Shown here: in pieces, positions 1 to 62,706 of the stretch
Layout: every line of letters starts with the position of its first letter
How positions within the stretch are numbered: the first letter of the stretch is position 1
Source of the DNA: a bacterium
GTDB lineage: Bacteria; UBP6; UBA1177
Assembly: GCA_017538365.1 (NCBI GenBank)
Contig: JAFYIZ010000001.1
Coordinates: 1 to 62,706, forward strand
Reading direction: 5' to 3'
Length of the DNA stretch: 62,706 bases
Notes under the pieces: generated by a model
What the model was told of the DNA's origin: nothing
Database searches by the model: none
Seen by the model: only the letters and a program-made list of their open reading frames with translations
Translations under genes and position numbers: made by a program

Positions 1-94
1 GGAACCACCTGATCCCATCCCGAACTCAGAAGTGAAACATGACAGTGCCGATGATACTGCGGTCAGTGGCCGTGGAAAAGTAGGTCGTCGCCTC
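1..94 (+). rRNA. rrf: 5S ribosomal RNA, 3' part
   Basis: The sequence from base 1 carries the conserved 5S core (CCGAACTCAGAAGTGAAAC near 20-38) and the conserved GTAGGTCG stretch near the 3' end. This matches bacterial 5S rRNA in the plus orientation. By comparison with a 115-120 nt 5S, roughly the first 25-30 nt are cut off by the window edge. It is probably the last gene of an rrn operon lying to the left. A T-run follows directly. Confidence 0.93.
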
Positions 95-103
95 ATTTTT
101 TTT
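95..103 (+). terminator. T-run after 5S rRNA
   Basis: Eight consecutive T follow the 5S 3' end at once. The terminal 5S stem (helix I) would act as the hairpin, so this is probably the rrn operon terminator. The 5' strand of that stem lies outside the window, so pairing cannot be checked. Confidence 0.5.
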
Positions 104-184
104 GCCCTAAAAATAATCGGAATTTGAAAAATCAATAATAAGAATTAAATAAACGCCCGCGGTTAAAAAATTTTGCCGTAAAAT

Positions 185-227
185 TTGCAATAAATCGTGA
201 TTTTGCTATTAAGGCGCCGATTTTTTT
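185..227 (+). promoter_or_regulatory. Predicted sigma70-type promoter of purH
   Basis: TTGCAA (185-190), a 16-nt spacer and TATTAA (207-212) are followed by the GC-rich segment GGCGCCGA and seven T (221-227). The T-run sits where transcription would start. The same layout recurs upstream of many other genes in the window. Ribosome-binding site ACGGAGGG is at 236-243. Confidence 0.6.
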
Positions 228-247
228 ATTTAACAACGGAGGGTTTC

Positions 248-1810
248 ATGGCAAAAATCAAAAATGTTATCATCAGTGTTTTTGACAAGACGGGACTTGT
301 CGATTTCGCATCGGAACTTGACAAAGCGGGCGTCAAAATCTTTTCAACAGGCGGTAGCTGCAAAATGCTTGCAGACAACGGAATAAACGTAACAAAAATC
401 GAGGATTACACTGGTTTCCCCGAAATGATGGACGGCCGCGTTAAGACGCTTCATCCGAAAATTCACGGCGGAATTCTGGCTCGCAGAGACGATGTAAACC
501 ACATGAAAGCGGCCTCTGATCACGGCATCACGATGTTCGACATGGTCGTTGTCAACCTATATCCTTTCAAAAAGACGGTAGAAAGCGGCAAACCCTTTGC
601 AGATATCATCGAAAACATCGATATCGGCGGTCCTTCGATGGTCAGAAGCGCATCGAAAAATTTCAGAGACGTTGCGATCGTAACTTCTCCCGATGACTAC
701 AAAGCTATTCTTGACGAGATGAAGGCGAATAACGGTGAGATCTCGCTTGAAACGAGATTTAAACTTGCTTCAAAAGCTTTCAGACTCACAGCGGCTTACG
801 ACAGCTACATCAGCTCGTTCCTTTCGACAGTCGACTGCAACGGTGAAAAAGTGAGTGAAGATCCTGAATTCATCAATATGCAGTTCGTTAAGAAAGAGAC
901 TCTGCGTTACGGCGAAAACCCGCATCAGAAGGCTTCTATCTATATCGACAGCGAGGCTGAGAAAGGAACTTTGGCTCTTGCGGAACAGCTTCACGGAAAG
1001 CAGCTTTCCTTCAACAACTACATGGATCTCGAGGCTGCGAAAAATATCGTTAGCGGCTACACTGAACCCGCTGTCGCGATAGTAAAACACACCAATCCGT
1101 GCGGTGCGGCAATAGGAGCGACTCTTGCAGAAGCTTACAATAAAGCTCTTGCATGCGACCCTGTAAGTGCCTTCGGTTCGATAATCGCGGTAAACAAAGC
1201 GCTCGACGGCGAAACTGCTGAAATAATGAAGGCTCTTTTTGTCGAAGCGATCGTAGCTCCGGCATTCTCCGATGAGGCTAAGGCAGTCCTCAGCAAGAAG
1301 AAAAACATCAGACTTGTCGAAGTAGGCGAGTTTGCGAAAAATTTCGCGATGGATGTCGAACTCAAGAAGATCTCCGGCGGTGTTCTCATCGAAACTGCGG
1401 ACAGACGCGTCATCACAGAGGCTGATCTTCAGTTCGTGACCGAGAAAAGACCGACTCCGGAACAGATAAAAGAGCTCCTTTTCGCACAGAACATGGTCCG
1501 TTTCATCAAAAGCAACGCGATCCTTATCGCTAAAAACGGCGCAACGGTCGGTGTAGGAGCAGGGCAGATGTCGCGTATCGACTCGCTCGATATCGCGATC
1601 AAAAAAGCTCAGTCCCCGGTTGAAGGCTGCGTTATGGCAAGTGATGCGTTTTTCCCGTTCAGAGACTGCGTCGACAGAGCTGCAACAGTTGGAATTACTG
1701 CGATAATCCAGCCCGGTGGATCGGTTCGTGACCAGGAATCGATCGATGCCTGCAACGAGCACGGAATTCCGATGGTATTCACCGGGATCAGAAGTTTCAA
1801 ACACCTGTAG
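248..1810 (+). CDS. purH: Bifunctional purine biosynthesis protein PurH (AICAR transformylase / IMP cyclohydrolase)
   Basis: Catalyses the last two steps of de novo IMP synthesis in the cytosol: formylation of AICAR with 10-formyl-THF, then ring closure. The 520-residue product has the usual family length. The N-terminal MGS-like cyclohydrolase domain (about 1-140) shows SVFDKTGLVDFA, STGGS and DGRVKTLHPKIHGG. The transformylase domain shows LRYGENPHQ, VKHTNPCG, DPVSAFGS and a C-terminal FTGIRSFKH. The ATG at 248 is chosen because ACGGAGGG lies just upstream; an in-frame extension to 197 has no such site. It is transcribed alone, with its own predicted promoter. Identification is firm. Confidence 0.97.
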   Translation: MAKIKNVIISVFDKTGLVDFASELDKAGVKIFSTGGSCKMLADNGINVTKIEDYTGFPEMMDGRVKTLHPKIHGGILARRDDVNHMKAASDHGITMFDMVVVNLYPFKKTVESGKPFADIIENIDIGGPSMVRSASKNFRDVAIVTSPDDYKAILDEMKANNGEISLETRFKLASKAFRLTAAYDSYISSFLSTVDCNGEKVSEDPEFINMQFVKKETLRYGENPHQKASIYIDSEAEKGTLALAEQLHGKQLSFNNYMDLEAAKNIVSGYTEPAVAIVKHTNPCGAAIGATLAEAYNKALACDPVSAFGSIIAVNKALDGETAEIMKALFVEAIVAPAFSDEAKAVLSKKKNIRLVEVGEFAKNFAMDVELKKISGGVLIETADRRVITEADLQFVTEKRPTPEQIKELLFAQNMVRFIKSNAILIAKNGATVGVGAGQMSRIDSLDIAIKKAQSPVEGCVMASDAFFPFRDCVDRAATVGITAIIQPGGSVRDQESIDACNEHGIPMVFTGIRSFKHL

Positions 1811-1959
1811 ACCTATAGATTTATTCCACTTTTCTTATTATCATACAAGACGTCCGAGACATTTCATAACTCAATTATGGCATCGTCTTCTTTTCTGAAG
1901 CACGGTTTCATGTTGTCAGTTTAGAATCTCGAATGAAAAAAGATTACCCGCACTCCGGC

Positions 1960-1984
1960 AAAAAAACGGGGGCCGAAGCCCCCG
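1960..1984 (-). terminator. Rho-independent terminator of nifJ operon
   Basis: Read on the minus strand, a perfect 7-bp stem CGGGGGC/GCCCCCG closes a TTCG tetraloop (1967-1984). Seven T follow (1966-1960). A very stable UUCG hairpin plus a U-tract downstream of the nifJ stop is a textbook intrinsic terminator. On the plus strand there is no T-run after it, so it serves the minus-strand operon. Confidence 0.88.
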
Positions 1985-1998
1985 CTTAAACCTGGAAT

Positions 1999-2051
1999 CC
2001 CTCTCATAGGCTCCCCTGAGGTAGGGGAGCTGCCGTAAGGCTGAGGGGTAG
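1999..2051. repeat. Dispersed palindromic repeat element (GCTCCCCT...AGGGGAGC)
   Basis: An 8-bp perfect inverted repeat, GCTCCCCT (2010-2017) and AGGGGAGC (2023-2030), is followed by TGCCGTAAGGCTGAGGGGT. Short intergenic elements of this type (CCCCTC...GGGGAG...CTGAGGGG) are familiar as non-coding dispersed repeats in many bacterial genomes. Only this copy is in the window; a related GAGGGG-type element lies near 16694-16733. Confidence 0.5.
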
Positions 2052-2059
2052 GTCAACGC

Positions 2060-5000
2060 TTAAAGAATATCGTTGTCGTTGAGTTTTTTGAGTCTCTCGT
2101 AACGGTCTTTGAGGTCAGCCTTGAGCATAGCGTGAAGTTTCGCAGCTTCGTTCGGGAAGAGTTTGGTGAGTGATTTAAAGCGGACTTCTCTGTCAAGGAG
2201 TTCCTGCGGATCGCGCGAAGGCTCTTTGCTGTCAAGCTGGAACGGATTCTTTCCTTCCTTTCTGAGTTCCGGATTGAATCTGTAAAGTGGCCAGTAGCCT
2301 GCTTCGACCGCGAGTTTTTCTTCGTTCTGGCTGTGCGACATATCGATACCGTGGTTGATGCAAGGAGCGTAAGCGATGATGAGCGACGGTCCGTTGTATT
2401 TCTCAGCTTCGGTCATAGCTTTGACGAGCTGGTCATGGTTTGCACCCATTGCGACGCTTGCAACGTAGATGTAGCCGTAAGTCATCGAAATCATTCCAAG
2501 ATCTTTCTTTCTTACTTTCTTTCCGCTGGTAGCGAACTTAGCTGTCTGGCCGAACTGGGATGCCTTGGAAGCCTGGCCGCCTGTGTTGGAGTAAACTTCG
2601 GTGTCGAGAACGAGGATGTTTACATTCTCGCCGCTTGCAAGGACGTGGTCAAGACCGCCGTAACCGATATCGTAAGCCCATCCGTCACCACCGAGGATCC
2701 AGATCGATTTCTTAACGATGTAGTCGCTGAGGTCGTAGATTCTGTCGAGCGTTTCGCAGCACGGATCGCCGTTTGCGAGGACGTTCATGATCTTCGGGTA
2801 GAGCTCTTTCGTCTTTTCTGCGTCTTCCTTGTTGTCGATCCATTCCTGGAAGAGTTTCTTTGCTTCTTCGCAGAGGGTGTCGCCGCATTCGCAGGTCGGA
2901 TTTTCGATAGCTTTCTTCATAAGAGCTTCGAGGGTGTTTCTTTTCTGTTTAACAGCGAGAGCGATACCGAAGCCGTGCTCAGCGTTGTCTTCGAAAAGGC
3001 TGTTTGCCCATGCCGGACCCATGCCGTTTTTGTTCTTGCAGTAAGGAATCGTCGGAGCGGTTCCGCCGTAGATCGAGGAGCAGCCCGTTGCGTTGGAAAC
3101 TATCATTCTGTCGCCGAAAAGCTGAGTGATGAGTTTGACGTACGGAGTTTCGCCGCAGCCTTCGCATGCACCGCTGAACTCAAAGAGCGGCTGCTGGAGC
3201 TGGCTGCCTTTTACGGTGTTCTTCGGAAGGAGGTCGTCCTTTACAGGAACCGTGATCGAGAAGTCGTTGTTAGCAGCTTCTTCGTCAACGATCTCGCCGA
3301 AGTGAACCATTTCGAGTGCTTTGTTCTTCGCGATGCAGATGTCTGCGCAGTTTCCGCAGCCGAGGCAGTCCATCGGATAAACCTGCATTCTGAATTTGAG
3401 ACCTTCGAGACCTTTGCCGATAGCTTTTACGGTCTTGAAAGATTCAGGAGCGTCAGCCATTTCTTCTTCAGTGAGAAGGACAGGTCTGATAGCAGCGTGC
3501 GGGCAAACGAACGAGCATTTGTTGCACTGGATGCAGTTTTCGGGGATCCATTTCGGAAGTTTTATAGCTACGCCGCGTTTTTCGAATTTCGTGGTTCCGG
3601 TCGGGAATGAACCGTCGGGGCCCGGAAGTTCGCCGTGAACGTCGTTAGCGAATCTGCTGACAGGGAGGTCGTCGCCGTTTTGTCTTGCGATCGGGTTGAT
3701 GATCTCTTCGACCATATACTGTTCAAGGTCGCTTGAGTAGGGCTCATGAACTTTGTGGATGTCGATAGCGACTTCCTTGGAGTTGAGCCAAGCTTCCTTA
3801 TCGTATTTGATCTCTTTGATCTCGGTGCCTGCTGCGTCGACTGCTGCGTTGTTCATGTCGACGATGTTCTGGCCTTTCTTGCCGTATGATTTCTGGTTTG
3901 CGTTCTTGAGGCTTGCAACTGCCTGCTCGAACGGAATGACTTCGGAAAGTTTGAAGAAAGCGGTGAGCATGATCATGTTGATCCTCTTGCCGAGTCCGAG
4001 ACCTTCAGCGATCTTGACTGCATCGATGATGAAAACTCTGCCGTTTTTCTTTGCGATGTCTTTCTTGAGAGCTGCCGGAAGGTTCTCTTCGGTCTCTTTA
4101 GCGTTCCAGTTGGTGTTGAGAACGAAGATACCGCCGTCTTTCAGGTTCTTGCTGAGGTCGTACATATTTACGTAAGCCTGATTGTGGCAAGCGATGTAGT
4201 CAGCAGTCGTGATGAGATACGGGGATTTGATCTTCTCGTGACCGAATCTGAGGTGGCTGACAGTGAGACCGCCCGATTTCTTCGAGTCGTATGAGAAGTA
4301 GCCCTGTGCGTACTGTTCTGTTTCGTCGCCGATGATCTTGATCGCGTTCTTCGATGCGCCGACGGTGCCGTCAGAGCCGAGGCCGTAAAGCATGCACTGA
4401 ACGGTTCCCTTCGGAACTGTGTCGAGGATTCCGTATTTGAGCGATCTGTAGGTGACATCGTCTTCGATACCGACTGTGAAGTGGTTCTTCGGCTCTCTCG
4501 CCTTGAGGTTGTCGAAAACAGCTTTGACCATGCCGGGAGTGAATTCTTTCGAGGAAAGACCGTAGATGCCGCCGACGACTTTGATCGTCTCTCTCTTGTT
4601 GTAGAGAACGGTGGAAACGTCTTTGTAAAGCGGTTCGCCTTCGCTGCCGGGCTCTTTCGTTCTGTCAAGAACTGCGATTGCTTTAACAGATGCCGGAATA
4701 GCTCTCATCAAATGTTCTGCGCTGAACGGTCTGAAAAGACGTACTTTTACAAGGCCGACTTTTTCGCCCTGTTTGAGCAGGAAGTCGATCGTCTCTTCGA
4801 TCGTGTCGCATGCGCTGCCCATAGCGATGATGACTCTCTCAGCTTCCGGATCGCCGTAGTAGTCGAAAAGGTGGTAGCTTCTGCCGGTGAGTTTGGAAAC
4901 AGCGTCAAAAGCTTCCTGAACGATCATCGGAGCGTTGTCGTAGTAGCTGTTGCTTGCTTCTCTTGCCTGGAAGAAGATGTCGGGGTTCTGAGCCGAACCT

Positions 5001-5650
5001 TTGAGCACCGGTCTTTCAGGGCGGAGAGCTCTCTCTTTGAAATCAGCTATTGCATCGTAGGGAACGATCGTTTTGATATCTTCGTCGTCGAGTATCTCGA
5101 TTTTTGAGATTTCGTGGCTCGTTCTGAAGCCGTCGAAGAAGTGGATGAAAGGAAGTCTTGCGCGCAGAGCCGAAATGTGGGTGGCAAGTGCCAAGTCGTA
5201 AGCTTCCTGAACCGATGTGCTGGAGATCATGCAGACGCCTGTCTGACGGCATGCCATAACGTCGGTGTGGTCGCCGAAGATCGAAAGAGCGTGGCTTGCT
5301 ATTGCTCTTGCCGTAACGTGGAAAACGCCAGGAAGAAGTTCGCCCGCAACTTTGTAAAGGTTCGGGATCATGAGAAGAAGACCCTGGGAAGCGGTGTATG
5401 TCGTGGTGAGGGCACCGCCGCTGAGGGATCCGTGAACTGCGCCGCTCGCGCCGCCTTCGGACTGAAGTTCGGCAACGATAAGGTCGTTTCCGAAAATGTT
5501 CTTTTTGCCGTTTGCGCTCCATTCGTCGGTAACTTCAGCCATCGGCGAACTCGGAGTGATGGGATAGATCGCTGCAACTTCCGTCATCGGGAAACTTGCG
5601 TAAGCGACCGCCGTGTTTCCGTCAACACATTTCATAACTTTTTTTGCCAT
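2060..5650 (-). CDS. nifJ: Pyruvate:ferredoxin (flavodoxin) oxidoreductase, homodimeric
   Basis: Decarboxylates pyruvate to acetyl-CoA, CO2 and reduced ferredoxin in the cytosol, using thiamine diphosphate and three [4Fe-4S] clusters. At 1196 residues it has the usual length of the single-chain enzyme. The N-terminal domain starts KVMKCVDGNTAVAYASF and contains YPITPSSPMAE. Two ferredoxin-type motifs follow near 690-760 (CIQCNKCSFVCP and CLGCGNCADIC). The C-terminal TPP domain has CEGCGE, NATGCSSIYGG and GDGWAYDIGYGG. GGAGG precedes the ATG. It is last in ybaB-recR-nifJ, 20 nt after recR, with a strong terminator beyond its stop. The enzyme is oxygen-sensitive in most organisms, so an anaerobic host is inferred. 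Confidence 0.97.
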   Translation of the reverse strand: MAKKVMKCVDGNTAVAYASFPMTEVAAIYPITPSSPMAEVTDEWSANGKKNIFGNDLIVAELQSEGGASGAVHGSLSGGALTTTYTASQGLLLMIPNLYKVAGELLPGVFHVTARAIASHALSIFGDHTDVMACRQTGVCMISSTSVQEAYDLALATHISALRARLPFIHFFDGFRTSHEISKIEILDDEDIKTIVPYDAIADFKERALRPERPVLKGSAQNPDIFFQAREASNSYYDNAPMIVQEAFDAVSKLTGRSYHLFDYYGDPEAERVIIAMGSACDTIEETIDFLLKQGEKVGLVKVRLFRPFSAEHLMRAIPASVKAIAVLDRTKEPGSEGEPLYKDVSTVLYNKRETIKVVGGIYGLSSKEFTPGMVKAVFDNLKAREPKNHFTVGIEDDVTYRSLKYGILDTVPKGTVQCMLYGLGSDGTVGASKNAIKIIGDETEQYAQGYFSYDSKKSGGLTVSHLRFGHEKIKSPYLITTADYIACHNQAYVNMYDLSKNLKDGGIFVLNTNWNAKETEENLPAALKKDIAKKNGRVFIIDAVKIAEGLGLGKRINMIMLTAFFKLSEVIPFEQAVASLKNANQKSYGKKGQNIVDMNNAAVDAAGTEIKEIKYDKEAWLNSKEVAIDIHKVHEPYSSDLEQYMVEEIINPIARQNGDDLPVSRFANDVHGELPGPDGSFPTGTTKFEKRGVAIKLPKWIPENCIQCNKCSFVCPHAAIRPVLLTEEEMADAPESFKTVKAIGKGLEGLKFRMQVYPMDCLGCGNCADICIAKNKALEMVHFGEIVDEEAANNDFSITVPVKDDLLPKNTVKGSQLQQPLFEFSGACEGCGETPYVKLITQLFGDRMIVSNATGCSSIYGGTAPTIPYCKNKNGMGPAWANSLFEDNAEHGFGIALAVKQKRNTLEALMKKAIENPTCECGDTLCEEAKKLFQEWIDNKEDAEKTKELYPKIMNVLANGDPCCETLDRIYDLSDYIVKKSIWILGGDGWAYDIGYGGLDHVLASGENVNILVLDTEVYSNTGGQASKASQFGQTAKFATSGKKVRKKDLGMISMTYGYIYVASVAMGANHDQLVKAMTEAEKYNGPSLIIAYAPCINHGIDMSHSQNEEKLAVEAGYWPLYRFNPELRKEGKNPFQLDSKEPSRDPQELLDREVRFKSLTKLFPNEAAKLHAMLKADLKDRYERLKKLNDNDIL

Positions 5651-5670
5651 AAAATCCTCCGTATCTAAGG

Positions 5671-6285
5671 TTAGTCAATATAAGTTTTCCCGTTGAATGC
5701 CTCAAGAACCGTTCTCCTGTCGAGAACATCGGGTGCCGCCCCGGCAGGAAGCCCTCTCGCAATGCGGGAGATTCTGACATCGCAGTTTTCAAGGGAGTCT
5801 TTGATGTAAAGTGCCGTCGCGTCTCCTTCGATAGAGAAGGGGAGAGCGAGAAGAACTTCTTTCCCTGGATTGTTTTCGACTCTTTTTCTGAGCTCTTTTA
5901 TCTTCAGATCTTCGGGAAGGATGTTCTCAAGCGGCGCGATAAGACCGCCCAGAATGTGGAAAGAACCTTTGAAACAGCCGTTGCGCTCGATCGCCGCCAT
6001 GTCGCCGTAAGTCGCGACTACGCAGATGATGTCGCTGTCTGACGCACAGTTCGCGCACTCTGCACCTGCAGCCTTGAAAGCACCGCAAGTCTCGCAGATC
6101 TCGACGTTTTCAGAAAGTTCGATTATTTTTTTGAGAGTGTTTTTCATTTTCGGATCGCAGAGAATGGAATAGGAGAGTTTCTGTGCCGCTTTCAGGGAGA
6201 TCCCAGGCAGCTTTTTGAACTCTTCGACCAGCGTCCTCATCGAGAGGGCAGCCGGAGAGACGAAAGATTTCTCCGTTCCTTCCAT
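5671..6285 (-). CDS. recR: Recombination mediator protein RecR
   Basis: A ring-forming DNA-binding protein that works with RecF/RecO to load RecA at gaps. The 204-residue product has the family order: N-terminal helix-hairpin-helix (KLPGISLKAAQKLSYSIL), a four-cysteine zinc finger (CETCGAF...CANC), then a TOPRIM domain (ICVVATYGDMAAIE) and the C-terminal ISRIARGLPAGAAPDVLDRRT region. ATG at 6285 is preferred over a GTG one codon earlier; a modest TGAGG site precedes it. It follows ybaB with a 7-nt gap, the near-universal ybaB-recR pairing. Confidence 0.95.
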   Translation of the reverse strand: MEGTEKSFVSPAALSMRTLVEEFKKLPGISLKAAQKLSYSILCDPKMKNTLKKIIELSENVEICETCGAFKAAGAECANCASDSDIICVVATYGDMAAIERNGCFKGSFHILGGLIAPLENILPEDLKIKELRKRVENNPGKEVLLALPFSIEGDATALYIKDSLENCDVRISRIARGLPAGAAPDVLDRRTVLEAFNGKTYID

Positions 6286-6292
6286 CACGACC

Positions 6293-6604
6293 TCAGAAAA
6301 GACCCGGGAAACCGTTTATCTTATTGCCGACAAGCTTCGAAAGCCTGTTTTCCTTCTCTTTTCTGACCGTTTCGATGCTCTGGTTTACAGCCGCGGTGAA
6401 AAGATCGGTGAGCATTTCGGGATCGTCGCTTAAGAGATCCTTCGAAAATTCGATGTTCGTGATTTTCATATCGCCCGTCATCGTAACTTTGACAGCGCCG
6501 CCGCCGGCTTCTGTATTGAAAGTTTCTGTTTTGAACTCAGCCTCTAAAGCCGCCATTCTTTTCTGCATTTTCTGAGCCTGCTGCATAAGCCCCTGAATGT
6601 TCAT
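6293..6604 (-). CDS. ybaB: YbaB/EbfC nucleoid-associated protein
   Basis: A small DNA-binding protein of 103 residues. The start MNIQGLMQQAQKMQKRMA is typical of the family, as is the short beta core (GGAVKVTMTGDMKITNIEFS). The family forms homodimers that coat DNA. The ATG at 6604 has GAGGG just upstream; a longer in-frame extension lacks a site. It is first in the operon with recR and nifJ. Coupling of nifJ to ybaB-recR is less usual than ybaB-recR itself and may simply reflect local gene order. Confidence 0.93.
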   Translation of the reverse strand: MNIQGLMQQAQKMQKRMAALEAEFKTETFNTEAGGGAVKVTMTGDMKITNIEFSKDLLSDDPEMLTDLFTAAVNQSIETVRKEKENRLSKLVGNKINGFPGLF

Positions 6605-6637
6605 TCTTCCCTCTTTAAAGAAGTTAATAACAAAAAA

Positions 6638-6672
6638 ACGGCATACCATAATAGCGAGCAGTTAAAAGGCAA
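6638..6672 (-). promoter_or_regulatory. Predicted promoter of ybaB-recR-nifJ
   Basis: Read on the minus strand: TTGCCT (6672-6667), a 16-nt spacer, TATGGT (6650-6645), then ATGCCG and a run of seven T followed by G. The -10 is imperfect (4/6), but the layout matches the other promoters described here. It overlaps the region that must also hold the divergent promoter for the gene at 6746. Confidence 0.5.
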
Positions 6673-6745
6673 GAATTTTTTTCCTTAATTTATTTTATTG
6701 TAATACGCGCCCAATTGAGTAAAATCTTCGGTCTTTGGAGGTGAA

Positions 6746-7576
6746 ATGAGCCGCTTTTTTTGTGTTTTTGCAGCAGTTTTTGTGCTTTTGGCGTCATGCG
6801 GAAAGCTGAAGGACGATTCGATAGTCTACGTTTTCAAAGGCGATGTCGTCTCCGTTTCCGATTTCAAGCTGAAATACAACCTCTGGCTGCGGCAGAACAA
6901 CATGCCTGACACCGAAGAAATGAGGAAAAACTATCTTTTCCGCGAACTTTCCGAAAAATTCCTCTACGAAATGGGAAAGAGCGAAGGAGTAGGCGATATT
7001 CCTGAAATCAAGAATAAAATCGATGACTTCAAGAGAAAAACCATCGTCGAATACATGAACAAAAGGACGAAACGCGAAGTTTATGCGATAGACGACGAAG
7101 CGGTGCGGCAGTATTATATCGACAACAAGGACAAATTCATGCGCGACAAGCTCTACCGCCTTTACGCAGTCAGAGTGACGAACAAGAAAAATGCAGAGGA
7201 TATCGCGCAGCAGCTTCGAAACGGTTCGAGCATCAGAATTCTTTCGGCAACTCTTTCCGACGATGAAATTCTGGCGAGAAACAACGGCGACTGGGGGCTT
7301 TTCAGCGAAGACGTGATGGGCGAATCGTGGAAAGATGACGTTCTGGCGAGTTTCCCGGGCGAAATACTCGGCCCTTATCTTGACAGCGAGAACTTTTATA
7401 CAATAATCGAGATCGCCGGTTTTGCCTACAAGAGACACTTGAGTTTCAATCTGGCTTATCCGCTGATAGTTGAAGAGCTGATTGCGAAATACGGTACTGA
7501 AAAGTGGGACGGGTATCGCGATAAAATGATGACTGAGTACGGCGCAAAAATAAATGTCGAGAATTTAAGGTGGTAA
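6746..7576 (+). CDS. PpiC/SurA-like peptidyl-prolyl isomerase lipoprotein
   Basis: A 276-residue predicted lipoprotein. The signal peptide ends in a lipobox (VLLASC, Cys about residue 18). The body resembles SurA/PpiC foldases: an N-terminal helical part (VSVSDFKLKYNLWLRQ) with DEAVRQYYIDNKDKF, then a parvulin-like stretch with YAVRVTNKKNAEDIAQQL and NGDWGLFSEDVM. Such proteins assist folding of outer-membrane or secreted proteins in the periplasm. TGGAGGTG precedes the ATG. It is the first gene of the operon running to 15544, with prfB one base after its stop. The parvulin active site is not clearly conserved, so isomerase activity is uncertain. Confidence 0.75.
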   Translation: MSRFFCVFAAVFVLLASCGKLKDDSIVYVFKGDVVSVSDFKLKYNLWLRQNNMPDTEEMRKNYLFRELSEKFLYEMGKSEGVGDIPEIKNKIDDFKRKTIVEYMNKRTKREVYAIDDEAVRQYYIDNKDKFMRDKLYRLYAVRVTNKKNAEDIAQQLRNGSSIRILSATLSDDEILARNNGDWGLFSEDVMGESWKDDVLASFPGEILGPYLDSENFYTIIEIAGFAYKRHLSFNLAYPLIVEELIAKYGTEKWDGYRDKMMTEYGAKINVENLRW

Positions 7577-7577
7577 A

Positions 7578-8702
7578 ATGTCTTTGACTTCTAAGGATCT
7601 GGAACAGAAACTTGCAGAACTTGAGCAGAAATCGAAGATTTTCTTTGAATCGCTTGCCATAAATTCGAAAAGAGAGCGTCTCGACGAACTCAAAAAGCAG
7701 CTCGATCTGCCCGAAATATGGTCTGATACCGCGAAAATGGCGGCTCTCAACAAGGAAAAACGGGTTCTCGAGAGCAATCTGGAACTTTATTCCAAACTGG
7801 AATCGGATATCGAAGAACTGACTCTCGCAAAAGAGCTTCTTGACGAAGATCCGACAATTGAAGCTGAGGCTGAGGCGATGCTCGGCAGCATTGACGAACT
7901 TGTCGACAAAATCGAATTTCAGAAGATGCTCGGCGGCAAAACAGACCTGATGAACGCTATCGTCAGCATAAACGCAGGCGCCGGCGGCAGAGAGTCGCAG
8001 GACTGGGCGGTAATGCTTTCGAGAATGTACGCGAGATGGTGCGAGCGCAAAGGCTACGGGCTCGAAGTTATTGATAAAAATACGGGCGATGACGCTAACG
8101 CGATAAAAAACATCACTTTCATTGCTGAAGGCGACTACGCTTACGGCTACCTCAAGGCCGAGATAGGCATCCACAGGCTGGTCAGAATAAGTCCGTTCGA
8201 TGCCAACAAACGGCGTCACACCTCGTTTGCAAGCGTTTTTGTCACTCCAGAAATCGATGATTCGATCGAAATCGAGATTGATGAAAAAGATTTGAAAATA
8301 GATACTTACCGTTCAGGCGGAGCAGGCGGTCAGCACGTCAACAAGACAGATTCGGCAATAAGGATAACCCACATTCCGACTGGAATTGTCGTTCAGTGCC
8401 AGAACGACAGAAGCCAGCATAAAAACAAGGCTACGGCGATGAAGATTCTGAAGTCGCGCCTTTACGAATTCGAACTTCGGAAAAAACAGGAAGAGTCTTC
8501 CGAAATCGAAAAACAGAAAATGGGAATCGACTTCGGAAGCCAGATCAGAAGTTACGTTCTGCATCCCTACAAAATGGTTAAGGATCACAGGACTGATTTT
8601 GAAACCGGAAATGCCGACGCAGTGCTTGACGGCGAACAGATTTTAGATAAATTTATGGAAGATTATTTACTTAAAGAAGGGGAAACTAATGAAAATCATT
8701 AA
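7578..8702 (+). CDS. prfB: Peptide chain release factor 2
   Basis: Recognises UGA and UAA stop codons and triggers peptide release on the ribosome. The 374 residues are full length. The stop-recognition tripeptide SPF appears in VRISPFDANKRRHTSF and the catalytic GGQ in RSGGAGGQHVNKTDSA. A helical N-terminal domain precedes them. AAGGTGG lies upstream of the ATG. Many bacteria regulate prfB with a programmed +1 frameshift near codon 25. Here the N-terminal region aligns with E. coli RF2 across that point in a single frame, so this mechanism is absent. Confidence 0.96.
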   Translation: MSLTSKDLEQKLAELEQKSKIFFESLAINSKRERLDELKKQLDLPEIWSDTAKMAALNKEKRVLESNLELYSKLESDIEELTLAKELLDEDPTIEAEAEAMLGSIDELVDKIEFQKMLGGKTDLMNAIVSINAGAGGRESQDWAVMLSRMYARWCERKGYGLEVIDKNTGDDANAIKNITFIAEGDYAYGYLKAEIGIHRLVRISPFDANKRRHTSFASVFVTPEIDDSIEIEIDEKDLKIDTYRSGGAGGQHVNKTDSAIRITHIPTGIVVQCQNDRSQHKNKATAMKILKSRLYEFELRKKQEESSEIEKQKMGIDFGSQIRSYVLHPYKMVKDHRTDFETGNADAVLDGEQILDKFMEDYLLKEGETNENH

Positions 8703-9819
8703 CAAAATTTCTTCTATGCTTTTGGCGGTGCTCTTCGTTGCACTTCTGACTTCGTGTTCGGAATTCATGCTTATTCCGATCTCGATCGACTATCCTTTCG
8801 AGGAGAACAACGAAGCGAGCCCTACGACCTACAGAATCAATATCTCCGAAGGTCTCAACGGCATCGAAACAATTTTCAACAAAGAACTTAAGGTTGTTAC
8901 CGACACTCTTTTCAACGAACTGAAAATTCCTGATGCCCAGATCATGAATTATCCTCAGTTTAAGACTGACGACATACTTGATCTTATTGCCGGAAAAGTC
9001 GTTTCAAAAGAGATTGATTTCAGAACTCCAGTGGTCGATGATCTTCAGCACGAGACTATGAGTTTTTCCATTTGCGATTTCGAAGATTCCAATTTCGAAG
9101 AGAAGGACGAAGCTACGAACGCATACATGACGATTGCCAACATTTCGAGTTTCTGCGCACTCTCAGAAACTGTCAGACTTGAAGAAATTGACAGATGCAG
9201 GATCAAAGCAGATGAAACCTGTCTCCATCTTGAAGTCCGTCAGGAAAACGAATCGATGCAGATCAGAATGGCTGAACAGAAAGATCTTAAAAAGTACAAA
9301 AAATACCTCAATAAAATCTATTCGGCTACTTTGAACGAACTTACTTTCACAATCAAAAATCCGCCGAACAACGTTGCGGGAAACAATGCGTTCAGAATGA
9401 AAGCTGAACTTTATGCACAGTCTATCGACCCGTTCAGAGCTGACGGTTCTCCGTGCGTAGACGGAGATGAACTCAAACACTGCATATACAAAGGCATTGA
9501 TGAAAACGGAGTTCCTGAGGATTATTTCTCGGCTACGATAAACGATGATTCCGCGACAGACGGCACGGTTTCCGAAAAGAAAAAATATCTTATCGGTGTA
9601 TTCGAAACCGATGATGATACCTATTCTTCGGAACAGGTTATGAATCTGATCTATACTTACGAAGGCAAGGATACGCTTCAGCACGCGATCAAACACCTTG
9701 ATTTCCAGCTCGGAATAAAGAGTTACTACGTTTTTTATCCGCAGGCTATGAAGCCGGAAGGAACTCTTGAAGCAAGTATCAAAGCGAAACTGCTTTTCAA
9801 TGTTGAACCGCTTAACTAA
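8689..9819 (+). CDS. Predicted lipoprotein, function unknown
   Basis: A 376-residue protein with signal peptide and lipobox (LLTSC, Cys about residue 23), so probably membrane-anchored on the periplasmic side or outer membrane. I recognise no family. The mature part is acidic, with alternating short beta-like segments and four clustered cysteines (SSFCALSE, DRCRIKADETCLH, SICDFEDS). The gene overlaps the end of prfB by 14 nt and has GAAGGGG just upstream of its ATG, so it is translated with prfB. Lgt, the enzyme that would lipidate it, is encoded next. Confidence 0.8.
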   Translation: MKIINKISSMLLAVLFVALLTSCSEFMLIPISIDYPFEENNEASPTTYRINISEGLNGIETIFNKELKVVTDTLFNELKIPDAQIMNYPQFKTDDILDLIAGKVVSKEIDFRTPVVDDLQHETMSFSICDFEDSNFEEKDEATNAYMTIANISSFCALSETVRLEEIDRCRIKADETCLHLEVRQENESMQIRMAEQKDLKKYKKYLNKIYSATLNELTFTIKNPPNNVAGNNAFRMKAELYAQSIDPFRADGSPCVDGDELKHCIYKGIDENGVPEDYFSATINDDSATDGTVSEKKKYLIGVFETDDDTYSSEQVMNLIYTYEGKDTLQHAIKHLDFQLGIKSYYVFYPQAMKPEGTLEASIKAKLLFNVEPLN

Positions 9820-9843
9820 TTGATCTTACTGGAGTTTTTCCTA

Positions 9844-10737
9844 ATGAACAATTATATCGTCTGGAATATCGATCCGGTGATTGCCAACATAGGTCCTCTG
9901 CAGCTCAGATATTACGGAATCTTGTTTGCTTCAGCGATTCTTATCGGTTTTTATCTGGCTCGGAGAATCTACAGAAAATACGGTTTCCCTGATAAAATCG
10001 CCGACGATCTTCTGGTTTGGGGCGTTGTCGCAACGGTAATCGGTGCGCGTCTCGTCCACTGCTTTTTTTATGAGCCAACCTATTATCTGAGCAATCCGCT
10101 TGAGATTCTCAAAGTTTACAAAGGCGGAATCGCCAGCCACGGAGCGACGATCGGACTTATATTTGCAGTTATTTTTATTTCCAGAAAATACAAAGTCACC
10201 TTCACCGATCTTGCCGACGGCGTTGTTTTTCCCGGTATCATGGGAGCGACTTTCGTGCGTCTGGGCAACTTTTTCAACAGCGAAATAGTCGGCAAAATAA
10301 CGACTGTTCCGTGGGGATTCAAATTTTTGAGAAACCCTGACGATATGAAACTTGCGATAAACGCCGCGACAGGTCACTGCGACATTTCCAAGATGGAGTG
10401 CCTGATAAACTACTGGCCTGTACGTCATCCTTCGCAGCTTTACGAGGCTTTCGGCGCTTTCGTGATTCTCATTATCATGCTCACTGTTTCGTTTGTCCGC
10501 AAAGATCACAGAAAGTCCGGGCTTTACACCGCGCTTTTTCTGATCCTTTACTTCTCATTCCGTTTCTGCATAGAATTTATCAAGGAATATCAGGTGTTTG
10601 AAGAAGGTCTCACGATGGGACAGTATCTGAGTATTCCGTTTATCATTTTCGGATTTGCTGTCCTTTATTATTTCCACAAAAAGCAGCCGAGACCAGAGGC
10701 AAAATCAGATGAAAAGTCTAAAAAAACAAAGAAATAG
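9844..10737 (+). CDS. lgt: Prolipoprotein diacylglyceryl transferase
   Basis: Transfers diacylglycerol from phosphatidylglycerol to the lipobox cysteine of prolipoproteins in the inner membrane. The 297-residue protein has about seven membrane segments and the family signatures GARLVH, GGIASHGATIG, VRLGNFFNSEIVG (Lgt signature with essential Arg) and HPSQLYEAF. The ATG at 9844 is chosen over an upstream in-frame TTG because a GGAG site precedes it and the next residues NNYIVWNIDPVIANIG match family starts. The many lipoproteins in this window are its expected substrates. The C-terminal tail is Lys-rich. Confidence 0.95.
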   Translation: MNNYIVWNIDPVIANIGPLQLRYYGILFASAILIGFYLARRIYRKYGFPDKIADDLLVWGVVATVIGARLVHCFFYEPTYYLSNPLEILKVYKGGIASHGATIGLIFAVIFISRKYKVTFTDLADGVVFPGIMGATFVRLGNFFNSEIVGKITTVPWGFKFLRNPDDMKLAINAATGHCDISKMECLINYWPVRHPSQLYEAFGAFVILIIMLTVSFVRKDHRKSGLYTALFLILYFSFRFCIEFIKEYQVFEEGLTMGQYLSIPFIIFGFAVLYYFHKKQPRPEAKSDEKSKKTKK

Positions 10738-11425
10738 TCTCTTTTCTTTAGCCGGAATTGCTGTTTTTGCCTTTTTTATCCTGCTTTTTTCCGACATGCT
10801 TGCCAAACCGTTTATTCTGAAAAGCGTTGACGGCTCGTGGCTTCCGATGATCGCTCAGTCGTGGGTGGCTAAAAACGGCGGAGTTCTCGTCAAAGTTGCC
10901 GACGGGATAAAGCCGAACGATCTCAGAAGGGAAATGCTCGCCCAAATGCCAGATCTCAGTATCGAAATTCTGGGCAAAGATCTCTTTTTCCCGACTACGA
11001 CCCCCGACAGCCTTTTCGAGCTTCTTAAAAATATTGATATAGATGTCGCGGAAGCTGGCATGAGACGTCAGTCAATGGCGGAAACTTCTGAAATGTTCGT
11101 CAAAAAAAGCGGTGAAAACACCTCAAAGGACGAATACACCGAAGCGGTCGTTGAAAATGTCGTTTTTGACGAGAAAAACGAGAAGATAATTCTTACGGTG
11201 CGTATTCAGCAGCGTGCTAAAACAGGAATGTTTCCGAAGCTTTACGGAATTTACAGGATAGAGCACACATACAAAATGAAAAACGATATCGTCGATCTGA
11301 CGGATGTGAAAAATATGGCTTTCCTTCCGCTTATCACGGCTAAAAAAGGAAGCAAGATCACTTTTATTCCCGAAAAACTCGATTCGAGGATTCTGACGAT
11401 AACGCCCGATTTTAAGATTAAATAA
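10709..11425 (+). CDS. Membrane-anchored hypothetical protein
   Basis: A 238-residue protein with one N-terminal membrane segment (SLAGIAVFAFFILLFSDML) and a soluble, probably periplasmic remainder. I recognise no family. ATG at 10709 has AGAGG upstream and overlaps the 3' end of lgt by 29 nt, which suggests translational coupling. Longer in-frame starts would lie deep inside lgt. The C-terminal half (IILTVRIQQRAKTGMFPKLYGIYRIEHTY) looks beta-rich. Position between lgt and a translation GTPase does not suggest a specific role. Confidence 0.7.
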   Translation: MKSLKKQRNSLFSLAGIAVFAFFILLFSDMLAKPFILKSVDGSWLPMIAQSWVAKNGGVLVKVADGIKPNDLRREMLAQMPDLSIEILGKDLFFPTTTPDSLFELLKNIDIDVAEAGMRRQSMAETSEMFVKKSGENTSKDEYTEAVVENVVFDEKNEKIILTVRIQQRAKTGMFPKLYGIYRIEHTYKMKNDIVDLTDVKNMAFLPLITAKKGSKITFIPEKLDSRILTITPDFKIK

Positions 11426-11456
11426 TCTTTAACAATAATTTCAGAGGTGAAAAAGA

Positions 11457-12479
11457 ATGAAAGCTGCACTAATCGGTTTGCCGTTTTCAGGAAAGAGCAC
11501 TGTTTTTCAGGCTTTGACAGGTATCGAGAGCGGCAAAAAAGAGGAAACTGTCGGAACAATCAAAGTTCCTGATGAAAGAATCGACAAACTTTCAGAAATA
11601 TACAACCCGAAAAAGAAAACTTACAGCGAGTTCGTTCTCAGCGACTACACTGTGCCGCCGTCAAAAGAGAGCGCTCTTCCGGCGAAAGTCAAAAATCTGA
11701 TACAGAAGTCCGATCTCTTGATTATGACGCTCAGAAATTTCGATTCGCTTATGACTTCCGATCCGTCCGATCCGGCTCTTGAATACAAAAAAATCAAGGA
11801 AGATATGATACTTACAGATTTCGTAGTGATCGAAAAAAGGCTCGAGCGCGAAATGAAGGAAAAGAAAAATCCGCCTGAGCTCAAAGTGCTCCAGAGGCTG
11901 CGCGATGTTTTCGAAAGCGGTGAATTTCCTTCTGCCGACACTGTTTCGCCGGAAGAAGCGGAACTTATCGCAAACTACAACTTCCTTTCGCTGAAAAAAA
12001 TGATCGTTCTCGTCAATCAGCCGGAAGGTGAGCAGAATGTTCCGGAAGCTCTCGCCAAACAGCTCGAAGCAGACGGAATTTCGTGTTTCTGCGTCAGTGC
12101 ACCGCTTGAAGTCGAACTTTCCGAGCTAGCTCCCGAGGAACAGCTTGAATTTTTAAAAGACTACGGTCTTTCGGAAAGCGCATCTGTCCGCTTCATAAAA
12201 AGCGCTTATGCGGCTTTAGGACTTATTTCCTTCCTTACTGCGGGAAGTGACGAAGTCCGGGCTTGGCCTATCAAAAACGGAACTCCGGCTCTTTACGCCG
12301 CAGGAAAGATCCACTCCGACATCCAGCGCGGTTTCATCCGTGCCGAAGTCGTTCACTTTGACGATTTCATCAAATACGGAAGCGAGGCCGAGTGCAAAAA
12401 AGCTGCGGCTTACAGGCTGGAAGGAAAGGAGTACGTCGTTAAAGACGGCGATATTATCAATTTCAGATTCAATGTTTAG
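11457..12479 (+). CDS. YchF/Obg-family GTPase-like protein (divergent)
   Basis: A TRAFAC-class P-loop protein of 340 residues. The Walker A is GLPFSGKST at residues 7-15, where canonical YchF has GLPNVGKST. The C-terminus carries a TGS domain (VRAWPIKNGTPALYAAGKIHSDI...FIRAEVVHFDDF...EGKEYVVKDGDIINFRFN), as in YchF/Ola1, which binds nucleotides and ribosomes. The G4 position is LVNQPE rather than NKxD; YchF proteins characteristically depart there and can prefer ATP. The sequence differs enough from YchF for a paralogue to be possible. GAGGTG precedes the ATG. def follows 8 nt after the stop, consistent with a ribosome-related role. Confidence 0.82.
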   Translation: MKAALIGLPFSGKSTVFQALTGIESGKKEETVGTIKVPDERIDKLSEIYNPKKKTYSEFVLSDYTVPPSKESALPAKVKNLIQKSDLLIMTLRNFDSLMTSDPSDPALEYKKIKEDMILTDFVVIEKRLEREMKEKKNPPELKVLQRLRDVFESGEFPSADTVSPEEAELIANYNFLSLKKMIVLVNQPEGEQNVPEALAKQLEADGISCFCVSAPLEVELSELAPEEQLEFLKDYGLSESASVRFIKSAYAALGLISFLTAGSDEVRAWPIKNGTPALYAAGKIHSDIQRGFIRAEVVHFDDFIKYGSEAECKKAAAYRLEGKEYVVKDGDIINFRFNV

Positions 12480-12487
12480 GAGAAATC

Positions 12488-13078
12488 ATGGCGCTTCTGC
12501 ATATTTCGACTGTCGGTGACAAAGTTCTGCGTGAAAAGGCGAAACCGGTCACCGAATTCAACGATGAACTCAAAGAACTTGCAGACAACATGGCTGAAAC
12601 GATGCGCGCGGCCGACGGCTTGGGAATCGCCGGACCTCAGGTCGGTGTTTCGCTTCGTATTTTTGTCATAGATTTCGGCTATCTGGATTTTGTAAAAGCC
12701 GAAGAAAACGGAGAGAAACCGAAAAGCGCGGAATTCCGTCCGGTCGCTTTCATAAATCCTGAAATTACCGAAAAAGAAGGGAAAATCGTCTACGGCGAAG
12801 GGTGTCTCAGCGTTCCCAGGTACAATGCCGATGTCGAGCGGGCTGAAACTATCGTCTGCAAATATTTCGATGTTGATGGGCGTCCGCAGGAAATCAAAGT
12901 GAGCGGGCTTCCGGCAGTCGCGATCCAGCATGAAAACGACCACTTGGAAGGGATTCTTTTCATTGATAAGATCAGTTCCCTCAAACGCGGTATCGCTCTC
13001 AAAAAAGTCAAAAAATTTCTCGGTGCGGTGCGTGAAAACGGCTCAAAAACCGAAACCGCGCTTTACGGAAAGCAATAA
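12488..13078 (+). CDS. def: Peptide deformylase
   Basis: Removes the N-formyl group from nascent proteins at the ribosome exit. All three active-site motifs are present: GLGIAGPQVG (motif 1, with Gly where many enzymes have Ala), EGCLS (metal-binding Cys) and QHENDHLEG (metal-binding His pair with catalytic Glu). At 196 residues it is slightly longer than E. coli Def, with an insertion after motif 1 and a C-terminal extension. AGGAG precedes the ATG. It sits between the YchF-like gene and an MMPL exporter in one operon. Confidence 0.95.
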   Translation: MALLHISTVGDKVLREKAKPVTEFNDELKELADNMAETMRAADGLGIAGPQVGVSLRIFVIDFGYLDFVKAEENGEKPKSAEFRPVAFINPEITEKEGKIVYGEGCLSVPRYNADVERAETIVCKYFDVDGRPQEIKVSGLPAVAIQHENDHLEGILFIDKISSLKRGIALKKVKKFLGAVRENGSKTETALYGKQ

Positions 13079-13093
13079 GAATAAGAGGTCCTT

Positions 13094-15544
13094 TTGAAAA
13101 ATTTCTACAAAAAATTCATCGGTTTTTCGGCAAAACACACCTATTTTATGGTGATCTGCCTTGTTGCAGTCATGGTGTGCGAGCTCTTTTATCTCAAGCA
13201 CAACCTCAAGATCGACACCGATCTGCGCGCCCTTTTCAAAGGTGCGAACGAAACTGTCATCGAGCTTGAAAAAATGGAGAACATCGTCGGAAGCTATTCG
13301 ACGGTTCTTGTCGTTGCCCACTCTGCAGATCGTGAGAAAAACATCGAAGCGCTGCGTCAGATAAAGGCGAAGATAGACGGAGACCCGCTTGTCAGGTTCA
13401 TCGAATTTGACCGCGATGTCGAGTATCTTGAGAAAAACGCCCTTCTTTTCGCAACTGTAGACGAGCTCCAGAAAATAAAGGATGAGATCAGCGGCGAGAT
13501 CGCAAAAGCTGTAAAAAGAGAGCTCACTCTTGGTGAAAATCAGGAGGAAAACGACTCGAAATCTGACGAAAACACGGAAGGATCGACCGATCTTACCTCA
13601 AAAATGGATGAGGTCCTGAAAAGAGCTGAGGATTACCGCGTAAAATATAAAATGGACAAGTTCTTCGAAGCCGAGAAGGGGACTTATGTGGCGATGAAAG
13701 TGCGTCCGGCGGGAGGAGAAACCAATGTCGCCGACAGCAAAAAAATCGTCGATCTGCTTGAAAAGGCGATTGCCGAAGTTCAGCCTGAAAAATTGGGCGT
13801 TGAAGTCGAAGCTGGCGGGCTTTTCCGCAACAAACTGCGTGAAATGACTGCGATTTACAACGATGTCTTTTCGACTCTGGCTATCTGCATAATTCTCCTT
13901 TCGCTTACGATAATTTTCTATTTCCGCTCGGTAAAGGCGCTTTTCATCGTCTTCTTTCCGCTTTCAGTCGGAGTGCTCAGCGCGATTTCTGCGATGCAGT
14001 TCTTTGTCGGCGGATTCAATATCATTTCGGCGTTTTCATTCACGATCCTCTACGGTCTGGGAATCGACTTTTCGATCCATCTGCTCGGCCGTTTCAGCGA
14101 ACAGGCGGCAAAAACCGATAGCACCGAAGAGGCTCTCAAACTTTCGCTGCCAAACACGATACCTTCGATTTTTTCAGGTGCGATAACGACTGTTGCGGCG
14201 TTTTTCTCGCTTATAATGATCGATTTCAAAGGTTTTTCCGATTTCGGTCTGGCGGCGGCTCTCGGTGTTTCGACCTCTTTTATCGCGATAATGATATTCT
14301 TTCCTGCCGTCGTTTTTCTTTTCGACAGATTCGGCAAACTGAAGATCAAGGCGAGAACGACCGATTTCCTCGCTTCGGTTTTTATCCGTTTTTCAAAAAA
14401 ACCGGCACTTGTCACCGCGATTTTCCTTGTTATAACGGTAATTGCGGCGGTTTCTGTCAAATTCGGCTCCATAGAATACAATTTCGACAACCTCAGTTTT
14501 CCCGGCAAATACGACGATACGATAACGAACCACTATGTTTCGGCTCAGAAAAAGGAGAAAACAGACGTTCTTTCGACGGGGCTTCCTTCATTCATTGTAA
14601 CTGCTTCAGCTGAAGAGACCGAGGATGCGACGAGAGTCCTCACAAAAATGAAAAAAGAAAAATCGACTTCGATAGAGTTGAAGGATCTGATCTCTATCTA
14701 CACTTTCCTTCCTGAAGATCAGGAAGAGAAGATCAAAATAATCAAAAGCATCAAAAGGATGATAGAAAGAAAAATCAACCTCTTCAGTGAGGCTGAAATC
14801 GAGAAATTCAATAAAGAATTCAAGCCTTTTCTCGAAGTCGATTCAGTCATGGAGCGCGAAAAACTTCCCGACTGGATAACCGACAAGCTTTCACTCAAAG
14901 ACGGCTCTTCAGACCGATTCATCATGGTCGCTTTAGGCGGCAACAAATCGAATGTGGAAGACGTTATGCGCATAAAGAACGAGTTCGGCACTATTCACGG
15001 AAACATTAACGATTACAAGCTGTTGGGTTCGTATATGCTGCTCGGTGAAATTAAAAAAGTCATAGACATACACGTTCCCTTGGCTATAGTTTTCGCATTC
15101 TGCTCGGTATTTATCGTGCTCTTTCTGCTTTACAGATCGTTCGTCAATGCTTTCGTCGTCTTTCTTCCGCTCGCAGCCGGCATTCTGTGGATGATCCTTG
15201 TTGCTGTTTGCTGCGGAATAAAGTTCAATGTTTTCAATATGATAATCATCCCGACAGTCATCGGAACAGGCATAGATTCGGCAATACACATCTACTACCG
15301 CTACCGCTCATCGGCAGATTCGATGATCGAAAACCTCAAAAATACCGGCGGATCGGTCTTCTATTCATCTCTTACGACTCTTGTCGGCTTCGGCAGCGTC
15401 GCCCTTGCAAAGCATAAAGGACTGCAGTCCATCGGAATCATGGCTTCGATCGGAATAGTCATGGTCACTTTAGTCAACCTCGTTTTCTTCCCGGTCATCA
15501 TCAAGTGGATCGAAGATCTCAGAAAGGGCAGGAACATTTCCTGA
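13094..15544 (+). CDS. RND/MMPL-family exporter
   Basis: An 816-residue inner-membrane protein with the MMPL/RND duplication. Each half has one membrane segment, a large periplasmic loop and a five-to-six-helix bundle. The repeated core motif appears as YGLGIDFSIHLLGRF in the first half and IGTGIDSAIHIYYRY in the second. Such proteins export lipids or other hydrophobic molecules by proton antiport. Translation starts at TTG (13094) with AGAGGT upstream. It ends the operon begun at 6746. A second, unrelated-looking MMPL protein is at 57163-59526. The substrate cannot be inferred. Confidence 0.85.
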   Translation: MKNFYKKFIGFSAKHTYFMVICLVAVMVCELFYLKHNLKIDTDLRALFKGANETVIELEKMENIVGSYSTVLVVAHSADREKNIEALRQIKAKIDGDPLVRFIEFDRDVEYLEKNALLFATVDELQKIKDEISGEIAKAVKRELTLGENQEENDSKSDENTEGSTDLTSKMDEVLKRAEDYRVKYKMDKFFEAEKGTYVAMKVRPAGGETNVADSKKIVDLLEKAIAEVQPEKLGVEVEAGGLFRNKLREMTAIYNDVFSTLAICIILLSLTIIFYFRSVKALFIVFFPLSVGVLSAISAMQFFVGGFNIISAFSFTILYGLGIDFSIHLLGRFSEQAAKTDSTEEALKLSLPNTIPSIFSGAITTVAAFFSLIMIDFKGFSDFGLAAALGVSTSFIAIMIFFPAVVFLFDRFGKLKIKARTTDFLASVFIRFSKKPALVTAIFLVITVIAAVSVKFGSIEYNFDNLSFPGKYDDTITNHYVSAQKKEKTDVLSTGLPSFIVTASAEETEDATRVLTKMKKEKSTSIELKDLISIYTFLPEDQEEKIKIIKSIKRMIERKINLFSEAEIEKFNKEFKPFLEVDSVMEREKLPDWITDKLSLKDGSSDRFIMVALGGNKSNVEDVMRIKNEFGTIHGNINDYKLLGSYMLLGEIKKVIDIHVPLAIVFAFCSVFIVLFLLYRSFVNAFVVFLPLAAGILWMILVAVCCGIKFNVFNMIIIPTVIGTGIDSAIHIYYRYRSSADSMIENLKNTGGSVFYSSLTTLVGFGSVALAKHKGLQSIGIMASIGIVMVTLVNLVFFPVIIKWIEDLRKGRNIS

Positions 15545-15731
15545 AACGTCTGCTATATCGTTTGTGAAACCGTGCGCTGATTGGCTTTGCGGATAAATGG
15601 ACTTTTTATTTGCTGTTTAGATATTTCTTTAGATATATTTTTAATAAATTTCTTAAAATATAAAAATAAAACTTGATTTGTTGCAAGAATTGTTGTTTTG
15701 TGTTTCGTAATGTTTTTCTTTGAGATTTAAA

Positions 15732-16607
15732 ATGACAAACGAAATTTTGCCACAGAGAGTTGATATAGAAAACAAGATTTTAATAATCAGAGGGCAACAA
15801 GTTATAATTGACAGGGATCTTGCCAGATTCTATGGAGTAGGAACAAAAGTCTTGAATCAGGCTGTTAAGAGAAATATCGAAAGATTTCCAGAAGAGTTTT
15901 GTTTTCAACTGAATAAAGAGGAATTTGAAAATTGGAAGTCACAATTTGTGACCTCCAATTCTGATAAAATGGGCTTGCGCCGACCTCCTTATGCCTTTAC
16001 GGAACAGGGTGTTGCAATGCTTTCTGCAGTCTTGAAAAGTGATACGGCAATTGCTGCCAGCATCCAGATTATGCATGCATTTGTATTCATGCGCCGCTTT
16101 TTGCAAAATAATTCCAAGATTTTTGTTGAAATAGATTCAATAAAAAGACACCAGGTCGAATCCGACAAACGCATTGACGAACTTTTTGACAGAATGGACA
16201 GATACAAAATCGAAGATAAGCAGGGTATTTTCTTTCAAGGTCAGATTTTTGATGCTTACGCAAAGTTTGAATCGTTCATTCAAAGTGCTGAAAAAGAAAT
16301 CGTCCTGATTGACAACTACATTGATCTTTCGGTTTTGGAACGCTTTTCAAAAAAGCAGAAAGATGTAAAAGTCACGATTTACACAGATCCGAAAACAAAA
16401 CTAAACGAGCAGGATGTTCAGAAATTCAATGAACAATATCCGCAGCTTACACTAAAACACTCTTCAAAAGCACACGACCGTTTTCTGATAATTGATAACA
16501 ATACGCTTTATCACATAGGCGCATCGTTAAAAGATCTCGGCAAAAAATGTTTCGCATTCGAGGTGTTGGATTCGGCTTGGATAAAAGAGATTTTGAAGAA
16601 TTTGTGA
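15732..16607 (+). CDS. ORF6N-domain protein with PLD-like C-terminal part
   Basis: A 291-residue protein. The N-terminal about 90 residues match the ORF6N family, DNA-binding modules common on phages and mobile elements (IIRGQQVIIDRDLARFYGV, LNQAVKRNIERFPEEF, YAFTEQGVAMLSAVL). The C-terminal part (about 150-291) has KAHDRFLIID, which fits H-x-[K/R]-x4-D of phospholipase D-like nucleases, with GASLKDLGKK where PLD proteins have a G-S/A motif. The gene and its upstream region (15545-15731) are visibly AT-rich compared with neighbours. Inverted repeats follow it. These features suggest horizontal acquisition. I see no strong ribosome-binding site before the ATG. Confidence 0.8.
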   Translation: MTNEILPQRVDIENKILIIRGQQVIIDRDLARFYGVGTKVLNQAVKRNIERFPEEFCFQLNKEEFENWKSQFVTSNSDKMGLRRPPYAFTEQGVAMLSAVLKSDTAIAASIQIMHAFVFMRRFLQNNSKIFVEIDSIKRHQVESDKRIDELFDRMDRYKIEDKQGIFFQGQIFDAYAKFESFIQSAEKEIVLIDNYIDLSVLERFSKKQKDVKVTIYTDPKTKLNEQDVQKFNEQYPQLTLKHSSKAHDRFLIIDNNTLYHIGASLKDLGKKCFAFEVLDSAWIKEILKNL

Positions 16608-16628
16608 AACCTCTGGGAGCGCAATCGA

Positions 16629-16685
16629 GTCATGTTGAGCTTTGGCGAAACATCTCTGAGATTCTTCGCTCACGCTCAGAATGAC
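16629..16685. repeat. Dispersed inverted-repeat element (GTCATGTTGAGC...GCTCAGAATGAC)
   Basis: The 12-nt arms GTCATGTTGAGC (16629-16640) and GCTCAGAATGAC (16674-16685) are inverted repeats with two mismatches. The interior contains ACATCTCTGAGATTCTTCGC. This closely resembles a non-coding dispersed repeat seen between genes in many unrelated bacteria. It can fold as a long hairpin between the ORF6N gene and the convergent transporter gene. Confidence 0.6.
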
Positions 16686-16693
16686 GGTCATTT

Positions 16694-16733
16694 TCCCTCG
16701 CCACATTGGAGAGGGGAATAAAAGGGGTGAGGT
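16694..16733. repeat. Short dispersed repeat (CCCTC...GAGGGG...GGGGTGAGG)
   Basis: CCCTC at 16696 and GAGGGG at 16711 form a short inverted repeat, followed by AAAAGGGGTGAGG. The layout resembles common intergenic repeats of the CCCTCTCC...GGAGAGGG...GGGTGAGG kind. It abuts the transporter stop codon and may contribute to transcript ends. Confidence 0.4.
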
Positions 16734-18044
16734 TTAGAAGAGTCCGATTTCTTTAAGGAAAACTACAAGAAGGAGCAGGGGAGAAACATATTTCGCGGCG
16801 AAAAGGAGCGTTTTCGTGACGGCAGAAGAGCCGATTTCTTTGTATTTGCTTTCGGTTTTTATTGCCCAGCCGAAAACGAGTGCGGTGCAGAGGCCGCCTA
16901 ACGGAAGCATGTAGCAGGAAGCGATCTTGTCAAAAAGGTCGAGGAAAGGTGTTCCTGCGACATTCCATGATGATACTGCTGAAAAGATCCCGAGGAGCCA
17001 GATAAGTGTTCCCATGAAGATAATCGCCTTTATTCTCGAGCACTTGTATTCGTCAGTGACAAATGAGACCGCGACTTCGAGGAGGGATATCGCACTTGTT
17101 ATTGCGGCAAAAAGAACGAGGGAGAAAAAGAGCAGCGCGACAAAGTGTCCGCCCGGCATTTTCGAGAAAAGGACGGGAAGTGTTTTGAAAATGAGTCCCG
17201 GACCTGCGCTCGGCTCAAGATTGTTTGTGAAAACTATCGGAAAGATGACGATCCCGGCAAGAAACGCGATAAGGGTGTCGATCGAAGCGATCTGAACTGC
17301 CGATTTTGTGATGTTTACGTCGCCTTTGAGGTAGCTTCCGTAGGTTATCATTGCACCCATTCCGAGTGAAAGGGTGAAAAACGATGTGCCGAGAGCTTCA
17401 AGGAATGAACCGCCTGTCACTTTTGAAAAATCGGGGTAGGTGAGGAAGTGCCACGCATCTTTCATTCCCTCCAGAGTCATCGAGTAGCAGACAAGAACAA
17501 GAAGAAGGAGTCCGAGAAGAGGCATAAGGATCTTGCTTGCCTTTTCGATTCCCTGACGGACGCCTTTAACTAAAATCAGCATTACTGTGACCATGACGAA
17601 AGTGTGCCATGCGATATTGAGCCAGGGTGTGGCGTTCAAGTGGCTGAAAATTTCGCTGATCTCGGTTTCGGTTCCCGAAAATCCGCGGAAAGAGAGCATG
17701 AGATAGTGACATATCCAGCCTGTAATTACTGAATAATACGAAAGAATTATGATACCGCACAAAACTCCTGCGTATCCGATGAGTGAAAAAGGAATCTTGC
17801 CTTTCTGGAAAAACCGCAGTGCACCGACAGGGTTGAGCTGGCTCTTTTTTCCGATATAGATTTCAGCCATAAGTATCGGAATTCCCACAAGAATTATGCA
17901 TGCCAGATAGATGAGGATGAATGCGCTGCCGCCGTTTTTACCTACGACATAAGGGAATTTCCAGATGTTTCCCAAGCCGACTGCGCTGCCGACAGCCGCT
18001 AAAATAAAACCGAGTTTGTTTCCCCAGTGATCTCTTGAAGACAT
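16734..18044 (-). CDS. Sodium-dependent transporter, NSS/SNF family
   Basis: A Na+-coupled symporter of amino acids or related solutes in the inner membrane. It starts RDHWGNKLGFILAAVGSAVG and contains GNIWKFPYVVGKNGG, the bacterial NSS/LeuT signature in TM1. About eleven hydrophobic segments span 436 residues, the usual length. GGAGGAACG precedes the ATG at 18044. It lies 56 nt downstream of rnpB on the same strand and may be reached by readthrough from it; no clear promoter of its own is visible. The substrate cannot be assigned. Confidence 0.93.
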   Translation of the reverse strand: MSSRDHWGNKLGFILAAVGSAVGLGNIWKFPYVVGKNGGSAFILIYLACIILVGIPILMAEIYIGKKSQLNPVGALRFFQKGKIPFSLIGYAGVLCGIIILSYYSVITGWICHYLMLSFRGFSGTETEISEIFSHLNATPWLNIAWHTFVMVTVMLILVKGVRQGIEKASKILMPLLGLLLLVLVCYSMTLEGMKDAWHFLTYPDFSKVTGGSFLEALGTSFFTLSLGMGAMITYGSYLKGDVNITKSAVQIASIDTLIAFLAGIVIFPIVFTNNLEPSAGPGLIFKTLPVLFSKMPGGHFVALLFFSLVLFAAITSAISLLEVAVSFVTDEYKCSRIKAIIFMGTLIWLLGIFSAVSSWNVAGTPFLDLFDKIASCYMLPLGGLCTALVFGWAIKTESKYKEIGSSAVTKTLLFAAKYVSPLLLLVVFLKEIGLF

Positions 18045-18100
18045 CGTTCCTCCGTTTTTATGTGTCTGCGGTTGAATGAACTTTTCGGGAAAAAGTGGAG

Positions 18101-18447
18101 AAAAAGTAGCACATAAGCCGGATTCTGTTTTATCCAGTCATTCATCTGGAACTGCAGTTGCCTGCAGTCTCAAGCGGTCAACCCGAATGCGTCGGATGGG
18201 CGATCCTTATCTGCCGCGGCAGATGGCATTTCTATTAGACCTTGCTCCGAGGGGGGTTTGCCATGCGGGCCGCGTCGCCGTGACCCCGGTGGGCTCTTAC
18301 TCCGCCTTTTCACCTTTTCCCGATAAATCGGGTAGTTTATTTTCTGCTGCACTTTCCGTAGCATCACTGCTCCTGGCCGTTAGCCAGCCCTCTGCCCTGA
18401 AGAGTCCGGACTTTCCTCTGAAGATTTCAGCGACTGGAAGTGCTACT
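18101..18447 (-). ncRNA. rnpB: RNase P RNA, bacterial type A
   Basis: The catalytic RNA that trims tRNA 5' leaders. On the minus strand it shows the 5' core GAGGAAAGTCCGGACT and the downstream AGGGCAGAGGG and GGCTAACGGCC stretches. Near the 3' end is ACAGAATCCGGCTTATG. The ends AGTAGCAC and GTGCTACT (18447-18440 with 18112-18105) pair to form helix P1, which fixes the boundaries. Five T follow at the 3' end. It lies 20 nt after the zinc-ribbon gene on the same strand. The open reading frames across it are non-coding. Confidence 0.95.
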
Positions 18448-18466
18448 TTTTCACAAAGTAAAAGAA

Positions 18467-19222
18467 CTAATTTTCTTCTTTGTCTGATGCCGGTTTCGAG
18501 TGGTTTTCACCAGGAATGAGGATGCACTGGCAGTTCGGACAGACTTCGATTCTGGTTGCGCGGAGAACCATGTTGTAAAGTTCAGGCGGAAGCGTCATGT
18601 TGCAGCCGAGGCAGACTCTGTGTTCAGCCATAGCTATCGCTTTGCCGTTCGGTGAAGTTTCAATGATTCTCTGATATTTGTTGTAAACAGCCGGTCTGAT
18701 GTTTTTCGAAAGTTTTTCTCTTTCGTCGTAGAGTTTGTCGATCGTTTTGTCGAGTTCGTCCATTCTCTTCGAGTTGATTTCGATCTGTTTTTTGAAGCCC
18801 TCTATTTCGCGTGAGAACTGTTCTTCAGTGATGTTGAGTTCTTCGGTTTTTGCTTCGATTTCTTTGTTTATTTCGGCAATTTCATCGCTGAGATCGCGGT
18901 TGAACCTTTTGATGTTGTCGATCTCCCTCAAAAGAGCGTTGTATTCCTCTTTGTTTCTGATGGCGGACTGCTTTCCGGTAATCGTTTTGAGCTTTTCTTC
19001 GCCTTTTTTGTAAATCTCGTCTCTCTTTTCTTTTTCGTCTACCTGAATGTCGATGGCGTTTTTAAGTTCTTTGATCTTGTTTTCCTTTTCAACGATCTGA
19101 TCTTCAAGAGCGTCGTTTTTGTCCGGCAGAGTGTCCAACTCTTCTTCAAGTTTGAAAATCTCAGAGTCAACGTTCTGCAGACTTACAAGTTTTTTCAGTT
19201 CTTCGAGCAAAGGAGCCTCCAT
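18467..19222 (-). CDS. Coiled-coil zinc-ribbon protein (DUF164/CdsZ-like)
   Basis: A 251-residue protein. About residues 5-190 are a long heptad-rich helical region (LQNVDSEIFKLEEELDTL and ELDKTIDKLYDEREKL). A C-terminal four-cysteine zinc ribbon follows (CLGCNMTLPPELYN...CPNCQCIL). This matches the widespread bacterial zf-RING_7/DUF164 family; in chlamydiae a member was linked to secretion. Its function here is unknown. No ribosome-binding site is visible: the ATG lies 12 nt after the U-run of a tRNA terminator hairpin. rnpB follows 20 nt after its stop, the same strand. Confidence 0.85.
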   Translation of the reverse strand: MEAPLLEELKKLVSLQNVDSEIFKLEEELDTLPDKNDALEDQIVEKENKIKELKNAIDIQVDEKEKRDEIYKKGEEKLKTITGKQSAIRNKEEYNALLREIDNIKRFNRDLSDEIAEINKEIEAKTEELNITEEQFSREIEGFKKQIEINSKRMDELDKTIDKLYDEREKLSKNIRPAVYNKYQRIIETSPNGKAIAMAEHRVCLGCNMTLPPELYNMVLRATRIEVCPNCQCILIPGENHSKPASDKEEN

Positions 19223-19234
19223 TAGTTAAAAAGC

Positions 19235-19267
19235 AAAAAAAAAGCACTTGTTTTGAACAAGTGCTTT
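19235..19267 (-). terminator. Intrinsic terminator downstream of the CAU tRNA
   Basis: On the minus strand AAAGCACTTGTT pairs perfectly with AACAAGTGCTTT (19267-19241, 3-nt loop), followed by T down to 19235 (nine T in all). The plus-strand side has no T-run. It would end the tRNA transcript; it also stands directly in front of the zinc-ribbon ATG and could act as an attenuator for that gene. Confidence 0.85.
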
Positions 19268-19325
19268 CTCAAATTTATGTCGTGAAAGTTGTAAATAAAC
19301 AGCAAATCCAGCCTCCACAAAAGAG

Positions 19326-19401
19326 TGGTGGGCCCAAGAGGGTTCGAACCTCTGACCATCCGGTTATGAGCCGGGGGCTCTACCAACTGAGCTATAGGCC
19401 C
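19326..19401 (-). tRNA. tRNA with anticodon CAU (elongator Met or Ile2)
   Basis: A 76-nt cloverleaf with CCA encoded. The acceptor stem is GGGCCTA/TGGGCCC. The D arm is GCTC...GAGC. The anticodon loop is CTCATAA, closed by a CCGG/CCGG core. The T arm is AGAGG-TTCGAAC-CCTCT. Position 1 pairs with 72 (G-C) and the anticodon stem lacks the three G-C pairs of initiators, so it is not fMet. Whether it is elongator Met or lysidine-modified Ile2 cannot be decided by eye. The outermost anticodon-stem pair is a C-A mismatch. Confidence 0.93.
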
Positions 19402-19444
19402 GCAAAAAGCGCAACCTTTATAGTCCGATTCATTTAAAATGCAA
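19402..19444 (-). promoter_or_regulatory. Predicted tRNA promoter
   Basis: On the minus strand: TTGCAT (19444-19439), a 16-nt spacer, TATAAA (19422-19417), GGTTGCGC, then five T and GC directly before the tRNA 5' end. The -10, GC-rich discriminator and T-run repeat the layout seen at other promoters here. Confidence 0.7.
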
Positions 19445-19461
19445 CAAAAATATGAATTTTT

Positions 19462-20622
19462 TTAAAAAGCTTCCAGCAGGTTGAAGTAGAATTTGTAGCC
19501 TTCGGGTGTAAAACCCATGTCAAAACGCAGATTTATCTTTTTTTTCTTGGCGAGCCGCACTCTGATTCCAAACCCGCCGCCGTATTTGATATCCTGAAAG
19601 ATGAAATCGGTGAAATTATGCTGCACTTTTCCTGCGGCGAAAAAAAGTGTTCCGCCGAATCTCCAGTAGATCGGGAAGCGCCACTCTGTCTGTGCCGCAA
19701 GCATGTAGTTGTCCCGGAATCTGTCGCCGACGTAACCGCGCATCATGTCCTTGTCGCCGATAGTAGGCAGAAACGAAAGCGGTGCGTTGCCGTGAACTCC
19801 TTCAAACATCAGCTGAAATCCCAAAACCGACTCGAATTTCGGGATAGGAATCTTTACGAAAGTCCGTCCGTCAATGAAAACTCTCGAAAAACTGTACTGA
19901 CTGCCGAGCCAGAAAGGGTGATACTGGTAAACGACTTCGGCAAAACTGCCGGTTGTAGGAAAAAACGAGTCGTCGGTGCTGTCGTAGCTCAGACGCAAAC
20001 CGATTCCCGAAATGAAACCCTCTTTTCTGTGTTTTTCAAAATAAGACTGTGCAAGCCCTTCTTTCTTTGATTTCACGAGCATGTGATAGCCCTGCGAAAG
20101 CGAGATTCCGGCATAAAAAGAGCGCCAGATCCTGCGGTTTATAGAGTTCTCGAACTTGAAAGTGAACGGTTCGAAAACCTCGTGGGCTGAAGGTTTTGTG
20201 TCATTTCCGATCCCGTAAAAATCGGTCGGATATTTCTTGAAAGTGAGTCTGCTTTTCCAGTGCCAGTTCGCATTATCCCAATATAAATTGCCGACATTCG
20301 CGTTGAGGAGCTGGTTTCGCAGCGTGTAAAAAAAGACAAAAGCAAGCGAGTTCGATTTGCTCACGTAATCGTCTTTGTAGTGCTCTTTGTGAATGACAGC
20401 CGATGCGCCGAAACCGAAATTTGTGTCACTTGAGTAAAAAACAATGGGAAAGGCGATGATTCCGAGTTTTTTCTCCTCTTTTTCATCAGTTTTTTCTTCA
20501 TTTTTTTCGATATTTTCGGTTTTTGCTGATGAAATTTCATCGTTTTTTTGTTTTGTTTCTTCGGCGGAAAATATAAATGGAAAAGTTAAAAAAATAAGCG
20601 AAATCAATAACTTGAGAGGCAT
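19462..20622 (-). CDS. Omp85-type outer-membrane barrel protein (BamA/TamA barrel domain)
   Basis: A 386-residue protein with an N-terminal signal peptide (ISLIFLTFPFIFSA) and an Asp/Glu/Lys-rich linker (about 22-50). A C-terminal barrel follows with alternating amphipathic strands. MRGYVGDRFRDNYML matches the conserved barrel region of the bacterial surface antigen (D15) family. LRLSYDSTDDSFFPTTGSF is the typical preceding strand. No POTRA domains are present, so it is a barrel-only member, not BamA itself. It ends in a hydrophobic/aromatic residue (EAF), as outer-membrane proteins do. The gene starts 6 nt after lepA, so the two are cotranscribed. Confidence 0.85.
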   Translation of the reverse strand: MPLKLLISLIFLTFPFIFSAEETKQKNDEISSAKTENIEKNEEKTDEKEEKKLGIIAFPIVFYSSDTNFGFGASAVIHKEHYKDDYVSKSNSLAFVFFYTLRNQLLNANVGNLYWDNANWHWKSRLTFKKYPTDFYGIGNDTKPSAHEVFEPFTFKFENSINRRIWRSFYAGISLSQGYHMLVKSKKEGLAQSYFEKHRKEGFISGIGLRLSYDSTDDSFFPTTGSFAEVVYQYHPFWLGSQYSFSRVFIDGRTFVKIPIPKFESVLGFQLMFEGVHGNAPLSFLPTIGDKDMMRGYVGDRFRDNYMLAAQTEWRFPIYWRFGGTLFFAAGKVQHNFTDFIFQDIKYGGGFGIRVRLAKKKKINLRFDMGFTPEGYKFYFNLLEAF

Positions 20623-20628
20623 TTGCTT

Positions 20629-22437
20629 TTACTGGTCTTCTTCACCCGCTTCAAGGACGGCTAAGAATGCTTCCTGCGGGATCTCGACGTTTCCGAGCTG
20701 TTTCATCCGCTTCTTTCCCTCTTTCTGCTTTTCGAGGAGTTTTCTCTTTCGCGATACGTCGCCGCCGTAGCATTTTGATGTGACGTCCTTTCTGTAAGCT
20801 TTTACTGTTTCGCGTGAAATTACGGTCGAGCCGATAGCAGCCTGAATTGCGACATCGTACATCTGTCTCGGTATGACGCGGCGCATTTTCATTACGAGAG
20901 AACGTCCCATCTGGTATGAATTGTCCTTGTGGACGATGACAGAAAGCGCATCTACCGGTTCTCCGTTGATGAGGATATCCATTTTTACGAGGTTTGACTT
21001 CTCGTAACGGTCGAATTCGTAGTCAAGTGAAGCAAAACCGCGCGAGATTGACTTCAACTTGTCGTAAAAATCGTAAACTATTTCGCTGAGCGGCATTTCG
21101 TATTCCAGAATGACGCGGTCCGCCGCCTGATAGATCATGTTTTTCTGTTTGCCGCGCTTATCCAGGCAGAGTTTGACTAACCCGCCGATAAATTCAGCCG
21201 GAGTAAAGACCGACGCCTTGACGATCGGCTCTTCGATGTGGGCGATTATCTGCGGTTTCGGAAGTTTGTCCGGGTTTTCAACGATGACTTCCTCTCCGTT
21301 TGTGAGGACGACTTTGTATGCGACGCTCGGAGCCGTTGTGATGAGTTCAAGCCCGAATTCGCGTTCAAGTCTCTCTTTTACGATTTCAAGGTGGAGCATT
21401 CCCAGAAATCCGCAGCGGAAACCGTAACCGAGCGCAGTCGAATTTTCAGGTTCGTAGGAAAAGCTTGAGTCGTTGAGTGCGAGCTTCTCGACGGCGCGTT
21501 TGACTTCTTCGTATTTTGAAGTTTCTACCGGAAAAACTCCGCAGAAAACCATCTGTTTCATCGGTTTGAAGCCGGGAAGTGGAGTGGTAGTCGGATCGTT
21601 CGCAAGGGTTATCGTTTCACCGATCCTGACATCGTGGATCGTTTTGATCCCTGCTGCGACGACGCCTACTTCTCCTGCCGAAAGCGAATCGACTTTTTTA
21701 AGGAAAGGCATGTATTTCGCGATCTCGATGACTTCATAATCGGCGTTTGAGTGCATGAGATGAATGATATTTCCGGTTTTGATTTCTCCGTCGAACATTC
21801 TTACCATCATTCTGACTCCGACGTAGGCATCGAACCAGCTGTCAAAGACCAGAGCCCTTGTTTTCATCGAAGGATCAGTCTTGGGAGCGGGAATTTCGGT
21901 AACGATTTTATCCAAAAGTTCTCTAACTCCGACACCGGTTTTTGCCGAAACGAGAGAAGCGTCATCAGTGTCTATCCCGATGATGTCTGCGATTTCAGTT
22001 TTCGTTTTTTCAACATCTGCGCTCGGAAGGTCGATTTTATTGATTACCGGAACTATCGCGAGGTCGTTGTCGATCGCCATGTAGACATTTGCCAGAGTCT
22101 GTGCCTCGACACCCTGAGTTGCGTCAACTACAAGCAGAGCGCCTTCGCAGCTCGTAAGTGCGCGGCTTACCTCGTAGGAAAAATCGACGTGTCCGGGTGT
22201 GTCAATGAAGTTGAATTCGTATTTTTCACCCTTGTATTCGTGAAAAACTGTGACTGCGCGCGCCTTGATCGTGATTCCGCGCTCTTTTTCAAGTTCCATG
22301 TCATCGAGGAACTGATCCGTCATCTCCCTTTCGCTTAAACCGCCGGTCATTTCAAGAAGCCTGTCGGAAAGAGTCGATTTGCCGTGATCGATATGTGCTA
22401 CAATCGAAAAATTCCTGATATTATTGATGTTTTTCAT
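20629..22437 (-). CDS. lepA: Elongation factor 4 (LepA)
   Basis: A ribosome-binding translational GTPase. The start [22 protein letters not shown] is characteristic; G-domain motifs are [17 protein letters not shown] and [12 protein letters not shown]-like domains follow, and the LepA-specific C-terminal part has the [21 protein letters not shown] tail region (here split by position, residues about 560-585). The length of 602 residues is normal. ATG at 22437 is chosen over an upstream in-frame TTG-type extension because the family begins here and AAGG precedes it. It has its own predicted promoter and leads into the barrel gene. Confidence 0.96.
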
Positions 22438-22465
22438 ACCAACCTTGAGAAAAGTTAACAAAAAC

Positions 22466-22500
22466 CGCGCGTTTATACACGAAAAGTTCAGATTTTACAA
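22466..22500 (-). promoter_or_regulatory. Predicted lepA promoter
   Basis: On the minus strand: TTGTAA (22500-22495), a 17-nt spacer, TATAAA (22477-22472), CGCGCGG, then five T and G. Both boxes match the consensus 5/6 and spacing is optimal. Confidence 0.75.
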
Positions 22501-22548
22501 GAAGTTGCAGCTTTTTTGATTTGTTTTTAGGGAAATTGCCGTTCTTAT

Positions 22549-22590
22549 TTGCATTTATTAAGGTTATTCGTATAATATCGCGCTTTTGAT
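22549..22590 (+). promoter_or_regulatory. Predicted promoter of the wzz-like gene
   Basis: TTGCAT (22549-22554), a 16-nt spacer and a perfect TATAAT (22571-22576) are followed by ATCGCGC and T-runs (TTTTGATTTTTG). It is back-to-back with the lepA promoter, about 50 bp away. Confidence 0.75.
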
Positions 22591-22612
22591 TTTTGTTCGA
22601 AGAGAGGTTTTT

Positions 22613-24241
22613 ATGGATAATACGCAAGAAAATGTTTCCTCAACCGAAAATACTGCGGCTGTCACGAAGAAAAGCGTACGTCTGGAGATAACTATCGATG
22701 ATTTTATAAAAATTATCCGCGACAATAAAAAACTTTACTGTATTTCTTCCGCATGTGTTTTTGTAATTATAGTTTGTGTTTTTCTTTTCTTTTTAACTCC
22801 GGTATATACGGTCGAATCTTCGATAGAAATAAGAAATTCTCAAGGATCGACTTCGATTTCTCCGTTCGACATGGTTAGTCAGTTTATAGGAGGAGTCGCA
22901 TCGAACAACAAGAGTATAGATATTGAGCTGCTCAAAAGCAGAGCGCTGATGGATTTGGTGATAGAAAAAAATAATCTTCAAATGAAGGTTGAGAAAAAAA
23001 ATAACAATATGTTCTTCCATTATTGGAATAAAATTTTGGGACAACAACATGAAAATGCATTTATAATTTTTAAGAAGATTCCAGAATCGTTTAAGATGGG
23101 GAAAGGCAGTATACATGCAACAGAAGAAGGTTATACTCTTGAATTCAACGGAGAAAAAGCCGAATGTGCATGGAAATCCGACTGTACTTGCGGCAAAGGA
23201 ACAGTTTCTCTTGAAAAGATCGGAACTTTTAATGTCTCCGAAGAGTATGAATTTGCTTATAAAGACATAATATCAACGAGAGATAGAATATCAAAGATTT
23301 TGAAAATCAATGATACGTCTAATTCAGGACCTTTGAATCTTAAAAAAGGAGGGAATGACGAGTTTATAAGCTTGGCATTTACGCACGAAAGTCCTCTTAT
23401 GTCTGTACGTGTGCTGAATGATCTCATAACCGTCTATATAGAAAAAAAGGATGATTGGGAAAACAAAGACAGAGTTTCAAAACAGGGTTATATCAACAAT
23501 ATGCTGGAAGAACTTTCTCTCGGTATACAGGAAAAGGCGGAAAAAATGATTATGTTTCAACAGAAGGAACATACGATAATGCCTGAACTCGAATTTCCGG
23601 AACTGTTGAAAAAACAGGAGACAGTGAAGGTTCAACTTGAGGAGTTTAAATTTAAGAGAAAGATTCTTGAAAACACATTGAAAAACATTGAAAAGGATTC
23701 CGGCAAACCGATAACTGTTCCGATTGAAGAGGTTTCAGTACAGGAAGCTCTCAAATATCACAACGCCCTTCTTTTCAAGCGCAATGAACTTGCCCAGCGT
23801 GTAACAGATGAACACCCTCTCAGAGTTGCTGCCGACGAGGAGATAAAAGAGAGTGAAAACGCTCTTAAAAATGTCATAAAAACAAGCATTACTCAATATG
23901 ACAAAGGGGAAAAACTGCTGACTGAATTTTTGAACCTTATGTCTGACGGTCAGGAAAAACTTCCTGAAAATTTGATTACTTTTGCAAATTTGAAGCGTGA
24001 TGTCGAGCTTGCGGAAAGAGTCTATGTAACTTTGTCAGCCAAATTGTACGAATCATCGATTTCACCGAATATAGGTGTTCCGCCTGTAAGAGTCATCGAC
24101 GCTCCTGATCCTTTTGTTACCCGTTCGTTTCCGAAATCCATGATGTTTGCTCTGATAACTTTGATTGCTACGCTTTTATCGGGTTTTTTTGTAGTGTTTG
24201 CAAAGGAATTTCTCAAATCTGCAAAAGAAATCCTTAAATAG
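22613..24241 (+). CDS. Wzz/GNVR-type polysaccharide chain-length regulator
   Basis: A 542-residue polysaccharide co-polymerase. One membrane segment lies at about 45-70 (ISSACVFVIIVCVFLFFL) and a second near 515-535 (MMFALITLIATLLSGFFVVF). A large periplasmic domain rich in coiled coil lies between (about 290-490). The GNVR-like end before TM2 reads FANLKRDVELAERVYVTL...PPVRVIDAPDPFV. Such proteins set the chain length of O-antigen, exopolysaccharide or capsule at the inner membrane. AGAGAGG precedes the ATG at 22613. No glycan gene cluster adjoins it, so it is an orphan here. The central part is AT-rich compared with dnaE. Confidence 0.85.
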   Translation: MDNTQENVSSTENTAAVTKKSVRLEITIDDFIKIIRDNKKLYCISSACVFVIIVCVFLFFLTPVYTVESSIEIRNSQGSTSISPFDMVSQFIGGVASNNKSIDIELLKSRALMDLVIEKNNLQMKVEKKNNNMFFHYWNKILGQQHENAFIIFKKIPESFKMGKGSIHATEEGYTLEFNGEKAECAWKSDCTCGKGTVSLEKIGTFNVSEEYEFAYKDIISTRDRISKILKINDTSNSGPLNLKKGGNDEFISLAFTHESPLMSVRVLNDLITVYIEKKDDWENKDRVSKQGYINNMLEELSLGIQEKAEKMIMFQQKEHTIMPELEFPELLKKQETVKVQLEEFKFKRKILENTLKNIEKDSGKPITVPIEEVSVQEALKYHNALLFKRNELAQRVTDEHPLRVAADEEIKESENALKNVIKTSITQYDKGEKLLTEFLNLMSDGQEKLPENLITFANLKRDVELAERVYVTLSAKLYESSISPNIGVPPVRVIDAPDPFVTRSFPKSMMFALITLIATLLSGFFVVFAKEFLKSAKEILK

Positions 24242-24279
24242 ATGCTTTCTCTTGTAAATTTTTTTAACTGAGGCATAAA

Positions 24280-27200
24280 ATGGCGTTTGTCCACTTGCAT
24301 TTACACACGATTTATTCATTCCTTGACGGTCTTGTAAAACCTGGGGAACTTGCAAAAAAGCTCAAAAAACTCGGGATGACGGCGGTCGCAATCACTGACC
24401 ACGGAAATATGCACGGAGTCGTCGATTTCTACACGACGATGATCGGCAAGGATGAAAAAGGAAACTACAACAAGCTTGAAAACGCCGCGATAAAGCCTGT
24501 TATAGGTATGGAGGTCTATATTTCGGCGCACGACAGAACTGAAAAAGTTAAATCCGATGCGTTCCACATGCTTCTTTTGGCTGAAAACGAGACGGGATAT
24601 AAAAATCTGTGCTATATGGCTTCTACCGCGTTTGTTGACGGATTTTACTACAAGCCGCGTATCGACAGAGCGCTTATAAAAGATCATGCAGAGGGAATCA
24701 TCGCTACGAGCGCCTGTCTGGGCGGCGAAATTCCGAGAGCGCTAGTTGCCGGAAAAGATGACGATGCAAAGCGGATCGCGCTTGAATATATCGAGCTTTT
24801 CGGGAAAGATAACTTCTTTATCGAGCTTCAGGTAAACGGGATAAAAGAGCAGGAAGAGGTCAATCCGAAACTTATAAAACTTGCCCGTGAACTCGGAGTC
24901 GGGCTCGTTGCTACGAATGATGTCCACTACCTGAGTCCCGAAGACGCTGAGGCACAGGACATTCTTTTCTGCATAAACGAAAAGAAAAAAGTTACCGATA
25001 CTGACAGAATGCACCACGAAACTGCGGCGTTTTATCTTAAAAGCGAAGAAGAGATGAGAAATCTTTTCAGTGTTTACGGCGAAGCTGGAACGGAAGCGAT
25101 AGAAAACACCGTGAAGATTGCCGAAAGATGCAATGTCCAGCTTGATCTGGGACACAATTATCTGCCGATTTTCAATACCGGCGACAAAACTCCGGCAGAG
25201 TTTCTGCGAGATATGGCTGAAAAAGGGCTTGAAGAGAGATTTTTGGAGCTTGGAACGCCGGAAGAGAAGAAGCAGGCTTACAGGGAAAGGCTTGAATACG
25301 AGCTCGGCGTTATCATCAGAATGGATTTCCCGGGTTATTTCCTCATAGTCTCTGACTTTATCCGCTGGGCGAAAAACAACGGAATACCGGTCGGTCCGGG
25401 GCGTGGCAGCGGCGCAGGTTCGCTAGTCGCCTACTGTACGAGGATCACAGATCTCGATCCGCTGCGCTACGAGCTTCTTTTTGAGAGATTTCTCAATCCG
25501 GAGAGAATTTCGATGCCCGATTTCGATGTCGATTTCTGTCAGGACAACCGCGAACGTGTCATTCAGTATGTCGAAGATAAATACGGTTTTGAAAATGTCG
25601 CCCAGATCGCCACTTTCGGTCAGCTTAAGGCAAAATCCGCGATCCGTGATGTTGCCCGTGCGCTCGATATTCCGATAAGCACTGCCGACAAACTGGCAAA
25701 ACTCGTTCCCGATTCGTTTGCCGATATGTATTCTCCGCAGTATTTGAAAAAAACGAAGGATATAACGGCCAAACTTGTGAACGACTATCATGTTCCGGCA
25801 GATGTCGCTGCCGATCCCGACAAGCTGAGAAAAGCGATCGAAGGATTGAGGATCGCTCCTGAAGATGTCGATAATATCAAGTCGCTCAACACGGCGATCG
25901 ATGCATTTGCGAACGAAAGACAGGTCATCCGCGACAACACGGATTTTTCTAAGATCATCAATATTGCTGTGAAAATAGAGGGACTTCTCCGTCAGCCCGG
26001 AAAGCACGCATGCGGACTTGTCATCGGTCAGAAGCCGATTTACGAGTATTCTCCGATATTCGTTGATAAGGATAACTACCACGTCACGCAGTATGACAAA
26101 ACTATGGTCGAGCTCGTCGGCTTGGTCAAATTCGACTTCCTCGGGCTCAAAACGCTCACGATGATAAACCATGCGGTAACGCTTGTCAGAAAGAAAGTTC
26201 CCGATTTCGACATATCGAAAATCCCGTTAGATGATGCCGAAACATACAAGTATATCTGCGAGAACAGCACGAAAGGGATATTCCAAATGGAAAGCGGCGG
26301 TTTTGAAAAGATGATTCACCAGATGAAACCCGACCGTATCGAAGACCTTATCGCGGCTGTCGCTCTGTACCGACCGGGACCTATGGACATCATTCCGAAC
26401 TACATCCGCAGAAAACACGGAAAAGAGAAGATAGAATACGATCATCCGTGGCTGAGTGAGATTTTGAGCGAAACTTACGGGCTTATGGTTTATCAGGAGC
26501 AGGTCATGCAGATTTCGCGCCGTCTGGCCGGGTTCTCGATGGGGCAGGCTGACGGTCTTAGAAAGGCTATGGGTAAAAAAATTGCCGCGAAAATGGCTGA
26601 GGCTAAAGTCAAATTCATCGACGGAGCCAAAAACAACGGGATTTCGGAAGAGACTGCCAAACTGGTTTTCGACCACATGGAAAAGTTCGCGAGTTACGGC
26701 TTCAACAAGTCCCACGCTGCGTGTTACGGCTATATTTCGTATCAGACTGCTTATCTGAAAACACACTATCCGACAGAATTTCTTACCGCTCTCATTACTT
26801 CCGAAGCGGGAGATGCGAACAAGGTTTTTATGTATATCAGCGATGCTAGGGACCGCGGAATCAAAGTCTGTCTTCCCGACATAAACAAAAGTTTCAACAG
26901 TTTCAGTATCGAGGAAAATACGATCAGATACGGCTTCGGCGCTGTTAAAAATGTCGGTGAAGCGGCAGTAGACGAGATAATCAAAGAACGTGAGAAAAAC
27001 GGCGACTTTAAATCCCTGATCGACTTTACGAGCAGGATGAGCCAATCGAAAGTCAACTCAAGGGCTATAGAGTTTTTGATAAAAGCAGGTGCTTTTGATT
27101 TTACAGGAATCAACCGCGGACTTCTTCTGGCGATGCTTCCGAGTGCGCTGAAAGAGGGAAGCAAGGCGGCTGAAGACAAAGACAACGGACAGCTCAGTCT

Positions 27201-28026
27201 TTTTGCTGCGTTTGCGGAAGAAACTTCAGGCGGCAGTTCGGGTATGACCGATGAAGATCTTCTCAAACAGGTCGATAAAACCGCGGCTTGGGATGTTTTT
27301 GATTCGCTTGCATTCGAGCGCGAAGTCTTGGGAATCTATCTTTCAAACCATCCGGCAAGGTTTTTCAGAAAAGATTTCCAGAATTTAGGACTCAGTTCGA
27401 TAAACAGCGTCGTTGAAGAAGTCGAATCGGGGAAGCGTTTCTACGGACAGCGCAACGACAACTGGGTTCCTGGAATAATTACTACCGAAATCAAGCCGAC
27501 AAAAAGCAAGGATGGCAAAGAATACTACCTTAAAGGAATTCTCGAAAGTGAAGAGAGTTCGATCGAGTTTTCGATAAACAAAATAGGAAATCCTTTGGGA
27601 AATCCGGATGTTGCAAAACTCGCTTCAAAAGTTCCTCTTATTTTCAAAGTTCGCGGAAGAGCTGTTCTTACCGGGGACGAAGAGGAAAAAACTCTCGAAA
27701 AAGTTGTGCTTTCCATAAGCGACATCAAGACCGATATCAAAACTGTCGATCAGTTTATGCTTTACTGCCGGGAGAATGATCCTGATTTCGAGCCGGTACT
27801 GGTCTACGAGTGCAGCGAAGAAGAATTTATGAAAAACAAGACTAATTTGGAGAAGATTTTTTCTGTTGAGCCGACTGCTTTCAAAATGAAACTGCAGCTT
27901 AGGATAAATTTCGGTGATTCAGGCGACAATATCGTTCTTGAAAAACTGGGCAATATAGATTTGTCGAGACTGGCACAGTACAAATCGGTATTCGGTTACG
28001 ACCAGTTTTATCTGAAAGTTAAATAA
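24280..28026 (+). CDS. dnaE: DNA polymerase III subunit alpha
   Basis: The replicative polymerase chain, 1248 residues. The N-terminal PHP domain opens FVHLHLHTIYSFLDG and contains AITDHGNMHG. The catalytic palm shows PDFDVDFCQDNRERVI (two catalytic Asp) and VGPGRGSGAGS; the finger/HhH part shows ASYGFNKSHAACYGYISYQT. A C-terminal region with weak OB-fold character follows (about 1030-1120). It is DnaE-type rather than PolC, because no exonuclease domain interrupts PHP. A GAGG site precedes the ATG. It stands between the wzz-like gene and mreB and appears to be transcribed with the former. Confidence 0.97.
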   Translation: MAFVHLHLHTIYSFLDGLVKPGELAKKLKKLGMTAVAITDHGNMHGVVDFYTTMIGKDEKGNYNKLENAAIKPVIGMEVYISAHDRTEKVKSDAFHMLLLAENETGYKNLCYMASTAFVDGFYYKPRIDRALIKDHAEGIIATSACLGGEIPRALVAGKDDDAKRIALEYIELFGKDNFFIELQVNGIKEQEEVNPKLIKLARELGVGLVATNDVHYLSPEDAEAQDILFCINEKKKVTDTDRMHHETAAFYLKSEEEMRNLFSVYGEAGTEAIENTVKIAERCNVQLDLGHNYLPIFNTGDKTPAEFLRDMAEKGLEERFLELGTPEEKKQAYRERLEYELGVIIRMDFPGYFLIVSDFIRWAKNNGIPVGPGRGSGAGSLVAYCTRITDLDPLRYELLFERFLNPERISMPDFDVDFCQDNRERVIQYVEDKYGFENVAQIATFGQLKAKSAIRDVARALDIPISTADKLAKLVPDSFADMYSPQYLKKTKDITAKLVNDYHVPADVAADPDKLRKAIEGLRIAPEDVDNIKSLNTAIDAFANERQVIRDNTDFSKIINIAVKIEGLLRQPGKHACGLVIGQKPIYEYSPIFVDKDNYHVTQYDKTMVELVGLVKFDFLGLKTLTMINHAVTLVRKKVPDFDISKIPLDDAETYKYICENSTKGIFQMESGGFEKMIHQMKPDRIEDLIAAVALYRPGPMDIIPNYIRRKHGKEKIEYDHPWLSEILSETYGLMVYQEQVMQISRRLAGFSMGQADGLRKAMGKKIAAKMAEAKVKFIDGAKNNGISEETAKLVFDHMEKFASYGFNKSHAACYGYISYQTAYLKTHYPTEFLTALITSEAGDANKVFMYISDARDRGIKVCLPDINKSFNSFSIEENTIRYGFGAVKNVGEAAVDEIIKEREKNGDFKSLIDFTSRMSQSKVNSRAIEFLIKAGAFDFTGINRGLLLAMLPSALKEGSKAAEDKDNGQLSLFAAFAEETSGGSSGMTDEDLLKQVDKTAAWDVFDSLAFEREVLGIYLSNHPARFFRKDFQNLGLSSINSVVEEVESGKRFYGQRNDNWVPGIITTEIKPTKSKDGKEYYLKGILESEESSIEFSINKIGNPLGNPDVAKLASKVPLIFKVRGRAVLTGDEEEKTLEKVVLSISDIKTDIKTVDQFMLYCRENDPDFEPVLVYECSEEEFMKNKTNLEKIFSVEPTAFKMKLQLRINFGDSGDNIVLEKLGNIDLSRLAQYKSVFGYDQFYLKVK

Positions 28027-28053
28027 AATTAAGCGCTAAAATTTCAAAACTTC

Positions 28054-28093
28054 TTTACTTTGAAATTTCTGCGACTATACTTTTGCGTTTTTT
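28054..28093 (+). promoter_or_regulatory. Predicted mreB promoter
   Basis: TTTACT (28054-28059), a 16-nt spacer and TATACT (28076-28081) are followed by TTTGCG and six T, then G. AAAGGAAGG near 28109-28117 is the ribosome-binding site. Confidence 0.6.
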
Positions 28094-28120
28094 GTTTTTG
28101 TTGGTTTAAAGGAAGGACAA

Positions 28121-29161
28121 ATGTTTCAATTGGATAATGTTTTATCGGTTTTTACAAGCGATATCGCGATAGATTTGGGAACGGCGAACACTCTGATATA
28201 CGTCAAGGGCGAAGGAATCGTCGGCAACGAGCCGAGTGTCGTAGCTGTTCAGGAAAAGGATTCGAGAGGCGCGAAATCAGTTCGCGCGGTCGGCAGGGAA
28301 GCCAAGGAAATGATAGGCAAAGCGCCTGTAAACATCAGTGTTATCAGACCTTTGAAAGACGGCGTAATCGCAGATTTCGAGGTCGCAAGCCAGATGCTCA
28401 GATACTTCATAAAGCATGCATACAAACGCGGAAGTTTCATCAAACCGAGAATTGCGATCGGCGTTCCCTACGGCATTACCGAAGTCGAAAAAAGAACAGT
28501 CCGCGAGGCTGCATTGGGAGCCGGTGCGAGAGAGGTTTTTCTTGTCGAACAGCCGATGGCCGCTGCGGTCGGTGCTAATATGCCCGTCACGGAACCGACC
28601 GGAAACATGATAGTTGATATCGGCGGCGGAACGACCGAGGTCGCCGTTATTTCACTTGCCGGAATCGTTTATTCCAAATCGGTTAAATCGGCCGGTGACA
28701 AAATGGACGAGAGCATCATCGACTACATCAAGAAAAAATACAATCTTGCGATAGGCGAAAGGATGGCGGAGCAGATAAAGTGCACCATCGGAAACGCTTA
28801 TCCCGACGAATCCCGCGAATTTATGGAAGTCAAAGGACTTGACCTTGTTGCCGGAGTTCCGAAAACAATCGAGATTCAGAGCGACGAAGTGAGGGAAGCT
28901 CTTTCGGAAGTCGTCAAATCCATAGTTTCGGCGGTAAAAAGCGTTCTTGAAAACACCCCGCCGGAGCTTGCTGCCGACATTGTTGACAAAGGCATAGTGC
29001 TTGCAGGCGGCGGAGCGCTTCTGAAAAACCTCGACATCCTTATCCGCGAAGATACGAACCTTCCCGTAATCATTGCGGAGGATCCGTTGAAATCCGTTGT
29101 TCTCGGGACCGGTAAAATACTTGAAAATATTTCGCTTTTGAAAACTGTATCATTGTACTGA
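28121..29161 (+). CDS. mreB: Rod-shape-determining protein MreB
   Basis: A bacterial actin homologue that forms membrane-associated filaments guiding lateral wall synthesis. The 346-residue protein has IAIDLGTANTLIYVKGEGIV (phosphate 1), DIGGGTTEVAVISL (phosphate 2) and LAGGGALLKNLD (adenosine loop). An N-terminal amphipathic start (MFQLDNVLSVF) fits membrane binding. mreC begins 2 nt after the stop. A rod-like or elongated cell shape is inferred. Confidence 0.97.
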   Translation: MFQLDNVLSVFTSDIAIDLGTANTLIYVKGEGIVGNEPSVVAVQEKDSRGAKSVRAVGREAKEMIGKAPVNISVIRPLKDGVIADFEVASQMLRYFIKHAYKRGSFIKPRIAIGVPYGITEVEKRTVREAALGAGAREVFLVEQPMAAAVGANMPVTEPTGNMIVDIGGGTTEVAVISLAGIVYSKSVKSAGDKMDESIIDYIKKKYNLAIGERMAEQIKCTIGNAYPDESREFMEVKGLDLVAGVPKTIEIQSDEVREALSEVVKSIVSAVKSVLENTPPELAADIVDKGIVLAGGGALLKNLDILIREDTNLPVIIAEDPLKSVVLGTGKILENISLLKTVSLY

Positions 29162-29163
29162 TA

Positions 29164-29991
29164 TTGAACAGAAAAAAAGTAATCCGTTATATCTTTATTG
29201 CATCTTTCTTTCTTGTTCTGCTGGTTCCGCAGTTTTTTCTTGAGTATAATTCGCGTTTTTATTTTATCGACGATCTCCAGATGCTTCTTCACGCTCAGGT
29301 TGAGAATGTCCGCGAAACTTTTCACATCATTCTGGATCTGAAAAATGTCGGCAGACAGAATAAAATCCTGGAGCAGGAAGTTTCTGAACTGAAAGTCAGA
29401 CTTCTTATGAACGATGCGATAAAAAAGGAGAACGAAGAGCTTTCAAAACTGCTCAGACTCAAGGACAGTTACGGTAAATATACGATTATTCCGGCAAAAA
29501 TACTGAATTATTCGGAACTCAACCCGAACCGCATAACGATAAGTTACGAAGAGCAGTACGCAAAACTCATGGCTGAAAAATCGACGGTCGTTTCGAGCAT
29601 GGGTCTGGTCGGTCTTGTTACATCGTTTCACGGTGCGAGAGCTGAAGTCGAGCTTATCACTTCAAAAGAGTTCACGATCCCGGCTGTTCTTGAAAACAGG
29701 GAGGAATGCACGGCGATACTGCGCGGCAACGGTCAGTCGCTGTCCGTCCTTTTTCTCGATAAACTCTGCAATTCTCCAGAAGCCGACGGTAAAAAGATGC
29801 TGAGTGCGAATCTCAGTGAAAACTATACGATACCTTACATTCCGATAGCGATAATAGGTAATCTGAAAGAAGACGAGAGCAACATTCTTTTCATGAAAGG
29901 TGAGGCGATCCCGCTTTTCAAAAAGGGAAAGCTGAACCACATTTTCATTGTTGTCGGTGCGAACACGGGAGAGAACAAGTCGCTGTTTTAG
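29164..29991 (+). CDS. mreC: Rod-shape-determining protein MreC
   Basis: A bitopic elongasome scaffold of 275 residues. A membrane segment (YIFIASFFLVLLVPQFFL) is followed by a coiled coil (about 50-100, with EQEVSELKVRLLMNDAIKKE) and the periplasmic beta domain. That domain carries the family region INPNR-like LNPNRITISY and GLVGLVTSFHGARAEVELIT. Translation starts at TTG (29164), close behind mreB; no strong ribosome-binding site is seen, which suggests coupling. mreD, pbp2 and rodA, which usually follow, are absent here; a tandem repeat and a lipoprotein gene come next. Confidence 0.93.
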   Translation: MNRKKVIRYIFIASFFLVLLVPQFFLEYNSRFYFIDDLQMLLHAQVENVRETFHIILDLKNVGRQNKILEQEVSELKVRLLMNDAIKKENEELSKLLRLKDSYGKYTIIPAKILNYSELNPNRITISYEEQYAKLMAEKSTVVSSMGLVGLVTSFHGARAEVELITSKEFTIPAVLENREECTAILRGNGQSLSVLFLDKLCNSPEADGKKMLSANLSENYTIPYIPIAIIGNLKEDESNILFMKGEAIPLFKKGKLNHIFIVVGANTGENKSLF

Positions 29992-30008
29992 AGAGTAGAG
30001 AGTAGGGA

Positions 30009-30062
30009 GTTTAGGGTGTTTAAGGTGTTTAGGGTGTTTAAGGTGTTTAGGGTGTTTAGGGG
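30009..30062. repeat. 9-bp tandem repeat, six copies (GTTTAGGGT / GTTTAAGGT alternating)
   Basis: Six contiguous 9-bp units occupy 30009-30062: GTTTAGGGT, GTTTAAGGT, GTTTAGGGT, GTTTAAGGT, GTTTAGGGT, GTTTAGGGG. The first four form two identical 18-bp dimers. A purine-rich GAGAGTAGAGAGTAGGGA precedes them. It fills the gap between mreC and the lipoprotein gene and is a likely site of copy-number change. Confidence 0.9.
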
Positions 30063-30094
30063 CCTTAGGGAATTTAATTTTTAGGGGGAGTGTT

Positions 30095-30880
30095 ATGAAA
30101 AAGATTTCTTTTTTGCTAGTGCTTTTTGTTGCTTTTTTGTTTGTCGGATGCGGTGATGCCGATCCGAAGCCTGCAACCGTCGGTGATGAAGATGAAGTCT
30201 CCGACAATAACGATGTTACAGAAGACGCTGATGTGCAGGATGAAGAAAATGTTGAAGAGCCGGATGAAACTGTTGTCGATGAAGAAGTAGTCGTTGATGA
30301 AGAACCAACCGAACCAACGGAGCCGACTGAACCGACGACTTCGGAATTCGATGTGATCGGAACGTTCAATCTCAGCTTTGCAGGCCCGGTTCATGCAAGT
30401 GTAAGCATAAACGATGTGACTAATCTCGGCGGAGAAGGCACGGCAGAGTTCGTCTACAACGGCCAGCCGATCACTTTCGACAAGATCAACATCAATGCAG
30501 TCGTTATGAATATGGATCTTTTCCCGATGGCTATGATCAACAACGGTATCGTAGTCGTATGGCTCGATAGTTTCAGTGTTAGTGACGCTACGGGAAATAC
30601 TGCTGTTCAGAAGCAGGTTTTCGGCATCAATCTCCCGCAGAATACCGAAATCGGCGCCGGAGAGATGGCTAACGCAAATATGTATGCTTTCTACGGCGAC
30701 ATGCTGGTAAACGTTAAAGCAAGTCAGTTCGATATCAAATGCGTCCGTTCTGTAACCAATATCGGAAACTATGAAGTCACTGTAAACGACGGCAGCAACC
30801 TGACAATGACTGCCAGCGGTGATCTGCTTGATCCTGCGGCAGGAGCGGCTTATCTTCCTTATCCGGCTTGTGAAGAATAA
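30095..30880 (+). CDS. Lipoprotein with Asp/Glu-rich linker, function unknown
   Basis: A 261-residue protein with signal peptide and lipobox (FLFVGC, Cys about residue 19). A strongly acidic linker with TEP repeats (about 24-88) is followed by a beta-rich domain of unknown family (about 90-261) with two Cys (IKCVRS, YPACEE). The design - lipobox, acidic linker, compact C-terminal domain - recurs at 35968 and 47757 and suggests surface-exposed display on a tether. GGGGGAG lies upstream of the ATG. Its stop codon directly abuts the stop codon of convergent ribF. Confidence 0.8.
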   Translation: MKKISFLLVLFVAFLFVGCGDADPKPATVGDEDEVSDNNDVTEDADVQDEENVEEPDETVVDEEVVVDEEPTEPTEPTEPTTSEFDVIGTFNLSFAGPVHASVSINDVTNLGGEGTAEFVYNGQPITFDKININAVVMNMDLFPMAMINNGIVVVWLDSFSVSDATGNTAVQKQVFGINLPQNTEIGAGEMANANMYAFYGDMLVNVKASQFDIKCVRSVTNIGNYEVTVNDGSNLTMTASGDLLDPAAGAAYLPYPACEE

Positions 30881-31837
30881 TCAGTCGATATCTTGAAAAA
30901 TATCAGGTAACTCTTTGATTTTATTCGATTCTATGAATTTGCGGCAGATTTCTTTGTCGTTAGAAATCGTTTCAGCCAGCTTTTCTTTGGACGAAAATCT
31001 GATTTCGTCTCTTATTTTTTTTAGGAAATAAACAGAGATTTTTTTGTCGTAAAGTTCTCCGATCTCTTCCGAATCGACCCATGTTTCGATGATTTTCTGC
31101 TTCGATTCGGCGTCTATAGTCGGGTTTGTTCCGATATTGGTAAGAGATGTGAACTGTTTCCCGTCAAAAACGGTCTGCGTGATGTAAACTCCGTCAGGCG
31201 GCATGATTTTATCGGGAGTTTCAAGGTTCAAAGTCGGAAAATTCAGCGTTCTTCCTATCTGTTTGCCGCGTTTTACCGTGCCGCTGATTAAAAACGGATA
31301 GACCAGAAGCGACGCCGCGTTTTTTATATGACCCGATAGAATGAGTTCGCGTATCGCACTTGAGCTGACTCTCGTTCCGTTCTTGAGGAAAGGCTGGACG
31401 ACATTGATTTTGACTCCTGCCGAACGTCCCCACCAGAAGGCGATTTCTGAATTTCCTTTCTGATTTTTGCCGAAGAAAAAGTTGAATCCGATAGTAATCT
31501 GCTTAAGTTTCAGTTCCTGTTTCAAAGTGTCGAGAAATTTCAGAGCATCCATCGAGCAGTATTCGGCGAACGGAAGTTCTATCACGAAATCAACCCCGAG
31601 AGTTTTGAAAAACGCGTATTTTTCAAAGGGGAGAGTCAGAGATTTCGGCGCAAAATCGGGATATAGGAATTTTCTTGGATGAACATCAAAAGTGAGTATT
31701 GCCGACTTGTAAGAGTTGTTCGAGCGGCACTGTCTGATTATTTCGGCGTGTCCGAGGTGAACTCCGTCGAAGTTTCCTATCGCGAGTGAAATGTCCGTGT
31801 CTTTCGGAACAGATTCAAGTGATTTGAAAATTTTCAT
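30881..31837 (-). CDS. ribF: Bifunctional riboflavin kinase / FAD synthetase
   Basis: Converts riboflavin to FMN and FMN to FAD. The N-terminal adenylyltransferase domain has IGNFDGVHLGH (HxGH nucleotide-binding motif), FDVHPRKF and VSSSAIRELILSG. The C-terminal kinase domain has GRTLNFPTLNLE, PPDGVYIT and TNIGTNPTI. The length of 318 residues is normal. Its ATG overlaps the THUMP methyltransferase stop by 4 nt, indicating translational coupling. Confidence 0.95.
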   Translation of the reverse strand: MKIFKSLESVPKDTDISLAIGNFDGVHLGHAEIIRQCRSNNSYKSAILTFDVHPRKFLYPDFAPKSLTLPFEKYAFFKTLGVDFVIELPFAEYCSMDALKFLDTLKQELKLKQITIGFNFFFGKNQKGNSEIAFWWGRSAGVKINVVQPFLKNGTRVSSSAIRELILSGHIKNAASLLVYPFLISGTVKRGKQIGRTLNFPTLNLETPDKIMPPDGVYITQTVFDGKQFTSLTNIGTNPTIDAESKQKIIETWVDSEEIGELYDKKISVYFLKKIRDEIRFSSKEKLAETISNDKEICRKFIESNKIKELPDIFQDID

Positions 31838-33018
31838 TTGACCCCGCTTTCAATGTCGTCTGAATTTTGTTTTGACAGTTTGTTGCTTCCTTTCACCATT
31901 TTGAATTCATACATTCTGCAATCGAGACTGCCGTTTCTGAAAGGAATTCTTTTTGTCGTTGCAAGCCCTATGAAACGCGGCATTTTGAGGTCACTCGTGA
32001 GGAAACATGCGTTCCAGCCGGTGAAGTTGCGTTTGAGCAGGTCTCCGATTTTCGGGTAAAGTTTGCGCATTTCATCGAGTTCGCCCATTCTTTCGCCGTA
32101 AGGCAGGTTTGCTATCATGACTCCGGATTCAGCCGGAGCGGTAAGATCAAGTATGTTTGCCTTTTTGAGCTTGACCATGTCGGCAAGACCGGCGTTTTCA
32201 AGGTTGTTTTTCGCCGCTTCTATCGCCAAAGCCGAAACGTCGCTTCCGAAAATGGGAAGATCGGCATCGTCAAGTTCGTTTTCGAGAGCTGTCTGCAGAG
32301 TCGAATTCCAAAGATCTGGGTCGAAGTTTTTGAGCTTTTCGAACGCAAATTTTCTCGAACTTCCCGGTGCGATATTAAGTGAAATTCTTGCCGCTTCGAT
32401 GAGAAAAGTTCCGCTCCCGCACATCGGATCAAGCAGCGGAATCCCCGGCTCCCAGCCTGAAAGAAAGAGAAGTCCGCATGCCAGATTTTCCCTGATCGGC
32501 GCGATATTGGTCTTTTCTCTGAAACCGCGCTTGAAAAGGGCGTCTCCGCTAGTATCAATGAATATGATGATTTGATTTTCATCGAGAAAACCCCTGATCC
32601 TCATGTCAGGCGTATGCGGTTCGACATTCGGTCGTAAACCGTCGGTTTTGCGGAACTTGTCGCATATCGCATCCTTTATTTTAAGAGCCGCAAAATTCAG
32701 ACTTTTGAGCGGGCAGTTTGTCGCTACGACGTCGACTCTGAAACTCTGCTTTACCGAAAACCATTCGTTCCATTCCACAGAAAATGCTGTGTCGTAAATA
32801 TCCTGCTCGGTTCTGTAGAGGTTTGCAGCGAGTACAAGATAGATTCTTCCGGCAGTGTGCGAATATAGGTTCGCTTTGTAGCAGATTTCAAGGTCGCCTG
32901 AAAAATGAACGCCGCCGTCAGTTATTCTGACGTTGTGAGCGCCTATCCTTGAAAGTTCAAGCGAAAGCGGCATTTCCAAGCCGCGCGGCACTGAAGCGAA
33001 AAATTTGTATTGCTCCAT
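31834..33018 (-). CDS. THUMP-domain rRNA methyltransferase (RlmL/YpsC-like)
   Basis: A SAM-dependent RNA methyltransferase of 394 residues. The N-terminal ferredoxin-like/THUMP region (about 1-160) ends in IIIFIDTSGDALFKRGFRE, typical of this group. The Rossmann part has LLDPMCGSGTFLIEAA and the N6/N2 catalytic motif IANLPYGERMG (NLPY). It corresponds to the N-terminal half of E. coli RlmL (23S G2445 m2G) without the RlmK half. The exact target is inferred. It is the middle gene of the glycosyltransferase-THUMP-ribF operon. Confidence 0.9.
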   Translation of the reverse strand: MEQYKFFASVPRGLEMPLSLELSRIGAHNVRITDGGVHFSGDLEICYKANLYSHTAGRIYLVLAANLYRTEQDIYDTAFSVEWNEWFSVKQSFRVDVVATNCPLKSLNFAALKIKDAICDKFRKTDGLRPNVEPHTPDMRIRGFLDENQIIIFIDTSGDALFKRGFREKTNIAPIRENLACGLLFLSGWEPGIPLLDPMCGSGTFLIEAARISLNIAPGSSRKFAFEKLKNFDPDLWNSTLQTALENELDDADLPIFGSDVSALAIEAAKNNLENAGLADMVKLKKANILDLTAPAESGVMIANLPYGERMGELDEMRKLYPKIGDLLKRNFTGWNACFLTSDLKMPRFIGLATTKRIPFRNGSLDCRMYEFKMVKGSNKLSKQNSDDIESGVK

Positions 33019-33040
33019 AATTGACTTCCTGTAATTATTG

Positions 33041-34543
33041 TTATTTCTCTTTGTTCAAAGTTTTCGGATCAACTTCATATACAAGAAAGAAAGGCAGCTT
33101 TTTCTTAAAAGTCATCCCTTCAGGCGGATTTTTCCTTAATTTTAACTGTTCTTCTTTCGGAATGTAGAGTCTTGAAACACTTCCGGGAAATCTTCTCAGC
33201 ATAAGGAAAACTCCAGGTTCCTTTATCTGTTTCAATGAACGTATGTGCTTGTAATTATTATTTTTATAGCCTGAATAATACGAGATCCTGCGTCCTATGT
33301 TCTTGTCGGCGAGATAGAAAGTAGCATCCGGATAATCTTTGAGAAGAGTTTCTATCGATTCTTTCTGCTCTTTTCTGCGCTCCTTGAATCTTACACTGTC
33401 GTGAGCCGCAAATGCAACGTTGCTTACGAAAAGCGTGAGAAAAACTACGACTGCGGCGATCTGAAGCGCAAGATGTCTGCTTTTAATCATTTTATTTAAG
33501 AATATTCCGTACATAGCGCATACTGGAAGAAGAAATATTATTGAGTATCTGGTGTTTCTTATCAAAGTGGTGTAAGGGGAAAAACTTGTCGGAGCGAATG
33601 TCATGAAAAGAAAGTAGGAGATGAACCAGATGAAGAAAATCACTTCTTTTCCCGCTTTTTTCATGCAGACAAGAATGATACAGGCGAGGGTTGAAGCGGC
33701 GATGAAGTATCCGTTGAGACCGAACATCATCCAGTTCGCGAAGTTACCGTGCGTGAACATCGTTCTGATGTAGAAAAAGAGGTCTTTCGGATCGACGTCG
33801 AACATTCTGTCCTGATAATCGATTCCTTTTTTGCTTATTACGATGTGGTGGAAAAAGTCGTTGTGTATATTGAGGTAAAATAATCCCTGAACCGCAGGAA
33901 GAACTAGCGAACAGAGTGCCGCACATGCTATCCAGAGAATCGTTTTTTTGTTGAAACCCTTCCTGTACCAGACGTAAAGCGAAGCCAGCGGTGCGATGAA
34001 AAGCCCTGTCGTTCTGGCGAAGAAAATGCCCCCTATCGCGAAACCGCCGAGAACGAACCATCCGATTTTTTCGCTTTTTATGCCGCGCTGGAACGAATAA
34101 ACGGTGAGAAGTGTGAAAAATTCAAGGGAAGGAGCAACCTGAAGAAAGTTCCCGTAAATTAAAATTATCGGAAAAGAGAGGTAAAGCAGGGTTGCGATTG
34201 AAGCGGTCAGCCTGTCGGTCTCTTCTAGAACGATTTTGTACGCGAGCCATACGCTGCAAATGCCGTAAACCATTGTCGGAAGCAGTGAAGTAAAGTCGCT
34301 AACACCGAAAAGTTTGTACAGCAGCGCGACCGGAACGAATACGACCCAGCGGATATCAAAAATGAAATTCGCAGCGAGGTCGCCGTTTGCGAATCTGTGC
34401 GCCAGCAGAGTGTAAGAGAGATCGTCGCCTTCTGAAATTCCCATGAATGTTACAAGTCTCAGAATGAATGAGACGATCATGAAAATGTAAACCGGCTCGA
34501 AAGGTAATTTGTTAAATTTTTCAGTAATTTTGCCTAATTCCAT
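33041..34543 (-). CDS. GT-C family membrane glycosyltransferase (ArnT/PMT-like)
   Basis: A 500-residue polytopic membrane protein with about ten to twelve hydrophobic helices and a soluble C-terminal tail (about 400-500). The first periplasmic loop has the acidic motif ISEGDDLSY expected of GT-C enzymes, which use lipid-phosphate sugar donors. IFFARTTGLFIAPLASLYVWY is typical of the PMT_2 region. Donor and acceptor are unknown. It starts at ATG 34543, behind a near-consensus promoter shared back-to-back with thiI. THUMP methyltransferase and ribF follow in the same operon, with no obvious functional link. Confidence 0.8.
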   Translation of the reverse strand: MELGKITEKFNKLPFEPVYIFMIVSFILRLVTFMGISEGDDLSYTLLAHRFANGDLAANFIFDIRWVVFVPVALLYKLFGVSDFTSLLPTMVYGICSVWLAYKIVLEETDRLTASIATLLYLSFPIILIYGNFLQVAPSLEFFTLLTVYSFQRGIKSEKIGWFVLGGFAIGGIFFARTTGLFIAPLASLYVWYRKGFNKKTILWIACAALCSLVLPAVQGLFYLNIHNDFFHHIVISKKGIDYQDRMFDVDPKDLFFYIRTMFTHGNFANWMMFGLNGYFIAASTLACIILVCMKKAGKEVIFFIWFISYFLFMTFAPTSFSPYTTLIRNTRYSIIFLLPVCAMYGIFLNKMIKSRHLALQIAAVVVFLTLFVSNVAFAAHDSVRFKERRKEQKESIETLLKDYPDATFYLADKNIGRRISYYSGYKNNNYKHIRSLKQIKEPGVFLMLRRFPGSVSRLYIPKEEQLKLRKNPPEGMTFKKKLPFFLVYEVDPKTLNKEK

Positions 34544-34571
34544 GTCAACACCAGATTTTTAAAAGCTCAAA

Positions 34572-34606
34572 CGGCGCATTATAGCGGTGAAAATCTTAAA
34601 AAACAA
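34572..34606 (-). promoter_or_regulatory. Predicted promoter of the glycosyltransferase-THUMP-ribF operon
   Basis: On the minus strand: TTGTTT (34606-34601), a 17-nt spacer and a perfect TATAAT (34583-34578), followed by GCGCCG and TTT. The discriminator is fully G+C. It faces away from the thiI promoter, with the two -35 boxes only 28 bp apart. Confidence 0.75.
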
Positions 34607-34634
34607 GAGATTTTGGGAGATTATGACAGCTCTC

Positions 34635-34676
34635 TTGACAAAAAAATCAAATATTCGTTAAATCTGGCGTTTTTTT
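34635..34676 (+). promoter_or_regulatory. Predicted thiI promoter
   Basis: A perfect TTGACA (34635-34640), a 17-nt spacer and TTAAAT (34658-34663) are followed by CTGGCG and seven T, then G. AAGGTGG at 34687-34692 serves the ATG at 34699. Confidence 0.75.
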
Positions 34677-34698
34677 GTTAATTTCAAGGTGGAAAATT

Positions 34699-35880
34699 AT
34701 GTTTAAAAACATTTTGGTGCGCTACGACGAGATTGCTCTCAAAAAGCGCAACCGCGGCTGGTTCGAAGACTTGCTGCTTAACAACATCAGATCGAGCGTT
34801 TCGGGAGTTGCCTCAGCTCGTAAATTCCGCGGAAGAATGGAAGTCGAGCTCAAAAGCGAAGATTCTCTTGACGACATTATGAACCGTCTTTCGCTGATTC
34901 CCGGGATTTCGAGTTTTTCGCCCGCTTTCAGGCTTCCGCTCGACGCAAGCTGGGAAGAGATCGTCGAAAAATCGGTCGTTCTGGCAAAAATTGCGGCAGA
35001 GCAGGGGAGAAAGGTTCTAAAAGTCATCTGCACCCGCTCCAACAAAGCGTATCCCGGCAATTCGATCGACATTCAGAAAAAGCTGGCCGGCGCGGTTCTT
35101 TCGATAATGGACAAAGTATTTAGCGTTTCGATGAAAGAGTACAACTTTGCTCTTGAAATCGAGATCGACAGCAGCGGAATTTTCCTTTTCAGCGAGCGGA
35201 TCTCGGGTATCGGAGGTCTTCCTGTCGGCAGCGGCGGCGAATATCTCTCTCTTCTTTCAGGCGGGATCGACAGTCCTGTTGCCTCCTTCATGACTATGTG
35301 CCGCGGCGGAAAAGTCCACTACCTGAGTTTCTACTCACCGCCCTATACAGGCGAAGAGAGCATGAAAAAACTTGAAGATCTGGCACGTCACCTCAAAAAA
35401 TATCAGGGCGTTTCGACAAAACTCTACATTGCGCCGCTTATCGACATCCAGCTTCTCATCAGGGCGAGATGCTTTGAAGGCTACCGCACGATTTTATTCA
35501 GAAGGATGATGTTCAAAATCGCAGAAAGAATCGCAATAGAAAACGGTTATCAGGCTTTAGTCACGGGAGAGTCGCTTTCGCAGGTCGCAAGCCAGACGAT
35601 CGAAAACCTCACCTGCATAAACGACGCCGTCAAAACTCTGCCCGTTATCAGACCGCTCATCACTTTCGACAAAACCGACACGATAAAAATTTCGGAAAAA
35701 ATCGGCGCATTCCCGATATCGATCAGAAATTGCCCCGACAGCTGCACTGCATTTCTGCCTAAGTCTCCTATAATAAAGGGAAAACTCGACAGAGTTCTCG
35801 CGGAAGAAAAGAAACTTGAACCCGAAATTTTTGATCTTCTGGAAGAATCTCTGAAAAATCTGAAAATTATTGAAATCTGA
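34699..35880 (+). CDS. thiI: tRNA 4-thiouridine synthetase ThiI (no rhodanese domain)
   Basis: Adenylates U8 of tRNA for sulfur transfer; in some bacteria it also serves thiazole synthesis. Its 393 residues hold an N-terminal ferredoxin-like domain, a THUMP domain (about 60-165) and a PP-loop ATPase with LLSGGIDSPVASF near residue 195. The C-terminal NCPDSCTAFLPKSP region carries the cysteine equivalent to the conserved one in other ThiI proteins. The rhodanese domain of E. coli ThiI is absent, as in Gram-positive ThiI. Sulfur must then come from another persulfide carrier, which is not in the window. Confidence 0.93.
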   Translation: MFKNILVRYDEIALKKRNRGWFEDLLLNNIRSSVSGVASARKFRGRMEVELKSEDSLDDIMNRLSLIPGISSFSPAFRLPLDASWEEIVEKSVVLAKIAAEQGRKVLKVICTRSNKAYPGNSIDIQKKLAGAVLSIMDKVFSVSMKEYNFALEIEIDSSGIFLFSERISGIGGLPVGSGGEYLSLLSGGIDSPVASFMTMCRGGKVHYLSFYSPPYTGEESMKKLEDLARHLKKYQGVSTKLYIAPLIDIQLLIRARCFEGYRTILFRRMMFKIAERIAIENGYQALVTGESLSQVASQTIENLTCINDAVKTLPVIRPLITFDKTDTIKISEKIGAFPISIRNCPDSCTAFLPKSPIIKGKLDRVLAEEKKLEPEIFDLLEESLKNLKIIEI

Positions 35881-35889
35881 GGAAATACC

Positions 35890-35909
35890 TATGATTCCGC
35901 GGTTTTTTT
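35890..35909 (+). promoter_or_regulatory. Predicted -10 region of the DUF1566 lipoprotein gene
   Basis: TATGAT (35890-35895) is followed by TCCGCGG and seven T, nearly identical to the efp start region (TAGGAT-TCCGCGG-C-TTTTT). No convincing -35 box is seen 16-18 nt upstream. The call rests on the match to the efp element. Confidence 0.45.
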
Positions 35910-35932
35910 GGGTCGTTTTTTGTTTTTTTGTA

Positions 35933-35954
35933 GAGACGTTGCATGAAACGTCTC
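35933..35954. repeat. Palindromic repeat GAGACGTT-N6-AACGTCTC
   Basis: A perfect 8-bp inverted repeat with spacer GCATGA. It is preceded by GTA, giving the GTAGAGACGTTGCATG start common to a widespread dispersed intergenic repeat. It lies in the 5' leader directly before the ribosome-binding site AAAGGAGG (35955-35962). A hairpin there could affect translation of the lipoprotein gene. Confidence 0.7.
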
Positions 35955-35967
35955 AAAGGAGGATAAA

Positions 35968-36906
35968 ATGAAGAAAATTTTTGCAGGTTTTGCACTTTTT
36001 ACACTGTTTTTCGCAGTTTCATGCGGAAGTTCCGGCAATAGCGGAAACAGAGACAACACCGACACAGGTGAAACTGTGACTGACGAAGATTCAGCTGACA
36101 GCGAGTTTAATGACACAACATCGGAAGAGCCCGACAATGAAGAAACAGACAGAAAACAGGGTGAACTTTACGGAGAATGTTACCCGAATGCAACCTGCAA
36201 CAAGGGGCTGGTTTGCGATGAGGAAAACAATATCTGCATCAAAGATCCGAACGGCAACAATTCGGATAATGATGTGGAGGAAACTGACGATGACAGCGAT
36301 CCGGCGCCGGAACAGCCCGAGAGCGAAGAATCTGACAGCGATTCCGATACTTTGGATTCAACTGATGATGCCGACACATCTGATTCTCAGTCAGACGATG
36401 ATGCAGACGCCGACAGCGGTGAACAGGAGGAACCATGCACGACAATTGACAACAAAGTGTGGTGGTCACCAAAAACAACTGATACAATGGATTGGCTGAG
36501 TGCGCTTAATTACTGCGAAAAAGAGTTGAACGATTTAAACAAATGCGGGTATTCAGACTGGAAGTTGCCTACGATCGATGAATTGAAGACACTCCTTAAG
36601 TGGAGAAGGGATTCCCGATGCAAAGTTTCTGATACGGACGACTGTTTGTCTTTTACTGATTGCTGGACATGCTCAAGCTGCTGCCAAGATTGTACGCTTG
36701 GAGGTGGAGGAGAGTGCAACTACTCTTCTTATTATTATGACGGAAGATACAGCGAATTAGGCGATTCCGGCTGGCTCTGGTCTTCCTCTGTTCCAACCGA
36801 ATATACCCATTCTGCATGGGTTGTAAATTTCAATGCCGCTCAGGTGTACGACAAATCTAAGTCGAACAAGACGGAAGTCTATGTTCGTTGTGTAAGAAAA
36901 AAGTAG
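35968..36906 (+). CDS. Lipoprotein with acidic linker and DUF1566 domain
   Basis: A 312-residue protein with lipobox (FAVSC, Cys about residue 19) and Asp/Ser/Glu-rich linkers. A small Cys-rich segment lies at about 70-92 (GECYPNATCNKGLVCDEEN). The C-terminal DUF1566/Lcl-type domain is at about 155-312: VWWSPKTTDTMDWLSALNYC, DWKLPTIDELKTLL, LWSSSV and VYVRCVRK. DUF1566 has a C-type-lectin-like fold and is frequent on surface proteins; its ligand is unknown. An insertion with CWTCSSCCQDC is unusual. AAAGGAGG precedes the ATG. Ten bases separate its stop from the convergent dnaK-type gene. Confidence 0.87.
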   Translation: MKKIFAGFALFTLFFAVSCGSSGNSGNRDNTDTGETVTDEDSADSEFNDTTSEEPDNEETDRKQGELYGECYPNATCNKGLVCDEENNICIKDPNGNNSDNDVEETDDDSDPAPEQPESEESDSDSDTLDSTDDADTSDSQSDDDADADSGEQEEPCTTIDNKVWWSPKTTDTMDWLSALNYCEKELNDLNKCGYSDWKLPTIDELKTLLKWRRDSRCKVSDTDDCLSFTDCWTCSSCCQDCTLGGGGECNYSSYYYDGRYSELGDSGWLWSSSVPTEYTHSAWVVNFNAAQVYDKSKSNKTEVYVRCVRKK

Positions 36907-36916
36907 TTTTTTATAT

Positions 36917-38815
36917 CTAGAAAATTCCGCCGTCAGGAGCGACTGTTTCATCCGAATGGTCGATAAGATTTTTGTAGGTATTTTTGAGTATGTCGAGTTT
37001 GGTTTCGATATCCTGAAGTTTTTCGAGGTCGAGTTTTTCACCTTTGATGTAGGTTTTCGTTCCCGAAATTAGAGCTTCCATTTTTTCCATTTTGTCGTTG
37101 CCGATCTTTGAGTTTGCAAAAATCTGGTAAAGTTTCGGCTTCATCGTTTCAAGCTCGAAAAGGTAGTTTTCAATGCTCTGGACGATTTCTTCGACCATCG
37201 TTTTTTCGGCAAGATCAAGGTAGTAGTCGGAGTTTTCTTCGATTTTCTTTGCAAGTTCCTCTTTCGTCATGTTGCCGGTTGACGCAACGGTGATGCGCTG
37301 CGAAATGCCGGTATCCATATCCATAGCCTGAACCGTGACGATTCCGTTGATATCGATTTCGTAGGTGACTCTGATTTTGACTTCGCCGCGTTTTGCCGGA
37401 CGCAGACCGTCAAGCTCAAATTCACCCAGAATCTCGTTTTCGGAAGCGACGAGCGAATCGCCCTGAAGCAGAAGGATCTTCGCTTTTTCCTGATTGTCGT
37501 GCGACGTTACGAAAATATCGTCAACGGAAGTCGGAACTGTCGAATTTTTCTGGATCAAAGTGTAGAACATATCTTTTCCGACAGCGATTCCGAGGTTGTG
37601 CGGAGTGACATCGAGAAGAAGCGTTCCGTTGTCTTCTCCGTTTGATTCCTCTTCGAGCAGTTTCGCCTGAAGTGCTGCGCCGATAGCGACGGTTTCATCA
37701 GGATTTATGTTCTTGAGTATCTGGACAGACGGACAGAAATCAGCCAGTTCTTTCTGCAGCAGAGGCATTCTCGTCTGACCGCCGATGAGGATTATTCCGG
37801 CAAGATCGCCAGGAGTGAGCTGGACTTCCTGCAAAGTTTTGTCGAAGGTGTTGATCGCCTTCTGAATGAACGGAAGGGCGAGTTCTTCGAGTTTTTCGCG
37901 CGTTACTTCTGTTTTGTAGTGGATAAAGTTGCCGTTTACCTCTTTGAGATAGGGGATTTCGATAGATACGCTCGTCTGGATAGTGAGGTTTTTCTTAGCG
38001 GTTTCAGCGTAGTCGCGAAGTCTCTGGATAACAAGCTGATCGTCGATGTCAGGCAGATTGTATCTTGTAGCCAGATCGTCGAGAAGGTAATCCAAAAGCG
38101 CGTTCGTGATGTCTTCACCGCCAAGGAAAGTGTTGCCGGCGGTCGCGACGACGTTGAAAGTGTCTTTTGAAACTTCCATCAGCGTGATATCGAATGTTCC
38201 GCCGCCGAAATCGAAAACGGCGAGAAGTTTTTCTTCCGAGAAAGACTTCGAAAAACCGTAAGCCAGAGCCGCCGCGGTCGGTTCGTTGATGATTCTCATA
38301 ACGTCGATTCCCGCGATTGCAGCCGCGTCTTTTGTTGCCTGACGCTGCTTGTTGTTGAAGTATGCCGGAACGGTGATGACCGCTTTCGTGATCGTTTCTC
38401 CGACATATTTTTCAGCGGTGCTGCGGAGCTCGGTCAGAATATAGGATGAAATCTCTTCGGTCGTGAAATTCTTGCCGAGGGCCGGAATGTATATTTCAAG
38501 ACCGTTTCCCTGCTGCCCTGGAATGACTTTATACGGGAGTGTCGGCAGAATGTGGCTGATCGATGCGCTTTTGAAGTCGTGCCCGATGAGCCTTTTGATG
38601 CAGTAAACCGTGTTTTCTGCGTTCGTCAGCATCTGCTGATGCGCCTGAGCGCCGACTATTTTGCCGATTTCGCCTGTAAGATCGTTCTTTACGAAACTGA
38701 CGATCGAAGGGATCGTCGCCTTGCCGCCGTCGTCCTTTACGACTTCCGGTTTTCCGTTTTTGATTACCGCGACGCATGAATTGGTCGTACCGAGATCGAT
38801 TCCGATAACTGTCAT
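36917..38815 (-). CDS. Hsp70 chaperone (DnaK-type)
   Basis: A 632-residue Hsp70. The nucleotide-binding domain opens [18 protein letters not shown] and has [30 protein letters not shown] and [11 protein letters not shown]. The substrate-binding domain has [14 protein letters not shown] and [15 protein letters not shown]. The lid (about 510-620) is shorter and more divergent than in E. coli DnaK, and the C-terminus is PDGGIF rather than the usual acidic tail. No grpE or dnaJ is adjacent, so this may be a DnaK paralogue; the main copy could be elsewhere. The start region reads GATGTT-GGCGCGC-TTTTT, matching the promoter layout seen elsewhere, but with a poor -35. Confidence 0.9.
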
Positions 38816-38947
38816 TTTTACCTCTTTAAAAATAACAATAACTCAGGCATGATAATAAAAAGCGCGCCAACATCAATAAATTTTTTACTGTTAAGCTTTA
38901 AAAATCGAAACTCAGGCAAAGTGCGATTTTGTAAAATACGGTAAAAC

Positions 38948-38989
38948 TTGACAATAAAATGCTCTATGAGTAGGATTCCGCGGCTTTTT
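38948..38989 (+). promoter_or_regulatory. Predicted efp promoter
   Basis: A perfect TTGACA (38948-38953), a 17-nt spacer and TAGGAT (38971-38976) are followed by TCCGCGG, C and five T, then G. The 23-nt segment from GATTCCGCGG shares 19 positions with that at 35893. Confidence 0.8.
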
Positions 38990-39032
38990 GTGGACGGTGT
39001 TCATCATTTTTTTATTTTTATAGGAGAAAGTT

Positions 39033-39596
39033 ATGTCTATTCAAACTTCAGAATTCAGGAGAGGCTTAAAGATCGAGATGGAAGGAATTCCTTATCAGAT
39101 CGTTGAAATGCAGCACATTCAGCAGAAAAGAAGAGCGGTTATCAAAACCAAACTCAGAAACGTTCTCAACGGTTCGATCGCTGAGTACACTTTCCTTTCC
39201 GGCGAGCGCGTTGACAGCCCCGACCTTGAAGAAAAGAACATGGAATACCTTTATCAGGATGGCGACCACTACATTTTTATGGACAACGAATCCTTCGAAC
39301 AGCTTCCGATAGACGAAAAAGTTATCGAAGACGTTATTCCGTATATGCCTGAAAATACTCAGGTTACCGTTCAGTTCTACAACGGTTCTCCGATTTCCGT
39401 CCAGCTTCCGCAGTTCATCGAACTCGAAGTTACCGACACCGAGCCCGGTTTCAAAGGCGATACTGTAACGACTTCGTACAAACCGGCGAAAGTGTCTACA
39501 GGCGGTCAGGTCATGGTTCCGCTTTTCATTTCCAACGGTGACGTTATCAAAATCAGCACTGAAGAGTTCACATATATCGAAAGAGTGAAAAAATAA
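39033..39596 (+). CDS. efp: Translation elongation factor P
   Basis: Relieves ribosome stalling at polyproline. The 187-residue protein has the three-barrel layout: N-terminal KOW-like domain (SEFRRGLKIEMEGIPYQIVE), a middle domain (KTKLRNVLNGSIAEYTF, EEKNMEYLYQDGD) and a C-terminal domain (VTDTEPGFKGDTVTTSYKPA, GQVMVPLFISNGDVIKI), all of which fix the family. The loop that carries the modified residue is unusual: IQQKRRA replaces the common PGKG-type tip and is one residue shorter than in E. coli. One Lys still falls near the modified position. GGAGAAAG precedes the ATG. It leads an operon through rsmD. Confidence 0.95.
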   Translation: MSIQTSEFRRGLKIEMEGIPYQIVEMQHIQQKRRAVIKTKLRNVLNGSIAEYTFLSGERVDSPDLEEKNMEYLYQDGDHYIFMDNESFEQLPIDEKVIEDVIPYMPENTQVTVQFYNGSPISVQLPQFIELEVTDTEPGFKGDTVTTSYKPAKVSTGGQVMVPLFISNGDVIKISTEEFTYIERVKK

Positions 39597-39616
39597 TTTA
39601 AAAAATAGGTGCAACA

Positions 39617-41299
39617 TTGGCTAACAACAACAGCAAATTCTTTCTCAAAGGCAAAAAGGCTGTTTCGGAAATAGAGCAATTCGAGGAACTTATCAGGAAA
39701 AACCCCGAAGACGACAGAGCCTATGTCCGTTTGGCCGAGCTCTACGCAAGAGCCGGAAGAGAGACGAAAGCTATAGAAACTTACGAAAAAGTTGCGGTCA
39801 TTTTTGAAAAGAAGGGCTTCCTCAACAAGGCCAAGGCCGTTTTGAAACAGGCGCTTCTTTTGAGTCCGGAACACGGCAAAATCAACGTCCTGCTTGCCGA
39901 TTACGACAAACAGAGCGGCCTGGTAAAAGATGCCGCGATGCGTTACAATACGGCAGTCAATTATTATGTGAAAGCCGGAAATAAAGTTGCGGCTATAAAC
40001 ATTCTCCGCAAAATGCTCGAGCTTTATCCGGGCAACGTAAATCTTTCCGTGAAACTTGCAAATATGCTTATTGCGGAAGGGATGAACCACGATGCCGAAA
40101 AGCTGCTTGTTCCGCTTGCCGAATCGCTGAAAAATTCAGACAAGGTCAATGAGTATGTTTCTGTGCTGAAACTTCTCTACACCGCAACGGGAAACGATGC
40201 CGAGATCGGAAAGACGCTCGTAAACTTCTATCTCAAGAAGGGAAGTTACTCCAACGCACTGATCGTTCTTCAGAAACTTGTGGTTGACAATCCCGATACG
40301 ATCGAATTCCTTGAAAAACTCGCTTTCGTTTTCGACAAACTGGGCGAAACTCAAAAGCTGATCGCTATCTACAAACAGATTGCGGTTGTCCACGCAAAGC
40401 ACAAAAATTACGCCGACCGTGACGAGATGTACCGCAGGATTCTCGAGCTTGATCCGAACGACAGGGAAGCTCTTTTCATCCTCAACGAGAACGCAAAACT
40501 TCGTGATATAATTTCAGACAAAATCAAGGATTCCAGCGGTGATTTGCGCCGGGAAGACGGTAAAGACGATCTCATTATCGACATTGACCCGAACGGCGGA
40601 AATGCCGAGAAACCGCACAAAGTTTCGGTTCGTTCGGCTGTTAAAGAAGCCCGCTCGTTCCTTTCGTACAAGCTGTTTGACAAGGCGGTAGAAAAGATAA
40701 AATCAACTGAAGGCTGGGAAACTTCCGACGACGCATACGACGTTCTCATCGAGGCTAATATCGAGCAGGGAAAAGTCGAAGATGCAGGCGAGCTGATTCT
40801 CGCGCTCATCGATCTTAAAGTTTCGGAAGGAAAAATCGGCGAAGCCCGCGATTTGATGTCGGATGCCGAAGATATGCTCGGAAGCGAAGATGTCAGAATC
40901 ACTTCCCGCAAGCAGCAGCTTTCGGTTAATGAAAACGACTTCACCAATCCTGAATCAGGTGTCGAAGGCGAGGTTTTCAGCGGTATTCCGAATCTCGAAC
41001 AGGCAGATGAAGAAGAGCCAGCTGTTTCCGCGGAAGCTGAAGAGGAAAAACCTGTTGTTCCTGCAGAAAAAATCAGCGAAAAAGTTGCTGAAGAAAAACC
41101 GCAGGAATCCGAAAAAGAGGCTGTTTTCGACGAATCTGCCGAGCCGCCGCAGGAAAGGCTTGACGAACTTGAATTCTACATCACTATCGAGGATTTCGTC
41201 AGTGCCACACAGCTTCTTGAAGAGCTTGTCGAAGCTTATCCGAATTCAAGTTTCCTGAAAGAGATTAAAGCTGCTATTCCTGAAAAAAAAGGAGAGTAA
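39617..41299 (+). CDS. Tetratricopeptide-repeat protein
   Basis: A 560-residue soluble protein without a signal peptide. At least five to six TPR-like helical pairs fill about residues 15-310 (DDRAYVRLAELYARAGRETKA, NKAKAVLKQALLLSPEHGKI, AAINILRKMLELYPGNVNL and NALIVLQKLVVDNPDTIEF). An acidic Glu/Pro-rich linker lies near 450-525. A C-terminal helical segment (RLDELEFYITIEDFVSATQLLEELVEAYP) resembles the IFLAFEYI-type C-terminus found with myxobacterial TPR proteins. Start is TTG at 39617 with AGGTG upstream. It probably scaffolds a protein complex; partners are likely the next genes in the operon. Confidence 0.82.
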   Translation: MANNNSKFFLKGKKAVSEIEQFEELIRKNPEDDRAYVRLAELYARAGRETKAIETYEKVAVIFEKKGFLNKAKAVLKQALLLSPEHGKINVLLADYDKQSGLVKDAAMRYNTAVNYYVKAGNKVAAINILRKMLELYPGNVNLSVKLANMLIAEGMNHDAEKLLVPLAESLKNSDKVNEYVSVLKLLYTATGNDAEIGKTLVNFYLKKGSYSNALIVLQKLVVDNPDTIEFLEKLAFVFDKLGETQKLIAIYKQIAVVHAKHKNYADRDEMYRRILELDPNDREALFILNENAKLRDIISDKIKDSSGDLRREDGKDDLIIDIDPNGGNAEKPHKVSVRSAVKEARSFLSYKLFDKAVEKIKSTEGWETSDDAYDVLIEANIEQGKVEDAGELILALIDLKVSEGKIGEARDLMSDAEDMLGSEDVRITSRKQQLSVNENDFTNPESGVEGEVFSGIPNLEQADEEEPAVSAEAEEEKPVVPAEKISEKVAEEKPQESEKEAVFDESAEPPQERLDELEFYITIEDFVSATQLLEELVEAYPNSSFLKEIKAAIPEKKGE

Positions 41300-41300
41300 G

Positions 41301-42008
41301 GTGAAAAGATTTTTTGCATTGTTTTTTATATGTTCGATCTTCTTTCTGATTCCTTTGTCCGTTTCGGCGACTATGATAAGACTCACGATAAACTACAATC
41401 GCGGCGAGGAAAAAGGGGAACAGTACAGAGTCGACATTCGCGACGGTTATTGGAATTTTCCGGTGCTGAATGTTCCGAAAGGTAAAGAAAAAGAACAATA
41501 TTCGGTAGTTATCGAAGGATATAAACCGTCTGCCGAAGCAAAAAAAGAAAAATTGGAGCTTACTGGCGCGGAATTCAGCCGCAGAAAGATCCTTTTCCCG
41601 AAAAACGGTACTCTTATTATTGAAAACAAGGAAAAACTTCCGAGAAAAATCACGATAGCTCAGGAAGGTGTTGAACCTGTTTCGATCGAGATTCAGCCGC
41701 AGTCTTCCGTTGAGCATCTCTTTACCGAATCTGGCGACTACACGATCACGGACGAATCGTTTCCGTGGAACGCATCGACTGTTAAAGTTCTCGAAACCAC
41801 ATACGTCTGGAGAGTGAAGGAAGGCAGCAACAACAAAGACATTCCCGACATTGCTCCGGGAAGCTATTCATTGAAGATTTATTACGGAACCAATTCAATC
41901 TATACTGAAGATTTTATGGTCGTTCAGAACGCAGCCCAGAGTTTTATTTACAAAATCGACAAGGGCAGAGTGGTAAATCTCAACTCTTTTTCAACATCGA
42001 TGGATTAA
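41301..42008 (+). CDS. Secreted hypothetical protein, beta-rich
   Basis: A 235-residue protein with a cleavable signal peptide (FFALFFICSIFFLIPLSVSA) and no lipobox, so probably periplasmic. The mature part is predicted beta-rich. The region LIIENKEKLPRKITIAQEG...SVEHLFTESGDYTITDES has the rhythm of a cupredoxin-like domain, but metal ligands are not evident. It starts with GTG at 41301, one base after the TPR gene stop, with GGAGAG upstream. Cotranscribed with the sensor-like gene that follows. Function unknown. Confidence 0.7.
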   Translation: MKRFFALFFICSIFFLIPLSVSATMIRLTINYNRGEEKGEQYRVDIRDGYWNFPVLNVPKGKEKEQYSVVIEGYKPSAEAKKEKLELTGAEFSRRKILFPKNGTLIIENKEKLPRKITIAQEGVEPVSIEIQPQSSVEHLFTESGDYTITDESFPWNASTVKVLETTYVWRVKEGSNNKDIPDIAPGSYSLKIYYGTNSIYTEDFMVVQNAAQSFIYKIDKGRVVNLNSFSTSMD

Positions 42009-42025
42009 ATTGAAGGAGACTATAT

Positions 42026-43558
42026 ATGACGAATTTAGGTTTGAAATTAAAGGTTTTTTTCCTGATGGCAGTTGTTATCACGGCTCTTTCCGCAGCCAAT
42101 TTTCTTCTTTTTAAAGATTTTTTGGTAAAAATCGATGTTCAGGACGGAGCTAAAAACATCGCCAAACTGGCTGAGTCTGAACTCAGAAGCAGGAATTATT
42201 CTCTGATCGGCAATTCTTTCGAAATAGCTAAACAGCTTAAAATCGAAAAAGGCAAAGTCACTTCGAAAATAACTTCAGAAAAAGAGTATGCTATAGTTAA
42301 CGGCAACGGCGCGGTTCTTGACGGAAACTTCAATGTTATGAACTCTTATGCCGGTATTCCTGCTGTAGAAAGAGCTTTGAAAGACGGCTTGGCTTCCGAC
42401 GGTATCTTTTCGGCAGGCAAGGATATTTACCTCATCGGTGCAGTTCCTGTTTCTGCTGACGGAAACAAACTTTTTGCCGCAATAACTTTTGAAAAGTTCG
42501 GTGACGAGCTTCTTTCGATTTTTCCGATGCCGGTAAGGGCTTTCAGAGGTTCAGACCCGATTGCCGAAAAAGGCGGCGATATATGGAGTTCGGTTGAAGA
42601 ATCATACGGCAAGACTGCTCTCGATGCAGATGTCGCGGCGCTTATTACGAGCGGCGGTCAGAAAGAAATCAACGGATGGACAAGAGTTTCGGCCTTCTCG
42701 ATGCCTTACGATCTTGCAGGCGGCGACAAAATCACGATCGTCACTATGACTTCTCTGATTCCCGGCTGGGAAAGCTACAACAAAGTTCTTTACACTCTGG
42801 TTCTCTATTCGGTAGTTGCGATACTTGTAGCACTTTTCTTCACATTCATAGTTACGCACGAAATCGACAAGATACTCAAAAACCTCGCATCCGATATTTC
42901 AAGGATGAGAGTCGGCGAAAAGCTCGTTCTCAAGAGATATTCGAACGGTGCAGACATCGTTGTTTCGGCTATGAATAAGCTCATACAGAAGTATCTTGAA
43001 CTCAACGAAGATGTCGGCGGGATTACGGCACAGCCTCTCATAAGAACCGGAAAAAACAAAGTCGATGATTTCGATGCCGCTGTTCCCGATCCTTTCGGTA
43101 CCGAATCGGTAGAGGAGATCAAGTCTGAAAAGGTTGAAAAAACTGCAAATACTCATGCCGAAATGCCGAAGAAAGACGTTACTAGAAATCAGCATGCGCC
43201 GGCACGTGAGGAAAAGCATGAAACTGCTCAGCCTGAACCGAAACCGGCACTTAATCACACGATGCCTGCTCAGGTAGAAGACGATTATGACGATGACGAC
43301 GACAACGAAAAAACTCAGATCGCAGCAACGGTTACTCCGTCTGTTCAGGCAAATCCGTTCGATGCTCTTTGGGAAGACTACTGCAGAATAAAACGCAAAC
43401 ACGGCGAGTCGGTCAGCGACAAGGAAAAAACGGCGTTTATCGGCAAGGTCAGAACGAACAAGGCTTCGATCATGGCTAAATACAAATGTTCCGATGTTCA
43501 GTTCTCTGTTGAAGATAAAGACGGCAAACCTGTAATCAAGGCAAAACCTGTAAATTAG
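42026..43558 (+). CDS. Membrane sensor-like protein with MXAN_5187-type C-terminal domain
   Basis: A 510-residue protein. TM1 is at about 10-28; a periplasmic Cache/CHASE-like domain follows to about 240 (YAIVNGNGAVLDGNFNVMNS, IFSAGKDIYLIGAVPVS). TM2 is at about 253-275, then a HAMP-like helix (HEIDKILKNLASDISRMRVG). An acidic, disordered linker leads to the C-terminal domain (about 445-510): NPFDALWEDYCRIKRKHGES...FIGKVRTNKASIMAKYKC...VQFSVEDKDGKPVIKAKPV. I recognise this domain from the Myxococcus MXAN_5187 family. No kinase or methyl-acceptor module is present, so the output is unknown. The operon context (TPR protein, zinc-ribbon protein) suggests a signalling complex. Confidence 0.72.
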   Translation: MTNLGLKLKVFFLMAVVITALSAANFLLFKDFLVKIDVQDGAKNIAKLAESELRSRNYSLIGNSFEIAKQLKIEKGKVTSKITSEKEYAIVNGNGAVLDGNFNVMNSYAGIPAVERALKDGLASDGIFSAGKDIYLIGAVPVSADGNKLFAAITFEKFGDELLSIFPMPVRAFRGSDPIAEKGGDIWSSVEESYGKTALDADVAALITSGGQKEINGWTRVSAFSMPYDLAGGDKITIVTMTSLIPGWESYNKVLYTLVLYSVVAILVALFFTFIVTHEIDKILKNLASDISRMRVGEKLVLKRYSNGADIVVSAMNKLIQKYLELNEDVGGITAQPLIRTGKNKVDDFDAAVPDPFGTESVEEIKSEKVEKTANTHAEMPKKDVTRNQHAPAREEKHETAQPEPKPALNHTMPAQVEDDYDDDDDNEKTQIAATVTPSVQANPFDALWEDYCRIKRKHGESVSDKEKTAFIGKVRTNKASIMAKYKCSDVQFSVEDKDGKPVIKAKPVN

Positions 43559-43565
43559 GTGTTTT

Positions 43566-43943
43566 ATGAAGTTTGTGTGCAACAACTGCGGATTTACAGC
43601 CGATATTCCGGAGAAGATGTCTGTCTGTCCGATGTGCGGCAGTTCAAATGTCTCTTCCGCGGCTGAAACATCGAAATTTTCAACCGATGCGGAAGAAAAC
43701 GATGATGAAAACGCAAAAGCTCAGCATTTCAAGGCGGCTGCAGGGCCTACTCAGCGCGTTACTCTGACAGAAGGAATGAATGTCGAAGAAAAATCGGATT
43801 CTTCTTCAAAAAAGAGAGTTTCACGATCTGAAAAGAAAACCCGCGAAATCGGCAGAAAAAGCAAAATGCCGTTAGTTGTTATCCTGCTGGTTCTTGTTGT
43901 TGCGGCAGCTGCTGCGGCAGGTTTCTTTTTCTTGTTCAAATAA
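43566..43943 (+). CDS. Small zinc-ribbon membrane protein
   Basis: A 125-residue protein. The N-terminal zinc ribbon has two CxxC knuckles (CNNCGFTADIPEKMSVCPMCGS). A charged linker follows, and a single C-terminal membrane helix (MPLVVILLVLVVAAAAAAGFFFLF). This tail-anchored layout puts the ribbon in the cytosol. It begins 7 nt after the sensor-like gene and ends one base before the rsmD ATG. Function unknown; it may work with the sensor protein. Confidence 0.8.
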   Translation: MKFVCNNCGFTADIPEKMSVCPMCGSSNVSSAAETSKFSTDAEENDDENAKAQHFKAAAGPTQRVTLTEGMNVEEKSDSSSKKRVSRSEKKTREIGRKSKMPLVVILLVLVVAAAAAAGFFFLFK

Positions 43944-43944
43944 T

Positions 43945-44496
43945 ATGAATCTCAGGGTTTCTTCCGGCTTTTTAAGAGGCCGTTACATCAAAGTTCCGGA
44001 TACCGATCTCAGACCTACCGAAGAAAAAGTGAGAAGTGCTTTTTTTAACACTCTTTTTTCAATGATTGAGTTTGAAGAGAGGATTTTTCTCGATATTTTT
44101 TCTGGAAGCGGCATTTTGGCGTTTGAAGCAATAAGCCGCGGATTTTCCAAATCTTTTGCAATAGAGGCAAATTCCAGGGCTGCATCACGCATCAGGACGA
44201 GCGCTGAAGAACTCGGCATCAAAAATCAGGTGAACGTCATAAACGGTGACGCTTTTTCTTTGAATTTCGCAACTCTCAGCGAAAAATTCAACACGATTTT
44301 TCTCGATCCGCCTTATGCTTTGGGTGATAAAATGCCGGATTTGTTGGATAAAATCGTCGATTCGGGAATTGTCGGCGAAGTTTGCGTCATCGTTGTCGAA
44401 GGAAACACCGAAACGGCTTGGCAAAAGAGCGGCTGGAGCACAAAAACCAAAAAATTCGGCGGAACCTATCTTTCGATTTTCTACAATTGGGAATAA
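43945..44496 (+). CDS. rsmD: 16S rRNA (guanine-966-N2)-methyltransferase RsmD
   Basis: Methylates G966 of 16S rRNA. The 183-residue protein has the family start (LRVSSGFLRGRYIKVP), RPTEEKVRSAFFN, the SAM-binding DIFSGSGILAFEAISRG and catalytic LDPPY. Start ATG is at 43945, chosen because MNLRVSSG matches family N-termini; a longer in-frame reading would run into the previous gene. It ends the efp operon, convergent with rsgA 22 nt away. Confidence 0.95.
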   Translation: MNLRVSSGFLRGRYIKVPDTDLRPTEEKVRSAFFNTLFSMIEFEERIFLDIFSGSGILAFEAISRGFSKSFAIEANSRAASRIRTSAEELGIKNQVNVINGDAFSLNFATLSEKFNTIFLDPPYALGDKMPDLLDKIVDSGIVGEVCVIVVEGNTETAWQKSGWSTKTKKFGGTYLSIFYNWE

Positions 44497-44518
44497 TCCG
44501 AAAATCAGTTTTGGCAGA

Positions 44519-45577
44519 TTAAATCTCTGTATCTTTCCGGTTTTTCTTTCTTTTTGATCTTCTGGTTTCGAGGATTTTGAGAGATGCCGCCTTTTTCTGC
44601 TTGAGCTCTTCCGATTCTTCAAGCTGTTTATGCCACATTTCAAGTGTTTCTGCTGCGAGAGTTCCGTTTTCAACAGCCTCTTTTACTGCGCATCCCGGCT
44701 CGGTTTTATGACGGCAGTCGGCGAAACGGCACTGTTGGGAAAGTTCGCGGATGATTTCAAAACCGGAAGAATCCTCTTCCTGCCAGTTCTGGATTTCTCT
44801 CATTCCGGGAGTATCGATAACCATGCCGCCGGAAGCAAGAAGTATGAGTTCGCGTGCCGAAGTCGTGTGTCTGCCTTTGCGGACTGCGCTGCTTATTTCG
44901 CCGGTGACGCGGATGTTCGAGCCCGAAAGGGTGTTTATCAAAGTCGATTTTCCGACTCCGGATGAGCCGATAAAAACTGCCGAAGTGGCCGGTTTAACGA
45001 ATGATTTTAAGAGTTTTTCAGTTGATTCGTCAAATGAGGAAATTGCAAAAACCTCTTTATCCGGTGCGACTTTTTTTACTTCATCAAGAAGTTCTGAACT
45101 TTTGTCGCATAAGTCTGATTTTGTTAGTAAAATCACTGACTTGATTTTTGAAGAGGCCGCGACTGAAATGTATCTCTGAAGGCGTTTCAGATTGAAATTT
45201 TCATCCATTGACATGACGATGAAAACAATGTCGATATTCGAACTTAAAACCTGCTCGTCGATGACGTTTCCGCTGCACCTTCTCGAAATGCAGTTTTTTC
45301 TCGGAAGGATAGAGCAGATGTAGGATTTGTCGCGCCGCAGCGAGATCATGACCCAGTCGCCGACAGCAGGAAGGTCTGACTTTAAAACCGAATTGTACCT
45401 GATCGAGCCGCTTGTTTTTGCCGAAAAGAATCCTTTTTCGCAGACGACATCGTAAAAATGGCGGTTGTGCCCGATAACTCTTGCAGGAATCAGACCGCTG
45501 TCTGATTCTTTGAGCGCCAGTTCTTTGAAATAGCCGTCAAAGCCCCATTTAACGAGATCGGTCTTAAATTCTTCCAA
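44519..45577 (-). CDS. rsgA: Ribosome small-subunit GTPase RsgA (YjeQ)
   Basis: A circularly permuted GTPase that checks late 30S maturation. Motif order is G4 (LLTKSD), G1 (FIGSSGVGKSTLIN), G3 (IDTPGMREI). An N-terminal OB-fold (GHNRHFYDVVCEKGFFSAK) precedes, and a C-terminal zinc-binding domain follows (CRFADCRHKTEPGCAV), with a Lys/Arg-rich tail. The 352 residues are normal. Start is TTG at 45577 with AGGAG six bases upstream. It is the last gene of the CBM9-like/dLytM/rsgA operon. Confidence 0.95.
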   Translation of the reverse strand: MEEFKTDLVKWGFDGYFKELALKESDSGLIPARVIGHNRHFYDVVCEKGFFSAKTSGSIRYNSVLKSDLPAVGDWVMISLRRDKSYICSILPRKNCISRRCSGNVIDEQVLSSNIDIVFIVMSMDENFNLKRLQRYISVAASSKIKSVILLTKSDLCDKSSELLDEVKKVAPDKEVFAISSFDESTEKLLKSFVKPATSAVFIGSSGVGKSTLINTLSGSNIRVTGEISSAVRKGRHTTSARELILLASGGMVIDTPGMREIQNWQEEDSSGFEIIRELSQQCRFADCRHKTEPGCAVKEAVENGTLAAETLEMWHKQLEESEELKQKKAASLKILETRRSKRKKNRKDTEI

Positions 45578-45585
45578 GGATGCTC

Positions 45586-46383
45586 CTATTCGCAGACAAA
45601 AGCCGGGTTTATAAATTGATTGTTTTTCGTAATGAAAAGAAGGATTTCGCTGGGAATTACAGGGTTCCCCGCAGCAGCCGAAAAAAGTTTTTTATTGGCT
45701 TCGACACTATCGTCTTTTTTCACGTTCAGCGATTTGACGTAAGCGAAATTTATAAGATAGCCGTTGTGTTCCGCGGTGAGCAGATATCCCTCTTTTTTCA
45801 TCGGATCGACCCCTTTTACAACAGTCGGAAAGGGGAGAGCTGCAGCCTGTTCCGGCGCTATGAAAACTCCGCGGGCGTTGTTCCATCCGCTTTTTTTAGC
45901 GCATTTGTAGAACTTTTTGAGTTCAGGAATTACCGTTTTGACTTTTATCGAAGCGATCTCGGTCTCAACTCCTTTTTCGAGCATCGCCATTTTTTCATCG
46001 AGGATTTTTTTTCTTTCGATGCTTTCACTTAAAATCTTTTCGTATCCCTCTAGCTCGAGTTTTGTCTTTTTTAGTTCGTCATCAAGGTAAGCTATTGAAA
46101 TATCATAGAATTTTATACATTCGGAATCGAAGCTCAGGCAATTTTCCTTCATTATCTGCGACGATTTTTCAAGAAAGACGAGTTTTTTGTATTTCAGAAG
46201 AGTGTCCGTTGCCAGTTTCTGTGCGACTTCAAGCTCCTGATCGTTCACTTTCATGGCGAAGACGACTTCAGCCTTCTCTTTTTCCATGCGTTCGCGGATT
46301 ATCTTGTTTTTCAGAGTATTCCCAAAAAGCAGAGCCTGCGGAATAATAGATAATATAAGGAAAATACTAAAGAATTTCTTCAT
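45586..46383 (-). CDS. Periplasmic coiled-coil protein with degenerate LytM-like domain
   Basis: A 265-residue protein with a signal peptide (FSIFLILSIIPQALLFG), a long coiled coil (about 25-155) and a C-terminal domain. YLLTAEHNGYLINFAYVKSL...VKKDDSVEANKKLFSAAAG...LLFITKNNQFINP follows the spacing of M23/LytM peptidases. The zinc-ligand histidines (HxH and the first H) are missing, so catalysis is not expected. This resembles EnvC/NlpD-type amidase activators; the assignment is by pattern only. ATG at 46383 is chosen; a TTG two codons earlier is possible. It overlaps the CBM9-like gene end by 17 nt. rsgA starts 8 nt after its stop. Confidence 0.65.
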   Translation of the reverse strand: MKKFFSIFLILSIIPQALLFGNTLKNKIIRERMEKEKAEVVFAMKVNDQELEVAQKLATDTLLKYKKLVFLEKSSQIMKENCLSFDSECIKFYDISIAYLDDELKKTKLELEGYEKILSESIERKKILDEKMAMLEKGVETEIASIKVKTVIPELKKFYKCAKKSGWNNARGVFIAPEQAAALPFPTVVKGVDPMKKEGYLLTAEHNGYLINFAYVKSLNVKKDDSVEANKKLFSAAAGNPVIPSEILLFITKNNQFINPAFVCE

Positions 46384-47563
46384 AGACAAAAACGAGGTCG
46401 CCCATGTATTTTATGTTGTGAAGGTCGCCTGAATAGGGTGGAGTCCACGATGAAAAATCGCCTTTCTGCACTTTTTTGCTGTTTGTGTGGCGGTTGATTC
46501 TGTGGAAGAAGACTTTCCATCTGTCTCCGTCTTTCGGCGGCTCTTTAACGATTGATTTCCACGGTATCGCGATTTCCGCGGTCCAGTTGTGGTCTTTGTC
46601 TGACGACTCGTTGAGTGTGCCGTTCAGCGATACGCCGTAAACTATGCCGGAATCCCATGAATCGTCTCTGTTTTTGCGTCTGCCGCCGCTGAATTTCGAG
46701 TCGAATTTGACTCCTGCAGCAGAAACCTGGATTTCGTAGTAGGGAGTCGCCGTACCGGTCGGATCAATGAATATTTCAACAACGTCGTCGTGGTCGTAAA
46801 TCGGATCGTCGTTGTTTTTGAGTTCGGCATAGATGTCGTTGTCGTCAGCAATAAATCCTATGTAGAGATTTTTGTGATCCATAACCGCCATAACAGTCGT
46901 TTTGACGGGGCTGATTTCCGATCCGTCGGAAAGCCAGAATTTGTCGTCTTTTGATGAGTTGAGCCAGTAGCTTTCATCGAGTTTTCCGTCAACTTTTATC
47001 TGATCGCGCGAATTTCCGGCGATGACATAGACTTCCATCTGCTTTTTCAGAATGTTCGGCTTTGTGATTTTTATGCTGCCTATCTCCGCTCTGTTTTTGC
47101 CGTCGTTGAATTTGTCTTCCGGTACTAAACGCTCTTTATCTTTGAAGAATCCGCCGCGGATGAACATTGTGTCGGTATTGAAAGTGAGCGGCAGTTTTTC
47201 GATGGTTGTAACGTCTTTGATGATTTTGCCGAGAGCGAGTTCCTTGACTTTGCCGTCCAGAAATTCATGGTCGGCAGTGAAACGCTCTTCGCCGTCTTCG
47301 CTTTCAAAGTGGAAGAAAAGCTGGTAGCCTGCAGGGATCTGCTCTTTGAAGCGCCAGAATGAAACGAGTTTGAAAGGTTCTCCGTGCCTCGGTTTACGCG
47401 GCTCAGTGTAATATCCCAGCATTTCGATTTTTCCGTCATTCAGCTTTATTCCGGTTTTTACGGCTGTTTTTGACATCTCTTCTTCCGAAACGACGCCTTC
47501 GTGTGTTTTTGAACAAGCCGCAAAAGCTAAAAAAACGACCAAAAGGACGAGCAGTTTTTTCAT
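46367..47563 (-). CDS. Lipoprotein with carbohydrate-binding family-9-like domain
   Basis: A 398-residue lipoprotein (lipobox AFAAC, Cys about residue 17). The first half (about 35-180) is beta-rich and of unknown family. The second half (about 190-398) has the CBM9/CBM9-like pattern: IKVDGKLDESYW, VMAVMDHKNLYIGFIADD, HDDVVEIFIDPTG, YYEIQVSAAG and NWTAEIAIPWKSI, ending in WKVFFHRINR. Such domains bind glycans or appear in outer-membrane proteins of unknown ligand. ATG at 47563 has GGAGG upstream; a longer in-frame start lacks one. It leads the operon with dLytM and rsgA. Confidence 0.83.
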   Translation of the reverse strand: MKKLLVLLVVFLAFAACSKTHEGVVSEEEMSKTAVKTGIKLNDGKIEMLGYYTEPRKPRHGEPFKLVSFWRFKEQIPAGYQLFFHFESEDGEERFTADHEFLDGKVKELALGKIIKDVTTIEKLPLTFNTDTMFIRGGFFKDKERLVPEDKFNDGKNRAEIGSIKITKPNILKKQMEVYVIAGNSRDQIKVDGKLDESYWLNSSKDDKFWLSDGSEISPVKTTVMAVMDHKNLYIGFIADDNDIYAELKNNDDPIYDHDDVVEIFIDPTGTATPYYEIQVSAAGVKFDSKFSGGRRKNRDDSWDSGIVYGVSLNGTLNESSDKDHNWTAEIAIPWKSIVKEPPKDGDRWKVFFHRINRHTNSKKVQKGDFSSWTPPYSGDLHNIKYMGDLVFVYEEIL

Positions 47564-47582
47564 TTTTACCTCCAACATTACA

Positions 47583-47600
47583 AAAAAGCGCGGAATTTTA
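47583..47600 (-). promoter_or_regulatory. Predicted -10 region of the CBM9-like lipoprotein operon
   Basis: On the minus strand TAAAAT (47600-47595) is followed by TCCGCGC and six T, then G. The discriminator is almost identical to those at efp and at 35890. No good -35 box is visible. Confidence 0.5.
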
Positions 47601-47691
47601 GCACGGTTTTTGAAAAATGGTAGAAAAGATGAGAGTTTTGTCTGCATAAAGTTGTAATATTTGATTTTGTTTTAAAGTTGAAAAATAATTA

Positions 47692-47718
47692 TTGAGATTA
47701 AAAAAAAGTATGTATAAT
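47692..47718 (+). promoter_or_regulatory. Predicted promoter of the DUF6273-like lipoprotein/kinase operon
   Basis: TTGAGA (47692-47697), a short 15-nt spacer and a perfect TATAAT (47713-47718). Unlike most promoters in the window, the following bases (AATTTTGTGG) lack a GC-rich discriminator. TGGAGG at 47746-47751 is the ribosome-binding site for the ATG at 47757. Confidence 0.5.
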
Positions 47719-47756
47719 AATTTTGTGGTCTTTATGATTAAGGTATGGAGGTCAAG

Positions 47757-48947
47757 ATGAAAAAACTTGCTGTTTTTATTGGATTTTTTGCTATTATGAT
47801 GTTTGTCGGCTGCGGCAAGTCGGAGAAGAGTGATTCAGACGGTGATAATATCAGAAACGATTCGGATAGCACGGAAACCTCAGACTTTGATTCGGAAGAA
47901 CCGGATAGCGGCGATCCTCACTCCGACGACGACACGGACGATCCTCAGTCCGACGGCGACACGGACGATTCACAGCCTGACGGTGACACGGGCGATCCAC
48001 AGCCTGACGGCGACACGGGTGATTCACAGCATGACGGCGACACGGGCGATTCACAGCCTGACGATGACTATGATCCGGATGCGGTTCCTGTTGAGGGCGA
48101 ACCCTTTGTTTTCGGAAAATACGAGCAGGACGGCAAAACAGGCAACGGCAGTGAGTATATCAGCTGGAGGGTTCTCGAAGTAACCGGAAACAAGGCTTTG
48201 CTGATCAGCGAAAAGGGGTTGGATGTGCGTTCTTATGATGACGAGCAGCAGGAACACTATGTTACGAACTGGGAGACCAGTAAAATCAGGGCTTGGCTGA
48301 ACGAGACCTTCTACGATGCCGCTTTCGGTCCGGAGGAAAAGGCAAAAATCCAGGAAACCCCGCTGTCGGATGTCGATACTACCGATAAAATTTTCCTCTT
48401 AAGTGAATTTGAAGCCAAGGCGTATTTCGATGGAGGGTGTGACAGGATTGTCTATCCGACAAAATTTGCATCGGGAAGCGGAGTTTATGAATGTAAAGAT
48501 GAGGCGTGCGCCAGCGGGTGTAACGGAGCCAGCTACGGTGCCGCCTCATGGCTGCTGCGTGACGAATACATAACTTGCATCAGGGTTGTAAACCACCATG
48601 GTGACATCATCAACAACGCATACTACTATCTATTCCACATACGTCCTGTATTGTGGATAAAATTCGCTCCGGACGATGTCGAGGAACCGGATGAAACGCC
48701 TGTTGCCGATGAAGATTCAGACGAAATTCCAGATACTGACGAAGATTCGGACGAAATTCCAGATACTGACGAAGATTCGGACGAAATTCCAGATACTGAT
48801 GATGATTCAGACGAAATTCCAGATACTGACGAAGATTCGGACGAAATTCCAGATACTGACGAAGATTCAGACGAAATTCCGGGTACTGATGATGATTCAG
48901 ACGAAATTTCAGATACTGATGATGATGCGGATGAAATGTTTGTATGA
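47757..48947 (+). CDS. Repeat-rich lipoprotein with DUF6273-like domain
   Basis: A 396-residue lipoprotein (lipobox MFVGC). An acidic linker built of 9-residue repeats (DSQPDGDTG type, about 53-104) precedes a compact domain (about 112-300). That domain has GEPFVFGKYEQDG, YISWRVLEV, IRAWLNETFYDAAF and a closing RPVLWIKF, as in DUF6273, a family related to sulfatase-modifying/C-type-lectin-like domains. A C-terminal tail of 10-residue repeats (DSDEIPDTDE, seven copies) follows. The ATG at 47757 has TGGAGG upstream; an in-frame ATG at 47745 overlaps that site. The stop overlaps the kinase ATG by 4 nt. It is probably displayed in the periplasm or on the surface, and the coupling suggests a link with the kinase. 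Confidence 0.82.
   Translation: MKKLAVFIGFFAIMMFVGCGKSEKSDSDGDNIRNDSDSTETSDFDSEEPDSGDPHSDDDTDDPQSDGDTDDSQPDGDTGDPQPDGDTGDSQHDGDTGDSQPDDDYDPDAVPVEGEPFVFGKYEQDGKTGNGSEYISWRVLEVTGNKALLISEKGLDVRSYDDEQQEHYVTNWETSKIRAWLNETFYDAAFGPEEKAKIQETPLSDVDTTDKIFLLSEFEAKAYFDGGCDRIVYPTKFASGSGVYECKDEACASGCNGASYGAASWLLRDEYITCIRVVNHHGDIINNAYYYLFHIRPVLWIKFAPDDVEEPDETPVADEDSDEIPDTDEDSDEIPDTDEDSDEIPDTDDDSDEIPDTDEDSDEIPDTDEDSDEIPGTDDDSDEISDTDDDADEMFV
47913..48068 (+). repeat. 27-bp in-frame tandem repeat, five copies plus a partial
   Basis: Units start at 47913 and every 27 bp: GATYCWCAG-CCTGACGGCGACACGGGC type. Five are full and a sixth is a 21-bp partial (48048-48068). They encode the nine-residue DSQPDGDTG linker. 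Copies differ at a few positions, mostly Ser/Pro and His/Pro changes. Confidence 0.9.
48711..48938 (+). repeat. 30-bp in-frame tandem repeat, seven copies plus a partial
   Basis: Units start at 48711, 48741, 48771, 48801, 48831, 48861 and 48891; each encodes the acidic decapeptide E/D-DSDEIPDTD. A degenerate eighth partial runs to 48938. Copies are nearly identical at the DNA level, suggesting recent duplication. The array ends six codon-lengths or less before the lipoprotein stop and the overlapping kinase start. Confidence 0.93.
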
Positions 48948-51900
48948 AGCAGGTTTCTCTGAAAAACGATGTGACGAAAACAGTTTCGCTTGACGCCATT
49001 TCGCCTGATTTCATTAATGATTGCAAAGAGCCTTCAGGCTGGAAATACGATGTTAAGGAAGAAATCGGACGCGGCGGAATCGGAAAAGTTATGGTTGCTT
49101 TCGATCACACGATAGGGCGTGAGATCGCTTTGAAGGAACTCATAAGCAGCGCGGAAGACGGAAGGATTCCGTCTCTCGACAAGATGCGAAGCGACGAGGC
49201 TCGGTTTTTGAGAGAGGCTTGCGTCACGGGTCAGCTTGAACATCCGGGCATCGTTCCGGTTTATGAAATCGGGCGAAAACCCGATGAAAACCGCTATTAC
49301 ACAATGCGTCTTGTCCGCGGCGTGACGCTTTCCCAGGCAATAAAGGATGCCGGAACTCTCGAAAAAAGGCTGAGACTTCTGCCTCATTTCCGTGATATCT
49401 GCAACGCCATAGCTTATTCTCACAGCCGCGGAGTGATTCACCGCGACATAAAGCCCGAAAACATCATGATAGGGGAATTCGGTGAAACGGTCGTACTGGA
49501 CTGGGGTTTGGCGAAGGTTAAAGGCGAGGATGACGCCGCCGCAGGAGAACTCCGCGAAGAATTGAATCTGCTCAAAGTCGAAAACATAGGAATGACTGTC
49601 AGAGGAAAGGCGATTGGAACTCCTGCCTATATGTCTCCGGAACAGGCGAGGGGTGATATTTCTGCGATAGACGAGCGCAGCGACATATACTCTCTGGGAG
49701 CCGTTCTTTACGAGATACTGACAGGTCTGCCGCCCTTTACTGGAAAGGATGTTCAGGAAATTCTGGAAAACGTCAAATCGGCTCTTCCTGTCGAAATCAC
49801 GGTGTATGAGCCTGCTTCTCCGCCTGATCTTTGCGCCGTTGTTGAAAAAACGCTTACAAAAGATCCCGCTTCGCGTTATCAGTCGGCTCTGGAAGTTGCA
49901 AAGGAAATCGAAAATTTCATGTCGGGCGGCAAAATTGCAGCGTATGAATACAGTTCTTGGGAGATGTTCAAGCGTTTTGTTTCCAAGAACAAGTCTCTTT
50001 CGGTGCTTGCCGTGGCGCTTCTTGCTGTTTTGATTTTTGCTTCTGTCGCCGTTTTCGGTGCTTACCGCGATTCAGTCAGCAATGAAAAGGCGGCTCATCT
50101 CAATCTTTCTCTCGGATATCTCGAGTACGCCGAAAAACTTCTGAAAGAGGGAAAGTATTCCGATTCCGAAATTTTTGCCGCGGCTTCTCTTTACAATTCT
50201 CCGTTCAACCCTATGAGTCCGTGGAGTTATTCAGATTCGTATCTCGCTGAAAATATTGATGAAAGCCGTGAACATATGCTTGAAATCCAGTCTCTGCTGT
50301 ATCTTTCCAGGGTTTACGGCAACAACGCTTTCAAAGGCAATTTTGCAAGTGTCGGTTTTGATGCACGGAATGTGGCGGTCTCCCCTGGAGCCTCTCTTTT
50401 TGCAGTTTCGGGCAAGAGGAAAGAGGTTAAGGTCTATTCGGCTGACGGAACTGAAAAGTTCATTCTCAGCGGTCACAAGGACGAAGTTAGTGCTATAGCT
50501 TTTTCTTCCGACGGCAAGTTTATCGCGACAGGAGGCTGGGACAATAATCTTATACTCTGGAACGCTTTGAACGGCGCAAAGATAAAGTCTCTGCCGACTC
50601 TTGCAGGTGAAATCTACGCTCTTTCGTTTTCGCCCGGAAACAAGTTCATCGCTTTCGGCGGTACGGAAAAAACACTCTGGGTCGTAAAAACCGATGATTT
50701 AACACTCTCTTCTGCCGGCAGATTCGAACTTGAAAACACCGTCCGCAGCATAGACTGGTCTCCCGACGGAAAAAAGATACTTGTTTCGGACAGTTCAGGA
50801 AAAATCTACATTGTAAGGAGAGACGGCATAGAAAAAGTTTTCGATTTTCACCGCGAACCGACAATTTCTGTCCGTTTTCTGAATGACGGGGTTCACTTTG
50901 TCTCGGCTAGTTACGATAAAAAATTTGCTCTCTGGAGCATACTTTTTGAGAAACCGCTTAATATTTTTGAGCATTGGGATGCTTTTTTCTCGCTTGATGT
51001 GTCGAATGACGGAACGCTGGCGGCAGCGGCAACGCGTGACGGTTCGATAAAGCTGATAAATCTCGTAACAAAGCAGATCGACGACCTTCGCGACCATGTC
51101 GGATCAGTCTATTCGGTAGCTTTTCTGCCGATGGGTAATTCGCTTGTTTCAGTTGGAGAAGACCGTTTCATCAAGATGTGGCGAACCGATTTTACCAAGG
51201 AAATGCAGCGCCTGCGCGGACATACGACCTATATTCCGTCGCTTGCGTATTCCAAAGACGACAAGTTTCTGGCTTCTTCAAGCTGGGATTACACGATAAA
51301 ACTTTGGAATATTGCTTCCGAATCGGTCATATCTTCTTTCGGTATCGAAGGAACGGTCTCCTACAGTCTGGCGTTTTCTCCCGACGGTCAGTTCCTTGCT
51401 TCGGGTGATTCTGACGGAGCGCTGCGATTCTGGAATCCGCTCACAGGCAAGATGATTTTTTCATATCCGCTTCATACCGATCAGATCACGTCGATAAACT
51501 TTTTCAACAGAGGAAAAAACATAATTTCTTCAGGAAAAGACAAAAAAGTGAAAATTTTCGATCTCTCTGAAAGGCGTATCGTAAAAGTTCTGGATCACGA
51601 AAATCCGGTGAATACCGTGGCTGTATCGGCTGACGGAACATTCGCCGCAAGTGCCGGCAGAAACGGCGAAATAAACTTCTGGAGCCTTCCGGAAGGCAAA
51701 CTTCTTTTCGGAACCAGAGGCGGGAGCGGAAAATCAGTTCTTTCACTTGCAATCTCGCCGGACAGTAAAACGGCTGTTTCGGCTGACGAGGACGGGGTCA
51801 TCAACAAGTGGGATGTGAAATCGAAGAAAATAGTCGAAACCTTCAAGGAAAATTCGGATGCAGTAAGTGCTGTCGCATTTTCGGATGACGGAAAAATGCT

Positions 51901-52156
51901 GCTTTCGGCAGGAAGGGAAGTCGTTATCAGAAACACTTCCGATTCGCAGAAGATAATGCAGTTCGACCTGCAGTACACGGCTTACAGCGTAGCATTCGAG
52001 CGCAGCGGTAAATTCTTTGTTGTAAGTGACGGGGCAGTCATCAAACGGTATCCGGTAATTTCGGAAATGTGGAAACTCGATCCTGCAAAACTTCTGGAAG
52101 AGACTCAGAATGAGGCGGGCAAAAAACTCGAAGGTTTCAAACTTATCCCGTTTTAA
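48944..52156 (+). CDS. Ser/Thr protein kinase with WD40 propellers
   Basis: A 1070-residue membrane kinase. The kinase domain (about 36-330) has EEIGRGGIGKV (Gly loop), IALKEL (Lys), VIHRDIKPENIM (catalytic loop), VLDWGLAK (DWG in place of DFG) and GTPAYMSPEQARG. One membrane helix lies at about 352-375 (LSVLAVALLAVLIFASVAVF). About fourteen WD40-like repeats follow (about 470-1040; for example HKDEVSAIAFSSDGKFIATGG and HTTYIPSLAYSKDDKFLASSS), enough for two seven-bladed propellers. These would lie outside the cytosol. The ATG overlaps the lipoprotein stop (ATGA). pncC follows 9 nt after its stop. Inferred role: sensing of a periplasmic ligand or protein by the propellers. Confidence 0.92.
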   Translation: MKQVSLKNDVTKTVSLDAISPDFINDCKEPSGWKYDVKEEIGRGGIGKVMVAFDHTIGREIALKELISSAEDGRIPSLDKMRSDEARFLREACVTGQLEHPGIVPVYEIGRKPDENRYYTMRLVRGVTLSQAIKDAGTLEKRLRLLPHFRDICNAIAYSHSRGVIHRDIKPENIMIGEFGETVVLDWGLAKVKGEDDAAAGELREELNLLKVENIGMTVRGKAIGTPAYMSPEQARGDISAIDERSDIYSLGAVLYEILTGLPPFTGKDVQEILENVKSALPVEITVYEPASPPDLCAVVEKTLTKDPASRYQSALEVAKEIENFMSGGKIAAYEYSSWEMFKRFVSKNKSLSVLAVALLAVLIFASVAVFGAYRDSVSNEKAAHLNLSLGYLEYAEKLLKEGKYSDSEIFAAASLYNSPFNPMSPWSYSDSYLAENIDESREHMLEIQSLLYLSRVYGNNAFKGNFASVGFDARNVAVSPGASLFAVSGKRKEVKVYSADGTEKFILSGHKDEVSAIAFSSDGKFIATGGWDNNLILWNALNGAKIKSLPTLAGEIYALSFSPGNKFIAFGGTEKTLWVVKTDDLTLSSAGRFELENTVRSIDWSPDGKKILVSDSSGKIYIVRRDGIEKVFDFHREPTISVRFLNDGVHFVSASYDKKFALWSILFEKPLNIFEHWDAFFSLDVSNDGTLAAAATRDGSIKLINLVTKQIDDLRDHVGSVYSVAFLPMGNSLVSVGEDRFIKMWRTDFTKEMQRLRGHTTYIPSLAYSKDDKFLASSSWDYTIKLWNIASESVISSFGIEGTVSYSLAFSPDGQFLASGDSDGALRFWNPLTGKMIFSYPLHTDQITSINFFNRGKNIISSGKDKKVKIFDLSERRIVKVLDHENPVNTVAVSADGTFAASAGRNGEINFWSLPEGKLLFGTRGGSGKSVLSLAISPDSKTAVSADEDGVINKWDVKSKKIVETFKENSDAVSAVAFSDDGKMLLSAGREVVIRNTSDSQKIMQFDLQYTAYSVAFERSGKFFVVSDGAVIKRYPVISEMWKLDPAKLLEETQNEAGKKLEGFKLIPF

Positions 52157-52165
52157 GGAGGAAAA

Positions 52166-52639
52166 ATGTCTGAAATAAAAAAATTGGGAGAAATACTCAA
52201 AAGGAAAAATATCAAAATAAGCGGTGCCGAATCGTGCACCGGCGGCATGGTCGCGGCAGAGATAACCTCTGTTGACGGTATTTCTGCGGTTTTCAACGAA
52301 AGTTTCGTAACTTATTCGAACGATTCAAAACACCGTAATCTGGGGGTTTCTCTTGCAACTCTGGAAAAATTCGGGGCTGTCAGCGAAGAGTGCGCCAGAG
52401 AGATGGCTCAAGGTGCAGCGGCAAGAAGCGGAGCAGATATTGCTTTTTCAGTCACCGGTATCGCCGGACCGACAGGCGGAACAAAGGAAAAACCTGTAGG
52501 AACAGTCTGTTTCGGTCTGTTTTTTAAAGGAAAAACCGTATCGGAAACGGCTCATTTCGACGGTGACCGCGAGAGTGTAAGAAGAGCTTCAGTCGATTTC
52601 GTGATAAGTATGATGCTTGATGCTCTTGCATCGGTATAA
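52166..52639 (+). CDS. pncC: Nicotinamide-nucleotide amidohydrolase PncC (CinA C-terminal domain)
   Basis: Deamidates NMN to nicotinate mononucleotide in pyridine-nucleotide salvage. The 157-residue stand-alone domain has ISGAESCTGGMVAAEIT, VTYSNDSKH, FSVTGIAGPTGGTKEKPVGTV and ends in the typical helix. No COG1058 N-terminal domain of full CinA is present. AAGGAGG precedes the ATG. It is probably transcribed with the kinase operon. Confidence 0.92.
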   Translation: MSEIKKLGEILKRKNIKISGAESCTGGMVAAEITSVDGISAVFNESFVTYSNDSKHRNLGVSLATLEKFGAVSEECAREMAQGAAARSGADIAFSVTGIAGPTGGTKEKPVGTVCFGLFFKGKTVSETAHFDGDRESVRRASVDFVISMMLDALASV

Positions 52640-52641
52640 TG

Positions 52642-52688
52642 TTGCCAAATCGTTTTTTTCAGGTAGGATAGCGGGACTTTTTTTATGG
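52642..52688 (+). promoter_or_regulatory. Predicted promoter of the 712-residue lipoprotein gene
   Basis: TTGCCA (52642-52647), a 16-nt spacer and TAGGAT (52664-52669) are followed by AGCGGGAC and seven T. The -10 is identical to that of efp. A TATAAT at 52635-52640 overlaps the pncC stop but has no -35 partner I can see. Confidence 0.6.
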
Positions 52689-52700
52689 AGGTTGTTTAAA

Positions 52701-54839
52701 ATGAAAAAAAATGTGTTGTCTTTTGCAGCAATATTCTTTTTGCTTGCTTTAGTTTCATGCAACAAGGCAAATCCGTCGTCTGAAGAGGGGACGATTGCTC
52801 AGGAAACCACTCTTAAAGCGGTTATTGTAGGTATTCCCAACTCCGATTCTTCCGATCTGAAGGAAATCACAGACACTTTTTCGGTTGATCAGGAAAAAGT
52901 AGCGCTCCGTGCCTACTGGAATCCCAGAAAAGAAGGTTACAACGCAGAATATCTTTGGATAAATCCCGAAGGGAAAGTTGCATATTCCAAAAAGATGGAA
53001 ATGAAACCCGAATGGAAGCGTTCGCTTGTTTATTACAGAGGTCCGAAGCCGATGGCGGCCGGAAACTGGCGTTTAGATGTCATGGTAAACGGAAAACTTT
53101 ACGGAAAAACGACTTTCACGGTTGTCAGAGAACGCTCCAAAGTGCCTCTTGTTGCACAGATCGAGGCTTTCAACAGCGAAAAGATCACGCTCGAAGAGGC
53201 GCAGCTTCTGGCTGATAAAATCCGCTGCTTCGCAAACAAAAAGTGTACTGCTGAAGAGGCTGTTTCTGCTGTTTCGGCTGATCTTGGAAACAAAAAGACC
53301 GGTCTTGCGGTTTCGATTTTCAGAAATGCGGTCGTAACAGATATGGTGATCTCGTCTTCAGCTACTATTTCCGCTGCAATGAAAGAACTTACCGAAAAAA
53401 TCAAACCTGATGACGCAGTTACGGCATCGGTCGAGCTTTCGGTTCTTCATTCGCAGATGGAACTAAAAAATCCTTCCGAGCAGCTTCTAAACGCTAAAAA
53501 GAGAGCGGGAATGGGCTTCACACTTTCGAAAGACGGCAAAAGCGCTGCTATGCTTCCGGTTTACATCGTCAGAAACCAGATCGAAGACGGTGTCGGCGTA
53601 GTGCGTCAGCTCGCAGTCGATGCCGGACTTGCCGAACACGACTGGAAAAACGCGAAAATATCCGTTTTCATGACGCAGGATTTTGTCCTCAGCGAAAAGA
53701 TGGAGAAGGCTAAAGAGCTTGCATTCACGAGAAGCCGCGTTTATGTTGAAAACGTCACGAGACAGGATCTGATCGATGCAGTCAACAACTCATGGGGCTG
53801 GTATCTTAGAAACCAGATCACAGAAGGCGAGGAAGCGGGCAGATACATGTACACTTTCTTCCCGTCAAAAGATCTCGAACCGGCTGAAGACTGGGGGCTC
53901 AGAAACCTCAACGCTATTTTCGTTCTTGCAGAGATCGCTAAAGACCAGAAAGATCCTGTGAAGATCGCAAGCGTCAAAAAGGCGATTGATACCTTCGCAA
54001 GATTCATAAAAGAGGGTCACGGCGGAAAATGGCTCGACTGGCCTTATCAGCGCAAAGTCCACAGCATCGCCGGAACGGCGTTTCTTATGGCGGCTATGGC
54101 TGAACTCGAAGTTCCTGGCTACGAAGATACTATGAAACAGATGACCGATGCGATAATCTCTCTGCAGCAGCCCGACGGAAAACTTCTCACCGATTTCAAC
54201 GGAAAGCACCGTGATGTCGATCAGAACTACTACCCGGGCGAAACTCTTCTCATGCTTATGCGTTACTACAAGAAGACCGGATACAAACCTGCTCTCGAGG
54301 CGGTCGAAAAGGCGTTTCCTTTCTATCAGGCGTTCTGGAATAAAAAGGAAAATCAGCAGGGACCGTTCGTTCCGTGGCAGGCCCGCGCTTATCAGGAAGC
54401 TTACAGCGCGACTAAAAACAAAAAATATGCCGATTTCGTTTTCCAGCTTGAAGACTGGATGCTTAAAAAGTACAAACCGCTCGGCAGCGATGCAGAACCC
54501 GGCAGACAGGGCGCTCTCAGCACTCAGTTCGCTGGAACCGGCGTATATTCCGAAGGTCTTTCTGCGGCAACGAGACTTGCACGTGAAGTAGGCGACAAAA
54601 AGCGCTACGAAAAGTATTCCAAGGCTCTTCGCGGAATGATGGGATACGTTTTGGGACTTCAGTTCAAAGACGAAGACACCTACTGGGTAAAACGTCCCGA
54701 TAAAGTCAGAGGCGCGCTCAGCATGAGACCTGACAACGAAGAACTCCGCATAGATTCTACCTATCACGCAATTTCAGGCGTTCACTACACTTCAAAACTT
54801 TTCACTGACGAAGAGTGGAAAGCTATCGAATGGAAATAA
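52701..54839 (+). CDS. Large lipoprotein with alpha/alpha-toroid-like domain, function unknown
   Basis: A 712-residue lipoprotein (lipobox LALVSC). About 30-165 is a beta-rich domain (VALRAYWNPRKEGYNAEYLW, AAGNWRLDVMVNGK). A middle region follows with MGFTLSKDGKSAAMLPVYIV and GVVRQLAVDAGL. The C-terminal half (about 370-712) is helical with repeated Gly-rich and aromatic segments (GHGGKWLDWPYQRKVHSIAG, QQPDGKLLTDFN, VPWQARAYQEAY, TGVYSEGLSAATRLA). This is consistent with an (alpha/alpha)6 toroid as in glycan-active enzymes such as uronyl epimerases and lyases. I cannot name the family. ATG at 52701 follows a TGGAGG site; the pseudouridine synthase gene overlaps its end. Confidence 0.78.
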   Translation: MKKNVLSFAAIFFLLALVSCNKANPSSEEGTIAQETTLKAVIVGIPNSDSSDLKEITDTFSVDQEKVALRAYWNPRKEGYNAEYLWINPEGKVAYSKKMEMKPEWKRSLVYYRGPKPMAAGNWRLDVMVNGKLYGKTTFTVVRERSKVPLVAQIEAFNSEKITLEEAQLLADKIRCFANKKCTAEEAVSAVSADLGNKKTGLAVSIFRNAVVTDMVISSSATISAAMKELTEKIKPDDAVTASVELSVLHSQMELKNPSEQLLNAKKRAGMGFTLSKDGKSAAMLPVYIVRNQIEDGVGVVRQLAVDAGLAEHDWKNAKISVFMTQDFVLSEKMEKAKELAFTRSRVYVENVTRQDLIDAVNNSWGWYLRNQITEGEEAGRYMYTFFPSKDLEPAEDWGLRNLNAIFVLAEIAKDQKDPVKIASVKKAIDTFARFIKEGHGGKWLDWPYQRKVHSIAGTAFLMAAMAELEVPGYEDTMKQMTDAIISLQQPDGKLLTDFNGKHRDVDQNYYPGETLLMLMRYYKKTGYKPALEAVEKAFPFYQAFWNKKENQQGPFVPWQARAYQEAYSATKNKKYADFVFQLEDWMLKKYKPLGSDAEPGRQGALSTQFAGTGVYSEGLSAATRLAREVGDKKRYEKYSKALRGMMGYVLGLQFKDEDTYWVKRPDKVRGALSMRPDNEELRIDSTYHAISGVHYTSKLFTDEEWKAIEWK

Positions 54840-55504
54840 CAAAAGATCCCGAAATCATTTACGAAGACAACCATCTTCTCGTTGTCGTCAAACCGCAGGG
54901 GATCCCGGTTCAGAAAGCTGAATCTTCCAATGACGATTTTCAGAGCCTTCTCAAAGATTATCTCAAGCGGAAATACGATAAGCCGGGAAATGTTTTTTTG
55001 GGCATAGTCCACAGGCTCGATCAGCCGGTGGGCGGTGTCATGGTCTTTGCGAAAACTTCAAAAGCGGCGTCGCGCCTGAGTGAAGAGATCCGCCAGAACC
55101 TTTGGAAAAAGCAGTATCTGGCAGTCGTTGACGGCATTCCGAGAGAGAAAAAAGCGGTCATGGAAGACTACCTTGTCAAAAACGAGGAGAAAAACGAAGT
55201 ATATGTCTCCAAAAAAGGTGACCCGAAAGCGAAATTCGCCAGGTTGTCTTACGAAACGCTAGAATCGAAAAACGGCAGATCGCTGCTTGAAATAACGCTT
55301 GAAACGGGTCGTGCGCATCAGATCAGAGTCCAGCTCTCATCGCGCTCTCTCCCGATCGTAAATGACCACAAATACAATAAAAATTCCAAAAATATCAGCG
55401 ATATAGCTCTTTGGGCATATTCAGTCGAGATCATTCATCCCGTCACGAAGGAAAATCTCGTTTTCACAAAAGAAATGCCTGAAAATATGAAGAAATTGAT
55501 TTAA
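54830..55504 (+). CDS. RluA-family pseudouridine synthase
   Basis: Isomerises uridine in rRNA or tRNA. The 224-residue product has IIYEDNHLLVVVKPQGIPVQ, the catalytic HRLDQPVGGVMVFAKT (Asp in HRLD) and TGRAHQIRVQLSSRSLPIVNDHKY. No S4 domain is present, so it is the short RluA/RluC-catalytic type. ATG at 54830 overlaps the preceding gene's end by 10 nt; a GTG at 54815 is an alternative start. Its stop overlaps that of the convergent phosphatase gene by 4 nt. The target position is unknown. Confidence 0.9.
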   Translation: MEITKDPEIIYEDNHLLVVVKPQGIPVQKAESSNDDFQSLLKDYLKRKYDKPGNVFLGIVHRLDQPVGGVMVFAKTSKAASRLSEEIRQNLWKKQYLAVVDGIPREKKAVMEDYLVKNEEKNEVYVSKKGDPKAKFARLSYETLESKNGRSLLEITLETGRAHQIRVQLSSRSLPIVNDHKYNKNSKNISDIALWAYSVEIIHPVTKENLVFTKEMPENMKKLI

Positions 55505-55950
55505 ATGTAATTTTCCAAGAGAGCGGTGCACCCTTTCAGAACATCGTTCCAGGTAGAATCAAAATCGCCTGTGTACCACGGATCGGCGACATCGCGGTCG
55601 AGGTCTGCATAGTTGAGAAGAAGTTTTATCTTGTTTTCCGGGTCACCGCCGCAGATACGCGTCATGTTGCGGATATTTGCGCTGTCCATGCCGATGAGAA
55701 GATCAAATTTTGTGTAGTCGCCTGTATTCATCTGACGGGCTGTTTTTCCGGTGCATGCAATGCCGTGTTCGGCGAGTTTTCTTTTTGCAGGCGGATAGAC
55801 CGGGTTTCCTATCTCTTCGGTGCTGGTTGCGGCTGATTCAATCTCGAATTTATCCGAAAGACCCGCATCTTTCACCAGTTTTTTCATCACGAATTCAGCC
55901 ATCGGACTGCGGCAGATGTTGCCGTGACAGACAAAAAGTATTCTGATCAT
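55501..55950 (-). CDS. Low-molecular-weight protein-tyrosine phosphatase
   Basis: A 149-residue phosphatase. The P-loop CHGNICRS (CX5R-S) is at residues 8-15, and the general-acid region DPWYTGDFD near the C-terminus is intact. It is therefore probably active on phosphotyrosine or arsenate-type substrates. In many bacteria such enzymes regulate exopolysaccharide kinases. Here it is the last gene of the lolA-MMPL-ketosynthase operon, 10 nt after the ketosynthase stop. That neighbourhood is not typical for the family. Confidence 0.94.
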   Translation of the reverse strand: MIRILFVCHGNICRSPMAEFVMKKLVKDAGLSDKFEIESAATSTEEIGNPVYPPAKRKLAEHGIACTGKTARQMNTGDYTKFDLLIGMDSANIRNMTRICGGDPENKIKLLLNYADLDRDVADPWYTGDFDSTWNDVLKGCTALLENYI

Positions 55951-55960
55951 AGTTCCTCTT

Positions 55961-57166
55961 TTACTCAGTTTCCAAGCCGATCACCAGACATGCGTTCGCG
56001 CCGCCGAAGGCAAATGAATTTGAAAGGCAGATCTTTATTTTGTTGTCGGATAAATTGCTGTTTTTGCTTGCAAAATTGAGTTTCGGCATATCGTTGTCAA
56101 AAACTCCGTCCCATATCTGAGGAGGCAGTGTCGGAGCTGTTTTTCCGCGGTTTTCGGTTATCGCGAGCTGACATATCGCAAGTTCGAGTGCGCCTGCTGC
56201 TCCGAGCGTGTGACCGGTTATCGGTTTCGTGGTGGAGCAGGGCACCTTGCGGTTTCCGAAAACTGCGTTTATCGCAATGGCTTCCATCGAATCGTTGAAT
56301 TTGGTTCCGGTGCCGTGAAGGTTGACGTAATCAACTTTTTCCGGCGTTATTTTTGCGTTTGCAAGCGCTTTTTCTATCGCTTTTTTCGCTCCAGTTCCGC
56401 TTGGGTCGGGGGAAGTCATGTGGTGTGCGTCGCACGATTCGCCGTAACCCAGAAGAGTGATAGCGGGAAAGCTATTATCGAGAGGCTCTTTCGAAAGGAC
56501 GAAAAACGCCGCACCGTCACCCAAAGTTATGCCCGATCTATTTTTGCTGAAAGGGTTAGTTATCTTTTCCGAGATCGCTTCCAAAGAGGCGAAACCGTCC
56601 AAAGTCGTATCTGATGCGATGTCAATTCCTCCGGCAACGGCAGCGTCGCAGATGCCCGATTTTATGAGCTCTGCCGCTTTGATTATCGCTCCGGCACTTG
56701 ATGAACACGCTGTCGAAAATGTACATACTGAGCCTGAGAGTGAGTATTTTTCGGAAATGAAAGTCGAAACGTAGTCTGCGCCCTGCATTTCAATAGAGTA
56801 GTCTTCGGGAAATGCGCCGTTTTCAAAGTATTTTTTATGCCCTGCGAGCGAAAACTCCGTTCCGTTGTCGCACGATCCGACACATACGGCGATCCTTTTT
56901 TCTCCATATTTTTCTTTGGCTTTCTCGATGCTATCTTCTATCTGTCTGAGTGCCGCTTCTTCGATCCTGATTATTTTCATGTCGAATCTTCCGCTTGACG
57001 GTGTAAGGGTGTTTTCATCGATCCGTGCCGCGAAAAAAGTGCTTCCCGAGAATGTTTCATAGCGTTTTATCCCGCTCTGATCGCCTTTTATAAGGGAAGC
57101 CCAGAAATCTTGCGCGTTTTTTCCCGCTGCTGAAAAAATTCCCGGTTTTGACAAGTATATTTTCAT
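55961..57166 (-). CDS. 3-oxoacyl-ACP synthase-like ketosynthase (FabF-type)
   Basis: A 401-residue condensing enzyme. The full Cys-His-His set is present: FSTACSSSAGA (nucleophile), NLHGTGTKFND and TKPITGHTLGAAGALE. The C-terminal SNSFAFGGANACLV is typical of KAS II. The N-terminus (KIYLSKPGIFSAAGKNAQDF) is closer to ketosynthases of aryl-polyene/flexirubin-type clusters than to housekeeping FabF, judged by pattern and context. No ACP gene is adjacent. Its ATG overlaps the MMPL gene stop (ATGA). Confidence 0.88.
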   Translation of the reverse strand: MKIYLSKPGIFSAAGKNAQDFWASLIKGDQSGIKRYETFSGSTFFAARIDENTLTPSSGRFDMKIIRIEEAALRQIEDSIEKAKEKYGEKRIAVCVGSCDNGTEFSLAGHKKYFENGAFPEDYSIEMQGADYVSTFISEKYSLSGSVCTFSTACSSSAGAIIKAAELIKSGICDAAVAGGIDIASDTTLDGFASLEAISEKITNPFSKNRSGITLGDGAAFFVLSKEPLDNSFPAITLLGYGESCDAHHMTSPDPSGTGAKKAIEKALANAKITPEKVDYVNLHGTGTKFNDSMEAIAINAVFGNRKVPCSTTKPITGHTLGAAGALELAICQLAITENRGKTAPTLPPQIWDGVFDNDMPKLNFASKNSNLSDNKIKICLSNSFAFGGANACLVIGLETE

Positions 57167-59526
57167 TTTTTTGCTCCCGAAGTGTAGAAAAGTGCGGCTA
57201 AGTATGCGGCGCAAAGCCCTGTAAATATTGAGAAACCTATCAAGTGCACCGGCTGGAAGGAGCTCAGTGCGAGTGCGCCGAAAGAGACTATCGTCGTAAA
57301 GAAAGAGAGGAAAATCGCGAAGGGTTCAAGCCTTTTTTCGTTTTCGTCTTTCGTTTTTTCGTTTTCCTGCGTGTAGATGATGTAGTCAAGCCCGAGCCCG
57401 AAGACTAAAATGATCCCTGTTACCGAGAAAAATTCGGGATGCGTGGCAGTGGCGGCAAAGACTGCCGATGTTGCGAGTATCACGATGAAGGGTATCGAGA
57501 TTATCTTGAGCGCCTGCCTGGTGGAATAGAAAAAGCGCAGCACGATGAACATGAAAATGTATGCGGCTAAGAAGAATTTGAGCACTATCGTAGTCACTTT
57601 GTCGAGGTCAGAATTTATGTCTTCGACTTTGTGGACGAAATAGGTGTTTTCGTCTTCTTCGGCAAGGCTTCTGAAAGTTTTGGAATCTGCCTGAAAATTG
57701 GGGATAACTATCGAATAATATTTGTCCTTTATTTTGCCTAACCAATAGGATGCAAGTGCTTCCTTTACTGCAGCCGGATAGTCGCCGGAACTAAGCGTAA
57801 GGAGCGTTTTTTCGGCCTCTTTGAAGCTGTTTTTGAAGTTTTCAGCCGCATTTCCATCAAATTCCAGAGTCTCGAACTGAGCAGCAGACAAGGGAAGGAG
57901 TTTTTCGACCGCGGCGCGTGAACGCAACTGTTTTTCAAGCGACGGAATGAAGACCGAAGCCGACATCACCCCTTTGTTTTCTTTGTCTATGCTCTTGATC
58001 TTTTCGCGCAGGGCCTCTTCTTTTTTCAGCACGTCGTTTTCATCGAGACCGCTCACGATGAACCAGTTTACTGGAGCGTAGGATATGACAGAGTAAGCCT
58101 CTTTTTCGTTTTCAAGAAGCTCTCCCTCTTCTTTGTAGAGTTTTTTGATGTCGTTTTCTATGCCGAAATTCTCTCTGAAAGCAAAAATGAGTGCGATCGA
58201 AACGGCTACCATCACGCATATAGCCGCCTTTCCGTTGACTTTTTTGGCGAGTCGGAACGCATGCTCAAAAAGCGTGACTCCGCGTACTACTCTGTTTTTG
58301 GGAAGGGGAATGTAGGGGAATATCACGGTCGTTGTGAGGAATGAACTGACAAGCCCGGTGACAGAAAAGAGCGACATCTGCTTGAGCAGGTTGAACGGCG
58401 CGAATATCATGGCTAAGAAGCAGACGGATGATGAGATTATCGCCATCGTGAGCCCGGGGAGGAGCTTTTTTCTTATCTCCGCGCCTGAATTCAGGTTGGT
58501 GTTTCCCGAGGCGTGGACGAAGTAGTGAAGGCTGTAATCGATCGACGAGCCTATGAGCGAAGTTCCGAAAACGAGAGTCACAAGGTGGACTTTCCCGAAG
58601 ACTGCGAAAGTGAGTGCGGCGGCTGAAAAAAGTGAGAAAAATATCGAGAGGATAGAGAGCATTATCGGGGTTGCCGAGCGGAAGACAGCAAAGAGCATCA
58701 AAACGACAATTATCATTGAAATTATTGAAATTATTTTGATTTCTTCGGCAGCCGAATTGGAGCTTTTGTGGCTGTGGAAAGTGCCGCCAGAAACGACGCA
58801 GCGCGAGCCCGATTCAGCCTTTATCTTGCCGCAGGTCTCATATATCTCGCTTATTCCGTTATCCTTTGAAGCGAGAGCGGCGCCGGCAGGGGAGAGCTCT
58901 GTTTTTATCATGACATACCAGAGACCGTTTTTTTCCGCCGCGAGGACTCCGTCATGCGGTCTCATCGCCGTTCCCGAATTTTCCAAAACTTCCAGATATT
59001 TCTGAAGGTTATGCTCTGCAAGCATGAAGGGGTCACTGTCTAAGTTGTCAAGCGGTAGCATGGTGAAAGGGCTGTAAATTCTGGAAATCGCCTCCTGCGC
59101 AAAGTCTTCCGCTCCGCCGTTTTCTATCGCTTTTATCGTTTCGTCATCAAGAATGTCAAAGCGGTATTTGTGGAAGAAACCGGCGATCTCCTTGATGTCG
59201 ACCGCGTCTGTATTGAATAAGACCGAGACGAAATATTCGCTTTTGGAGAGCTTGTCGTAGATCTTTTCAGCTCCCGCCTTCGCCTTTTCAAAATCTTTGT
59301 CGGCGACAAGAACGATGGCGACTTTGCTCAGTTTTTTCATCAGAGTCTCGTTCGCTTTTTTCAGCGATTCTTCTTCGAAAGGCTTCGGCATCATGTTTAA
59401 AAGATCGGAATCCAGAGAGAATTTTCCGCTTTCATAAGTGTAGGATATCACTAATAAAACGATGACTCCGATATGAAAGATGAGCCAGGAGATGAGGAAT
59501 GTGCGGTCAGTCTTTTTTGAATTCAT
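57163..59526 (-). CDS. RND/MMPL-family exporter (aryl-polyene-cluster-like)
   Basis: A 787-residue inner-membrane exporter with the two-fold MMPL layout. TM1 is at about 10-30, a large periplasmic loop runs to about 255, then a helical bundle with GSSIDYSLHYFVHAS. The second half ends in a bundle with GLGLDYIIYTQENEKT. It resembles the predicted exporters of aryl-polyene and related lipid clusters. ATG at 59526 has AGAGGA upstream. It overlaps lolA by 20 nt and the ketosynthase gene by 4 nt. It probably moves a lipid made with the adjacent ketosynthase. Confidence 0.87.
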   Translation of the reverse strand: MNSKKTDRTFLISWLIFHIGVIVLLVISYTYESGKFSLDSDLLNMMPKPFEEESLKKANETLMKKLSKVAIVLVADKDFEKAKAGAEKIYDKLSKSEYFVSVLFNTDAVDIKEIAGFFHKYRFDILDDETIKAIENGGAEDFAQEAISRIYSPFTMLPLDNLDSDPFMLAEHNLQKYLEVLENSGTAMRPHDGVLAAEKNGLWYVMIKTELSPAGAALASKDNGISEIYETCGKIKAESGSRCVVSGGTFHSHKSSNSAAEEIKIISIISMIIVVLMLFAVFRSATPIMLSILSIFFSLFSAAALTFAVFGKVHLVTLVFGTSLIGSSIDYSLHYFVHASGNTNLNSGAEIRKKLLPGLTMAIISSSVCFLAMIFAPFNLLKQMSLFSVTGLVSSFLTTTVIFPYIPLPKNRVVRGVTLFEHAFRLAKKVNGKAAICVMVAVSIALIFAFRENFGIENDIKKLYKEEGELLENEKEAYSVISYAPVNWFIVSGLDENDVLKKEEALREKIKSIDKENKGVMSASVFIPSLEKQLRSRAAVEKLLPLSAAQFETLEFDGNAAENFKNSFKEAEKTLLTLSSGDYPAAVKEALASYWLGKIKDKYYSIVIPNFQADSKTFRSLAEEDENTYFVHKVEDINSDLDKVTTIVLKFFLAAYIFMFIVLRFFYSTRQALKIISIPFIVILATSAVFAATATHPEFFSVTGIILVFGLGLDYIIYTQENEKTKDENEKRLEPFAIFLSFFTTIVSFGALALSSFQPVHLIGFSIFTGLCAAYLAALFYTSGAKK

Positions 59527-60142
59527 CAAGTTCCTCTTGGGTAAGTTTTTCGGGGTGTTTCTGGTGCTCGAAAATATAACTCAGGCTGCCTCCGTCGGCA
59601 AGATAAATCTCAGCCATGAAAATCGAGACTGAGCCTTTTACGAAAGTTCCTTTCATGCTCATCGACTTTATCGCATAAGAGATGGTCTTATCTTTCGGAA
59701 CGAGGAGAGCTTCCCATTTTTCGGCGCTCACCGCTTTGAAATTCACCTTGAAATTCTTGTTTATCTCGGTCGCATTTCCTGCAAAAAGGGATGAAACGAT
59801 GTCGTTGACTTTAAGAAAAGTGTCGCTGTTGAGCATACTTTTCACTGTCTTTTTGCCCTTTGCATCGGTCGAGATCATGTAGGCATCGATTATCGCAACT
59901 TTTGACGGCACCGGCTTCAGCGTCTTCCAGACGACACCGTCTCTCGTGAGGATGAAAGTTCCCGAAGATTTCAAGCTTTTTTTGAGGGCGTTCGTCTTTA
60001 TCTGCGTGAATTCGCCCGTTGTGTTCTTGTATGCGGCCAAATGTTTGCAGATCGTCTCGAATGTGAGCTCTTCAGCCGGAAAAAGTGGAAGGATGGCGAA
60101 GATCATAACCAAAAAGATCAATATTCTTGTGCGTTTTTTCAT
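59507..60142 (-). CDS. LolA-like outer-membrane lipoprotein carrier
   Basis: A 211-residue periplasmic protein with signal peptide (ILIFLVMIFAILPLFPA). The LolA/LolB fold pattern is seen in CKHLAAYKNTTGEFTQIKT, SGTFILTRDGVVWKTLKP (typical LolA strand pair) and MSTDAKGKKTV. It ferries lipoproteins or lipids between membranes. Because it sits with an MMPL exporter and a ketosynthase, it may carry the cluster's lipid rather than lipoproteins; this is inference. ATG at 60142 has AGAGG upstream, preceded by short tandem repeats. Confidence 0.83.
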   Translation of the reverse strand: MKKRTRILIFLVMIFAILPLFPAEELTFETICKHLAAYKNTTGEFTQIKTNALKKSLKSSGTFILTRDGVVWKTLKPVPSKVAIIDAYMISTDAKGKKTVKSMLNSDTFLKVNDIVSSLFAGNATEINKNFKVNFKAVSAEKWEALLVPKDKTISYAIKSMSMKGTFVKGSVSIFMAEIYLADGGSLSYIFEHQKHPEKLTQEELDEFKKD

Positions 60143-60155
60143 GTGTGCCTCTGTT

Positions 60156-60281
60156 ATCACTTGTTTTTATCGCTTGTTTTTGTCGCTTGTTTTAATTTCC
60201 CAATAAGTGTGCTTCCCAACCTACTTCCCAACTTACTTCCCAACTCATGGGTGACACCGTGGGGGACATCGTGAGAGACAT
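60156..60281. repeat. Three adjacent short tandem arrays (13-bp, 12-bp and 12-bp units, three copies each)
   Basis: Array 1, 60156-60194: ATCACTTGTTTTT, ATCGCTTGTTTTT, GTCGCTTGTTTTA. Array 2, 60211-60246: GCTTCCCAACCT, ACTTCCCAACTT, ACTTCCCAACTC. Array 3, 60246-60281: CATGGGTGACAC, CGTGGGGGACAT, CGTGAGAGACAT. They fill the lolA leader region between lolA and the defence-type operon. No gene or clear promoter is seen in 60143-60309 apart from these. Confidence 0.88.
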
Positions 60282-60309
60282 TTAAGATATGCAAATATAA
60301 CATAATTTT

Positions 60310-60438
60310 TTATTCCAACTGTTTTCTGTAGACTGTATCTAATGTTTGTCCGATCTGGCCAATCTTGTTGCTGATGAACACATACTGAGTTCCTTTCGGA
60401 TCTCCGTCAATCAGATACGTTGTTACTGTCTTGCCCAT
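60310..60438 (-). CDS. 42-residue small ORF, possible remnant of a GIY-YIG-associated N-terminal segment
   Basis: An intact 43-codon frame: MGKTVTTYLIDGDPKG...TQYVFISNKIGQIG..., ending KQLE-stop. It starts 5 nt after the OLD-like gene stop on the same strand, so cotranslation is plausible; the ribosome-binding site is weak. The pattern KTVTTYLIDGDPKG...ISNKIGQ resembles, from memory, the first about 40 residues of a group of GIY-YIG nuclease proteins (K-T-I-x-x-F-L-I-D-G-x-P-x-G). It could be a decayed remnant or a real small protein. The match is weak. Confidence 0.5.
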   Translation of the reverse strand: MGKTVTTYLIDGDPKGTQYVFISNKIGQIGQTLDTVYRKQLE

Positions 60439-60443
60439 AGTAT

Positions 60444-62396
60444 TTATCCCAAGTCAAAAACTTCTAATAGCTTATCCAATACTGGCTTAAAACCATCGAA
60501 CCACTTATCGCGAAAATCTTTTTTTTCATAGTTGTCTTCTATATAATGTTTAATTGTGCCAGCTGTTCCATTTTTACCCATAGTAAGTTGTCTGAAATCT
60601 TTATGTTTTCTTGCAGATATCACAGGTTTTATAACTTTTTGGTAAGATTTTTCTGAGAATAAATCCTCAACAAGAAAAGAGTGTTCTTGCAATATCTTTA
60701 ATTCATTATTATTTGCAGTCCTAACATCCTCATCTAAAGTTGGGTATGCAGATGAAGAGTAGTCATCTTGGTAAAACAAGGGAATTATCTTTGAATTTTT
60801 ATCGTGTAGCTTCTTAATTTGCTTCCAACCACTTTTCCACCCATCATCATCGTAATCAAAAAGAAATACAATCTTCTCAATTTTATCTATACATTGAGAA
60901 AATATTTGTTTATAGATAAGCTTTGCAGCCCCTGCACTATTTGCTGAAATAATAGCAATATCTTTAAGTTTATAATATTTTTTATCACTTTTAGCGAATA
61001 TATTTATAGCTTTCTTTAAATATCCCTCGTCATATTTTCCTTCAACAACCAGAATTTTTTTAGAACTCAGAATAAAAGATCCTTCCAAATAATTAATTGC
61101 GCCATCTGACAATAAACTGATTTCTCTTAATCTGTCGGTATTGTGTGCAGATCCGTTATCCATATAACGAATATTATTGTCGTTATATAACATATCTAAA
61201 AAAACAGGAGAATGTGTTGTTACAAGGCTATATCTCTTATCTGTATCAATTAGTTCTTTCAATTCTCTTTGTTTTCCAATGTGGATATGTGCATCTGGTT
61301 CATCGAACAGACACAAACTATTTTCTGTAGATAAGATGTGAATTACGACATTTGCGTTTATTAATTTTTTTTCACCTTCACTTAATCCCTCAAGAGATCC
61401 TCTGTTATCAAATTCAATATTAATCTTTTTGATTATTTGCTTATCACCATCTGTTCTGCATTTATATAAACAGTAAAACAGAGTGCTTGCTTTATCAATA
61501 AAGCTGATATCGTTAATTGTTTTTCTAAAGGATTCAATATCGTAGTCTGATTTTTCTCTTAACTTATTAATAAAACCTTCGACATCACTTCCTACCCATT
61601 TTTGAATATTTGAAGTGTTATAATCAAACGATATTTTGCAAGCGGATGTTCCGATAAGATCATTTATAAATTTTATAACGTCTATATCTTCAGAATACAA
61701 GAGTGTAAGCAATGATATTTCCCATTCATCACGGCTGAGATAAAACATAAAAGGAGGTTCAAATCCTTGTTTAACTATGTTGCTACGATATTTTTTATAA
61801 AAAGGCTTGTAGCACTCTTCCCATAATCTTGTGTCTTCGCCGCTATATGAAGCTATAATATTTTGGGGAAGGATGTCAGGAGTTATTTTGTTGCCATCTT
61901 TTAAGATTCCATCTGAAATTTCATATAATTTCCCTTTTAAAATATATCGAATTGTATATTGAAATTCACAAGAATATTTTTTTAATCCATTTTTTAATGT
62001 CGCAATGTGATATAAGCTATAAAAAATCAAACTTATAGCTTCTAAAACATTGCTTTTCCCAGAACCATTTAACCCTATAAAGCAGCAGTAATTATGTGTG
62101 AACTTCAAATCCACAAAAAAATCGACAAGGTTTTTGTATCCCTTTATTTTTAAAAAATATAATTGGAAATTGTTTGATTTATAGCACAAGGATGTATGTT
62201 GATCTATATAGCAATCTTTGTAATACGGATATGTTAGTAAATTGTTACTATCAAGCCAACGGTCAATTTCATCACATCTGCCTGATGTTCTTCTTTTAAC
62301 TCCAAAAGCTTTTAGAAGTTCTCTTAGTGTTATATATTTGTTTTGTTTAGTTTCTTGTATGTCTCTGGCCAATTTATTTAAATATTCTTTGTTCAT
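60444..62396 (-). CDS. ABC-type ATPase fused to TOPRIM domain (OLD-family-like nuclease)
   Basis: A 650-residue protein. Residues about 1-70 form a small, unrecognised domain (TLRELLKAFGVKRRTSGRCD, EIDRWLDSNNLLTYPYY). The ATPase starts FLKIKGYKNL with Walker A GLNGSGKSN, signature LSEGEKKL, Walker B LCLFDEPDAH and H-loop TTHSP. A C-terminal TOPRIM domain has ILVVEGKYDEGYL (Glu) and FLFDYDDDGW (DxD). This order is that of OLD/AAA15-TOPRIM nucleases, many of which act in phage defence. It is clearly AT-rich with many AUA/UUA codons, unlike its left neighbours, so it was probably acquired. It starts 2 nt after an hsdS gene, as R-linked ATPases in type I restriction loci do. Confidence 0.88.
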   Translation of the reverse strand: MNKEYLNKLARDIQETKQNKYITLRELLKAFGVKRRTSGRCDEIDRWLDSNNLLTYPYYKDCYIDQHTSLCYKSNNFQLYFLKIKGYKNLVDFFVDLKFTHNYCCFIGLNGSGKSNVLEAISLIFYSLYHIATLKNGLKKYSCEFQYTIRYILKGKLYEISDGILKDGNKITPDILPQNIIASYSGEDTRLWEECYKPFYKKYRSNIVKQGFEPPFMFYLSRDEWEISLLTLLYSEDIDVIKFINDLIGTSACKISFDYNTSNIQKWVGSDVEGFINKLREKSDYDIESFRKTINDISFIDKASTLFYCLYKCRTDGDKQIIKKINIEFDNRGSLEGLSEGEKKLINANVVIHILSTENSLCLFDEPDAHIHIGKQRELKELIDTDKRYSLVTTHSPVFLDMLYNDNNIRYMDNGSAHNTDRLREISLLSDGAINYLEGSFILSSKKILVVEGKYDEGYLKKAINIFAKSDKKYYKLKDIAIISANSAGAAKLIYKQIFSQCIDKIEKIVFLFDYDDDGWKSGWKQIKKLHDKNSKIIPLFYQDDYSSSAYPTLDEDVRTANNNELKILQEHSFLVEDLFSEKSYQKVIKPVISARKHKDFRQLTMGKNGTAGTIKHYIEDNYEKKDFRDKWFDGFKPVLDKLLEVFDLG

Positions 62397-62398
62397 AA

Positions 62399-62706
62399 CT
62401 ACTCAAAAACCTCCTTTTCAAATTCTTCCAACGCTTCTTTTCTCAATGTTTCTGCCAGTTGTTTTAGTTCTTTGATTTGTGACTTTTTTTCATTGATATT
62501 CTCAACTATTGCGTTTTGGATTTTAAGTGGTGGCAGGGGAATAAGAATTTTCTTCAAATCTTTATTAGTGATTGCAGGGTATAAAGCTCCTGACATAAAC
62601 AACTCAAACTGAGAGATTGCTATAGGTGATTTTAAGAACTCGTATAAATATGAAAGATTATAAGTGTCTTTGGGAGCAACCACTTGAAATCCAGATGAAC
62701 AAACAC
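62399..62706 (-). CDS. hsdS: Type I restriction-modification specificity subunit HsdS, C-terminal part (runs off window)
   Basis: The frame is open to the right edge, so the 5' part is missing. About 101 codons are visible. CSSGFQVVAPKD, YNLSYLYEFLKSP and MSGALYPAITNKDLKKILIPLPPL follow the end of an HsdS target-recognition domain. The C-terminal coiled coil follows (ENINEKKSQIKELKQLAETL). HsdS directs the methylase and translocase subunits to their DNA site. hsdM and hsdR would lie beyond the window. AT-rich, like the ATPase-TOPRIM gene it adjoins. Confidence 0.88.
   Translation of the reverse strand, partial: VCSSGFQVVAPKDTYNLSYLYEFLKSPIAISQFELFMSGALYPAITNKDLKKILIPLPPLKIQNAIVENINEKKSQIKELKQLAETLRKEALEEFEKEVFE

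Follow-up and report, generated by a model that had tools for sequence, protein, structure and literature searches.

About half of the promoters detected in an uncultured rumen genus of candidate phylum UBP6 share a downstream half in which the -10 box is followed by a GC-rich discriminator and then by a run of T. We show that this layout recurs across the genome and is concentrated in that genus, and it is mainly a genus-level trait. Our leading, if tentative, reading is that it represents a genus-specific core-promoter and 5'-leader architecture of an ordinary RpoD-type promoter, a housekeeping promoter whose favored form might be written as TTGACA-16 bp-TATAAT-NNNSC-G-T(4-8)-G. The downstream part of the promoter (discriminator, start, and first transcribed bases) is strongly patterned across one genus. 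The layout could make many message starts sensitive to nucleotide supply, or it could simply add a U-rich head. If the polymerase slips on the run, initiation would sense nucleotide supply on a global scale; without slippage, the first bases of mRNAs would have to be under strong selection. Among the literature matches listed, the layout in UBP6 is absent from titles and abstracts, which does not by itself establish its absence from the literature.

Promoters of the window and the genome

The layout was first noticed in a 62,706-nt stretch of DNA (the window). All 11 of the promoter strings quoted in the initial annotation are present in the window, each of them once (Table 1). Where a coordinate had been supplied (35890, 47600, and 52664), the string lies at that position, and the remaining strings precede the genes named. 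The two exceptions that had been singled out also hold, with TTT only at 6746 and TATAAT-AATTTTG at 47745/47757. Further strong calls that lack TTTT are found at 34543 on the minus strand (TATAAT-GCGCCG-TTT), at 38815 on the minus strand (an Hsp70 gene, TATCAT-GCCTGAG-TTATTG), and at 16017 on the plus strand. The gene at ~52701 has no Pfam family at 1e-4 and a single NCBIfam match, far under its cut-off.

Table 1. Promoters with the layout, and exceptions to it, in the window
Feature	Elements	Position	Strand	Basis or remark
purH promoter	TTGCAA-16-TATTAA-GGCGCCGA-T7	185..227	+	string match; purH by NCBIfam
ybaB promoter	TATGGT-ATGCCG-T7	6632..6650	-	string match; gene is YbaB/EbfC
PPIC-type gene promoter	TTGTAA-16-TAAAAT-CTTCGGTC-T3	6698..6746	+	exception
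tRNA-Met promoter	TATAAA-GGTTGCGC-T5	19404..19422	-	string match; run adjoins mature tRNA
lepA promoter	TATAAA-CGCGCGG-T5	22460..22477	-	string match
Wzz-domain gene promoter	TATAAT-ATCGCGC-T4	22571..22587	+	string match
mreB promoter	TATACT-TTTGCG-T6	28076..28093	+	string match
PMT_2-domain gene promoter	TATAAT-GCGCCG-TTTG	34544..34583	-	partial case
thiI promoter	TTAAAT-CTGGCG-T7	34658..34676	+	string match; retained in G023
Lcl_C-domain gene, upstream promoter	TATGAT-TCCGCGG-T7	35890..35909	+	string match
efp promoter	TAGGAT-TCCGCGGC-T5	38971..38989	+	string match
CBM9_1-domain gene, upstream promoter	TAAAAT-TCCGCGC-T6	47582..47600	-	string match
DUF6273 gene promoter	TATAAT-AATTTTGTGG	47713..47744	+	exception
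Promoter of gene at ~52701	TAGGAT-AGCGGGAC-T7	52664..52684	+	string match

Promoters were also called blindly, by scoring the -35 and -10 boxes only. Among the upstream regions of the window, 24 were 40 nt or longer; in these, 10 calls reached the threshold of 7 bits, and TTTT started at +6 to +10 after the -10 box in 5 of the 10. The caller is insensitive: 5 of the 11 quoted promoters (wzz-like, mreB, thiI, efp, and 52664) were above threshold, those of lepA and the tRNA scored below it, and another site was chosen for purH, ybaB, 35890, and 47600.

When the caller was run on 463 kb of the genome (the window plus 400 kb), the 188 upstream regions yielded 109 calls, compared with a mean of 35.6 in 25 dinucleotide shuffles. 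Pairs of TTGACA- and TATAAT-like boxes are thus enriched before genes, as in sigma70 (RpoD-type) promoters, and are separated by 16 bp in 76 calls, 17 bp in 25, 18 bp in 7, and 15 bp in 1. A G was found at +6 in 73/109 calls (fraction 0.20 in shuffles), TTTT starting at +6 to +10 in 59/109 (0.14), and TTTT together with G at +6 or +7 in 55/109, or 50% (0.02, or 2%, with a maximum of 0.06). The GC fraction rises to 0.70 at +5 and 0.83 at +6, which marks the discriminator as GC-rich. For 62 calls within coding sequence the fraction with G at +6 was 0.08, and T at +8 to +11 was 0.32-0.44. The combination of TTTT and this G recurred in 34 of the 90 calls from a second species (0.02 in its shuffles). 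The layout is therefore recurrent and genome-wide, as had been proposed, the motif being enriched over both the shuffled and the coding controls. Chance and base composition were ruled out by the coding control, the dinucleotide shuffles, and, as described below, the reversed-pattern counts and the comparison with E. coli and three other groups.

Spread within UBP6 and the transcription machinery

The fixed pattern TAWNATNNNNSGNTTTT was counted against a reversed control in 28 UBP6 genomes. The genome containing the window gave 135 matches versus 11 reversed, and the enrichment was ~6-fold or more in 15 of the 15 genomes of its genus, the weakest giving 51 versus 9. Four other genomes of the family gave 1.5-2.8 times the control. 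Matches were fewer in f2 and f3, at ~1.6-2 times the control (26 versus 16 in f2, and 20 versus 10 for five pooled f3 genomes), and in three f4 genomes they fell below the reversed control. A phylum-wide initiator motif is ruled out by these counts. The initial annotation had raised the possibility of a phylum-specific initiator; the layout is indeed unusual and taxon-specific, but it is concentrated in one genus rather than spread over the phylum.

The boundary of the genus is not a sharp one for this layout. The spacing within TAWNATNNNNSGNTTTT is fixed, such that a G at +8 or +9 would be missed, and a G-T-run with the G at about +8/+9 is found before mreB in g2 and g3 and upstream of the lepA gene of two near relatives. 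When five near-relative loci were pooled, two of which belong to the genus, the fraction of calls with TTTT was 0.43 (n = 7). In the g4, g5, and f3 samples, G also peaks at +7, though less strongly (0.41-0.51).

For 20 genomes outside of UBP6, most pattern counts were within ~0.5-1.4 times the control. In small samples, TTTT at +6 to +10 was found in 0.09 of 33 calls for E. coli, 0.06 of 17 for Bdellovibrionota, 0.00 of 20 for Bacillota, and 0.03 of 33 for Myxococcota/delta. Two outliers of the pattern scan were a Helicobacteraceae MAG (G043, 31 versus 11) and G054 (6 versus 2).

A genus-level shift in the core promoter, with its prevalent 16-bp spacing, could reflect an altered polymerase or an extra DNA-binding protein that would read the G-T-run as an initiator element. 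The alignments of RpoB (22 of 23 loci, the G017 fragment being left out) and RpoC (20 sequences) contain 18 and 23 genus-specific sites, respectively, including an F at the site that corresponds to E. coli beta' 917, and these residues might underlie such a change. However, RpoD (25 sequences from the 28 genomes, 13 from the genus) has just two genus-specific sites by a similar criterion, and at 21 selected beta positions around the DNA-reading and rifampicin pockets, any residue fixed in the genus also occurs elsewhere in the phylum. No obvious cause of the layout was found in this comparison of RpoD, RpoB, and RpoC, and we regard a changed reader of the G-T-run as highly improbable. With closely similar RpoD proteins, the sister genera provide a natural experiment on the choice of the first transcribed bases.

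The T-run and the start of transcription

A closed run of at least four T was found in 111 of 199 calls from the two species, starting at +7 or +8 in 72 of the 111 and with a purine ahead of it at +6 to +10 in 110. Relative to the other T-runs of the same regions, these runs are longer (mean of 5.57 versus 4.98 T) and are more often directly preceded by G (71/111 versus 301/1132) and directly followed by G (72/111 versus 367/1132). The T fraction is 0.62 at +7 to +14 after the -10 box and 0.44 in the leader beyond +16, and the run is thus anchored to the -10 box. It had been placed at the first transcribed base, but it probably begins at the second, after a purine. Transcription would then start at the purine immediately ahead of the run (+6 or +7 after the -10 box, sometimes +8 to +10), and the run would occupy about +2 to +7 of the transcript. 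With such a start, the mRNAs having this layout would begin mostly with pppG(U)4-8G.

The resemblance to the UTP-sensitive promoters of E. coli that was pointed out in the initial annotation holds, and it is closest for carAB P1. In that promoter, GCCGCC follows the -10 box, the transcript starts with GUUUGC, and the polymerase stutters with UTP (PMC6245113). Like carAB P1, pyrBI, codBA, and upp, the promoters with this layout would combine a -10 box, a GC-rich stretch, a purine start, and an early T-run; with the start placed as above, at least three T would follow a purine within the first transcribed bases, as in the carAB P1 type. The E. coli promoters serve a small number of genes related to pyrimidines, and their control by UTP has been tested; in the genus, the layout, a candidate for such control, occurs at roughly half of all promoter calls from two of its species.

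This anatomy, and the greater length of the runs, would be in keeping with a global UTP-sensitive reiterative initiation, where the polymerase slips on G(T)n, extra U is added at high UTP followed by abortion or by U-headed transcripts, and many genes sense the pyrimidine supply. Widespread slippage is known in Streptococcus agalactiae, in which it is reported for as many as 15% of the 1,210 start sites, the added nucleotides being mostly A repeats (67%) (PMC4448216). The genus would likewise have homopolymer-linked starts at a genome-wide scale, but its tract is T and was read in DNA, whereas the mostly A additions of S. agalactiae come from sequenced transcripts. Several observations argue against reiteration. 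The quoted promoters serve varied genes (purH, ybaB, lepA, mreB, thiI, efp, and a tRNA); a link to genes of nucleotide metabolism is usual for the carAB P1 type, if not a strict part of its definition. The start would mostly be a G with 5-6 bp before it, whereas stuttering is described as greater for A starts with 8-bp spacing than for G starts with 7 bp (PMC6245113). The run length also drifts between species. Among 13 orthologous promoter pairs, 2 of which are for proteins just 52-56% identical, both members of 10 have a run of at least three T, and the length differs in 7 of these 10; the other 3 pairs have no run in either member within the stretch searched. The lepA run is T4-T5 among the 12 named genus loci carrying that promoter, and the mreB run is T5-T7 in 13 of the 15 genus genomes and variant in the other two. 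We therefore judge reiterative control of this kind to be unlikely. The stronger proposition, that most mRNAs of the genus arise by reiterative initiation on G(T)4-8 and bear 5' oligo(U) heads that are heterogeneous and non-templated, under global UTP coupling, seems more doubtful still. Such heads would be a bacterial counterpart of the poly(A) at the 5' ends of poxvirus late mRNAs.

Stable-RNA promoters, leaders, and the role of the run

The GC content of the discriminator (+2 to +7) is 0.89 and 0.84 for the tRNA promoters of the two species versus 0.64 in the G-filtered mRNA set. The 16S gene is present in 2 of the 28 genomes, and rRNA promoters were thus read in one genome of the genus and one f3 genome; the promoter from the genus has a very GC-rich discriminator. 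In this respect the tRNA and rRNA promoters resemble stringently controlled stable-RNA promoters, and the mRNA promoters appear to differ from these in their milder GC content and added T-run. The link to stringent control made in the initial annotation is sound insofar as the discriminators are GC-rich, and it fits best at the stable RNAs, the value for mRNAs being moderate. A DksA/TraR-type zinc-finger protein is found in 26 of the 28 phylum genomes, as would suit promoters whose GC-rich discriminators make most genes responsive to ppGpp/DksA. Since this protein is phylum-wide it cannot alone explain a trait of the genus, and the T-run is left unaccounted for; stringent control as the basis of the layout is very unlikely.

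T-runs are suggestively rarer at tRNA promoters. TTTT was found in 8/30 tRNA calls (15 from each species, for largely the same genes, and hence few independent promoters) versus 99/199 mRNA calls (p 0.019), or 89/161 after filtering for G at +6/+7 (p 0.005). For the genome of the window alone the values are 4/15 versus 59/109 (p 0.056) and, with the filter, 4/15 versus 55/93 (p 0.025). Since the GC-richest discriminators occur where the T-runs are rarer, two separable elements are suggested: a GC-rich discriminator, which is most pronounced at stable-RNA genes, and a T-run, which is commoner at mRNA genes. A role confined to mRNAs would leave unexplained why the T-run is also present at the rRNA promoter of the one genus genome and at some of the tRNA promoters.

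Deamination of C to T in the open bubble was considered as a source of the T; against it, the discriminator is part of that bubble as well and has retained its C. Under the favored reading of a genus-specific architecture of the RpoD-type promoter, the run would be mainly a feature of mRNA starts, a sharpened and start-anchored form of the U-rich stretch that precedes genes across UBP6. It may be retained because it provides a U-rich, unstructured mRNA 5' end, and the weak rU:dA hybrid would make some slippage at initiation a likely side effect.

Shortly before the gene, T is 0.45 and A is 0.28 in the 121 same-strand gaps that lack a promoter call; the gaps of other UBP6 samples lean the same T-rich way, whereas those of E. 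coli do not. A purely translational U-rich leader, in which T is selected for access by the ribosome or S1 and the polymerase is indifferent, would account for U-rich gaps before promoter-less genes, for the lower frequency of the run at tRNA promoters, and for its greater frequency with short leaders. We consider this rather unlikely, since the run persists at the rRNA promoter of the one genus genome and with leaders of at least 80 nt, and since the T excess is anchored to the -10 box. For calls with G at +6/+7, the TTTT fraction is 0.62 with leaders of <50 nt (n = 112) and 0.38 with leaders of at least 80 nt (n = 32), a trend to which false calls, probably more numerous among the long leaders, may contribute. 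For calls of at least 9 bits, the corresponding values are 0.59 of 59 short leaders and 0.47 of 17 long leaders.

Promoters Called from the -35 and -10 Boxes

The arrangement of a -10 box, GC-rich discriminator, G, and T-run is a real and mainly genus-level architecture of the core promoter and 5'-leader. All 11 of the promoter strings quoted in the initial annotation are present in the window; the names purH, ybaB, lepA, mreB, thiI, and efp are backed by NCBIfam and the Wzz domain by Pfam. So that the motif itself did not select the promoters, only the -35 box, -10 box, and spacer were scored (generic sigma70 weights; threshold of at least 7 bits), and the downstream bases were read afterwards. 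The 188 upstream regions from the window and 400 kb of the same genome gave 109 calls (117 under another background). Counted downstream of the -10 box, GC content was 70% at +5 and 83% at +6 (G in 73/109), and T made up 62–72% at +8 to +11. TTTT started at +6 to +10 in 59 of these calls, compared with 3% for AAAA. For G023, a second species of the genus, G at +6 and TTTT were found in 55 and 40 of 90 calls, respectively.

Dinucleotide shuffles gave 35.6 calls for the window's genome and 29.9 for G023, about one-third of the real number. TTTT together with G at +6 or +7 occurred in 55/109 and 34/90 real calls and in 2% of the shuffled calls (maxima of 6% and 7%), and the proposed genome-wide enrichment of this order over shuffled sequence is thus confirmed. 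With chance calls subtracted, we estimate from the shuffles that roughly 55–75% of true promoters carry the layout.

A closed run of at least four T was found to start at +6 to +11 in 111 of the 199 calls from both species, most commonly at +7 (38) or +8 (34). The run was preceded by G in 71 cases and followed by G in 72, compared with 301 and 367 of 1132 other T-runs in the same regions; the mean lengths were 5.57 and 4.98 T. The E. coli polymerase is described as preferring a purine start, most commonly 7 bp past the -10 box (PMC5730371). Given this preference, the transcript likely starts at the purine just before the T-run, which would place the run at about +2 to +7 of the transcript. The T-run had been assigned to the expected +1; it more probably begins at +2.

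Conservation and Taxonomic Spread

The genome has 2.32 Mb in 49 contigs, of which the window is number 30. The LepA encoded in the window shares 98–99% identity with the LepA of 12 named MAGs; these carry the labels UBP6, Spirochaetales, or plain bacterium, and several are ruminant-derived. A 2024 review calls UBP6 Candidatus Asafiota (PMC11382960). Loci L011, L019, and L020 have public labels of Spirochaetales and Sumerlaeota, yet LepA identity and matching genome counts place them in UBP6.

The lepA promoter is kept in 12 of 14 genus loci (T4 in 4, T5 in 8). The other two (L015 and L016, whose membership was judged by matching pattern counts) seemingly have coding sequence directly upstream, as read by eye. 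The mreB promoter has T5–T7 in 13/15, with a variant in genomes G014 and G019. Since the aligned loci were chosen by the -10/discriminator string, its own conservation is in part a product of that choice; upstream of it, the sequence varies more freely, most clearly in L025. Of 13 promoters paired by orthology, 10 have at least three consecutive T in both species, with unequal run lengths in 7 of these; in the other 3, neither species showed such a run in the sequence scanned.

The pattern TAWNATNNNNSGNTTTT was counted in 28 UBP6 genomes with its reversed form as the control. The window's genome contains 135 versus 11, and enrichment was found in 15/15 genus genomes (weakest, 51 versus 9). The counts were 36/13, 30/11, 17/11, and 26/12 in four other genomes of the family, 26/16 in family f2, and 20/10 in five pooled f3 genomes; three f4 genomes were not above control (55/61, 48/62, and 65/73). 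The layout is therefore taxon-specific, but mainly at the genus level and not phylum-wide as the suggested initiator motif would be. Twenty genomes of other groups, reached via named loci, were mostly at about 0.5–1.4 times control; the exceptions were G054, with few hits (6/2), and G043, a Helicobacteraceae MAG and the genome of L052, which had the clearest excess (31/11).

In six other UBP6 groups (111–141 kb samples, 28–37 blind calls each), the frequencies were 0.08–0.24 for TTTT and 0.20–0.39 for G at +6. The G peak was at +7 in the samples from genera g4 (0.51) and g5 (0.41) and from f3 (0.42), and sister genera were mildly T-rich. At mreB in g2 and g3 and at lepA in L017 and L018, a T-run follows a G located near +8/+9, a spacing that would escape the fixed pattern. 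The trait looks sharpened in the window's genus and not invented from nothing.

Coordinates of two further features in the window
Position	Strand	Feature	Context
19238–19270	-	Terminator-like hairpin, near-identical in G023	Gap from the tRNA-Met gene to the next gene
30008–30062		Short tandem near-repeats of GTTTAGGGTGTTTAAGGT	Ahead of the gene at 30095/30137

Discriminator, T-Run, and U-Rich Leader

tRNA promoters are the classical place of stringent control. Two species gave 15 tRNA calls apiece out of 23 tRNA heads per species, largely at the same genes; the leader contained TTTT in 8/30 of these tRNA calls versus 99/199 mRNA calls (Fisher p = 0.019) and 89/161 mRNA calls with G at +6/+7 (p = 0.005). 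For the window's genome alone, the values were 4/15 versus 59/109 (p = 0.056) and 55/93 (p = 0.025). Discriminator GC over +2 to +7 was 0.89 and 0.84 for tRNA versus 0.64 in the G-filtered mRNA set. The rRNA promoter of genome G017 reads TAAGAT-ACGCCCCGC-T6. From these counts and GC values, GC-richness peaks where stringent control is classical, and there is a suggestion that the T-run is commoner at mRNA genes; the two may be separable elements.

In 121 same-strand gaps of 15–80 nt without a promoter call, T was 0.45 and A was 0.28 at 12–30 nt before the gene; T was 0.28 in 32 convergent gaps, and E. coli same-strand gaps had T of 0.28 and A of 0.29. Because these gaps are T-rich, yet leader T content is 0.62 at +7 to +14 versus 0.44 beyond +16, a general U-rich stretch exists before genes and the start-anchored T-run comes on top of it. 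Just before genes in six other UBP6 samples (f1–f4; L089–L108, L140–L199, and L232–L247), same-strand gaps had T of 0.34–0.48 (7–19 gaps each, promoter calls included).

The anatomy of the genus layout is like that of E. coli carAB P1. UTP-sensitive initiation acting globally is a possible but less probable explanation. The reading that we favor from the sequence is that transcription would start at the purine preceding the T-run and that the U-rich mRNA head would be the product under selection, with slippage as a possible consequence of such a start.

Transcription Machinery

By our criterion, two RpoD sites are fixed in 13 genus sequences and absent from 12 others; across these 25 sequences, neither lies in regions 1.2, 2, or 3. 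A similar criterion gave 18 such sites in RpoB (12 genus and 10 other sequences) and 23 in RpoC (12 and 8). None of the 21 RpoB (beta) positions examined around the DNA-reading and rifampicin pockets has a fixed genus-specific residue. A DksA-type protein was found in 26/28 UBP6 genomes. These data offer no obvious cause of the layout, although one in the machinery may exist. In the RpoD of genome G000 (locus L114), the nonconserved region includes an acidic linker that contains Asp runs.

Follow-up and report, generated by a model that had tools for sequence, protein, structure and literature searches.

The DNA analysed here, referred to as the window, is a stretch of 62,706 nucleotides that makes up the entire contig C30 of its genome. 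Its right end carries three minus-strand frames, of which the right-hand two are exactly 2 nt apart (62397-62398) and the left-hand two 5 nt apart (60439-60443). From right to left they are the 3' part of an hsdS gene (62399-62704), a gene for a 650-aa ABC ATPase-TOPRIM protein (60444-62396) and a 42-codon frame (60310-60438). An earlier note, made from the sequence alone, had described three tightly packed frames in a block that is AT-rich relative to the DNA on its left. The ORF coordinates bear out the first point and the base composition the second, GC being 0.298 (30%) in the ATPase gene and 0.459 (46%) in the 40-60 kb to the left. The junction with the core genome had been called repeat-filled. 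A repeat search did find direct repeats at the left edge of the insertion (60154-60247; strand not applicable), but these are few, short and modest, namely three of 12 nt and two of 13 nt. The insertion is bounded by a LolA-like core gene (59507-60160, minus strand), which was identified by domain search, is conserved in G006:C1 and is not part of the system. A 48-codon frame at 60157-60303, with HDVPHGVTHELGSKLGSRLG repeats, resembles the variable linker of AlbA_2-type regulators; BLAST against the fetched loci gave no relative of it. Farther to the left, a 1070-aa frame (48944-52156) looks like a Ser/Thr kinase whose C-terminus is of the WD40 type and is unrelated to the restriction locus. 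Scans for promoters and terminators gave matches at or below chance level.

The hsdS gene is represented by its last 101 codons, which encode the second target-recognition domain (Methylase_S, 9.7e-08) and run open into the contig end, so the S subunit is present in part. The protein that follows contains an N-terminal domain (residues 1-78; 62163-62396), an ABC ATPase part (residues 79-400; 61197-62162) and a TOPRIM half (residues 401-650; 60447-61196), all on the minus strand. Domain search matched it to AAA_21 (4.4e-15), SMC_N (1.9e-12) and AAA_15 (1.7e-08), and weakly to an OLD-like TOPRIM (0.0067). The identities proposed earlier, hsdS followed by an OLD-like ATPase-TOPRIM nuclease, are consistent with these matches. 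The ATPase motifs comprise a Walker A motif (residues 108-115), the signature LSEGEK (338), a Walker B motif with DEPD (361-368) and an H-loop (393-397). In the TOPRIM half, all five homologues share E452, G453, D456, D514, D516, E577, K599 and K616 without variation. The frame is fully intact, and the single chain unites Walker A, signature, Walker B and H-loop with the TOPRIM E and DxD, the combination by which an OLD-like protein is recognized.

The two halves of the protein have different nearest relatives among known defence proteins. The best PADLOC match of the ATPase head is PtuA of Septu/retron I-A (96 bits, partial), and a profile built from the five homologues matches the structures of the retron Ec83 ATPase, OLD, AriA and PtuA. 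The TOPRIM half is nearest to the RT-TOPRIM protein of retron Ec67, not to GajA or AriB, although the match is remote (32 bits). Defence by Eco2, which has an RNase TOPRIM, is abolished when residues of the same pattern are lost (PMC12405507). Among the homologues compared, the N-terminal 78 residues are found only in the window protein and its closest relative, from locus L022. These residues weakly resemble the beginning of the anti-phage protein DS-11 CBS (1.2e-07), over a region that overlaps a weak match to the N-terminus of retron Ec78 PtuA. The earlier note could not name the combination with this domain, and indeed none of the named systems gives a match along the whole protein; the domain itself, however, has weak kin in DS-11 CBS and Ec78 PtuA. 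Searches of PDB by phmmer with the TOPRIM half or the N-terminal domain alone were unproductive. An AlphaFold model of the whole protein from two sequences was poor (pLDDT 35), and Foldseek gave no significant match for a model of the N-terminal domain (pLDDT 58).

The 42-codon frame is what is left of a 275-codon GIY-YIG/DUF4357 (PDC-S14) gene. Its first 28 codons encode the N-terminus of the GIY-YIG/DUF4357 protein at 96% identity, and its last 13-14 codons match the end. DNA alignments to full-length homologues break off at 60353 and restart at 60352, which places the junction of a 699-bp in-frame deletion at 60352-60353 on the minus strand. The missing stretch corresponds to L028 9982-10680 in a paralogue from the same genome. 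With 42 of 275 codons remaining, neither the GIY-YIG nor the DUF4357 domain is complete. The small downstream ORF that had been counted as an operon member is therefore a real frame but not an independent small partner gene, and its candidacy as a small toxin or antitoxin was rejected. The two sides of the deletion share no long word at the junction, and an assembly artefact is unlikely for this reason. G006 holds a copy that is truncated differently, and the gene is absent or truncated at other loci too. An intact paralogue, 90% identical, lies on contig C10 of the same genome (L028 9896-10723) and could act in trans. Copies of the same gene, approximately 90% identical, stand at the end of restriction-modification (RM) cassettes that differ in methylase type and lie at several places in the chromosomes of one genus (L028, L022, L023, L029, L055, L056, L057 and L058), as if the gene were a shared 3' module of a mobile cassette.

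An intact gene set is preserved in L022 (contig JAEESW010000005.1 of MAG RUG.391, identical to G008:C41). The order there is an AlbA_2-type regulator, an HSDR_N_2-N6_Mtase protein of 765 aa, hsdS, an ATPase-TOPRIM protein of 643 aa and a GIY-YIG/DUF4357 protein of 275 aa; the last four genes are separated by 6, 2 and 2 nt. The L022 methylase carries HSDR_N_2 (1.2e-25) and N6_Mtase (1.8e-37) domains, and thus nuclease and methylase in one chain. A methylase 88% identical to the L022 type over 599 residues is encoded in the genome of the window at C8:1-1797, where it is cut by the contig edge; its frame is open over these 599 residues. C8, L022 and L061 all retain the nuclease motif (AD...VECK) as well as the methylase motifs (DPCCGSG, NPPF). 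In the sister genome G006, a single contig shows a different RM cassette between LolA and MMPL genes on one side and thioesterase and acyltransferase genes on the other. Since the same flanking genes bracket the cassette there, C30 and C8 are most simply explained as the two edges of one insertion, so that the missing last part of the methylase gene and first part of hsdS would fall in the gap between them. Both genes are incomplete because of this assembly gap, and the operon is therefore reconstructed by synteny.

The earlier note had recommended extending the contig rightward for hsdM and hsdR. Synteny supplies the methylase, on C8, but no hsdR is found at the homologous loci of four species or on a Flammeovirga plasmid (L022, L023, L024, L029 and L061). 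Given that the relatives lack hsdR and that the nuclease is fused to the methylase, the chassis is, as judged from sequence, a nuclease-fused N6-methylase with a separate S subunit, type IIG/IIB-like rather than classical type I. Of the proposal that this is a type I restriction locus with an added effector, the restriction locus and the OLD-like effector beside hsdS stand, but the classical type I assignment does not.

The 650-aa protein is a recombinant, with a head from an L022-type parent and a tail nearest to L023. Compared with the L022 protein, the N-terminal domain is 74% identical and the ATPase 86%, but from residue 401 on identity falls to 29%; compared with the L023 protein, the ATPase reaches 35% and the TOPRIM half 46%. 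DNA identity to L022 (87%) stops at 61201, and DNA identity to L023 (85%) runs over the last codons of the ATPase-TOPRIM gene and into the beginning of the GIY-YIG gene. The 5-nt gap downstream is the same as in L023, unlike the 2 nt in L022. Before residue 400, 163 sites agree with L022 only and 6 with L023 only; afterwards the counts are 23 and 59. Since sites that are unevenly conserved might give the false impression of such a break, the informative sites were permuted; none of 5000 permutations reached the break observed after residue 400. The best protein breakpoint and the end of the L022 DNA identity place the breakpoint at 61196-61201 (minus strand), just behind the ATPase H-loop and at the border to the nuclease half.

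A wider exchange is seen in the slot after hsdS. Across the genus the methylases are at least 82% identical, while the gene after S differs. L022 has a protein with a similar head and another tail, L023 and L024 have ATPase-TOPRIM proteins without the N-terminal domain, and L029 (G012) has the Septu pair, PtuA and PtuB. Over 271 residues, the TOPRIM half of L024 (G002) shares 34% identity with an RT-TOPRIM protein of Herpetosiphon (2e-42). The contents of the slot are thus exchanged between species behind a conserved restriction chassis, in a sample of homologous loci that comprises one genus and a few plasmids.

Within that sample, the coupling of the effector to hsdS is constant. The gap between the two genes is 2 nt in four species, and on the Flammeovirga plasmid (Bacteroidota), which likewise has methylase, S and ATPase-TOPRIM genes in this order, the S and ATPase genes overlap by one base. 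All full-length homologues found adjoin hsdS directly downstream. The five-sequence profile had five matches in 386 genomes, every one at a methylase-S locus and none stand-alone; a second sample of 384 genomes gave no match, and a scan of genome contigs recovered only L022, on the contig already known as G008:C41. None of 401 candidate stretches in viral contigs was confirmed, and the only match in phages was to the ATPase part alone. On distant plasmids (Pantoea, Vibrio, Pseudoalteromonas and Roseomonas), a PtuA-like ATPase gene directly follows S with a methylase nearby, and a PtuB-like HNH gene comes next after the ATPase in three of the four loci tested. The association with hsd genes suspected in the earlier note therefore holds once homologues are collected and their neighbours tabulated, and no named system, Gabija and PARIS included, matches the protein over its full length.

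The genomic sites of these cassettes recur within the genus. L022, L023 and L028 lie between ammonia-lyase and flavodoxin genes, and L024 and L029 beside a methionyl-tRNA synthetase gene; both sites are recurrent defence hotspots in which the RM cassette differs by species. A second cassette type, at L058 8340-14167 (G006) and L056 1216-8450 (G009), has its own HSDR_N_2-N6_Mtase, an S gene and a PADLOC PDC-S56 protein, the last being one 666-aa gene in G006 and seemingly split in G009 (222 and 443 aa). At L030 6611-15257 (G006), an apparent hsdR-M-S operon is followed by a PtuA-PtuB-like pair, and the Septu-type pair thus apparently also attaches to what seems to be a true type I system.

It is proposed, with moderate confidence, that the block represents the 3' half of a type IIG/IIB-like RM operon, gained by horizontal transfer, in which an exchangeable slot after hsdS holds a second-line, abortive effector. 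The methylase-S complex would mark self DNA and cut unmarked DNA as the first line of defence. A dimer of the ATPase would hold the TOPRIM idle until it senses an infection cue, perhaps the failure or inhibition of the restriction complex. Such a second-line role is suggested by PrrC, an RNase that kills its own host cell and guards the restriction system in whose operon it resides. Once triggered, the TOPRIM would cleave RNA, as the TOPRIM of Eco2 does, and growth would stop before phage release; RNA is the presumed target because the TOPRIM domains of Eco2 and PARIS cleave RNA (PMC12405507; PMC12839542). The substrate could instead be DNA, as it is for OLD, GajA and Septu.

A DNA substrate is central to the main alternative, in which the ATPase-TOPRIM protein is a true DNA-cutting or DNA-processing subunit of the restriction system. 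It would load at DNA marked by methylase-S or at ends that the fused nuclease has produced, and would break down phage DNA while the cell survives. DNA is the substrate of the TOPRIM enzymes of OLD and Gabija (PMC10568477), the PtuAB pair of Septu is reported to target DNA in one strain (PMC11555353), and both the 2-nt coupling to hsdS in four species and the missing hsdR of the relatives fit such a subunit. However, an intact nuclease motif is already present in the methylase, the TOPRIM half is nearest to that of Ec67/Eco2, an RNase, and the effector is swapped for unrelated nucleases while the chassis stays constant. Because the effector is replaced and the chassis is not, an add-on fits better than a core subunit, and the subunit alternative seems doubtful.

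The same exchangeability of the slot, the varied cassettes of the genus hotspots and a GIY-YIG end gene common to unrelated cassettes could also be expected if an RM system and a stand-alone OLD/PtuA-like system were mere neighbours on a mobile cassette, without functional coupling. This is unlikely, since gaps of 2 nt or an overlap with hsdS persist across two phyla, all five genome matches lie at methylase-S loci with none stand-alone, and the ATPases of distant plasmids follow hsdS as well. That the locus is a decaying remnant, with hsdS and the methylase truly interrupted rather than divided by assembly, would agree with the GIY-YIG deletion and with two genes stopping at contig edges, but it is highly improbable given an ATPase-TOPRIM frame and a 599-residue methylase frame that retain their motifs, breaks at contig ends as expected where hsdS varies among strains, and a GIY-YIG gene missing or truncated at other loci as well.

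The proposal of a second-line effector can be carried further, to a tentative model in which the methylase-S complex itself is the sensor or antitoxin for interchangeable effectors of retron and Septu type. A phage that disables restriction would free the TOPRIM RNase by way of the PtuA-like ATPase, and recombination at the domain border would swap the killing domain and keep the sensor head.

ABC ATPases linked to restriction genes are already known (TIGR04435; PMC12839542), and OLD-ABC proteins have been described as backup effectors of BREX, with earlier RM-like systems cited (PMC12839542). In the literature searched, there is no description of a retron-type TOPRIM in a methylase-S operon, of the exchangeable slot or of the domain swap. 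An earlier survey of ABC ATPases that PMC12839542 cites, presumably Krishnan et al. 2020, may contain an earlier description of the exact architecture. What appears to be new in the setting of RM-linked ABC ATPases is the retron-type TOPRIM, the exchangeable slot and the domain swap. Retrons, Septu and restriction are usually filed as separate defences; in this genus one restriction chassis carries effectors of the retron kind and of the Septu kind in a single slot. With the nuclease half cleanly exchanged and the ATPase head conserved, one can test whether the trigger is set by the head together with its restriction partners, and the target by the tail.

Comparison with known systems places the window protein near several of them. 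TIGR04435, the 'restriction system-associated AAA family ATPase' of the RM-linked PtuA family, is likewise an ABC ATPase that follows hsdS and is linked to an N6-methylase. The window protein, however, stays at 49 bits where the cut-off is 300, and has a fused TOPRIM, whereas the RM-linked PtuA-family ATPases are followed by a separate gene, PtuB-like HNH in three of the four tested. Septu and retron I-A share the PtuA-like head, and PtuA-PtuB occupies the equivalent slot in G012; the name Septu was rejected because the window has no PtuB, which is present in the sister locus L029, and a fused TOPRIM takes the place of the HNH partner. The TOPRIM half matches the C-terminus of the Ec67/Eco2 RT-TOPRIM protein, with a similar pattern of catalytic residues (PMC12405507), but an ABC ATPase stands where the retron has its RT. 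No RT was found in the operons of the relatives, no msr/msd RNA was matched by Rfam and no known RNA family adjoins the gene; retron was therefore rejected as the name of the system. The only RT found in the genome of the window, a 412-aa frame at L079 (G000:C25:86166-86846), lies far from the TOPRIM gene and is possibly a retron, a DRT or a group II intron.

MADS has methylase, S and ABC ATPase genes in common with the locus and the L022 methylase matches MAD2, but at 292 bits against a cut-off of 720, and MAD3 reaches 17.8 against 420, so that MADS was rejected. Gabija was rejected since the relatives have no gene of the GajB UvrD-like helicase type and the GajA match is partial (45.5 bits at best), and PARIS since AriAB scores 51 bits with its best stretch confined to residues 324-472. 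OLD classes 1-4 (P2 Old, Gabija GajA, Retron-Eco8 and PARIS), which are defined by genomic context (PMC10568477), combine an ABC ATPase with a TOPRIM, in one protein in classes 1-3. The profile matches to them are partial, and the methylase-S context corresponds to none of the four, so the locus would extend OLD-like nucleases to a setting beyond the described classes. The PrrC anticodon nuclease, which appears with a type I RM system in PMC11555353, differs in its nuclease fold and in the classical type I enzyme that is lacking here, but it has a working model similar to the one proposed for this operon.
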